Of a DNA stretch of 33,152 nucleotides, positions 1-33,152 are shown in pieces (the stretch's first letter is position 1; each line of letters opens with the position of its first letter). The notes under the pieces were generated by a model. That model had not been told where the DNA came from. It saw only the letters and a program-made list of their open reading frames with translations, and made no database searches. The stretch comes from Lachnospiraceae bacterium (GTDB lineage: Bacteria; Bacillota; Clostridia; Lachnospirales; Lachnospiraceae): the NCBI GenBank assembly GCA_030524705.1, contig JAUNGD010000040.1:1-33152 (forward strand). Reading direction: 5' to 3'. Made by a program: the position numbers and the translations under genes.

Positions 1-1075
1 CCATATACTTCATATAATTCGTCACCATCATCGCGATCTTGAACGTCAGCGCATCGTCAAACACCCTGATGTCCAGTCCCGTGCTCTTCTGCAGCTTCTC
101 CAGACGGTACACCAACGTATTTCTGTGAATATAAAGCTGCCTTGCCGTCTCGGACACATTCAGGCTGTTTTCAAAAAATTTATTGATCGTCGTCAGTGTC
201 TCCTCATCGAAGGTATCCGGCGTCGCATCGGCAGTAAAGACCTCTTTCATAAACATCTGGCAGAGCGGAACCGGAAGCTGGTAGATCAGCCGCCCAATTC
301 CCAGCGTATTGTATGCAACAATCGAGCGTTCCATATAAAAGATCTTGCCGACGTCAAGAGCCATCTTCGCTTCCTTGTAAGAGCGGGAAACCTGCATAAT
401 CTCATTTACGATCGTACCGTAAGCAATCTTGACGCTGGACATAGCCTCCGTATTCAGCATATCCCTCAGCATCCTGGCGGTCTGCTCCACAAACTCATAT
501 TCCTCCTGTTCCCGAAGCTCCTGTACGAGAATGATGCTTTTCTCATCCACCGCTGTAATGAAATCCTTCGTCCTGTTCCCAAACAGTCCTTTCACGATCT
601 CCATTGCCGTATTGTCTTTTTCATATTTTGTCTCGATCACATAAACTATTCTGCGGGTTTCTGTCTCAATATGCAGCTTTCTTGCACGGTTATAAACGTC
701 AATAGAAAGCATGTTGTCGAGAAGAAGGTTCTGAATATAATTGTTTTTATCATACCGTTCGCGGTAAGCAATGATCAGATTCTGTATCTGGCTCACGGCC
801 ACACGGCCCAGCATATACGCGTCCTCTGATGATCCCCGGGATATCAAAATAAATTCAAGCTTTTTATCATCAAATACTTTAAAAAAATGTGAATTCTGCA
901 TCACCTGGCTGTCCGCCGGAGAAACAGCAAACTGAAGAATCGTTTTGATGTCCATATTTTCCGTCGGCATCGTAGATGCCACTTCATTTCCGTCAGTGTC
1001 CGTCAGGATAAAATCAACTCTGGTAATCATGTGTAATTCATCTAAGGTATTCTGCAAAATCTGGCTGGAAATCAT
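1..1075 (-). CDS. CdaR/PucR-family sugar-diacid-type transcriptional regulator (3' end outside window)
   Basis: The reading frame starts at ATG 1075 behind AGAGGACG and stays open for 358 codons to the window edge, so only the last part of the C-terminus is missing. The N-terminal ~130 residues (MISSQILQNTLDELHMITRV...) resemble the sugar-diacid recognition domain of CdaR-type regulators. A middle GGDEF-like region follows. From about residue 306 there is a PucR-type helix-turn-helix with NVSETARQLYIHRNTLVYRL, the hallmark of the HTH_30 family. Known members sense carboxylic or sugar acids and activate catabolic genes. The effector here is unknown. It is transcribed in the same direction as glgB but separated from it by 145 bp and a hairpin, so it is probably a separate unit. 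Family call is strong, target genes are unknown. Confidence 0.85.
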   Translation of the reverse strand, partial: MISSQILQNTLDELHMITRVDFILTDTDGNEVASTMPTENMDIKTILQFAVSPADSQVMQNSHFFKVFDDKKLEFILISRGSSEDAYMLGRVAVSQIQNLIIAYRERYDKNNYIQNLLLDNMLSIDVYNRARKLHIETETRRIVYVIETKYEKDNTAMEIVKGLFGNRTKDFITAVDEKSIILVQELREQEEYEFVEQTARMLRDMLNTEAMSSVKIAYGTIVNEIMQVSRSYKEAKMALDVGKIFYMERSIVAYNTLGIGRLIYQLPVPLCQMFMKEVFTADATPDTFDEETLTTINKFFENSLNVSETARQLYIHRNTLVYRLEKLQKSTGLDIRVFDDALTFKIAMMVTNYMKYM

Positions 1076-1149
1076 ATTTTCACGTCCTCTTCTACTTTTA
1101 TTTGATGGTCAGGCAAAATACACGCTATCCTTCCCCTGTGTAAATCAAA

Positions 1150-1201
1150 AGGGCATGATTTACGGGATTTTCTTTGTATAAATCTCCCTTAATCATACCC
1201 T
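1150..1201 (-). terminator. Likely intrinsic terminator of the glgB transcript
   Basis: The arms 1150-1160 (agggcatgatt) and 1191-1201 (aatcataccct) pair with one G.U, and inner GGGATTT/AAATCTCCC segments extend the hairpin with bulges. Read on the minus strand, the structure follows the glgB stop by 19 bp and is followed by TTTTGATTT. The imperfect stem and short T tract limit confidence. Confidence 0.5.
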
Positions 1202-1220
1202 ATTTTCTCAGAAAACACAA

Positions 1221-3170
1221 TTAAAATTTGAATACTGCCACTCCATAAGCCGGAAGATCATATGCAAAAGAATATTCCCTTCCATCGCACTCCTGCTGCT
1301 CTGCCTTATAAACCACCGGCTGCTCTTTTCCGCTTCCCCCGAATTCCTCCGCATCACTGTTCAGAACAAGCCTGTACTGTTTTTTCTTCGGCACGCCGAC
1401 ACGGTAATCCGGCCTGTCCACCGGAGTAAAGTTGACCACAAAGAGCAGATTGCTCTTTCCGTCCTCAGAATGGCGCACAAAGCTGAAAATACTTCTGAAG
1501 CAGTCGTCCGCATTGATCCATTCAAATCCCTTCGGATCGCAGTCAGCCTGATACATTGCCGGAGTCTTTGCGTACAGCTTCAGCAGTGCACGCACATAAT
1601 TCTGCATCTGCTGATGTCTCTCCTCACCCAGCAGGTACCAGTCAAGCTCCCGCTCCTCGCTCCACTCCTGGAACTGGGCAAAATCCTGACCCATGAACAG
1701 AAGCTTCTTGCCCGGATGGCCAAACATAAATGAATATCCGGCCTTCAGGTTCGCAAATTTATCATCGTACAATCCCGGCATCTTGTTGATCATGGAACAT
1801 TTCAAATGTACAACCTCATCATGAGACAATACCAGCACATACCGCTCAGAATATGCATACGTCATGGCAAAGGTCATCTTATTGTGATTGTACTGACGGA
1901 AATACGGATCCAGCTTCATGTATTCCAGGAAATCATGCATCCATCCCATGTTCCATTTCATCGTAAATCCAAGACCGTCATCCTCCGGCTTGCCTGTTAC
2001 CTTCGGCCATGCGGTGGATTCCTCCGCAATCATCATGATTCCAGGATATCTTCCCACCATCAGGCTGTTCAAATGCTTGAAAAATTCAATAGCCTCCAGA
2101 TTTTTGTTGCCGCCGTATTTGTTAGCCACCCACTGGCCGTCGCTCTTTCCATAATCAAGGTAGAGCATGGAGGCTACCGCATCCACCCTCAGTCCATCCA
2201 CATGGAACTGCTCAATCCAGTAAATTGCATTGGCGATCAGGAAATTCTTCACTTCATTCTTGCTGTAATCAAAAACCTTCGTTCCCCAGTCCGGATGCTC
2301 GCCCTTTCGCGGATCCGCATATTCAAACAGGCATGTACCGTCAAAATCAGCCAGGCCCTGTGCATCCCGCGGGAAATGTGCCGGTACCCAGTCGAGAATA
2401 ACGCCGATTTTATGCTTATGCAGGTAATTCACAAAATACGCAAAATCCTCCGGCGTTCCATAACGGGAGGTCGGCGCATAGTAGCCCGTCACCTGATAGC
2501 CCCAGGAGCCGTCAAAGGGATGCTCTGCAATGCCGATCAGCTCTACGTGCGTATAACCCATATCTTTTACATACTCTGTCAAAGAGTGTGCTAATTCGCG
2601 ATAATTGTAATATCCGCTCTCGTCCTCTCCATGGGGATGCTTTTTCCAGCTTCCCGGATGCACCTCATAAATAGACACAGGACTTCTGTCCTGATCGAAG
2701 GTCTGCCGCTTCTCCATCCATACGGAATCAGACCATTTGATCTTTGAAATATCAGCAATTCTCGACGCTGTGCCCGGACGGAATTCTGCATGATTAGCAA
2801 ACGGATCGGCTTTATAAATTTTTCTGTCATCCGGAGTAATGATCAAAAATTTGTAAAGCTCTCCAACTCCGACACCCGGAACAAATACCACATAAATTCC
2901 CAGCGGTTCCAGACGCTTCATCGGATGGCTCTGCTCGTCCCAGCCATTAAACGTACCGATCAGATAAACTTCCTTTGCATTCGGCGCCCATACAGCAAAA
3001 TGTGTGCCCTTTTTTCCCTGCCACACCATGGGATGTGCGCCTAGCTTTTTAAAAATCTCATAATGTGTACCTGTTCCAAACAGATACTGATCAAGCTCTG
3101 TGATAAACTCTTCTTCTTTTTTCTTCACTTCAGCCTTTGCCGGCTGTGTCTTCTTTGTTCTCCCTGCCAT
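1221..3170 (-). CDS. glgB: 1,4-alpha-glucan branching enzyme (GH13)
   Basis: A 649-residue cytoplasmic enzyme that makes alpha-1,6 branches in glycogen by transferring cut alpha-1,4 chains. A CBM48-like N-terminal domain lies at about residues 50-120 (GTHFAVWAPNAKEVYLIGTFNGW). The GH13 barrel carries the nucleophile D330 (GLRVDAV), acid/base E383 (MIAEEST) and D451 (LSHDEVVH), and the family signatures DWVPAHFPRD and FMGQDFAQF. A C-terminal beta domain ends in YDLPAYGVAVFKF. The start at 3170 is preferred over an in-frame ATG at 3236 because AAGGAGA lies 8 bp before it. The gene lies 129 bp behind a second GH13 gene and may share its transcript. No glgA, glgC, glgD or glgP is in the window. 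The lysine-rich N-terminus (GRTKKTQPAKAEVKKKEEE) is a disordered extension. Confidence 0.95.
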   Translation of the reverse strand: MAGRTKKTQPAKAEVKKKEEEFITELDQYLFGTGTHYEIFKKLGAHPMVWQGKKGTHFAVWAPNAKEVYLIGTFNGWDEQSHPMKRLEPLGIYVVFVPGVGVGELYKFLIITPDDRKIYKADPFANHAEFRPGTASRIADISKIKWSDSVWMEKRQTFDQDRSPVSIYEVHPGSWKKHPHGEDESGYYNYRELAHSLTEYVKDMGYTHVELIGIAEHPFDGSWGYQVTGYYAPTSRYGTPEDFAYFVNYLHKHKIGVILDWVPAHFPRDAQGLADFDGTCLFEYADPRKGEHPDWGTKVFDYSKNEVKNFLIANAIYWIEQFHVDGLRVDAVASMLYLDYGKSDGQWVANKYGGNKNLEAIEFFKHLNSLMVGRYPGIMMIAEESTAWPKVTGKPEDDGLGFTMKWNMGWMHDFLEYMKLDPYFRQYNHNKMTFAMTYAYSERYVLVLSHDEVVHLKCSMINKMPGLYDDKFANLKAGYSFMFGHPGKKLLFMGQDFAQFQEWSEERELDWYLLGEERHQQMQNYVRALLKLYAKTPAMYQADCDPKGFEWINADDCFRSIFSFVRHSEDGKSNLLFVVNFTPVDRPDYRVGVPKKKQYRLVLNSDAEEFGGSGKEQPVVYKAEQQECDGREYSFAYDLPAYGVAVFKF

Positions 3171-3299
3171 ACGTATCTTCTCCTTACTATTTTCATGAAA
3201 GCATCCCCTGATTTCTGCCATCCGGATACTCAGCAAGATCTGTTTTAACTACTATTCAATCTGCTTTTCAAAAAACAGACTGTACTCCGGCACATCGCC

Positions 3300-4655
3300 T
3301 CAATGCTTCAGAAGCAATAACGCACAGCCCCCTGCCGGAAGAGTCATGTTTACTCTGCCCCCTTCTTCCGGTACGATTTCCTGCGTTTCTAAGTTTACAA
3401 TCTGATACGTTCCCACCGGAAGCGGAACAGACATATATGCTTCATTTTCATCATTGTTTGCCAGCACCAGTACACTTTCCTGCTCTCCAAGCCTTGCATA
3501 AGCATATTGCCTTGTCGTCAGCATCAGCTCACGGTAACGTCCCTCACCGATCACCGGATGCTCCTTCCTGCATTCTCCCAGGAAAGCAAGATATTCCGGC
3601 AGCCATGCCACCGGCGGATTCTTCTTCATATTTTCAAGATTGATCTGCGGACGAAGCGCCGGGTCTCCGCCTTCTGCCTTCCGTCCTTCAATTCCCCACT
3701 CCGATCCATAATAAATGGAAGGATTTCCCGGAAGTGTATAGAGCAGTGTATAAACGGATTTTAAATGGCGCTTATCATTCAGTTTTGAAATAATTCGGTC
3801 CACATCATGATTGTCCACAAAGGAATAAAGAATCCTGCCCTTATAAATACCTCCGTTCTCGTCAAACTGACGCCGGATCGTATGCGCAATCTCAAAATAA
3901 TTATGGTCATTATGCCCGGAATATAATCCCTTATGCAACTCATAATTCGTGACAGAATGCAGCATTTCCTGGTTGGCCCATCTCGCGTAATCACCGTGGA
4001 TCACCTCACCCATAAGCCAGAAATCCTGTTTTTCATTTCCTGTCATCCAGCGCATTTCTTTCATAAAATCAAAATCGAGACAGTCTGCACAATCCAGGCG
4101 GATTCCGTCAATATCAAATTCGTGGATCCAGAAACGGATCACCTCAAACAAATAGTCCTTTACCTCACGGTTTTGAAGATTCAGATTGACAAGCTCAAAG
4201 CAATTTCTCCAGGCCTCGTATCCAAACCCGTCATTGTACGGATTGTTCCATCCAAAATTGATCCCCTTATACCATCCGCAGTAGCGGGAACCCTCCCTGT
4301 TCTGCTGAATATCCCGGAATGCAAAGAACTCTCTGCCCGTATGGTTAAACACACCGTCCACCACAATCTTCAGCCCCAGCTCATGGGCCTGCTGCACAAA
4401 TTCTTTAAAATCCTTGTTATCTCCGAGCCTGCGGTCCACAAGCTTATAATCCCTGGTATCATATCCGTGAGTCGTTGACTCAAACAACGGCCCGATATAA
4501 ATCGCATCACAGCCAAGCTCCTTGATATGCGGAAGCCATTTTTTCAGCCCGTCAAACCGATGTACCACTTCTTCTTCTCTGTTCTCAAAAGGTGCGCCGC
4601 TCATGCCGAGCGGATACATATGATAAAAAACTGCGTTGTCATACCAAGTGCTCAT
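3300..4655 (-). CDS. Alpha-amylase-family glycoside hydrolase (GH13, cytoplasmic)
   Basis: A 451-residue GH13 enzyme acting on alpha-glucans or maltodextrins. There is no signal peptide, so it is intracellular and probably works on imported oligosaccharides or glycogen fragments. The barrel shows region I DGVFNH (100-105), nucleophile D188 in DIDGIRLDCAD, acid/base E217 in FWLMGEVIHGDY and D284 in SFVDNHDVDR. A small C-terminal beta domain (VLVLANNDENEA...) follows. The length fits compact intracellular amylases better than full neopullulanases, which carry an additional N-terminal domain. The start at 4655 follows AGGGAG. It precedes glgB in the same direction, indicating a small alpha-glucan unit. 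Exact specificity (amylase, cyclomaltodextrinase or maltogenic type) cannot be fixed from sequence. Confidence 0.85.
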   Translation of the reverse strand: MSTWYDNAVFYHMYPLGMSGAPFENREEEVVHRFDGLKKWLPHIKELGCDAIYIGPLFESTTHGYDTRDYKLVDRRLGDNKDFKEFVQQAHELGLKIVVDGVFNHTGREFFAFRDIQQNREGSRYCGWYKGINFGWNNPYNDGFGYEAWRNCFELVNLNLQNREVKDYLFEVIRFWIHEFDIDGIRLDCADCLDFDFMKEMRWMTGNEKQDFWLMGEVIHGDYARWANQEMLHSVTNYELHKGLYSGHNDHNYFEIAHTIRRQFDENGGIYKGRILYSFVDNHDVDRIISKLNDKRHLKSVYTLLYTLPGNPSIYYGSEWGIEGRKAEGGDPALRPQINLENMKKNPPVAWLPEYLAFLGECRKEHPVIGEGRYRELMLTTRQYAYARLGEQESVLVLANNDENEAYMSVPLPVGTYQIVNLETQEIVPEEGGRVNMTLPAGGCALLLLKH

Positions 4656-4740
4656 GTCAGTCTCCCTAATCTGTCTGAATTTTATATATTTTTTTAAAAT
4701 AATTACCTTTGTTGATCAAGCAGAACGGCCGGATAGTTAT

Positions 4741-4905
4741 TAAGCTGGCGCCTTCTCTCTGCTTCCCAAGCCGTGCGGCTTCGAAAAGCTTTCGCTTTTC
4801 TCGCTCACGGGCTGGCGCCCTATCAGACACCGCTGACAGACAAATGCTTGTAAGCAAGCTTTCCGCATTTGTCTGTCAACGATGTCTGGCACGGCTTGTA
4901 GCTTA
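4741..4905. repeat. Structured intergenic element with nested inverted repeats
   Basis: The outer arms TAAGCT (4741-4746) and AGCTTA (4900-4905) enclose AAGCCGTGC (4768-4776) pairing with GCACGGCTT (4889-4897), a hairpin GAAAAGC/GCTTTTC (4783-4789 and 4794-4800), and a 24-bp stem 4824-4847/4865-4888. That stem has 22 Watson-Crick pairs. Its two remaining positions become G.U in one strand's RNA. The 9-mer GCTGGCGCC occurs directly repeated at 4744 and 4811. No protein explains the sequence. The right end overlaps the tetR stop codon. It resembles a dispersed structured repeat rather than a simple terminator because no long T tract flanks the stems. Confidence 0.6.
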
Positions 4906-5481
4906 CGTGAATATCCCATACATGAATTGGTTTACCAGGGAAATGATCATTTCTTCACCGATCTTTTCCTGATGATTCGGATCCATCTCACAGTGAAGCA
5001 GCAAATAATGATTGATCGTTCCGATAAAGCCAATCGCAAACTGGCGCTGTCTTCCGTTCATATTTCCAAGCTGGCCGGACGCGCGGTCAAATACCTGCAC
5101 CACGGTCTCATAAAATTCTGTAACATAAGGCTTCACCGCCTGATACGCCTCGTTTTCTCTTGCAGAGTAAAACAAAGCCATCATCAGCATATAGAATTCC
5201 CTGTCTTTCTCAAAAAAATCAAAATATGCTCTCGCCATTTGATACAATGCCGAACGGATATCCTGATCTATCTCAGAAGCTTCCTTGAAAAAAATATGTG
5301 ACTCTTCAAATTTTGTCTCCAGAAGCGTCTTTAAAAGGCCCATCTTGCTTCCAAAATAATAATACAGCGTAGGCTTCGTAATGCCCGCCCGGTCAACAAT
5401 CTCCTGCACGCCGACTGCATCATAGCCCTTCGCATAGAACAATTCCTTCGCACATTCCATAATACGCATTCTGTTTTCCAT
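4903..5481 (-). CDS. TetR/AcrR-family transcriptional regulator
   Basis: A 192-residue repressor-type protein. The N-terminal TetR helix-turn-helix is clear: MRIMECAKELFYAKGYDAVG followed by VQEIVDRAGITKPTLYYYFG, with the recognition helix in TKPTLYYYFGSK. The C-terminal ligand-binding part is all-helical and not diagnostic. The start at 5481 is chosen because AAAGGAA lies 6 bp upstream. The alternative ATG at 5508 has AGGA directly abutting it. A symmetrical operator lies within its own promoter (5563-5591), so it is very likely autoregulated. No efflux pump or other obvious target is adjacent. The divergent neighbour is a PD-(D/E)XK protein. The 3' end runs into the structured repeat. Ligand and regulon are unknown. 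Confidence 0.9.
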   Translation of the reverse strand: MENRMRIMECAKELFYAKGYDAVGVQEIVDRAGITKPTLYYYFGSKMGLLKTLLETKFEESHIFFKEASEIDQDIRSALYQMARAYFDFFEKDREFYMLMMALFYSARENEAYQAVKPYVTEFYETVVQVFDRASGQLGNMNGRQRQFAIGFIGTINHYLLLHCEMDPNHQEKIGEEMIISLVNQFMYGIFT

Positions 5482-5562
5482 GGCGGTTCCTTTCTGTACA
5501 TTATTCATATCCTGTACGTTTTTATCCGATTCAGAAATTACCTCGGCCCTTTGCTAAAGTCA

Positions 5563-5591
5563 ATTATACCGTTCGGTATATAGATTGTCAA
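5563..5591 (-). promoter_or_regulatory. tetR promoter with embedded TetR operator
   Basis: On the minus strand TTGACA (5586-5591), a 17-bp spacer and TATAAT (5563-5568) match the sigma-A consensus exactly. The palindrome TATACCGttCGGTATA (5565-5580) fills part of the spacer and overlaps the -10, which is where a TetR dimer would block polymerase. Confidence 0.75.
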
Positions 5592-5625
5592 TCACGAAAT
5601 CCTGAAATCCTGTTTCAAAAATAAA

Positions 5626-5654
5626 TTGACAAGCCGTTTTTATTTATATATAAT
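5626..5654 (+). promoter_or_regulatory. Consensus sigma-A promoter for the PD-(D/E)XK gene
   Basis: TTGACA (5626-5631), a 17-bp AT-rich spacer and TATAAT (5649-5654) match the consensus exactly. Transcription would begin near 5661 and leave a leader of about 140 nt before the ATG at 5804. The region 5482-5803 holds this promoter, the divergent tetR promoter and that leader. I see no riboswitch or terminator fold in the leader, only a short AACAAA/TTTGTT hairpin. Confidence 0.65.
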
Positions 5655-5803
5655 ATGAGATATATTTTTTTCTATCAAATAATACTATTCTTACTTTTAA
5701 ATCAGCAGCTCCGCCAGACTTTCGGCAAAATTTCACAAGCCTTCAAAGAACAAATTTTTGTTGTGAGGATCTGTAAATTATACTATACTGAGAGGAGAGG
5801 TAC

Positions 5804-6655
5804 ATGAACGAAGGAAAGCTTCAATGGCATTCTGCTTTTTATGCAACATTTCGAATAGAACTGGAAGATGAAACTAATAAGGTACAGATTGAAACAGAGC
5901 ACCTACTTGGAAAAAAGCCAATGCAGATTGATCTTCTAGTGATAAAAAAACAGCCTGATCAAAAAATCGAAAAAAATATTGGCAAAATTTTCAGAACTCA
6001 CAATATTATAGAATATAAATCACCAGGAGATTATCTGAGTATAAATGATTTCTATAAGGTATACGGATATACCTGTTTTTACCAGGCAGATACAGAAAAG
6101 GTATTCGAGATAAACCCGCAGGAACTGACCATTACATTTGTGACAAATCATTACCCCAAAAAGATGCTGAAGCATATCCGAAAGCTTCGCGGCATTACGG
6201 CAATCAAACGTGACAGCGGCATTTATGAGCTGATCGGAGACTCGATTCCGATGCAAGTCATTGTAATAAAAGAGCTTTCAAAAAAGCAAAATTACTGGTT
6301 ACAGTCACTCAGGAATAATCTGCAGTCAGGCGGCGAGATAAGAGAACTTCTGGAAAGATACGAGGAAAAGAAAGATAACTTAAATTATCAGGCAGTCATG
6401 GACGTTTTAACCCGTGCTAACTGGACTAAAATGGAGGAGGAACGGATTATGTGTGAAGCACTGAGAGAATTATTTGCAGAAGATTTAAAAGAAGCTCAGG
6501 AAACAGGCGAAAAATTGGGCTTCCAGGAAGGAAAACATAGAGTGGCACTCAACCTCTCCCGCATGGGAATGGCCGCCGAGGATATTGCAAAGGCTGTCGA
6601 AATGCAGCTTTCCATCGTTCAGGAGTGGATTCAGGCCGCAGAACCGGCCAAATAG
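5804..6655 (+). CDS. PD-(D/E)XK nuclease-like protein, Rpn/transposase-related
   Basis: A 283-residue protein found in clostridial genomes in many dispersed copies and related to Rpn (recombination-promoting nuclease) proteins. The nuclease-like core is visible: D43 in MQIDLLVIKK, then E70-Y-K72 in NIIEYKSPGDYLSINDFYKV, spaced as in PD-(D/E)XK folds. The C-terminus (about 225-283) has the Rpn-type helical tail with GEKLGFQEGKHRVALNLSRM followed by MAAEDIAKAVEMQLSIVQEW, resembling a small DNA- or partner-binding module. RBS GAGGAGAGG lies 4 bp before ATG. It is the only plus-strand gene in the first 16 kb and is not part of an operon. No inverted repeats of an insertion sequence flank it, so present mobility is unproven. 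DNA cleavage is inferred from the fold only. Confidence 0.7.
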   Translation: MNEGKLQWHSAFYATFRIELEDETNKVQIETEHLLGKKPMQIDLLVIKKQPDQKIEKNIGKIFRTHNIIEYKSPGDYLSINDFYKVYGYTCFYQADTEKVFEINPQELTITFVTNHYPKKMLKHIRKLRGITAIKRDSGIYELIGDSIPMQVIVIKELSKKQNYWLQSLRNNLQSGGEIRELLERYEEKKDNLNYQAVMDVLTRANWTKMEEERIMCEALRELFAEDLKEAQETGEKLGFQEGKHRVALNLSRMGMAAEDIAKAVEMQLSIVQEWIQAAEPAK

Positions 6656-6839
6656 CCCCAAAAGCATTTGCCAAAGGGTTCGTTAAAATGCCGCCTGCCA
6701 CCGTGAAAACGAACAGCAGCACCGTAAAGATTCCCGTTCAGCCCTCTTGCAGCATTCAAACAGGCGGATCAGACAACGGATTTTCCGGCTATGGAAAAGC
6801 TGCTCCATAAAGCGGCCTCTTGCCTGCAAAGAAAAGAGA

Positions 6840-6860
6840 ATGTCGCAGAATATGCGACAT
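6840..6860 (-). terminator. Likely terminator of operon A
   Basis: The perfect 8-bp stem ATGTCGCA/TGCGACAT (6840-6847, 6853-6860) with a 5-nt loop is followed on the minus strand by TCTCTTTTCTTT. It lies 92 bp past the stop of the last gene of operon A. A second imperfect hairpin (AAATCC...GGATTT, about 6890-6918) lies nearer the stop but has no T tract. Nothing else is recognisable in 6656-6951. Confidence 0.55.
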
Positions 6861-6951
6861 CCCCTCATTATGTTAATCCTCTATTGCTTTTAAATCCTCC
6901 CCTGCAGATGGGGGATTTCTGCTCCGGCTTCGCTCTTTTCCGGGAAGTGAA

Positions 6952-7938
6952 TCACACCGTTTTCAACGCAGAATCAAACGCGATCGCAGAAGGTTCAAAG
7001 TTCGTCCTCTTCGCAAATTCAAAAGCCTCTTTAGCTCCGTACATTCTTTCCATACCGGAATCCTCCCATTCTACGGAAAGCGGACCCTCGTAGTGCATTG
7101 CATTCAGCTCTCTGATAATACCGTCAAAATCCACATCGCCATGTCCGAGAGAAACAAAATTCCATGCCCTTCTCACATCTCCGAACTCGATATGGCTTCC
7201 GAGAATGCCTGCCCGGCCATCCAGGCGAACCTTCACGTCTTTCATGTGGACATGATAGATTCTGTCCGCAAAATCCCTCAGAAACAGGCACGGGTTTACG
7301 CCCTGCCACTGCAGATGGGAAGGATCAAAGTTAATGCCAAGCGTTGGCCGCCACTCGAAAACATCCAGCAGCTTCTTTGTACTATAATAATCAAATGCAA
7401 TTTCCGTCGGATGAACCTCCAGTGCAAATTTGACGCCGCACTCATCGAAAACATCAAAGATCGGAGTCCACAGCTCTCTGATTCTCGCGTATCCGTCATC
7501 AATCATCTTCTGAGTGGTCTGCGGGAAGGAATACCAGAATGGCCAGATTGGGGAACCCATAAAGCAGGTAACTACCTTTGCCCCCATTTTCTTTGCAGCC
7601 TTCGCTGCGGCCTTTACTTCTTCTGCCGCCCAGGCACGGATCTCCTCTGGTTTGCCGGCGTACCGCGCCGGTGCGAAGTTGTCCAGACGTTCGTCCCACC
7701 GGTCTCCGATGCACTGCCCCGCCAGATGCACGCTCAGCGCCCACACCTTCAGATGATACCGTTTCAACGTATTATCAAATTTCTCTGCGTATGCTTCATC
7801 CTCCAGATAACGGTGTACGTCCAGATGTGACTGACAGGCAATCTCCAGCCCCTCGTACCCAATGGCGCTCATCTGTTTACAGACTTCCTCAAACGGCAGG
7901 TCGCCGTACTGCCCCGTAGTGATCGTAATTGGTCTCAT
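6952..7938 (-). CDS. Sugar phosphate isomerase/epimerase-like TIM barrel (AP endonuclease 2 family)
   Basis: A 328-residue TIM barrel of the xylose-isomerase-like superfamily, last gene of operon A. The metal ligands expected for the family are in place: E174 (FALEVHPTE), D205/H208 (NFDPSHLQW), H231 (YHVHMKDVK) and E290 (LSVEWEDSG). The N-terminus MRPITITTGQYGDLPFEEVC is the usual first strand and helix. Related proteins isomerise or epimerise keto sugars, act in inositol catabolism, or cleave 3-keto-glycosides together with Gfo/Idh partners. It follows dctP by 79 bp and shares the operon with a Gfo/Idh gene. The actual reaction is not determinable. RBS AGGGAGGGAAG precedes the ATG. It is longer than the other three barrels in the window (260-292 aa), so it is not a simple duplicate of them. 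Confidence 0.8.
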   Translation of the reverse strand: MRPITITTGQYGDLPFEEVCKQMSAIGYEGLEIACQSHLDVHRYLEDEAYAEKFDNTLKRYHLKVWALSVHLAGQCIGDRWDERLDNFAPARYAGKPEEIRAWAAEEVKAAAKAAKKMGAKVVTCFMGSPIWPFWYSFPQTTQKMIDDGYARIRELWTPIFDVFDECGVKFALEVHPTEIAFDYYSTKKLLDVFEWRPTLGINFDPSHLQWQGVNPCLFLRDFADRIYHVHMKDVKVRLDGRAGILGSHIEFGDVRRAWNFVSLGHGDVDFDGIIRELNAMHYEGPLSVEWEDSGMERMYGAKEAFEFAKRTNFEPSAIAFDSALKTV

Positions 7939-8017
7939 GACTTCTTCCCTCCCTTAAAAAGATGTGTCTTAACCCCTCTTTTTCATGATCCTTTTCGGTT
8001 GAAAAGTTTACTATGAA

Positions 8018-9019
8018 TTAATAATTCTCCCGTGTCGCCATAAGCAGTTCATACAGCTCCTTCTGAGAATCACTTGCGGATGCCATGAAATCATCTACTA
8101 CCGGCTGAACAGCCTCGATAAACGGAGTCTTATCAACCTCTGTGATCTCAACGCCCTGCTCTTCCATGGCTTTCAGACCTTCCTCTGTAGCTGCAGGCCA
8201 GATCTCGTTGTTCCATTCATCCGTAAATCTCTCTCCGGCTTCGATCAGAGCCGCCTGATCCTCTTCGGAAAGCGTGTTGAACCACATCGTACTTACAAAT
8301 ACCGGATCCGGAATCGTGAAGTGCTCCGTCAAAGAGAAGTATTTTGCAAGCTCCTGCCATCCATTTGCAACGATAACGGACGGAGTATGGTCAAGACCGT
8401 CGATGGTTCCCTGCTGAAGTCCTGTATAGATCTCACTTGATGCAAGCGGTGTCGCGATCGCGCCCATAGCGTTTGTAGCGTCAGCCAGAACCGGATCCTG
8501 CATACAGCGAAGCTTCATTCCGTCGAGATCCTCCGGGGTATTCACGGTCTTGCTGTCGTTCAGGACAGAACGGCTTCCGATGTCTGTCCATGCAATGATC
8601 TTTAAGCCGTTTGCTTCCATGTCTGCGTCAAGGACCTCACGGACTGCCGGATCCATCACAGTCGCACATGCCTGCTGTCCGTTCTCCCAAAGGTACGGAA
8701 GAGAAAATACGGACCACATATCGTTAAAGGTAGAAAGGTCAGTGGCGGCACACTCTGTCATTTCAATCGTTCCCATTGCCATACCCTCCAGAGTAGCGGC
8801 CTTGTCGCCGAGCTGGGAGGACGGGTAGAATTCCATCTTCATACGGCCTTCCGAACACTCCTCGATAAGCTCTGCAAGTCTGTTTGCACCATCCGCCTGC
8901 GTACCTGTTGACGGGTATGTCACGGAATACTTCACAACGGTCTCTGCGGAAGCTGTCATTGAAGCTGCGCCAAGCGCCATTCCTGCCACCAGTAACATGG
9001 ACATCGTTTTCTTTTTCAT
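8018..9019 (-). CDS. dctP: TRAP transporter solute-binding protein DctP (operon A)
   Basis: A 333-residue extracytoplasmic binding protein of the DctP family. Residues 1-25 form a signal peptide (MKKKTMSMLLVAGMALG, cut after ASA before ETVVKYS). The mature part shows the DctP fold with GDKAATLEGMAMGTIEM, the ligand-arginine region MKLRCMQDP and YTGLQQGTIDGLDHTP. Family members bind organic acids and sugar acids through that arginine and hand them to DctQM. The start at 9019 has AAGGAGA 7 bp upstream and matches the paralogue at 23254-24255. The in-frame start at 9064 would add a non-signal extension. About 15 substitutions separate the two mature proteins, so their ligands are probably the same or closely related. 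It sits far downstream of its membrane partners in the operon. Confidence 0.92.
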   Translation of the reverse strand: MKKKTMSMLLVAGMALGAASMTASAETVVKYSVTYPSTGTQADGANRLAELIEECSEGRMKMEFYPSSQLGDKAATLEGMAMGTIEMTECAATDLSTFNDMWSVFSLPYLWENGQQACATVMDPAVREVLDADMEANGLKIIAWTDIGSRSVLNDSKTVNTPEDLDGMKLRCMQDPVLADATNAMGAIATPLASSEIYTGLQQGTIDGLDHTPSVIVANGWQELAKYFSLTEHFTIPDPVFVSTMWFNTLSEEDQAALIEAGERFTDEWNNEIWPAATEEGLKAMEEQGVEITEVDKTPFIEAVQPVVDDFMASASDSQKELYELLMATRENY

Positions 9020-9069
9020 TTTCGTTCTCCTTTTTCTTTTTATATTTATGGCTTTGTTCGCCACAGTTT

Positions 9070-10173
9070 CTAGTCAACGCTGACCCAACGCCCGGTCTTT
9101 GCACTTTCAAAAATTTTATCCAGAACCTTCATCTGGTGAAGTCCGTCTTCAAAAGTGGCATACGGGTTTGCAGATCTTTCTCCGCGGATCGCGCCATAGA
9201 TGGCGGTAAAATTCTGTTTAAACGCATCTGGAAAGCCTTCTACGTGACCGCCAGGATAAGTAATGATCGGAGCTGTGTTTGGATGAGCCAATGCCTTGTC
9301 TTTCGTAAGTACACGGTTCGGCTCGTTCCGATAGCCAAGCTTCAGATCACCGATCGCTTCGCTGTCCCACTCTGCGGAAACATCGGAAGCAGCGACCTTG
9401 ATAAATGTCTGGTTCTTCTTTCCCTGATATACCTGTGAAAAGACAGCGCTTCCAATGATTCCGTTTTCAAACCGCAGCATGACATAGGAAGTATCCTCCG
9501 TGTCCACCGCCACATCCGTCACCGCGCCGTCCTTTGTCACCTTTCTGACGGGAAGATTCGTCTGAAACTCGGCAAAAACCTCTTTCACTTTGCTTCCTGT
9601 CACATACTCGGCAAGGTCGATCCAATGCGATCCGATATCAGAGGTCACACGCGTACTTCCGCCGTTTTTCGACAGCATTCTCCAGTTGAAATCAGATTCC
9701 ATGGAGAAGCAGTCCTGCAGGTATCCGCCGTGAACGCCGTAGATCGTTCCCAGCTCACCGTCTTTGATCATGTTGCGAAGCTGATGATTTGCCGGATAGA
9801 AACGATTGTGGAAATTCACTGCATTTACGAGACCGCTCTTTCTCGCCGCCTCCAGCATCTCCTGCGCCTCTGCCGCGTTTCTTGCCATCGGCTTTTCACA
9901 GACCACATTGATTCCATGTTCAAAAGCATACATTGCAATTTCTTTATGTGTATTATTCGGAGTGCAGATGTGAATGCAGTCCGGCCTGCACTCCTCGATC
10001 ATTTCACGATAATCTGCAAATCCCCGGGGAACATCCAGCTCCTCCGCCTTGCGCTGCGCATCCATGATATCCACCAATGCCACCACATCCACGCCAGGCA
10101 CCCGTTTCAGCGCTTCCACATGTGCCGCGCCGATAAAGCCTGAACCGATAACAGCCGCTTTTAATCTTTTCAT
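9070..10173 (-). CDS. Gfo/Idh/MocA-family NAD(P)-dependent oxidoreductase
   Basis: A 367-residue oxidoreductase. The Rossmann motif GSGFIG is at the N-terminus (VIGSGFIGAAHVEAL), followed by ICTPNNTHKE and the family signature CEKPMA, which bears the catalytic-region lysine. The C-terminal alpha/beta domain includes DIGSHWIDLAEYVTG, which places the expected histidine in the active site. Related enzymes oxidise inositols, sugars or glycosides at C3. It is the only Gfo/Idh gene of operon A, between a ROK kinase and dctP (51 bp). RBS GGAGGAGAAGG precedes the ATG. The length near 370 residues fits glucose-fructose-oxidoreductase-type subfamilies. Substrate unknown. Confidence 0.88.
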   Translation of the reverse strand: MKRLKAAVIGSGFIGAAHVEALKRVPGVDVVALVDIMDAQRKAEELDVPRGFADYREMIEECRPDCIHICTPNNTHKEIAMYAFEHGINVVCEKPMARNAAEAQEMLEAARKSGLVNAVNFHNRFYPANHQLRNMIKDGELGTIYGVHGGYLQDCFSMESDFNWRMLSKNGGSTRVTSDIGSHWIDLAEYVTGSKVKEVFAEFQTNLPVRKVTKDGAVTDVAVDTEDTSYVMLRFENGIIGSAVFSQVYQGKKNQTFIKVAASDVSAEWDSEAIGDLKLGYRNEPNRVLTKDKALAHPNTAPIITYPGGHVEGFPDAFKQNFTAIYGAIRGERSANPYATFEDGLHQMKVLDKIFESAKTGRWVSVD

Positions 10174-10195
10174 GTCAATCCTTCTCCTCCCATAT

Positions 10196-11140
10196 TTACT
10201 CCTGCAGAACCAGAGCTGCCGCGCCCATCAGCGCCGCCTCATATCCAAGAGGCGTTCTGACGATATCGATATTCTGCATGCGCTTAAATGCATTTTTCTG
10301 GACGGAAGCGCGGATAGCCGGAAGCAGCAGCTCAAGTGACGCCGCCACTCCTCCGCCGATCACGACCGCCTGCGTATTCAAAATGTTGACGCAGTAGGAA
10401 ATGCCCCTTCCGAGATAGGTGCCGATCTGCTCCATGATCTCCAGCGCCTCCCGGTTGCCCGCCTTTGCCAGGGCCGCACATCCCGCACCGTCCGCCTTTT
10501 TTCCCATGTCTGCCAGTGCCTGAGCAAATTCATCTGAGCTTTCTGCCAGCCTTTTTGTTTCACGGTTCAGCGCGGTGCCTGAGCCATGGGCTTCCAGACA
10601 GCCCTCCTGTCCGCAGGGGCAGTGAGCAGGATGAGCATATTCCACCTTCAGGTGCCCCAGCTCTCCGGCGAAGCCATGTCCGCCGCGAACCAGCCTTGCA
10701 TTTTCTACCACCGCTCCGCCGACTCCGGTGCTCACGGTCATCCAGATAAAATCAGAATACCTGCTTCCAAGTCCAAATCTTAATTCACCTATCGCACAGG
10801 CATTGACATCATTCTCACAGCAGATTTTTTTGATTCCTAACCTTTCGGATAAATATTCTGCTACGTGGATATTCTCCCAGTTTGCATACGGCGCATAGAT
10901 CAGAACGCCGTTTTCATTGTCGACAATACCGGGAAGCGATACGCCAAGGCCTGCCAGCTCATCGCCTGTCACCCCGGCCTTCTCCATCTGTCTCTTCATC
11001 GCCCCGGCACAGCGCTCCAAATGAGCCTCATAGCTGGAAACCAGAGACGGAAAGTTTTCCTGTGCCAGGATCTCCCCCTTTTCATTCAGGACTGCTGCGA
11101 TGGTTTTTGTTCCTCCAATGTCCAATGCTGCGATATACAT
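10196..11140 (-). CDS. ROK-family sugar kinase
   Basis: A 314-residue ROK protein without an N-terminal helix-turn-helix, so a kinase and not a repressor. The ATP motif DIGGTK is at 7-12, the catalytic aspartate D111 in CENDVNACAIGE, STGVGGAVV at 137-145, and the zinc motif GELGH...CPCGQEGCLE at about 159-183. Members phosphorylate glucose, fructose, N-acetylated hexosamines or allose. It provides a phosphorylation step for a free sugar produced or imported by operon A, since TRAP import does not phosphorylate. It is flanked by SIS and Gfo/Idh genes at 23 and 22 bp. RBS GGAGGATGAAG. Exact sugar unknown. Confidence 0.88.
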   Translation of the reverse strand: MYIAALDIGGTKTIAAVLNEKGEILAQENFPSLVSSYEAHLERCAGAMKRQMEKAGVTGDELAGLGVSLPGIVDNENGVLIYAPYANWENIHVAEYLSERLGIKKICCENDVNACAIGELRFGLGSRYSDFIWMTVSTGVGGAVVENARLVRGGHGFAGELGHLKVEYAHPAHCPCGQEGCLEAHGSGTALNRETKRLAESSDEFAQALADMGKKADGAGCAALAKAGNREALEIMEQIGTYLGRGISYCVNILNTQAVVIGGGVAASLELLLPAIRASVQKNAFKRMQNIDIVRTPLGYEAALMGAAALVLQE

Positions 11141-11163
11141 ATCTTCATCCTCCGAAAAGTTAT

Positions 11164-11724
11164 TTAAGCTACTTCGTTGACCGCACGGATCTTCTGAGAG
11201 ATCGCGTGTCCAAGAATCATATGAATGTCCTCTACCACACCATAATTTTCGGACGGAATAATCATTGCGAAATCAGACATTCCGATAATCCTGCCGCCCT
11301 TATCCGCTACTACGCAGGCGGTCTTTGCTCCAATCGAATTCGCATACCTGTGAGCCTCTACGAGGTTTGGCGAGCTGCCGGAAACAGAGAAGGTCAATAC
11401 CAGATCGTCCGGCTCAAGAAGGTTTTTCATCTGCTCGCTGAATGTGGTATCATAGCCAAAGTCATTTCCAAGGGCGCTGAAAACTGCCGTATTGTCTACC
11501 AGAGAAACAATTTTCAGGCGCTTGGAGCCTTCTGTATTGATTCCCTTTCCAAAATCACATACCCAGTGGGATGCTGCCGCGGCGCTTCCCCCGTTTCCAA
11601 GGACAAACAGACGCTTTCCTTTTTCTCTGGTCTCCTCGATCAGATCAAACAGCTTCTGGATATCGTCTCGTTTTACACCGTCAAGCGTGGTTTTTAACAT
11701 ATCAGTATAATTATCAAAAAACAT
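11164..11724 (-). CDS. SIS-domain sugar-phosphate isomerase (GmhA-like)
   Basis: A 186-residue single SIS domain. The phosphosugar-binding motifs are GNGGSA (43-48) and SVSGSSPN (113-120), as in phosphoheptose isomerase. Glutamate and histidine near the C-terminus (VVEDIHMILGHAISQKI) match the GmhA catalytic region. It probably interconverts an aldose and ketose phosphate. Its position directly before the ROK kinase suggests that it acts on that kinase's product or on a related phosphosugar. No heptose or LPS genes are nearby, so the heptose role of true GmhA is not implied. RBS AAGGAGACGG. Confidence 0.82.
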   Translation of the reverse strand: MFFDNYTDMLKTTLDGVKRDDIQKLFDLIEETREKGKRLFVLGNGGSAAAASHWVCDFGKGINTEGSKRLKIVSLVDNTAVFSALGNDFGYDTTFSEQMKNLLEPDDLVLTFSVSGSSPNLVEAHRYANSIGAKTACVVADKGGRIIGMSDFAMIIPSENYGVVEDIHMILGHAISQKIRAVNEVA

Positions 11725-11751
11725 AATTCCCGTCTCCTTTTTATGAATTGA

Positions 11752-12186
11752 TTACTCTTCTACATATTCTCCTGAATTGTCCTCAAGCACGTCGTAGCCT
11801 GCACGCATATACAGATCGAGCTGCGGCGGCGTCGCGATGCCAAGCGTTACGAAATCCTCTGTATTCTCAGCAGGATTGCGCGTTCCATGAGCCACACCTG
11901 GAGGCGCAAAAACGATGTCTCCTGCTTCCACCGGAATCCATTTGTCGTAGAGATAGCACTCTCCCTTGCCGCTGTGAATGATAAGGATCTCCTCTGAGAT
12001 CGGATGTACATGCGGGGCAAACTCCTTGCCCGGCTTGTGGAAGCCCACTGCGATATTAGCGCCGCGGCATCCCATCTTTGGATTCAGCGCGAAGTGTACG
12101 TCATGGCCATTTGGCATTGTCCACACTTCTCCGCCGCTGATACTGAATTTTCCACCGTATTTCATTACATGCTCTTTATTTGTCAT
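11752..12186 (-). CDS. Cupin-domain protein
   Basis: A 144-residue single-domain cupin. The metal motif is complete: H59 and H61 with the glutamate pair E65/E66 (HVHPISEEILII), then H100 in APPGVAHGTRNP. Small cupins include sugar isomerases, lyases and binding proteins, and many sugar-acid operons carry one of unknown function. It lies 28 bp before the SIS gene and is separated from the upstream dehydrogenase by 179 bp that contain a folded element, which could set a different expression level for the second half of operon A. RBS AAAAGGAGAAAAAAG. An enzymatic role is inferred from the intact metal site. Confidence 0.8.
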   Translation of the reverse strand: MTNKEHVMKYGGKFSISGGEVWTMPNGHDVHFALNPKMGCRGANIAVGFHKPGKEFAPHVHPISEEILIIHSGKGECYLYDKWIPVEAGDIVFAPPGVAHGTRNPAENTEDFVTLGIATPPQLDLYMRAGYDVLEDNSGEYVEE

Positions 12187-12281
12187 CTTTTTTCTCCTTT
12201 TTTATGAAATCAAAAGTAAATCTTTTTATACTATGATAACCACTACATAGACTCGAGAAAATGCTTCTCATTTTCCCTCGT

Positions 12282-12363
12282 TAAGCTATGGCTGCTGTCG
12301 CAGCTACGCAGCTTTTACCGTGTAAAACCTGCTGGAAGTCCCTGCAGAACTTCCCATAGCTTA
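12282..12363. repeat. Cloverleaf-like structured element in operon A
   Basis: The perfect 10-bp outer stem TAAGCTATGG/CCATAGCTTA (12282-12291, 12354-12363) encloses three small hairpins: GCTGC/GCAGC around a TGTC loop (12291-12304), TTTTAC/GTAAAA around CGT, and GAAGT/ACTTC (12335-12339, 12349-12353). A further hairpin GAAAATG/CATTTTC lies just outside, near 12256-12275. It starts 2 bp after the dehydrogenase stop in transcript order. Its ends (TTAAGCT and AGCTTAC) are the same as those of the element at 4741-4905. Confidence 0.55.
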
Positions 12364-12365
12364 CA

Positions 12366-13403
12366 TTACCGGAACCGGATCACCGGCTTAATCGCCGCGC
12401 CCGACATCATGTCGTCAAACGCCTGAAGCGCATCCTTATAATCGTAAACAGTAATCAGTTTCTTCAGATCATCCTGCAGCTTTACAAGCACATCCACCGC
12501 CGCTGATCTTCCGTTTGTTTTCAGATGCGGGTACGGACCCTTGGAACCAACGATCTTCAGTTCCTTCCGCATGATCGGAAGCAGCTCTACCTGGTCTGCA
12601 AATCCGTTGTAAACGCTGCCTACCACAAGACGTCCACCCGGACGGACTACCTGGAACGCATTCTGGAGAACCGCATTTACACCGGTCAGCTCAACGATCA
12701 CATCTGCGCCGTCGGATCCGACCATCTCAAAGATCTGCTCCTTCCAGTCTGCCTCACTGCTGTTTACTGCGTCGATAAATCCAAGCTCCCGCACCTTGTC
12801 GATACGCGCTTTGTTGTTGTCCACGCCAACCACCGTATCAACACCCATGCTCTTTATGATACGGGCCGCGATCAGGCCCATCGGCCCCATACCAAACACC
12901 ACCACAGTCTCACCGTGCTTTACGTCTGCCCGGCGCGCCACATGGTATGCGCAGTTTGTCGGCTCGAGGATCGTTGCGGTTATATCGTCAATAGAATCGG
13001 GAATCGGACTGATGAAGCTGTACTCATCCGTATTCAAAACCAGCGTCTCCTCTGAAAATCCACCCGGAAGAAGCGCGTCGTTCATACTCCTGCAGTAGTT
13101 TGGAAGGCCGTTGCGGCAGTTCCAGCAATGTCCGCAAGTCTTAGAAAGCTCACTCGCCACACGCATTCCGTTCGTAATACCGTTTGCCCCTGCCCCGGCG
13201 TCAACTACAACGCCTGAGAATTCATGTCCGAAATACCGTTCTGTCTCCAGGGATCTTTTCCCTTTGAAAAGTGCAATATCACTGCCGCAGATACTGCATG
13301 CCGTTACATCGATCTTTACTGTTCCGGGTTCAAGAGCCGTGATGCCCGGAGCATTGTCCTGCAGCTCTAATTTCCCATAATCCACTAATGCTACCTTTCT
13401 CAT
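12366..13403 (-). CDS. Zinc-dependent medium-chain alcohol/polyol dehydrogenase (operon A)
   Basis: A 345-residue zinc MDR enzyme of the sorbitol/threonine dehydrogenase type. Catalytic zinc ligands are C39 (CSICGSD) and H60/E61 (GHEFSG). The structural zinc is held by C90, C93, C96 and C104. The NAD-binding GMGPMGL is near residue 170. It would oxidise a secondary hydroxyl of a polyol, sugar or sugar acid, or catalyse the reverse. It lies 17 bp after the TIM-barrel gene in operon A. Its paralogue at 24308-25345 differs at about 40 of 345 positions, more than the dctQM genes beside it. RBS AAGGAGAG. Confidence 0.9.
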   Translation of the reverse strand: MRKVALVDYGKLELQDNAPGITALEPGTVKIDVTACSICGSDIALFKGKRSLETERYFGHEFSGVVVDAGAGANGITNGMRVASELSKTCGHCWNCRNGLPNYCRSMNDALLPGGFSEETLVLNTDEYSFISPIPDSIDDITATILEPTNCAYHVARRADVKHGETVVVFGMGPMGLIAARIIKSMGVDTVVGVDNNKARIDKVRELGFIDAVNSSEADWKEQIFEMVGSDGADVIVELTGVNAVLQNAFQVVRPGGRLVVGSVYNGFADQVELLPIMRKELKIVGSKGPYPHLKTNGRSAAVDVLVKLQDDLKKLITVYDYKDALQAFDDMMSGAAIKPVIRFR

Positions 13404-13420
13404 AACCCAATCTCTCCTTA

Positions 13421-14251
13421 TTATCCAAAAATTTCGCGTGCCACTTTGATGCCATTGCCCATATGCTCTACAGACTCTTCAAATGTGTCATACCAGAGCT
13501 TCCACGGATACAGACCAAATACCTCGAAGGAGCAGTAGCCCTGGAAACCTACTTCCCGAAGGGCCTGAGCAACCGACGCGAAATCGAAATGTCCGTCTCC
13601 CGGAGCCTGTCTGTTGGAGTCCGCAAGATGAAGATTTGCAAGTGTATGGCCGTACCTGCGGATGGTCTCTGCCGGATCCTTTTCCTCAATATTCAGATGA
13701 TATGTATCCGCCATGGTGCGGACATTCGGAAGGTCTACCAGCTTTGTAAAGTTCACCGCCTCCTCCAGGGTGTTCATGAAGTTTGTCTCATAGCGGTTGA
13801 TCGCTTCGATTGCGAAGGTCACGCCCTTTGGCTGTGCATACAGAGCAGCCTCCCGGATCACCTCAGCCATACATTTCACGCCGGCCTTCCTGTCCCAATC
13901 CGGCTCAAAGCTCCTCGTCTTTCCGCCGCTGCCCAGAATGATCGTCGGGCACTCCATATCGCAGGCTACGTCTACTACTTTCTTTAAATAGTCCGCTGAT
14001 TTTTTCATCATCTCCGGATCTGTGCTTAAAAGGCGAATCGTTCCATCAAAAATATAGTGAAGTGCACTGCAGACGATCCCTGCGTCCTTGATCCAGCCAA
14101 GCACCTCTGCCCGGCGTTCTTTTGTGGAATCCACCGGCAGGTGAAGTGCTGCCGTAATCTCAACTGCGTCATACCCCAGTGCTGCGGAGGTATCAATGAT
14201 TTTCTTAAGATCAGCCATACCAAAGGCTGCTGTACAAGCGCTCAGCTTCAT
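13421..14251 (-). CDS. Sugar phosphate isomerase/epimerase-like TIM barrel
   Basis: A 276-residue xylose-isomerase-like barrel resembling D-tagatose/D-psicose 3-epimerases. The metal ligands are seen as E in FAIEAINRYE, D and H in MADTYHLNIEE, H in LANLHLADSNR and E in GYCSFEVFG, the usual order for ketose 3-epimerases. The R-Y pair after the first glutamate also fits that group. The start at 14251 has AAGGAGA 8 bp upstream. A start at 14269 lacks one. It lies between dctM and the zinc dehydrogenase. The equivalent position in operon B is empty (95 bp at 25346-25440), so this is an accessory gene gained or lost between the two copies. Confidence 0.83.
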   Translation of the reverse strand: MKLSACTAAFGMADLKKIIDTSAALGYDAVEITAALHLPVDSTKERRAEVLGWIKDAGIVCSALHYIFDGTIRLLSTDPEMMKKSADYLKKVVDVACDMECPTIILGSGGKTRSFEPDWDRKAGVKCMAEVIREAALYAQPKGVTFAIEAINRYETNFMNTLEEAVNFTKLVDLPNVRTMADTYHLNIEEKDPAETIRRYGHTLANLHLADSNRQAPGDGHFDFASVAQALREVGFQGYCSFEVFGLYPWKLWYDTFEESVEHMGNGIKVAREIFG

Positions 14252-14282
14252 ATTTTTTCTCCTTTTCATTTAGTTCATGCTT

Positions 14283-15596
14283 CTATGCCACACTGTATCC
14301 GAGGATCGTCGGCACGTATGTAACAAAGAATGGAATATATGTAATCAGTAAAAGTCCGATGATCTCTGCAACCAGGTAAGGCATGATGCCCTTAAATCCG
14401 TCTTCTACAGATATCCCTCCGATCCGGCTTCCGATAAAGCTGCAGTACCCCAGCGGCGGCGTGATATTTCCGATCGTAAGGTTCAGCGCCATGACTACGC
14501 CGAAGTGGATCGTGCTGATGCCAAGCTGGACTGCCACCGGCGTGAGGATCGGTGCAAGGATAATGACAGAAGCGCCTCCATCCATGAACATGCCCATGAT
14601 CAGCAGCAGGATGTTTACCAGGAGCAGGAATACATACTTGTTATGCGTAAGCGAAAGGATCGCGTTGTTTACGATAACCGGCATCTGCAGCGCCGTCAGG
14701 CCGTAGCTGAATACCTTTGCACACGCGATGATCAAAAGCAGCGGGGCCGCGCTGTTCACGGTGGACAGAAGAATGGTCCAGATATCCTTTACCTTCAGCG
14801 TGCGGCTGATGAAGAGGCTGGCCAGAAGGCTGTACGCAACTGCTACCGCCCCGGCTTCTGTGGGTGTGCAGATGCCGCCCATGATGCCGCCGACAATGAT
14901 CACCGGCATGCCCAGCGGGATGATCCCGTCGATGATCGTCTTTTTGACTTCGCCCTTTTCCAGCTTCTCCGTCCGGCGCGGGAAGTGGTACTTACGGTCA
15001 CGCAGCAGGACCACGATGCAGAGGATCAGGCCGATCATGATGCCCGGGATCAGGCCGCCCATGAACATCGCCCCGACGGAAGCGCCGACTGCCGTGGCGA
15101 ATACCACCATGATGATGCTTGGCGGGATGATCGGGCCGCAGGTGGAAGCACCAGCGATGATGCCGACTGCCTCCTTTACCGGATACCCGGCGTCCGTCAT
15201 GGCCGGGATCAGGATACCGCCCATACAGGAGGTACTTGCCTGTGCGGAGCCTGTGATGCCGCCGAAAAACATACTTGCAACGATACCGGAAAGGCCCAGG
15301 CTGGCAGGCAGCCGTCCGATCAGCAGCATCGCGAAATTGATCAGCTTCTCCGTGATCTTGCCCCGGTTCATGATCTCGCCCGCCAGCATAAAGAACGGGA
15401 TCGCCAGCAGCGGCAGGCTTCCAATGCCATTAAAGATCGACTGCGGGATCACCAGGGTGGCTACCGGCGTGCCTGTGGACATGGACAGCGCCACCAGACT
15501 GAGCATCCCCGTGAACATCAGGCTGATGTAGATCGGGATCCCGACGATAATAAATACAAATGTTAAGATGACTAAAATTGCGATTATTTTTCCCAT
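14283..15596 (-). CDS. dctM: TRAP transporter large permease DctM (operon A)
   Basis: A 437-residue integral membrane protein with about 12 hydrophobic segments, the sodium-coupled transport subunit of a TRAP system. Conserved pieces include PFFMLAGEIMNRG, GGITGSAQASTSCMGG, IIPPSIIMVVFA and GGICTPTEAGAVAVAYSL. It starts 11 bp after dctQ behind GGGAGG. The protein differs from the second DctM at only three positions, all in the first 18 residues. The DNA from 14293 to 15434 is identical to 25451-26592. That degree of identity is far above that of the neighbouring shared genes and points to recent conversion. Confidence 0.95.
   Translation of the reverse strand: MGKIIAILVILTFVFIIVGIPIYISLMFTGMLSLVALSMSTGTPVATLVIPQSIFNGIGSLPLLAIPFFMLAGEIMNRGKITEKLINFAMLLIGRLPASLGLSGIVASMFFGGITGSAQASTSCMGGILIPAMTDAGYPVKEAVGIIAGASTCGPIIPPSIIMVVFATAVGASVGAMFMGGLIPGIMIGLILCIVVLLRDRKYHFPRRTEKLEKGEVKKTIIDGIIPLGMPVIIVGGIMGGICTPTEAGAVAVAYSLLASLFISRTLKVKDIWTILLSTVNSAAPLLLIIACAKVFSYGLTALQMPVIVNNAILSLTHNKYVFLLLVNILLLIMGMFMDGGASVIILAPILTPVAVQLGISTIHFGVVMALNLTIGNITPPLGYCSFIGSRIGGISVEDGFKGIMPYLVAEIIGLLLITYIPFFVTYVPTILGYSVA
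14293..15434. repeat. Long direct repeat, copy 1 (dctM conversion tract)
   Basis: This 1,142-bp segment appears identical to 25451-26592 at a constant offset of 11,158 bp. The first differences are at 14292 on one side and 15435 on the other. From 15435 to the dctM start I count about a dozen differences, and across dctQ roughly 5 percent, with no insertions or deletions. Confidence 0.9.
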
Positions 15597-15607
15597 GCTG
15601 TTCCTCC

Positions 15608-16099
15608 CTACTCTTCCGCGGCCGCATCCGTGAGCACCCTGGCCTTTGCTACCTTCAGATACTCATACACACACAGCGCAAATCCCATCGGTATCGACAT
15701 ATACATATACATTCTTGGGATCCGAAGCACCGTGGTCTTCATCGTCCCCGCCATTGTGAACTGGTAAGAGATCACCAGCATGAATACCAGCAGCGCGATG
15801 GTCAGTACCATGATCGCCCCTCTCATCGCCACCCGGACACCCCGGGATTTCTGCTTTGCAATAAAAGAAGTGAACTCCGCGTGTCCGTTGTAGCGGACCG
15901 CCCTGGCGCTTCCGAACATCCCCACCGCAACCAGCAGTGCCTGATTCACCTCATCCGCCCATAGAAACCCAGTGTGCAATACGTAACGTCCGAATACCGA
16001 CGCCACTGCGATACAGACAATCGCCGCCAGACACGTACCTGAGACCAGGTCCTCGATCCAGGCAATCACCGTATCAATTTTTTTCCATATACCTTTCAT
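15608..16099 (-). CDS. dctQ: TRAP transporter small permease DctQ (operon A)
   Basis: A 163-residue membrane protein with four predicted helices, the small subunit that joins DctM in TRAP transporters. Typical features are an N-terminal helix with IDTVIAWIEDLVSG, the segment RYVLHTGFLWADEVNQALL with the conserved tryptophan and glutamate, and a C-terminal pair of helices ending near YEYLKVAKAR. The start at 16099 follows AGGAGGG and equals the start of the operon B copy. A longer frame to 16162 has no support. It heads operon A and is transcribed away from the LysR gene. It differs from the second DctQ at three residues. Confidence 0.92.
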   Translation of the reverse strand: MKGIWKKIDTVIAWIEDLVSGTCLAAIVCIAVASVFGRYVLHTGFLWADEVNQALLVAVGMFGSARAVRYNGHAEFTSFIAKQKSRGVRVAMRGAIMVLTIALLVFMLVISYQFTMAGTMKTTVLRIPRMYMYMSIPMGFALCVYEYLKVAKARVLTDAAAEE

Positions 16100-16180
16100 G
16101 TTTTCCCTCCTGTCTTTTTTCTTACCGTAAGCGATTCCTTTTTTAAGCACTTTGACTGTCAAACTCTTAAAACTTATCTC

Positions 16181-16225
16181 TTGCCTTATTATAGTCTCGT
16201 CATATATAATAAATCCAATATATTA
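16181..16225. promoter_or_regulatory. Divergent promoter region between operon A and the LysR gene
   Basis: On the minus strand TATAAT (16188-16193) has no good -35 (only TTGGAT at 19 bp), as expected of an activator-dependent promoter. On the plus strand TATAAT (16205-16210) has TTGCCT (16181-16186) at 18 bp. The two overlap. The AT-rich dyad AATATATT at 16218 could lie within a LysR site. The arrangement fits a LysR-type divergent control region, but no box can be fixed. Confidence 0.4.
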
Positions 16226-16274
16226 AATTTAGCTTTTATTAGTCAAAATCTATCAAAGAAGCGGAGGTATTTTT

Positions 16275-17165
16275 ATGACATTGGCCCAGCTTTCTTACTT
16301 TGAAAAACTGGCGGAGACCGCCAACATGGGGCGAGCCGCAGCTGCCCTTCATATTTCACAGCCCAGTCTCAGCATTGCTATCTCAAAGCTGGAGACGGAA
16401 CTGAATCTGCTGCTGTTCAACCGTGTCGGACATAAATTACTGCTGACCTCTGACGGCCAGCAGCTCCTTGTCCACGCGAAAAAAATTCTGAGGGAGGTTC
16501 AGGAAACCCAGCTCCATATGCAGTCCCTGTCCGCGGAGCGCGAAACACAGATCCGGATCGGCTGCATAGCTCCGGTACTCTATGATTATCTTCCCGGCAT
16601 CATGCATGATTTCCTGTCGATACCGAAAAACAGCGAGCTGAAAATTGACTTCACGATAGACAATACAAACAAGCTGATTCCCATGCTGAAGGACGGCTAT
16701 TTTGACTTTCTGATCTGCTCTCAGTCAGAGGATTCCGACCTGTACCAAACCCTCTTTATCTCAGAACCACTATTGCTTCTCTGCCCGCCGGACGCGCCCG
16801 TTCCACAGACCTGGGACGAAATTCTCGCTCAGGATCTGATCGGCTTTCAGCAACGCGCGTCGGCTCACCATGAAATTCATATCATGCTGATACGGCAGGG
16901 AATACAGCCGGTATACCGTTACCGCGCCCCGGATGAGGAGGGAATCGCCGCCCTTGTCTCGCACGGGTTGGGCTATGGCCTTGTTCCCAACGTCGCCATG
17001 CTGAAAAACTACGATCTTCAGGCCGTCCCTCTACCAGAACCGAACGATACCTTTGTCCGAAACATTTATATAACACAGCTAATTAACCGGCCGCTGGTCG
17101 GCGCGTCCAAGCGATTTGTGGAATATCTGAAAAACGCGTTATCCAAAAAACCAAATGTTTCATAA
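16275..17165 (+). CDS. LysR-family transcriptional regulator
   Basis: A 296-residue LysR protein. The winged helix-turn-helix is in residues 1-60, with MGRAAAALHISQPSLSIAIS and LETELNLLLFNRVGHKLLLT. The effector domain begins near residue 90 (IRIGCIAPVLYDYLPGIM) and shows the two-lobed pattern to the end. RBS GCGGAGG lies 7 bp before ATG. It is divergent from operon A with 175 bp between starts, the classic LysR layout, so it probably activates operon A in response to its substrate or an intermediate. No other minus-strand operon start is near. Effector unknown. Confidence 0.9.
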   Translation: MTLAQLSYFEKLAETANMGRAAAALHISQPSLSIAISKLETELNLLLFNRVGHKLLLTSDGQQLLVHAKKILREVQETQLHMQSLSAERETQIRIGCIAPVLYDYLPGIMHDFLSIPKNSELKIDFTIDNTNKLIPMLKDGYFDFLICSQSEDSDLYQTLFISEPLLLLCPPDAPVPQTWDEILAQDLIGFQQRASAHHEIHIMLIRQGIQPVYRYRAPDEEGIAALVSHGLGYGLVPNVAMLKNYDLQAVPLPEPNDTFVRNIYITQLINRPLVGASKRFVEYLKNALSKKPNVS

Positions 17166-17187
17166 TCTACCTATAACCAGCCGGATC

Positions 17188-17322
17188 ATGTGTTTGAAAA
17201 ATAACACAATGGAATTATGTCAGAAAAAAACAAGAGCCTATCTGATTGCCCGTCAAATGTATGAAAACGGACTGATTGATATTATCGGAAGAGGTGCAGC
17301 AAAGAAATATAAATTGAAATGA
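17188..17322 (+). CDS. Possible 44-aa small protein of unknown function
   Basis: An open frame from ATG 17188 encodes 44 residues, with the basic stretch KKTRAYLIARQMYENGLIDI and the tail GRGAAKKYKLK. An internal ATG at 17209 is another possible start. Neither has a convincing ribosome site. I do not recognise it. It could be a gene remnant left between LysR and the operon B terminator, or chance. The remainder of 17166-17399 shows nothing else. Confidence 0.25.
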   Translation: MCLKNNTMELCQKKTRAYLIARQMYENGLIDIIGRGAAKKYKLK

Positions 17323-17399
17323 TTCGCTCCGGAGTCAGCTCTGAATGATTTTTGCTTCCGATGCGGGGAAAATACCATTAAGTATGCATGGGTAACCAA

Positions 17400-17444
17400 A
17401 AAGAGTATCACCAAAGTCCTCCTCTCGGTCTGGTGATACTCTTT
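17400..17444 (-). terminator. Intrinsic terminator of operon B
   Basis: The perfect 14-bp stem AAAGAGTATCACCA/TGGTGATACTCTTT (17400-17413, 17431-17444) with a 17-nt loop ends on the minus strand in CTTTTTGG. It lies 17 bp past the aldolase stop. It may also stop plus-strand transcripts from LysR. Confidence 0.8.
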
Positions 17445-17461
17445 AAATTTGCTTTTTATAA

Positions 17462-18370
17462 TTACATCTGCGGAACCACCCGGTAATTCAGTTCTTTCAT
17501 CGTTTTCAGAAGCTGCTCTTCCTGCTCTGGCGTAAGATTCTCCATCGGACGTCTCATCTTGGTCGTCGCAATGACTCCCTCCGCTTTCAGGATCACTTTG
17601 TAAGCCGCAATATTATTGATTGCACACATCGTTGCGTTCAGAATGTTTGTACGGCGCTGAAGCTTTGTCGCAAGCTTCATGTCTTCCTTCTGAAGTGCAT
17701 CCCAGACTGCCGCATAATGCTCTGGGATACACATGGCATTGCCGGAAACCACACCGTCTCCGCCTACTGCCACCACCGCTTCAAACAGGTGATCCGGGCC
17801 AACCAGTACGCTGAACTCACCATTCTTTACGGTCATAAGCTGCTGGAGCCTGGTCATATCCGGGAAGCTGTATTTTGCGCCGACTACATTCGGGCATTCC
17901 TTTGCAACTGCCTCGCAGACAGAAACGGAAAGGTCGTTAACAGCATTCTGCGGAATACCGTAAAGATAAACCGGGAAATCCTCCGGGAGCGCTTTTGCGA
18001 TTGTCGTATAATACTCTGCAATGCCTCTGTCGCTGATCTGATAAAATGCCGGGGTAACAATGCCCACGCCGTCAGCGCCGATCTGTACGGCATGTTTCGC
18101 AAGCTCCAGAGTATCCGCCAGATTCCATGCTCCCACATGGACAAATACAGGAACGCGGCCGGCCGCATGCCTTACGACAGTCTCAGCTGCAAGCTTTCTC
18201 TCCTCTACCGTCAGATACATCATCTCTCCGGTCGTTCCGCAGGGATAGAGGCACTGTAATCCCCCGTCAATGCAATGATCCGTCAGTTTCTTTAAAGATT
18301 CAACGTCAATTTTATCATCTTCTGTCAGTGGTGTAATAATAGGTACAACTGTTCCAAATAATTTTTTCAT
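17462..18370 (-). CDS. DapA/NanA-family class I aldolase (dihydrodipicolinate synthase-like)
   Basis: A 302-residue TIM-barrel lyase. The pyruvate-carboxylate motif GTTGE is at 45-49, the proton-relay tyrosine Y137 in VYLYGIPQ and the Schiff-base lysine K166 in VVGAKYSFPDM. The family includes dihydrodipicolinate synthase, N-acetylneuraminate lyase and 2-keto-3-deoxy sugar acid aldolases. The placement at the end of a TRAP and sugar-enzyme operon favours a catabolic keto-acid aldolase over lysine synthesis. It follows the LacI gene by 51 bp and RBS AAGGAG. The GTTGEMMYL sequence after the motif does not settle the substrate. Confidence 0.87.
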   Translation of the reverse strand: MKKLFGTVVPIITPLTEDDKIDVESLKKLTDHCIDGGLQCLYPCGTTGEMMYLTVEERKLAAETVVRHAAGRVPVFVHVGAWNLADTLELAKHAVQIGADGVGIVTPAFYQISDRGIAEYYTTIAKALPEDFPVYLYGIPQNAVNDLSVSVCEAVAKECPNVVGAKYSFPDMTRLQQLMTVKNGEFSVLVGPDHLFEAVVAVGGDGVVSGNAMCIPEHYAAVWDALQKEDMKLATKLQRRTNILNATMCAINNIAAYKVILKAEGVIATTKMRRPMENLTPEQEEQLLKTMKELNYRVVPQM

Positions 18371-18421
18371 GTTTTTTCTCCTTCATTGCTGTTCTTTTAT
18401 TTACAACATCTTTTCATTCCG

Positions 18422-19435
18422 TTACTGCAAACGTTTTAAATACCCGCAGCTGTCGCGGATCACGATCTCATACGGCAAAACAGTACGTATATCCTCTATG
18501 GATTCCTTCTTTATCTTAGCCAGCAGCTTCCGAAACGCCACCTCTCCCATCTGACGCTTCGGCTGTCTGACCGTAGTCAGAGCGGGCTCAAAAAATGAGG
18601 CAATATCAATATCATCAAAGCCCACGACAGCACAATCCTCCGGTACGGATAATCCATTGTCCTTCAATGCTTTGATCGCTCCGATCGCCATGGTATCACC
18701 AGCTGCAAATACAGCAGAAAACTTCTTCTTTTTTCGGATCAGGATTTCCATCTGCTCATATCCGCCTCTGATGGATGCCTCTCCCTTTCGAATCAGCTCT
18801 TCGTCCACGGAAATCCCGTTTCCCTCCAGCGCAGCTATGTAACCCTTAAGCCGTTCCTGATAAAGCGGCAGCGCCTCCGAGCTTGTGATATGTGCAATCT
18901 CTTTGTGCCCGATACTGATCAAATGGCTCATCATCTTTCTGGCTGCCGTCGCATTGTCGATGGTAATATTCGGAACATTTTCTTTGTCGATTCCCTGCAC
19001 TACCATGACAACCGGATAGTCCCCGGTGACGATCTCCAGCAGCTTTTCCGCCATGCTCGCGGATATCGAAATAATACCGTCCACCTGATGCCGCTGAATC
19101 GCTTCCACGTAGTACTTCTCCAGAGAAGGCTGTCCCTTCAGATCTGCGATCAATACCTGATAACCATTTGCTTCTGCCTCGGCCTCTATCCCACGGATAA
19201 TTTCATGGTAAAAAGCATTCTCAATATCCGGCACAATTACAATGATCATGTTCGTCTGCTGTGTGCGGAGCTGCCGTGCCAGCGCGTTTGGCTGATAATT
19301 CATCTCTTCGATGACCTTCATAACGCGCTCTCTCGTTTCGCGCTTTACGATCTCCGGGGTCTTCATAATTCTGGAAACAGTCGCCACCGATACTCCCGCC
19401 GCCTTTGCAACGTCATAAATCGTAACATCAGCCAT
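18422..19435 (-). CDS. LacI-family transcriptional regulator
   Basis: A 337-residue LacI/GalR protein. The N-terminal helix-turn-helix and hinge read VTIYDVAKAAGVSVATVSRI and ...NYQPNALARQLR. The periplasmic-binding-like core includes IIVIVPDIENAFYHEIIRGI and the C-terminal AVVGFDDIDIASFFEPALTTV. The start at 19435 has GGAGGGA 7 bp upstream. The upstream ATG at 19450 would remove that site. It lies between the TIM-barrel gene and the aldolase and may have its own promoter. It is the obvious candidate to bind the two matched CG-centred operators near 27291 and 27434, which are the kind of site LacI proteins use. The inducer is unknown. Confidence 0.92.
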   Translation of the reverse strand: MADVTIYDVAKAAGVSVATVSRIMKTPEIVKRETRERVMKVIEEMNYQPNALARQLRTQQTNMIIVIVPDIENAFYHEIIRGIEAEAEANGYQVLIADLKGQPSLEKYYVEAIQRHQVDGIISISASMAEKLLEIVTGDYPVVMVVQGIDKENVPNITIDNATAARKMMSHLISIGHKEIAHITSSEALPLYQERLKGYIAALEGNGISVDEELIRKGEASIRGGYEQMEILIRKKKKFSAVFAAGDTMAIGAIKALKDNGLSVPEDCAVVGFDDIDIASFFEPALTTVRQPKRQMGEVAFRKLLAKIKKESIEDIRTVLPYEIVIRDSCGYLKRLQ

Positions 19436-19469
19436 TTTATGTCCCTCCATTTTTCAATACATGCATTAA

Positions 19470-19498
19470 ATGTTAAAACCGAAAACTCCAAAAGTCAA
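19470..19498 (-). promoter_or_regulatory. Possible internal promoter before lacI
   Basis: On the minus strand TTGACT (19493-19498), a 17-bp spacer and TAACAT (19470-19475) lie 35 bp before the LacI start. The -10 is poor (4 of 6). It would let the repressor be made when the long operon is shut. Confidence 0.4.
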
Positions 19499-19545
19499 GA
19501 AACATATTACTCAAAACCCAGGGCATATGGCACTGCGGTACAAAA

Positions 19546-20328
19546 TTATTTATTTAAAACATCCTTTAATACTGCCATTGCTTTTTCATGTGCCTCGTTC
19601 CAGTCTTCTGGAATATCAGCCTCTACCGTTATCGTTCCCTGATAGCCTGATTTTCTGACGGCGTTCAGAAAGTCCGTATAATCATAGTCATCCTCCGTGT
19701 CCGGGAACGGACGCTCCGGCCATGACAGCGGATAATCCACATGGATATGGTGAATATAATCTGCATAAGTAACAATGTCTTCCAATGTCTCCTTCGCCCA
19801 TACCATATGGCGCAGATCCGCCATAGCAAACACATTCGGCATGCCGATTTCCTTGATCACGCGTACCGCCTCAGGCAGCGTATTGATATAGTTGGAATAC
19901 TTCGGGCCAAGGGGCTCCAGAATCACTTCCAGATGATTTTTTTCTGCTATTTCGGCAAACATGCGCATAAAGTCAATAAAACGGCTTTCTTTGCTGATGC
20001 TGGTTTCATCCGTAAGCAGACGCGCCTTCCCATTTCCTATAATGATACATTTCATACCAATCATGTTTGCTCTGCGGCATGCATGTTCCAGATAATTTTT
20101 ATATTCATCCATGGAAAACCTGTCCGTAAAAAACCACGGATCAGCGATCGGCAGCGCCCTTGCCCCGGTCAATACCGGAAATCCTGTTTTCCGGATCTTA
20201 TCGCACAAAATCTGAAATTCCTCCTCCGGCAGCGCTTCAATTTCCGGCACATCCAGTTCCGCGAAATCAAAGCCCGCCGCCTGGATCTTCTCATAATCTG
20301 CAATCCGTCCAAATCCGCCCAATTTCAT
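19546..20328 (-). CDS. Sugar phosphate isomerase/epimerase-like TIM barrel
   Basis: A 260-residue xylose-isomerase-like barrel starting MKLGGFGRIADYEKIQAAGF. The metal ligands appear as E in VILEPLGPKYSNYI, D-x-x-H in AMADLRHMVWAKE, H in YIHHIHVDYPLSW and E in GTITVEADIPEDW. The proline after the first glutamate (LEPLG) and the DYPLSWPERPFP stretch mark a subfamily distinct from the other barrels here. It follows the Gfo/Idh gene by 24 bp behind GGAAGGAGG, a pairing repeated by the next gene pair upstream. It may epimerise or cleave the oxidised product of its Gfo/Idh partner. Reaction unknown. Confidence 0.8.
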   Translation of the reverse strand: MKLGGFGRIADYEKIQAAGFDFAELDVPEIEALPEEEFQILCDKIRKTGFPVLTGARALPIADPWFFTDRFSMDEYKNYLEHACRRANMIGMKCIIIGNGKARLLTDETSISKESRFIDFMRMFAEIAEKNHLEVILEPLGPKYSNYINTLPEAVRVIKEIGMPNVFAMADLRHMVWAKETLEDIVTYADYIHHIHVDYPLSWPERPFPDTEDDYDYTDFLNAVRKSGYQGTITVEADIPEDWNEAHEKAMAVLKDVLNK

Positions 20329-20352
20329 TTTCTGTCTCCTCCTTCCTGTGAT

Positions 20353-21312
20353 TTACCGGACACCTTTTGCATTCATCTCATCGAGGATTTTCGCTGTGTC
20401 CAGCATTTCCTTTAGCGACGCTCTCGGGGTTGTTCCTGTCATCCAGTCATTCAGGGTCGTCCTCGTATATTCCGCATAATAAACATCGCTGTCTGTATTC
20501 AGCGGAACCATCACCGGCTCTCTGCCGTACTCCCTCAGCTCCAGCCGGTTTTCCGCAAGAATATAATAGCCGTTTTCTGTCACAATAGTCCACCGGTTCT
20601 CGCGTTTCTGTTCCTCAGACATCGGGTAGGCATAGCCGCTCTCCAGAAGCAGGGAAGCCCCATTCGGAATTTCCAGAAGAGAGGTGGCATACGTTTCAAT
20701 GTCATATTCCGACGCATATTTGTAGCTGGATGCCAAAACCTCTGCGGTGGTGCAGTCTGTCAGATACATCGCCATGTCAATAAAATGCACACCCAGATTT
20801 GTCATGCATCCTCCGCCCGCGGTCTTTTTGGAAAGCATCCATTTCGAGGTCGCCAGATATCTGGAAGGCGGCCCTGCAATAAAGCGGTATGACATATGTG
20901 TAATTGGCGCCTTCAGATATTTATGCTTCAAATCATTTACGGTGTCGCTGTATCTCCAGACAAACGGGATAGAGCAAAAACCTTTTTTCTGCTCACACAG
21001 ATCATAAAGCGTTTCCACCTCACCTGCATTCAGGCCCGCAGGTTTTTCCATGGAACATGCAACGCCCTGATTCAGCAGGTACTCCGCCACCTCCTTCATA
21101 CGGTAATGCGGAGCAAATGCAAATACAAAATCCGGCTTTGTCTCCATAATCATCTGCTTATAATCCCGGTAGACCGGACATCCGTAGCTCTTCGCAAACT
21201 CCGCCGCAATTTTTAAATCATCATCGCTGATTCCCACCACGGAATTTTTCGGAAGCCCCGGAAGATAGAGAGGCAGATGCCAGTGGCTTACGCCCAATAA
21301 AGCAATTTTCAT
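20353..21312 (-). CDS. Gfo/Idh/MocA-family oxidoreductase
   Basis: A 319-residue oxidoreductase. The nucleotide-binding start is unusual: ALLGVSHWHLPLYLPGLPKN, where SHWHL replaces the normal G-x-x-G part, as in some Gfo/Idh subfamilies. MEKPAG corresponds to the EKP signature, and GGGCMTNLGVHFIDMAMYLT carries the active-site histidine region. The start at 21312 places AGGAG 9 bp upstream. The ATG at 21321 abuts that site. It lies 24 bp before a TIM-barrel gene and 38 bp after another. The divergent N-terminal loop suggests altered cofactor binding or a tightly held cofactor, which is inference. Confidence 0.8.
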   Translation of the reverse strand: MKIALLGVSHWHLPLYLPGLPKNSVVGISDDDLKIAAEFAKSYGCPVYRDYKQMIMETKPDFVFAFAPHYRMKEVAEYLLNQGVACSMEKPAGLNAGEVETLYDLCEQKKGFCSIPFVWRYSDTVNDLKHKYLKAPITHMSYRFIAGPPSRYLATSKWMLSKKTAGGGCMTNLGVHFIDMAMYLTDCTTAEVLASSYKYASEYDIETYATSLLEIPNGASLLLESGYAYPMSEEQKRENRWTIVTENGYYILAENRLELREYGREPVMVPLNTDSDVYYAEYTRTTLNDWMTGTTPRASLKEMLDTAKILDEMNAKGVR

Positions 21313-21350
21313 TGTATCCATCTCCTGATTCAGATATTTTCAGTTCTTTT

Positions 21351-22229
21351 TTACGGCAGGATCGTTTTCAGATATTCGATACTCTTCTTCATGCCGACCG
21401 ACGCGTCTGGAATATCATCTGGATGCCATCTTCTTTCATATTCCAGCGAAAGCCATCCGTCATATCCCCGGGCTTTTACCATTTTCAGGATCTCAGGCCA
21501 CTCAACGACCCCTTCTCCCACGATTTTTGTAATCACGTTTCTGTCCGATTCCTTTGGATGAGAAACCTCTCCTGAAACAAAGGATTTTCCTTCGATGAAT
21601 ACCAGATCCTTTACGTGCATGTAGGCCACGTACTGCTGCTGAATCGAAACAGCCTCCTGATATCCTTCATTTTCCGTGAATGTCAGATTTGCCTGATCAT
21701 AAAGGATCCGTACCGCGGGATGGTCGATATCCCTGATCAATGCCGCGCTGTCCTTTGCCGATACTGACATCGTATTAAAATGATTTTCAATGACCAGGGT
21801 CACATTTTTCTTTAATGCCAGATCTCCAAGATAACGCATGGACCGTATCAGATTATTTCTCCTTTCTTCGAGATTTTCCGTATCTCCCGCGGCAAGATTA
21901 CCGCCATAGATGCGGATAAAATGAGCGCCCAGGTATTCACAGTAGTCAATCACCCTGCTGATTCCTTCTATCTCCTTTTGGCGAAGCGTTTCATCCAGAG
22001 AATTAAAGTAAGAATTGTACGGCGTCAGGCAGGAAATCTCAATATTATTTTCCTGCGCACATTTCTTTATCTCCTTCAGGATCGCTTCATCACAGTCGCA
22101 GGGAATGCCAGAAATATACCCATCCTGTACTACGATCTCCGCCCCGTCTGCGCCAATCTCATGAAAAAGCTTAATCGCTTCGCATACCGTATATTCCGGC
22201 GTACCCATTGTATGCCCGGCAATTTTCAT
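21351..22229 (-). CDS. Sugar phosphate isomerase/epimerase-like TIM barrel
   Basis: A 292-residue barrel starting MKIAGHTMGTPEYTVCEAIK. The metal ligands are seen as E-N-H in LVIENHFNTM, D in ILYDQANL, H in AYMHVKDLVF and E in WLSLEYERRWHPDD. The IENH and YDQAN signatures resemble hydroxypyruvate-isomerase and epimerase-like members. It is sandwiched between two Gfo/Idh genes (38 and 19 bp), with RBS GGAGGAGGAGAAG. It is most likely part of a two-step oxidise-then-rearrange module with one of them. The substrate is unknown. Confidence 0.82.
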   Translation of the reverse strand: MKIAGHTMGTPEYTVCEAIKLFHEIGADGAEIVVQDGYISGIPCDCDEAILKEIKKCAQENNIEISCLTPYNSYFNSLDETLRQKEIEGISRVIDYCEYLGAHFIRIYGGNLAAGDTENLEERRNNLIRSMRYLGDLALKKNVTLVIENHFNTMSVSAKDSAALIRDIDHPAVRILYDQANLTFTENEGYQEAVSIQQQYVAYMHVKDLVFIEGKSFVSGEVSHPKESDRNVITKIVGEGVVEWPEILKMVKARGYDGWLSLEYERRWHPDDIPDASVGMKKSIEYLKTILP

Positions 22230-22248
22230 GTCTTCTCCTCCTCCTGAA

Positions 22249-23196
22249 CTAACCCATGCTCGGAAGCCCTGCGGCTCTTAAGATCCGGTCTAAAAGTTCA
22301 TGTGTTTTAAATGCGTCAGCCGCGTTCGTAAGCGGCGTTTTATCCTCCTTGACGCAGTCGATAAAGTGACGGATCGCATAGCTGAATCCGAGCTTATCCT
22401 CAGAGCGCGCCCAGCCCATAGCCAAAGGCGTCATAGCCGTCTTGTGCTGTTCCTGGGCATCTGTAACGGTGACGCTGTCCGGCATCTTGATAAATACGGA
22501 GCGGTTGCCTCCATGTATCTCAATCGTCTCCTCCCACTGACCGGAGCTTCTGTCTGCAATCAGCATCCCCGATGCGCCGTTTTCAAAAAGCAGCTGAGCC
22601 GTAGTAAATGTCTCGTAGTCTGGATCTGTAAATTTTGAAATAGCGTGTACATCCTTTACCTCGCCGCCGTAATATCTCATCAGATCTACCATATGGATCG
22701 CATTTTCCAAAGTCGCATGATACTCTGTCGCCGGGCGGTTTTTCTGAGCAATGATAACATCCGGCATGATATTCGTATATACTTCTTTCGCTTTCTGGCA
22801 CACCGGAGCGTATCTCCGGTTGAATCCGATCATCAGCTTGCGGCCTGTCTGTTCAGAAAGCTCTACCATACGGTCCGCATCCTTCAAGGTAGTCGCCATA
22901 GGCTTTTCGCTGTATACGTCAAGCCCTTCCTTCAGTAAAAACTCGATCTGCTGAGCGTGGCACGCCTTCGGGGTAAGCACAAAGGCTGCGTCAAGATCCA
23001 GCTTCACCAGCTCCTCCAGAGAGGCTACCGCCTTTTCTGCTCCGCACATTCTCTGGGCTTTCCTTGCACTCTCGATATGATTCGCCATAATGCCTGCAAT
23101 CTCCACATCCTCAAATCTGGGAAGCACCGGAAGAAAGTTATTGCTCGCAACATATCCCACTCCAATGATTCCAACACGTACTTTCTCTTTACTCAT
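22249..23196 (-). CDS. Gfo/Idh/MocA-family oxidoreductase
   Basis: A 315-residue oxidoreductase with a normal Rossmann start (VGIIGVGYVASNNFLPVL), VLTPKACHAQQ, the signature SEKPMA and the central YHATLENAIHMVDLMRYYGG that supplies the active-site histidine. It is a different subfamily from the other two in the window: NRRYAP follows the EKP region. The start is uncertain: ATG 23196 has a weak AAAGAG at suitable distance, while ATG 23205 directly abuts it. It is the first accessory enzyme after dctP in operon B, 19 bp before a TIM-barrel gene. Substrate unknown. Confidence 0.83.
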   Translation of the reverse strand: MSKEKVRVGIIGVGYVASNNFLPVLPRFEDVEIAGIMANHIESARKAQRMCGAEKAVASLEELVKLDLDAAFVLTPKACHAQQIEFLLKEGLDVYSEKPMATTLKDADRMVELSEQTGRKLMIGFNRRYAPVCQKAKEVYTNIMPDVIIAQKNRPATEYHATLENAIHMVDLMRYYGGEVKDVHAISKFTDPDYETFTTAQLLFENGASGMLIADRSSGQWEETIEIHGGNRSVFIKMPDSVTVTDAQEQHKTAMTPLAMGWARSEDKLGFSYAIRHFIDCVKEDKTPLTNAADAFKTHELLDRILRAAGLPSMG

Positions 23197-23253
23197 ATTT
23201 TTCATCTCTTTCTTCTATATTTTAATGAAAATCCAACGCCTGTTTCATATTAA

Positions 23254-24255
23254 TCAATAGTTCTCCCGGGTTGCCATAAGCAATTCATACAGCGCTTTCT
23301 GAGAATCGCTTGCGGATGCCAGGAAATCATCTACCACCGGCTGAACCGCTTCAATAAACGGTGTCTTATCAACCTCCACGATCTCAACGCCCTGCTCTTC
23401 CATGGCTTTCAGACCTGCCTCTGTAGCTTCCGGCCAGATCTTATTGTTCCATTCATCTGTGAATTTCTCACCGGCTTCGATCAGCGCAGCCTGATCCTCC
23501 TCGGAAAGTGTATTGAACCACATCGTACTTACGAATACCGGATCCGGAATCGTGAAATGCTCCGTGAGGGAGAAATATTTCGCAAGCTCCTGCCATCCGT
23601 TTGCAACGATAACAGACGGAGTATGGTCAAGTCCGTCAATCGTCCCCTGCTGGAGACCTGTATAAATCTCACTCGATGCAAGCGGTGTAGCAATCGCGCC
23701 CATAGCCGTCGTAGCATCGGCAAGAACCGGATCCTGCATACAGCGAAGCTTCAGGCCGGAAAGGTCTTCCGGGGTATTCACAGTCCTGCTGTCGTTGAGG
23801 ATAGAGCGGCTTCCGATATCTGTCCATGCAATGATCTTCAATCCATTAGCCTCCATATCTGCGTCAAGCATCTCCCGGACTGCCGGATCCATCACGGTGG
23901 CGCAGGCCTGCTGTCCATTCTCCCAAAGATAAGGAAGAGAGAATACAGACCACATATCATTGAAAGCAGAAAGGTCAGTAGCTGCACACTCTGTCATCTC
24001 AATCGTTCCCATTGCCATACCCTCCAGAGTAGCGGCCTTGTCGCCAAGCTGGGAGGACGGATAAAATTCCATCTTCATACGTCCCTCAGAACACTCTTCG
24101 ATGAGTTCTCCAAGCCTGTTTGCTCCATCCGCCTGCGTACCCGTTGACGGATACGTTACAGAATACTTCACAACTGTTTCTGCAGAGGCTGTCATTGCAG
24201 CTGTACTAAGTGCCATACTTGTCATAAGTAACACGGAAATCATTCTTTTTTTCAT
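23254..24255 (-). CDS. dctP: TRAP transporter solute-binding protein DctP (operon B)
   Basis: A 333-residue DctP paralogue of the protein at 8018-9019, same length and same predicted cleavage after ASA (residue 25). The start at 24255 keeps AAGGAGA at 7-bp spacing exactly as in the paralogue. The ATG at 24261 abuts the site. The ligand-arginine region reads LKLRCMQDP. Substitutions against the first copy are scattered and mostly conservative. The signal peptides differ much more than the mature parts, which argues for purifying selection on the ligand site. It follows the zinc dehydrogenase by 52 bp. Function: captures the substrate for DctQM of operon B and, given the similarity, perhaps of both operons. 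Confidence 0.92.
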   Translation of the reverse strand: MKKRMISVLLMTSMALSTAAMTASAETVVKYSVTYPSTGTQADGANRLGELIEECSEGRMKMEFYPSSQLGDKAATLEGMAMGTIEMTECAATDLSAFNDMWSVFSLPYLWENGQQACATVMDPAVREMLDADMEANGLKIIAWTDIGSRSILNDSRTVNTPEDLSGLKLRCMQDPVLADATTAMGAIATPLASSEIYTGLQQGTIDGLDHTPSVIVANGWQELAKYFSLTEHFTIPDPVFVSTMWFNTLSEEDQAALIEAGEKFTDEWNNKIWPEATEAGLKAMEEQGVEIVEVDKTPFIEAVQPVVDDFLASASDSQKALYELLMATRENY

Positions 24256-24307
24256 CTTCATTCTCCTTTTCTATTATTTTATGTAAAATATTTTTCTTAC
24301 CTTTGAG

Positions 24308-25345
24308 CTAGCTGAAACGAATCACCGGTTTGATTGCCGCGCCTGACATCATATCCTCAAATGCCCGGTGAGCATCTCTGTAATCATAAACTGTAATCAG
24401 TTTTTTCAGATCATCCTGCAGCTTCACAAGCACATCCAGCGCCGCAGAGGCGCCGTCTGTTTTCAGATGCGGGTATGGCCCCTTTGCGCCAACGATCGTC
24501 AGCTCCTTGCGCATGATCGGAAGAAGCTCTACCTGGTCTGCAAAGCCGTGGTAAACACTGCCCACCACGAAACGCCCGCCGGAACGAATGATCCGAAAAG
24601 CGCTCTGAAGAACCGCATTTACGCCGGTCAGTTCAATAATCACATCCGCCCCCTTACTCCCGATCATCTCAAAGACCTGATTCTCCCAGTTTGCTTCGCT
24701 GCTGTCTACCACATCGACAAAGCCAAGCTCACGGACTTTTTCTACACGGGCCTTATTGTTATCCACGCCAATCACTGTATCGACGCCCATACTCTTTATG
24801 ATACGCGCCGCAATCAATCCCATGGGCCCCATGCCAAAGACCACCACAGTCTCGCCATGCTTTACGTTTGCCCGGCGGGCCACATGGTATGCGCAGTTCG
24901 TCGGCTCAAGGATTGCAGCCGTTATATCATCAATGGAATTCGGAATCGGACTGATGAAGCTGTATTCATCCGTGTTCAGAACCAGTGTTTCCTCTGAAAA
25001 TCCTCCCGGCAGAAGCGCATCATTCATGCTCCTGCAGTAATTCGGAAGGCCGTTGCGGCAATTCCAGCAGTGGCCGCAGGTCCTGGAAAGCTCGCTCGCC
25101 ACACGCATTCCGTTCGCAATACCGTTCGCTCCTGCCCCGGCATCAACCACCACGCCGGAGAATTCATGTCCAAAGTACCGTTCCTCCTCCAGAGATCTCT
25201 TTCCTTTAAAAAGTGCAATATCACTGCCGCAGATACTGCATGCTGTTACGCGAATCTTCACGGTCCCGGGTTCAAGAGCCGTGATGCCCGGAGCATCTTC
25301 CTGCAGCTCCAGCCTTCCATAATCGACTAATGCTACTTTTCTCAT
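24308..25345 (-). CDS. Zinc-dependent medium-chain alcohol/polyol dehydrogenase (operon B)
   Basis: A 345-residue paralogue of the dehydrogenase at 12366-13403, about 88 percent identical. All zinc ligands (C39, H60, E61, C90, C93, C96, C104) and the GMGPMGL coenzyme motif are kept. Most substitutions fall between residues 190 and 330, in the coenzyme domain and the C-terminal part. Both copies are therefore probably active on the same class of hydroxyl compound. It lies 95 bp after dctM where operon A has a TIM-barrel gene in between. RBS AAAGGAAGG. Confidence 0.9.
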   Translation of the reverse strand: MRKVALVDYGRLELQEDAPGITALEPGTVKIRVTACSICGSDIALFKGKRSLEEERYFGHEFSGVVVDAGAGANGIANGMRVASELSRTCGHCWNCRNGLPNYCRSMNDALLPGGFSEETLVLNTDEYSFISPIPNSIDDITAAILEPTNCAYHVARRANVKHGETVVVFGMGPMGLIAARIIKSMGVDTVIGVDNNKARVEKVRELGFVDVVDSSEANWENQVFEMIGSKGADVIIELTGVNAVLQSAFRIIRSGGRFVVGSVYHGFADQVELLPIMRKELTIVGAKGPYPHLKTDGASAALDVLVKLQDDLKKLITVYDYRDAHRAFEDMMSGAAIKPVIRFS

Positions 25346-25440
25346 AAATCCTTCCTTTCTTTTATTGCTGCGTACTGCTTTGACGGATACCTTTCTTTAT
25401 GCGATCTCCAGGTCAGCAAAGCTGCCTGTTGTTCGCCGTA

Positions 25441-26754
25441 CTAAGCCACGCTGTATCCGAGGATCGTCGGCACGTATGTAACAAAGAATGGAATATATGT
25501 AATCAGTAAAAGTCCGATGATCTCTGCAACCAGGTAAGGCATGATGCCCTTAAATCCGTCTTCTACAGATATCCCTCCGATCCGGCTTCCGATAAAGCTG
25601 CAGTACCCCAGCGGCGGCGTGATATTTCCGATCGTAAGGTTCAGCGCCATGACTACGCCGAAGTGGATCGTGCTGATGCCAAGCTGGACTGCCACCGGCG
25701 TGAGGATCGGTGCAAGGATAATGACAGAAGCGCCTCCATCCATGAACATGCCCATGATCAGCAGCAGGATGTTTACCAGGAGCAGGAATACATACTTGTT
25801 ATGCGTAAGCGAAAGGATCGCGTTGTTTACGATAACCGGCATCTGCAGCGCCGTCAGGCCGTAGCTGAATACCTTTGCACACGCGATGATCAAAAGCAGC
25901 GGGGCCGCGCTGTTCACGGTGGACAGAAGAATGGTCCAGATATCCTTTACCTTCAGCGTGCGGCTGATGAAGAGGCTGGCCAGAAGGCTGTACGCAACTG
26001 CTACCGCCCCGGCTTCTGTGGGTGTGCAGATGCCGCCCATGATGCCGCCGACAATGATCACCGGCATGCCCAGCGGGATGATCCCGTCGATGATCGTCTT
26101 TTTGACTTCGCCCTTTTCCAGCTTCTCCGTCCGGCGCGGGAAGTGGTACTTACGGTCACGCAGCAGGACCACGATGCAGAGGATCAGGCCGATCATGATG
26201 CCCGGGATCAGGCCGCCCATGAACATCGCCCCGACGGAAGCGCCGACTGCCGTGGCGAATACCACCATGATGATGCTTGGCGGGATGATCGGGCCGCAGG
26301 TGGAAGCACCAGCGATGATGCCGACTGCCTCCTTTACCGGATACCCGGCGTCCGTCATGGCCGGGATCAGGATACCGCCCATACAGGAGGTACTTGCCTG
26401 TGCGGAGCCTGTGATGCCGCCGAAAAACATACTTGCAACGATACCGGAAAGGCCCAGGCTGGCAGGCAGCCGTCCGATCAGCAGCATCGCGAAATTGATC
26501 AGCTTCTCCGTGATCTTGCCCCGGTTCATGATCTCGCCCGCCAGCATAAAGAACGGGATCGCCAGCAGCGGCAGGCTTCCAATGCCATTAAAAATCGACT
26601 GCGGGATTACCAGGGTGGCCACCGGCGTGCCTGTGGACATGGACAGCGCCACCAGGCTAAGCATCCCCGTGAACATCAGGCTGATGTAAATCGGAATCCC
26701 GATGATAATCAATACAAATGTTAAGATGACTAAAGCTGCGATTATTTTTCCCAT
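25441..26754 (-). CDS. dctM: TRAP transporter large permease DctM (operon B)
   Basis: A 437-residue DctM that equals the operon A protein except at residues 7, 15 and 18. Transport role and motifs are as described for that copy. The near-identity means the two permeases are interchangeable, so any difference in specificity must come from DctP or regulation. The start follows AGGGGGG, 11 bp after dctQ. The stop is followed by 95 bp without a gene before the dehydrogenase. Confidence 0.95.
   Translation of the reverse strand: MGKIIAALVILTFVLIIIGIPIYISLMFTGMLSLVALSMSTGTPVATLVIPQSIFNGIGSLPLLAIPFFMLAGEIMNRGKITEKLINFAMLLIGRLPASLGLSGIVASMFFGGITGSAQASTSCMGGILIPAMTDAGYPVKEAVGIIAGASTCGPIIPPSIIMVVFATAVGASVGAMFMGGLIPGIMIGLILCIVVLLRDRKYHFPRRTEKLEKGEVKKTIIDGIIPLGMPVIIVGGIMGGICTPTEAGAVAVAYSLLASLFISRTLKVKDIWTILLSTVNSAAPLLLIIACAKVFSYGLTALQMPVIVNNAILSLTHNKYVFLLLVNILLLIMGMFMDGGASVIILAPILTPVAVQLGISTIHFGVVMALNLTIGNITPPLGYCSFIGSRIGGISVEDGFKGIMPYLVAEIIGLLLITYIPFFVTYVPTILGYSVA
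25451..26592. repeat. Long direct repeat, copy 2 (dctM conversion tract)
   Basis: Identical, as far as can be read, to 14293-15434. All three antisense reading frames translate identically in both copies across most of the tract, which excludes a protein-only explanation such as purifying selection. Confidence 0.9.
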
Positions 26755-26765
26755 ACTGTTCCCCC

Positions 26766-27257
26766 CTACTCTTCCGCGGCCGTATCCGTGAGCACCCGGG
26801 CCTTTGCCACCTTCAGATACTCATACACACACAGCGCAAATCCCATCGGTATTGACATATACATATACATTCTTGGGATCCGAAGTACCGTGGTCTTCAT
26901 CGTCCCCGCCATTGTGAACTGATAAGAGATCACCAGCATGAATACCAGCAGCGCGATGGTCAGTACCATGATCGCCCCTCTCATCGCCACCCGGACACCC
27001 CGGGATTTCTGCTTTGCAATAAAAGAAGTGAACTCCGCGTGTCCGTTGTAGCGGACCGCCCTGGCGCTTCCGAACATCCCCACTGCGACCAGCAGTGCCT
27101 GGTTCACCTCATCCGCCCATAGAAACCCGGTGTGCAATACATACCGTGCAAATACAGATGCAACTGCGATACAGACAATCGCCGCCAGACACGTACCCGA
27201 GACCAGATCCTCAATCCAGGCAATCACCGTATCAATTGTTTTCCATATGCCTTTCAT
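26766..27257 (-). CDS. dctQ: TRAP transporter small permease DctQ (operon B)
   Basis: A 163-residue four-helix membrane protein, first gene of operon B. It differs from the operon A DctQ only at residues 7 (T for K), 37 (A for G) and near the C-terminus (VLTDTAAEE for VLTDAAAEE). RBS CAGGAGGAAGG. Its leader, unlike that of operon A, has an exact consensus promoter and CG-centred operators, so the coding block has been homogenised but the control region has not. Confidence 0.92.
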   Translation of the reverse strand: MKGIWKTIDTVIAWIEDLVSGTCLAAIVCIAVASVFARYVLHTGFLWADEVNQALLVAVGMFGSARAVRYNGHAEFTSFIAKQKSRGVRVAMRGAIMVLTIALLVFMLVISYQFTMAGTMKTTVLRIPRMYMYMSIPMGFALCVYEYLKVAKARVLTDTAAEE

Positions 27258-27284
27258 TTCCTTCCTCCTGCCTTTCTCGTTTTT

Positions 27285-27298
27285 TGTAACCGATTACA
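27285..27298. promoter_or_regulatory. LacI-type operator O1 of operon B
   Basis: TGTAACCGATTACA on the plus strand (TGTAATCGGTTACA on the other) is a CG-centred dyad typical of LacI/GalR proteins. It lies about 6-20 bp downstream of the predicted start of transcription, a roadblock position. A partial copy, TGTGATTACA, overlaps the -10 at 27302-27311. Confidence 0.6.
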
Positions 27299-27310
27299 TT
27301 TTGTGATTAC

Positions 27311-27339
27311 ATTATATTTGTTTCTATTTCTGCTGTCAA
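27311..27339 (-). promoter_or_regulatory. Consensus sigma-A promoter of operon B
   Basis: On the minus strand TTGACA (27334-27339), a 17-bp spacer and TATAAT (27311-27316) match the consensus exactly. The start of transcription should be near 27304, 47 bp before the dctQ ATG. A promoter this strong needs tight repression, in line with the operators around it. Confidence 0.75.
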
Positions 27340-27426
27340 TGTCTGTTTTTAATAAATACTTCCTTTTATTTTTATGCATTATGTATAGGTTTTTATTTCG
27401 TTTCATATTCCTTTTCACTGCAAAAA

Positions 27427-27440
27427 TGTAATCGGATACA
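27427..27440. promoter_or_regulatory. LacI-type operator O2 upstream of operon B
   Basis: TGTAATCGGATACA matches O1 (TGTAATCGGTTACA) at 13 of 14 positions and is flanked to give 8-bp arms AAAATGTA/TACATTTT (27423-27430, 27437-27444). It is centred 142 bp from O1, on the far side of the promoter, compatible with repression by looping. Confidence 0.55.
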
Positions 27441-27463
27441 TTTTAAAAAACCAAAGAACGCAA

Positions 27464-27504
27464 AAAATCCAGGAAGAATTAACAAAAGATTCTTCCCGGA
27501 TTTT
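27464..27504 (-). terminator. Intrinsic terminator of the beta-glucoside operon
   Basis: The arms 27464-27479 and 27489-27504 pair over 16 positions with one G.U on the minus-strand RNA (ATCCGGGAAGAAT with ATTCTTCCTGGAT), 9-nt loop, followed by TT and a GCG break after the A/T-rich stem base. It begins 12 bp past the bglA stop. The stem is also symmetric enough to act on the plus strand (TTTTATTTT follows). Confidence 0.8.
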
Positions 27505-27515
27505 ATTTTACATTT

Positions 27516-30855
<3,340 letters not shown>

Positions 30856-30914
30856 TCCGGTGCTACTCCCTTCTTTTGATTTCAGCGTGTGCACATTCGC
30901 TTTTTGTGATTATC

Positions 30915-30940
30915 ATTATATCTTATTTTTTAAAAAATAA
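30915..30940 (-). promoter_or_regulatory. PTS-bgl promoter with perfect 18-bp palindrome
   Basis: On the minus strand TATAAT (30915-30920) is preceded directly by the perfect palindrome TTATTTTTTAAAAAATAA (30923-30940), which replaces a recognisable -35. The region 30856-31164 (309 bp) holds this promoter and the hairpin at 31064-31088 and no gene. The palindrome may bind the neighbouring RpiR-family regulator, which is inference. Confidence 0.45.
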
Positions 30941-31063
30941 TAGGCTTATGGCCTGTTTAGGAAATTATCTGAAGAGAAGAGACATGTTACAGGAAAAAAA
31001 CAACTTGTTTCTTCCCCGTATTCACGGTTCCGAAAAAAAACCTTTATGTTTCCACAAAAATGA

Positions 31064-31088
31064 ACGCAGAAACCTCTCTTTTCTGCGT
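31064..31088 (-). terminator. Hairpin after rpiR, probable terminator
   Basis: The perfect 9-bp stem ACGCAGAAA/TTTCTGCGT (31064-31072, 31080-31088) with a 7-nt loop lies 76 bp past the RpiR stop. The minus-strand tail is TCATTTTTG. On the plus strand CCCAAATTTTTTC follows. It separates the regulator from the PTS operon. Confidence 0.55.
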
Positions 31089-31164
31089 CCCAAATTTTTT
31101 CTGATTCTTATTCAAAACCTGAATTTTCTAAATTTTAATATGATTCCTTGCTTCAGCAAAATAC

Positions 31165-31878
31165 CTACACCAAACGTCTTCCCAGGGTTTCCAGCAAATA
31201 TATCACTGGTACCTGCGTCGTTATACTGTATTCCCCCTTCACAAGCCGCTCCGAAACATAATACGTCAAATTGTAATCCGACATTTTTGCAAGGGTTGAC
31301 GTAGCCTTATTGGTAATACTCACCAGCTTGCAGTTATGATGCTTGAATCGTTCCGCCAGCCTGATCACCTCGGGCTTTTCTCCCGACACAGAGAGAGCGA
31401 TTACCACGGTATTCTCCAAATCAGCTCCTATCGGATAATAAGGATCCTCAATATGCTGGCTGAATTTTCCAAGATTTGAGAAATATCTTGCACCGTATTT
31501 TCCAAGAATTCCAGAAGTACCGATGCCGATAAAAATCAACTGCCCTGCCCGCTGTATCGCTTTTTCTGCCGCAGCAATAGCCGCCTCGTTTTCCGGATTA
31601 TATACTGATTGAAAAAAATGAAGAATTTCATCCAAATCCTCAGATGGCTTCTTATCCTCTTCCTCTTTCAAATACATTTTAAATTTCACCCGAAATTCAG
31701 AATAACCGTCACAGCCTGTTTTTTTGCAAAAACGTAAAATCGTAGAGGTGGAAACGTGAACAGCCTCCGCCAGCTCCCGGATCGTCATATATTTTACTTC
31801 TGCCTTATGCTCCATAATATAATGATAAACCAGCATTTCCAGATCATTAAATGATTTCAGGATCTCATAATTAAACAT
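31165..31878 (-). CDS. RpiR-family regulator (HTH plus SIS domain)
   Basis: A 237-residue regulator. The N-terminal HTH_6 region contains YMTIRELAEAVHVSTSTILR and FCKKTGCDGYSEFRVKFKMY. The C-terminal SIS domain (about 100-225) has IFIGIGTSGILGKYGARYF and the phosphosugar motif ALSVSGEKPEV. Such proteins sense phosphosugars and control adjacent sugar operons. The start is ATG 31878 with GGAG 8 bp upstream. A TTG at 31899 is less likely. It lies upstream of and co-directional with the PTS-bgl genes, so it is the best candidate regulator of them, with a beta-glucoside phosphate or glucose-6-phosphate as possible effector. Confidence 0.9.
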   Translation of the reverse strand: MFNYEILKSFNDLEMLVYHYIMEHKAEVKYMTIRELAEAVHVSTSTILRFCKKTGCDGYSEFRVKFKMYLKEEEDKKPSEDLDEILHFFQSVYNPENEAAIAAAEKAIQRAGQLIFIGIGTSGILGKYGARYFSNLGKFSQHIEDPYYPIGADLENTVVIALSVSGEKPEVIRLAERFKHHNCKLVSITNKATSTLAKMSDYNLTYYVSERLVKGEYSITTQVPVIYLLETLGRRLV

Positions 31879-31910
31879 AGCATTTTCTCCATTTTTCAAT
31901 CAGAGGCCTG

Positions 31911-32279
31911 TTATTTTGCCTCTTTTCCAAATGCAATATCCGGCATGCAGACCTTCAGCCTTTCGTAAAGAATCTCCGCTTCCTTGACCATTCCATCCCC
32001 CACCAAAGCCTCTAGTTCTGTTCCATCCTTCAAAATCAGCACCAGCTTCTGAATATCAAAATTCACATTCCCGCAGCACATTTTTGTATCCACCGCTTCA
32101 ATTCTCCGAAAGCTTCTGACGACCTCCTCAAGCTTTACACAATACCAGGAAAATCCTTTTTTCCAGAAAATATTTTTATCTCCCAGCCGCACCTTGCCGT
32201 ACCTGGAAGAATGCTCAAATTCCTGATCCAGCAAATGATCCGTATTCTTTTGATATCGAAATTCTTTTAATTCCCTCAT
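31911..32279 (-). CDS. Unrecognised 122-aa protein, possibly PH-like fold
   Basis: A 122-residue cytoplasmic protein I cannot name. It starts MRELKEFRYQKNTDHLLDQE and has alternating short strands (SRYGKVRLGDKNIFWKKGF, NFDIQKLVLILKDGTELEAL) followed by one amphipathic helix (GMVKEAEILYERLKVCMPDI), a strand-rich plus terminal-helix order reminiscent of PH-like domains. No membrane segment or signal. RBS AGAGGA lies 9 bp before ATG 32279. A GTG at 32282 is an alternative. It lies 32 bp upstream of the RpiR start and 64 bp after the nicotinamidase gene, so it could be cotranscribed with either. Function unknown. Confidence 0.6.
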   Translation of the reverse strand: MRELKEFRYQKNTDHLLDQEFEHSSRYGKVRLGDKNIFWKKGFSWYCVKLEEVVRSFRRIEAVDTKMCCGNVNFDIQKLVLILKDGTELEALVGDGMVKEAEILYERLKVCMPDIAFGKEAK

Positions 32280-32343
32280 CACAGCTCATCCTCTTCCCCA
32301 TATATCGCCGTATAGCGCGTTTAATCCTTTGTTTCCTTTCTCA

Positions 32344-32856
32344 TTAAATAATCTGTATCTGACACATTTTCATGGCTGCAAGGGCGTTCTCGTGACTCTC
32401 AGCGGTCACTCCGGCGCAGCAGGAAGCAGCTACTGCAATCGGCACCTCAGGAAGTCTCGCCTTCAGGATCATCGCGTTCGAAATCACACAAATATCGGTG
32501 CATAAACCAATCAGTTCAATAGCTTCCACATTTTCCAGCCCCGCCACATACTCAGCCAGCTCCATGGAACCAAAGGACGGTTTGTCAATTACAGGACAGC
32601 CCTCTACAAAAACTTCCTCTGCGATTTCCCAGCCGAAGGATCCTTTCACACAATGAAGCACCGGAAGATTTTTGCCCTCCTGTGTATCCAGATAATTCTC
32701 TGTATGCGTATCCCTGGTATAAATTACAGTATTCCCCGCCGCCAAATACTCGTCAATTTTTGCTTTTACCCGGCCTTTGATCTGTACGGCCTCCTTTGTT
32801 CCCAGCGCACCGTCTATAAAATCATTCTGCATATCAATTACTGCCAAAACCTTCAT
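32344..32856 (-). CDS. Isochorismatase-family cysteine hydrolase, nicotinamidase-like
   Basis: A 170-residue cysteine hydrolase of the isochorismatase superfamily. The catalytic triad is D8 (VIDMQNDF), K71 (HCVKGSFGWE) and C123 (GLCTDICVISNAM). Metal ligands of nicotinamidases are visible as D49 and H51 in YTRDTHTENY. The length is that of compact nicotinamidases, shorter than the ~210 aa of PncA in E. coli. It would deamidate nicotinamide to nicotinate in NAD salvage. Related amidases of other substrates cannot be excluded. RBS GGAAGGG. It begins a possible transcript running into the unknown protein and RpiR. Confidence 0.85.
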   Translation of the reverse strand: MKVLAVIDMQNDFIDGALGTKEAVQIKGRVKAKIDEYLAAGNTVIYTRDTHTENYLDTQEGKNLPVLHCVKGSFGWEIAEEVFVEGCPVIDKPSFGSMELAEYVAGLENVEAIELIGLCTDICVISNAMILKARLPEVPIAVAASCCAGVTAESHENALAAMKMCQIQII

Positions 32857-33050
32857 TCATTTTCACCCTTCCATTTTTCTTTTATATAGATATTATCCTA
32901 TCATAAATTTTTTCAAAGAACAACTTTCTATAATCTGCTTTGCTATTTTATTTTTGCCTCTTGGTTTTGACGCAGGATGAGTGTAATTCAATAATAGAAG
33001 CGGCGTTGCAAAAGGTTCTAATCAATCCTTTAATCATAATTAAAAAAAGC

Positions 33051-33087
33051 AAAAAAAAACGGAAAGCCCTGATCTACAGGCTTTCCG
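33051..33087 (-). terminator. Intrinsic terminator of the tRNA transcript
   Basis: The 9-bp stem CGGAAAGCC/GGCTTTCCG (33060-33068, 33079-33087) with a 10-nt loop is followed on the minus strand by a run of nine T. It lies 13 bp past the tRNA 3' end. A textbook intrinsic terminator. The rest of 32857-33050 holds no recognisable gene. Confidence 0.9.
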
Positions 33088-33099
33088 TTAACCATCGCA

Positions 33100-33152
33100 T
33101 GAGACATCGGGGATTCGAACCCCGGACAACTTGATTAAAAGTCAAGTGCTCT
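33100..33152 (-). tRNA. tRNA-Lys (anticodon UUU), 5' part outside window
   Basis: The 3' two thirds of a tRNA: anticodon arm CTTGA-CTTTTAA-TCAAG with anticodon TTT, variable loop, T-arm CGGGG-TTCGAAT-CCCCG, the acceptor strand ATGTCTC and discriminator A at 33100. CCA is not encoded (TGC follows). The D-arm and 5' acceptor strand lie beyond the window end. Confidence 0.95.

Follow-up and report, generated by a model that had tools for sequence, protein, structure and literature searches.

Pathways of the kind considered here, in which a glycosidic bond is broken by oxidation rather than hydrolysis, were already described in 2020 (PMC7676230). Levoglucosan is degraded in Bacillus smithii by LgdA-LgdB1-LgdB2-LgdC through oxidation, elimination, hydration and reduction, with LgdB2 reported as probably bifunctional (PMC7676230, PMC10066097). 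The O-glucoside pathway of Agrobacterium tumefaciens comprises GlycDH, AtOGE, AtHYD and a Gfo reductase, and the assignment of AtHYD rests on what its authors call preliminary evidence (PMC10628242). In the gut, C-glycosides are cleaved by DgpA/DgpB/DgpC, again with a Gfo/Idh dehydrogenase and a barrel (PMC8563793), and E. coli YcjQRS interconverts gulosides and glucosides with a Zn dehydrogenase, an epimerase-type barrel and a Gfo/Idh enzyme.

The Lachnospiraceae contig JAUNGD010000040.1 (33,152 nucleotides, here called the window) resembles each of these systems in part. As in A. tumefaciens, an AtHYD-family barrel and a Gfo/Idh gene share one operon (operon A), which differs from that pathway in having no recognisable AtOGE and in adding a TRAP transporter, a Zn dehydrogenase, a ROK kinase and a SIS isomerase. 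As in B. smithii, a levoglucosan-dehydrogenase-like Gfo accompanies barrels, but uptake is by TRAP instead of the ABC transporter reported there, and Gfo1 falls far under the cut-off of the levoglucosan dehydrogenase model. DgpA is similar to Gfo1 (E 2.8e-25), whereas a Pfam scan of 14 window genes did not find the C-glycoside deglycosidase beta subunit CGDB (PF19906) and, among the matches listed, no barrel hit the known alpha subunits. YcjQRS offers the same three families, but the dehydrogenases of the window are not YcjQ-like, there is no phosphorylase, and TRAP replaces ABC uptake.

Two operons in place of one gene set

The original prediction treated positions 6952-25345 as a single gene set. 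Profile scans confirmed its inventory within these borders: the minus strand encodes three Gfo/Idh oxidoreductases, four PF01261 barrels and two Zn dehydrogenases, TRAP genes are present, and a hydrolase is absent. The two adjacent Gfo-barrel pairs of the prediction are present as well, the ends it gave at 21312 and 23196 being alternative starts of the same genes (21321 and 23205). The genes nevertheless belong to two operons: operon A (16162-6952, minus strand), alongside a divergent LysR-family regulator gene (16275-17165, plus strand; NCBIfam scan), and operon B (27257-17462, minus strand), with its own LacI gene, a consensus promoter and two LacI-type operators. Each carries a TRAP set (DctP1/DctQ1/DctM1 in A, DctP2/DctQ2/DctM2 in B), and the borders 6952-25345 cut through operon B, whose TRAP permeases extend to 27257. 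Glycoside hydrolase families gave no match in the 19 genes of operons A and B plus LysR covered by the NCBIfam scan; DctM1 and DctQ1, outside that scan, share 99% and 98% identity with copies that it covered. The twentieth gene scanned, at 27516-28949, matched a GH1 6-phospho-beta-glucosidase, so that the absence of a hydrolase is true only inside 6952-25345.

Upstream of operon B, a promoter-like TTGACA-17-TATAAT site (27311-27339, minus strand) matches the consensus at 12/12 positions. The proximal LacI-type operator (27285-27298) is an exact TGTAANCGNWTACA, a pattern composed after the site was seen; the centre of the distal one (27427-27440) lies 142 bp away, and a stem-loop that is a likely terminator (27464-27504) separates operon B from the GH1 gene. 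The LacI-family protein (18422-19450, minus strand; NCBIfam scan) is the likely repressor of operon B. For operon A, LacI-type operators were represented only by two-mismatch sites at 10275, 12437 and 13295, all intragenic.

Of the nine Gfo/Idh matches in the 3.87-Mb draft genome, three fall on this 33-kb contig (binomial P 5e-5), as do four of the 13 barrels above the Pfam cut-off (P 4e-6; 14 barrel matches in all), on a model that assumes random single-gene placement and ignores normal operon clustering. Misbinning of the contig was also considered, and is not supported by tetranucleotide distances. The whole window lies 8.3 from the genome mean, against 9.6-27.4 for 16 of the genome's own 24 chunks (the eight shorter ones were dropped); since the distances for parts of the window (14.5-24.4) fall in the range of those for foreign loci (14.4-82.3, n=11), this weak test only fails to suggest misbinning.

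The HYD barrel and the route proposed for operon A

The case for oxidative glycoside breakdown in operon A comes through a gene that the original prediction had not singled out, HYD (6952-7938, minus strand). On alignment HYD falls in the AtHYD family, with similarity over nearly its whole length: SCO6571 (2zds) matches residues 2-326 of 328 with E 1.1e-98, closer than AtHYD itself (8ro4, a 2-hydroxy-3-keto-glucal hydratase; E 5.4e-47, residues 21-325). A Glu-Asp-His-Glu set, which we take to be the metal ligands, is invariant in 11/11 aligned barrels, all four from the window among them. Together with the gene neighbourhood, these similarities make HYD a likely 2-hydroxy-3-keto-glycal hydratase.

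That neighbourhood is distinctive. A same-strand Gfo/Idh gene lies within 400 bp of the HYD relative at 64 of 80 loci, compared with 37 of 644 other ORFs and 5 of 364 ORFs more than 3 kb away, and 63 of 66 such adjoining genes are upstream. At one locus (L075) a Gfo1 relative (49%) immediately precedes a HYD relative (64%); at another (L200) relatives of both sit inside a C-glycoside-type (Dgp-like) cluster, beside a deglycosidase beta subunit (PF19906, E 4.5e-34). A Gfo, a further barrel and a Zn dehydrogenase are co-directional with HYD at 5/80 loci (L014, L042, L057, L072, L080), and at L198 Zn dehydrogenase, barrel, Gfo and HYD all fall inside 8 kb. Counting against this reading are the 16 of 80 relatives without an adjacent Gfo (7 of the 80 have less than 1.2 kb upstream) and the window itself, where DctP1 separates Gfo1 from HYD.

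The remaining genes of operon A also lie on the minus strand. Gfo1 (9070-10173) has levoglucosan dehydrogenase (NF052479) as its best curated model, at 169 bits against a cut-off of 650, which Gfo2 (35 bits) and Gfo3 (52 bits) also miss. Next in coordinate order come a ROK-family sugar kinase (10196-11140; PF00480 216 bits, ROK glucokinase 186/260 bits, below cut-off), a SIS-domain GmhA-like sugar phosphate isomerase (11164-11724; gmhA 93/209 bits, below cut-off), a small cupin (11752-12186; PF07883), the Tdh/RspB-like Zn dehydrogenase ADH1 (12366-13403; PF00107 and PF08240; 89% identical to ADH2) and Bar2 (13421-14269), a ketose-3-epimerase/IolO-like barrel (TM0416 E 3.7e-30; YcjR E 3e-17). 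Among the matches listed, AtOGE (8bvk) and the C-glycoside deglycosidases (7exz, 7dnn, 7exb) were unmatched by any window barrel, and thus no eliminase was identified.

Taken together, the family of HYD, its linkage to Gfo genes and the Dgp-like cluster at L200 make oxidation, elimination, hydration and reduction, followed by the ROK kinase and SIS isomerase, the most likely chemistry of operon A. We infer that an imported glycoside, probably bearing a carboxylate, would be oxidised at C3 by Gfo1 or ADH1, its glycosidic bond cleaved by beta-elimination, and the product hydrated by HYD in the third step; a dehydrogenase would then reduce the keto intermediate to free sugar, which the kinase and isomerase could feed into central metabolism. 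Bar2 may be an epimerase of the 3-keto intermediate or the eliminase. Alternatively, HYD could carry out the elimination as well as the hydration, a role that has been suggested for LgdB2. The TRAP, ROK and SIS genes would, on this proposal, serve the same pathway as HYD.

TRAP uptake, operon B and competing explanations

Uptake is the unusual part of operon A. TRAP systems usually import small acids, which counts against a glycoside ligand. The transporter is complete, with DctP1 (8018-9064; TRAP_S1 215 bits), DctM1 (14283-15596; PF06808 370 bits) and DctQ1 (15608-16162, start uncertain; 98% identical to DctQ2) in operon A, and DctP2 (23254-24261; 93% identical to DctP1), DctM2 (25441-26754; dctM 386 bits, cut-off met) and DctQ2 (26766-27257, the first gene; PF04290 68 bits) in operon B, all on the minus strand. 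Carboxylates are bound in TRAP proteins by two clamp arginines and a supporting asparagine (PMC11668362). DctP1 (model pLDDT 90) keeps R165 and R186 and has His226 in place of the asparagine; the arginine pair is kept in 28/28 aligned binding proteins, DctP1 and DctP2 included, whereas the supporting position, His in these two, is occupied in the 26 others by Asn (22) or Ser (4). That both proteins keep the pair suggests an acidic substrate. The original prediction did not draw this implication from TRAP uptake. No co-directional TRAP permease was seen beside HYD relatives (0/80 in the flanking DNA examined), and no literature pairing a TRAP transporter with a 3-keto pathway was found in a search that most subscription papers fell outside. 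The chemistry is of a published kind; the TRAP link looks like a new variant of it.

Our preferred reading, to which we give about even chances, is that the two operons, each under its own regulation, take up an anionic sugar compound via near-identical TRAP transporters for oxidative breakdown, operon A being a variant of the non-hydrolytic 3-keto-glycoside route. Operon B would be its companion under LacI control, in which two Gfo-barrel pairs and a DHDPS-type lyase act on a related acidic substrate. The original prediction stressed these pairs; no known pathway was found to fit operon B. Bar3 (19546-20328; PF01261 98 bits) is paired with the divergent Gfo2 (20353-21321; PF01408 46 bits), and Bar4 (21351-22229; PF01261 150 bits) with the MviM-like Gfo3 (22249-23205; near 3uuw, E 4e-27, and 1tlt, E 1e-26); ADH2 lies at 24308-25345 (Pfam scan), all on the minus strand. 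Many barrels match the Bar4 model (pLDDT 90) about equally, so its fold does not name a reaction. The operon ends with a DHDPS/NAL-family lyase or aldolase gene (17462-18370, minus strand; PF00701 202 bits, dapA 182/206 bits), whose presence makes plain sugar-acid catabolism a serious rival.

Under this rival, which is possible though clearly less probable, a hexuronate, aldonate or keto-aldonate would be taken up; the dehydrogenases and barrels would oxidise, epimerise and dehydrate it, and the DHDPS-family enzyme would split a 2-keto-3-deoxy acid, with no glycosidic cleavage, especially in operon B. By sequence, the nearest TRAP binding protein of known structure is 4x8r, reported with glucuronate (PMC11668362). 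UxaC and UxuA are encoded at most 5 kb apart in the same genome, and the barrel at L131, the closest relative found for Bar3 (38%), has as neighbours an L-sulfolactate/3-dehydro-gulonate-type dehydrogenase, a TRAP binding protein and a cupin. This rival would leave unexplained why operon A has Gfo1 and an AtHYD-family barrel, whose relatives are linked to glycosides. We consider it unlikely, in turn, that both operons form a dedicated hydrolase-free route for acidic glycosides (e.g. glucuronides or aldobiouronic acids) by TRAP uptake, C3 oxidation and elimination.

Hexoside interconversion of the YcjQRS type (C3 oxidation, C4 epimerisation and reduction, without cleavage) is a poor candidate. 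Its three families occur together in operon A, and Gfo1 matches YcjS (104 bits) and Bar2 YcjR (83 bits), but it has no place for HYD, and orthology of ADH1 and ADH2 to YcjQ was rejected, as YcjQ (53 and 54 bits) is outscored against both by E. coli Tdh, RspB, GatD (a partial protein), IdnD and Ahr. Catabolism of inositol or another cyclitol is more doubtful still: IolO, IolM, IolE and IolG models appear among the NCBIfam matches, but far below cut-off (Bar2 161/300, ADH2 145/450, HYD 67/290 and Gfo1 129/355 bits), and IolB, IolC, IolD and IolN models were unmatched by the 20 genes scanned. More broadly, none of the Gfo enzymes, barrels and Zn dehydrogenases scored above the cut-off of an NCBIfam equivalog model, and orthology to one known pathway was not found. 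Least probable is the use of sialic or anhydro-sialic acid, which shares broad families (TRAP, Gfo/Idh, NAL-like lyase, ROK kinase) and the similarity of Gfo1 to YjhC (6o15, E 1.7e-11), but scores below cut-off for NanA-type lyase (148/281 bits) and ManNAc kinase (111/283 bits), has no NanE-type match in the genes scanned, and leaves four barrels and two Zn dehydrogenases unexplained.

Distribution and significance

ADH1 relatives were confined to the source genome among 344 genomes of the order (E 1e-80) and 398 of the phylum (E 1e-60), as were those of Bar4 among the 344 (E 1e-40), in genome samples that overlap and with first-look candidates scored in part; a plasmid search at E 1e-40 gave no match to ADH1. 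At E 1e-60, 4 of 60 relatives, the source genome among them, gave a Gfo1 match, as did only 1 of 35 further genomes in the genus. Looser searches of 196 genomes of the class recovered Bar4 from 7 and Bar3 from 28 (source genome included). In the larger contexts of three of these (L131, L135 and L136), operon B is not conserved. Gfo2 matched 32 plasmid records; the four regions examined carry IclR, ABC and shikimate-dehydrogenase genes, with no Bar3-like gene adjoining Gfo2.

The tight linkage of HYD and Gfo genes could serve as a marker for glycoside-cleavage clusters of the oxidation type, which is of use because surveys based on glycoside hydrolases overlook hydrolase-free cleavage. A TRAP-fed version would widen such cleavage from mostly neutral to charged glycosides, glucuronides included, and this locus provides a concrete gene set with which to test it. 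If both operons did form a dedicated route for acidic glycosides, aglycones could be freed from glucuronides without a beta-glucuronidase recognisable by annotation.

Operon layout and predicted regulation

The window spans the whole of contig C143 (33,152 bases), part of a draft genome of 3.87 Mb, and carries two transcription units, both on the minus strand. Operon A (16162 down to 6952, gaps of 5-179 bp) encodes, in order, the small and large TRAP permeases DctQ1 and DctM1, the PF01261 barrel Bar2 (13421-14269), the Zn dehydrogenase ADH1 (12366-13403), cupin, SIS and ROK proteins, the Gfo/Idh oxidoreductase Gfo1 (9070-10173), the TRAP binding protein DctP1 (8018-9064) and a further barrel, HYD (6952-7938), with DctP1 separating Gfo1 from HYD. 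A LysR gene (16275-17165, plus strand) is divergent from it. Operon B (27257 down to 17462, gaps of 11-95 bp) comprises DctQ2, DctM2, ADH2 (24308-25345), DctP2 (23254-24261), Gfo3 (22249-23205), Bar4 (21351-22229), Gfo2 (20353-21321), Bar3 (19546-20328), a LacI gene and a DHDPS-family gene (17462-18370). Family scans of these genes agreed with the original prediction in its counts of Gfo/Idh proteins, barrels and Zn dehydrogenases, and the set it called dense is indeed above chance, the contig carrying three of the genome's nine Gfo/Idh matches and four of its 13 barrels that exceed the cut-off. Directly adjoining this hydrolase-free set is a hydrolytic system (27516-31899): a GH1 6-phospho-beta-glucosidase gene, then, upstream, genes resembling a beta-glucoside PTS permease and an RpiR regulator, the latter two identified by eye. 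A stem-loop (27464-27504) separates operon B from the GH1 gene.

The TRAP genes and one Zn dehydrogenase are common to both operons. DctM copies (14283-15596 and 25441-26754) are 99.0% identical in DNA, including 11 consecutive identical 100-base windows (14300-15399, 1.1 kb without a difference), whereas DctQ, DctP and ADH copies are 95.3%, 86.9% and 83.3% identical, which suggests that the DctM copies either underwent gene conversion recently or are locally under strong constraint.

Upstream of DctQ2, on the minus strand, is a sigma-70 promoter-like site (TTGACA-17-TATAAT, 27339 to 27311). It scores 12/12, a perfect match that no other of the 30 sites detected in 15500-28000 reaches; shuffled sequence yields 16.6 sites. 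On either side of it stand the only exact TGTAANCGNWTACA matches in the window, at 27285-27298 and 27427-27440, with 142 bp from centre to centre; the pattern was drawn up from these very sites, and so describes them without testing them independently. If two mismatches are permitted, the window holds seven matches in total, a number within chance (reached in 12 of 100 shuffles). Since the LacI gene lies inside the operon and LacI-type sites flank its putative promoter, operon B looks like a case of self-controlled repression at predicted operators, perhaps with looping between the two. Promoter-like sites for operon A are weaker (16246-16217, minus, and 16181-16210, plus; 10/12 each).

HYD, its relatives and the published pathway

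The identity of HYD is of particular interest. Its best matches are SCO6571 (2zds, E 1.1e-98) and 8ro4 (E 5.4e-47), the latter titled as the 2-hydroxy-3-keto-glucal hydratase AtHYD from A. tumefaciens, and judged by sequence HYD is very probably a member of the AtHYD family. According to the accessible text of PMC7676230, levoglucosan in Bacillus smithii follows the same reaction order as the A. tumefaciens AtHYD pathway of PMC10628242, and LgdB2 is suggested there to do both elimination and hydration, with Mn2+. In levoglucosan systems LgdA stands beside ABC and some MFS transporters, as far as the accessible part of PMC10066097 describes them, whereas the window has TRAP genes.

We scanned a species-genome collection and kept the best 80 of at least 581 HYD relatives; all counts that follow refer to these 80. 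A Gfo/Idh gene lies on the same strand within 400 bp in 64 of them (60 when only the 73 whose upstream sequence exceeds 1.2 kb are counted), and in 63 of 66 cases it is upstream, with a median gap of 22 bp. Control ORFs of at least 250 aa from the same loci had an adjacent Gfo/Idh gene in 37 of 644 cases (5 of 364 when more than 3 kb from HYD); because controls were picked mechanically, spurious ones included, with a slightly stricter handling of overlaps than for HYD, the true background is somewhat higher. Co-directional further barrels occur in 45 loci, an ABC ATPase motif in 37, and Zn dehydrogenase, ROK and SIS genes in seven, three and four. Co-directional DctM was found in none of the 80 (two carry DctM, both on the opposite strand), a count that can miss cases, about 10 kb being present on both sides in only 31.

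Individual loci illustrate the pattern. In Geosporobacter ferrireducens, LacI and ABC genes are followed in turn by relatives of Gfo1 (49%) and HYD (64%). One Arthrobacter plasmid carries a small barrel, two Gfo/Idh genes and HYD in a row, and on another, ABC permeases, Gfo and HYD run divergently from a Zn dehydrogenase and a barrel. On plasmid pSA2 of Novosphingobium resinovorum, HYD (46%) and a Gfo1 relative (32%, 194 bits) accompany genes for the beta subunit of a C-glycoside deglycosidase, a GMC oxidoreductase and a xylose-isomerase-like barrel, possibly a mobile polyphenol C-glycoside pathway. These genes (41-12860) lie close to a gallate dioxygenase, and pSA2 is typed as conjugative.

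Companion enzymes and the probable substrate

Among curated models Gfo1 scores highest with levoglucosan dehydrogenase, at 169 bits against a cut-off of 650, and its matches in the PDB include DgpA (E 2.8e-25). A distant HYD-like barrel directly follows Gfo1 relatives in two other genomes (L132, L133), not in a third (L137); barrels lie further downstream of a paralogue in the same genome. This second cluster (contig C6, 25000-44000) holds, besides the 38% paralogue, ABC genes, two barrels and one more Gfo/Idh gene, and a third (contig C85, 1-8000) has TRAP, DHDPS-family and Gfo/Idh genes.

Neither Gfo2 nor Gfo3 is close to a characterised enzyme. Gfo2 relatives occur on Agrobacterium, Rhizobium and Caballeronia plasmids (L194-L197), where genes of the IclR, ABC, cupin, shikimate-dehydrogenase or FAH families lie nearby; L196 adds, within 9 kb, a DHDPS-family gene and a barrel. 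From these surroundings, Gfo2 may have a substrate that is not a simple sugar. Gfo1, Gfo2 and Gfo3 all carry an EKP motif and, downstream, a histidine motif, which we take to be of catalytic meaning.

Glu-Asp-His-Glu residues are kept in all four window barrels. Bar2 is ketose-3-epimerase-like and Bar3 weakly TM0416- and YcjR-like; Bar4 is without close relatives, its model (pLDDT 90) being about equally like Art22, tagatose 3-epimerase, SCO6571, UlaE, AtHYD and YcjR. ADH1 and ADH2 were considered as YcjQ-like and rejected, being Tdh/RspB-like by sequence. The DHDPS-family protein falls below every curated cut-off.

Carboxylates are the usual ligands of TRAP binding proteins, held by two arginines and one asparagine, as stated in the accessible text of PMC11668362 and PMC5812351. 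When DctP1 and DctP2 were aligned with 26 of the 29 relatives found, both clamp arginines were invariant. The asparagine position is His226 in the window pair (Asn in 22 and Ser in four of the other 26), and the Glu225 position is Asp in that pair only. The best PDB sequence match, 4x8r (E 3.1e-50), is 34% identical in the model comparison and ranks fourth there, behind 4p47, 4n91 and 2xa5; it is reported with glucuronate in the accessible text of PMC11668362, which warns that most such ligands co-purified. The imported substrate is thus likely to be anionic and possibly unusual, as far as sequence can indicate. UxaC and UxuA, two hexuronate-use enzymes encoded close together elsewhere in the genome, agree with a free or a released uronate alike. 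The signal peptides of DctP1 and DctP2 lack a lipobox cysteine (a simple lipobox pattern occurs in 20 of the 28 aligned proteins), which would be surprising in a single-membrane organism.

A proposed route

For operon A, oxidation, elimination, hydration and reduction is the best-supported account: Gfo1 and/or ADH1 would act as dehydrogenase and reductase, HYD as hydratase, and ROK and SIS would provide entry into central metabolism. We consider it somewhat probable that operon A runs such a 3-keto route; for operon B the two readings, a route for glycosides and one for sugar acids, are of roughly equal probability, the DHDPS-type gene leaning towards the second, and for both operons together our explanation has an even chance of being right. 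The chemistry itself is already published. What appears new is its pairing with ROK and SIS genes, a duplicated Zn dehydrogenase and uptake by TRAP, a combination not found in the literature searched, whose scope took in few subscription papers. Relatives of the window SIS gene, most accompanied by ROK genes, are present in a few HYD loci (L001, L005, L010, L044, L074), and HYD, ROK and SIS may therefore form a recurrent module.
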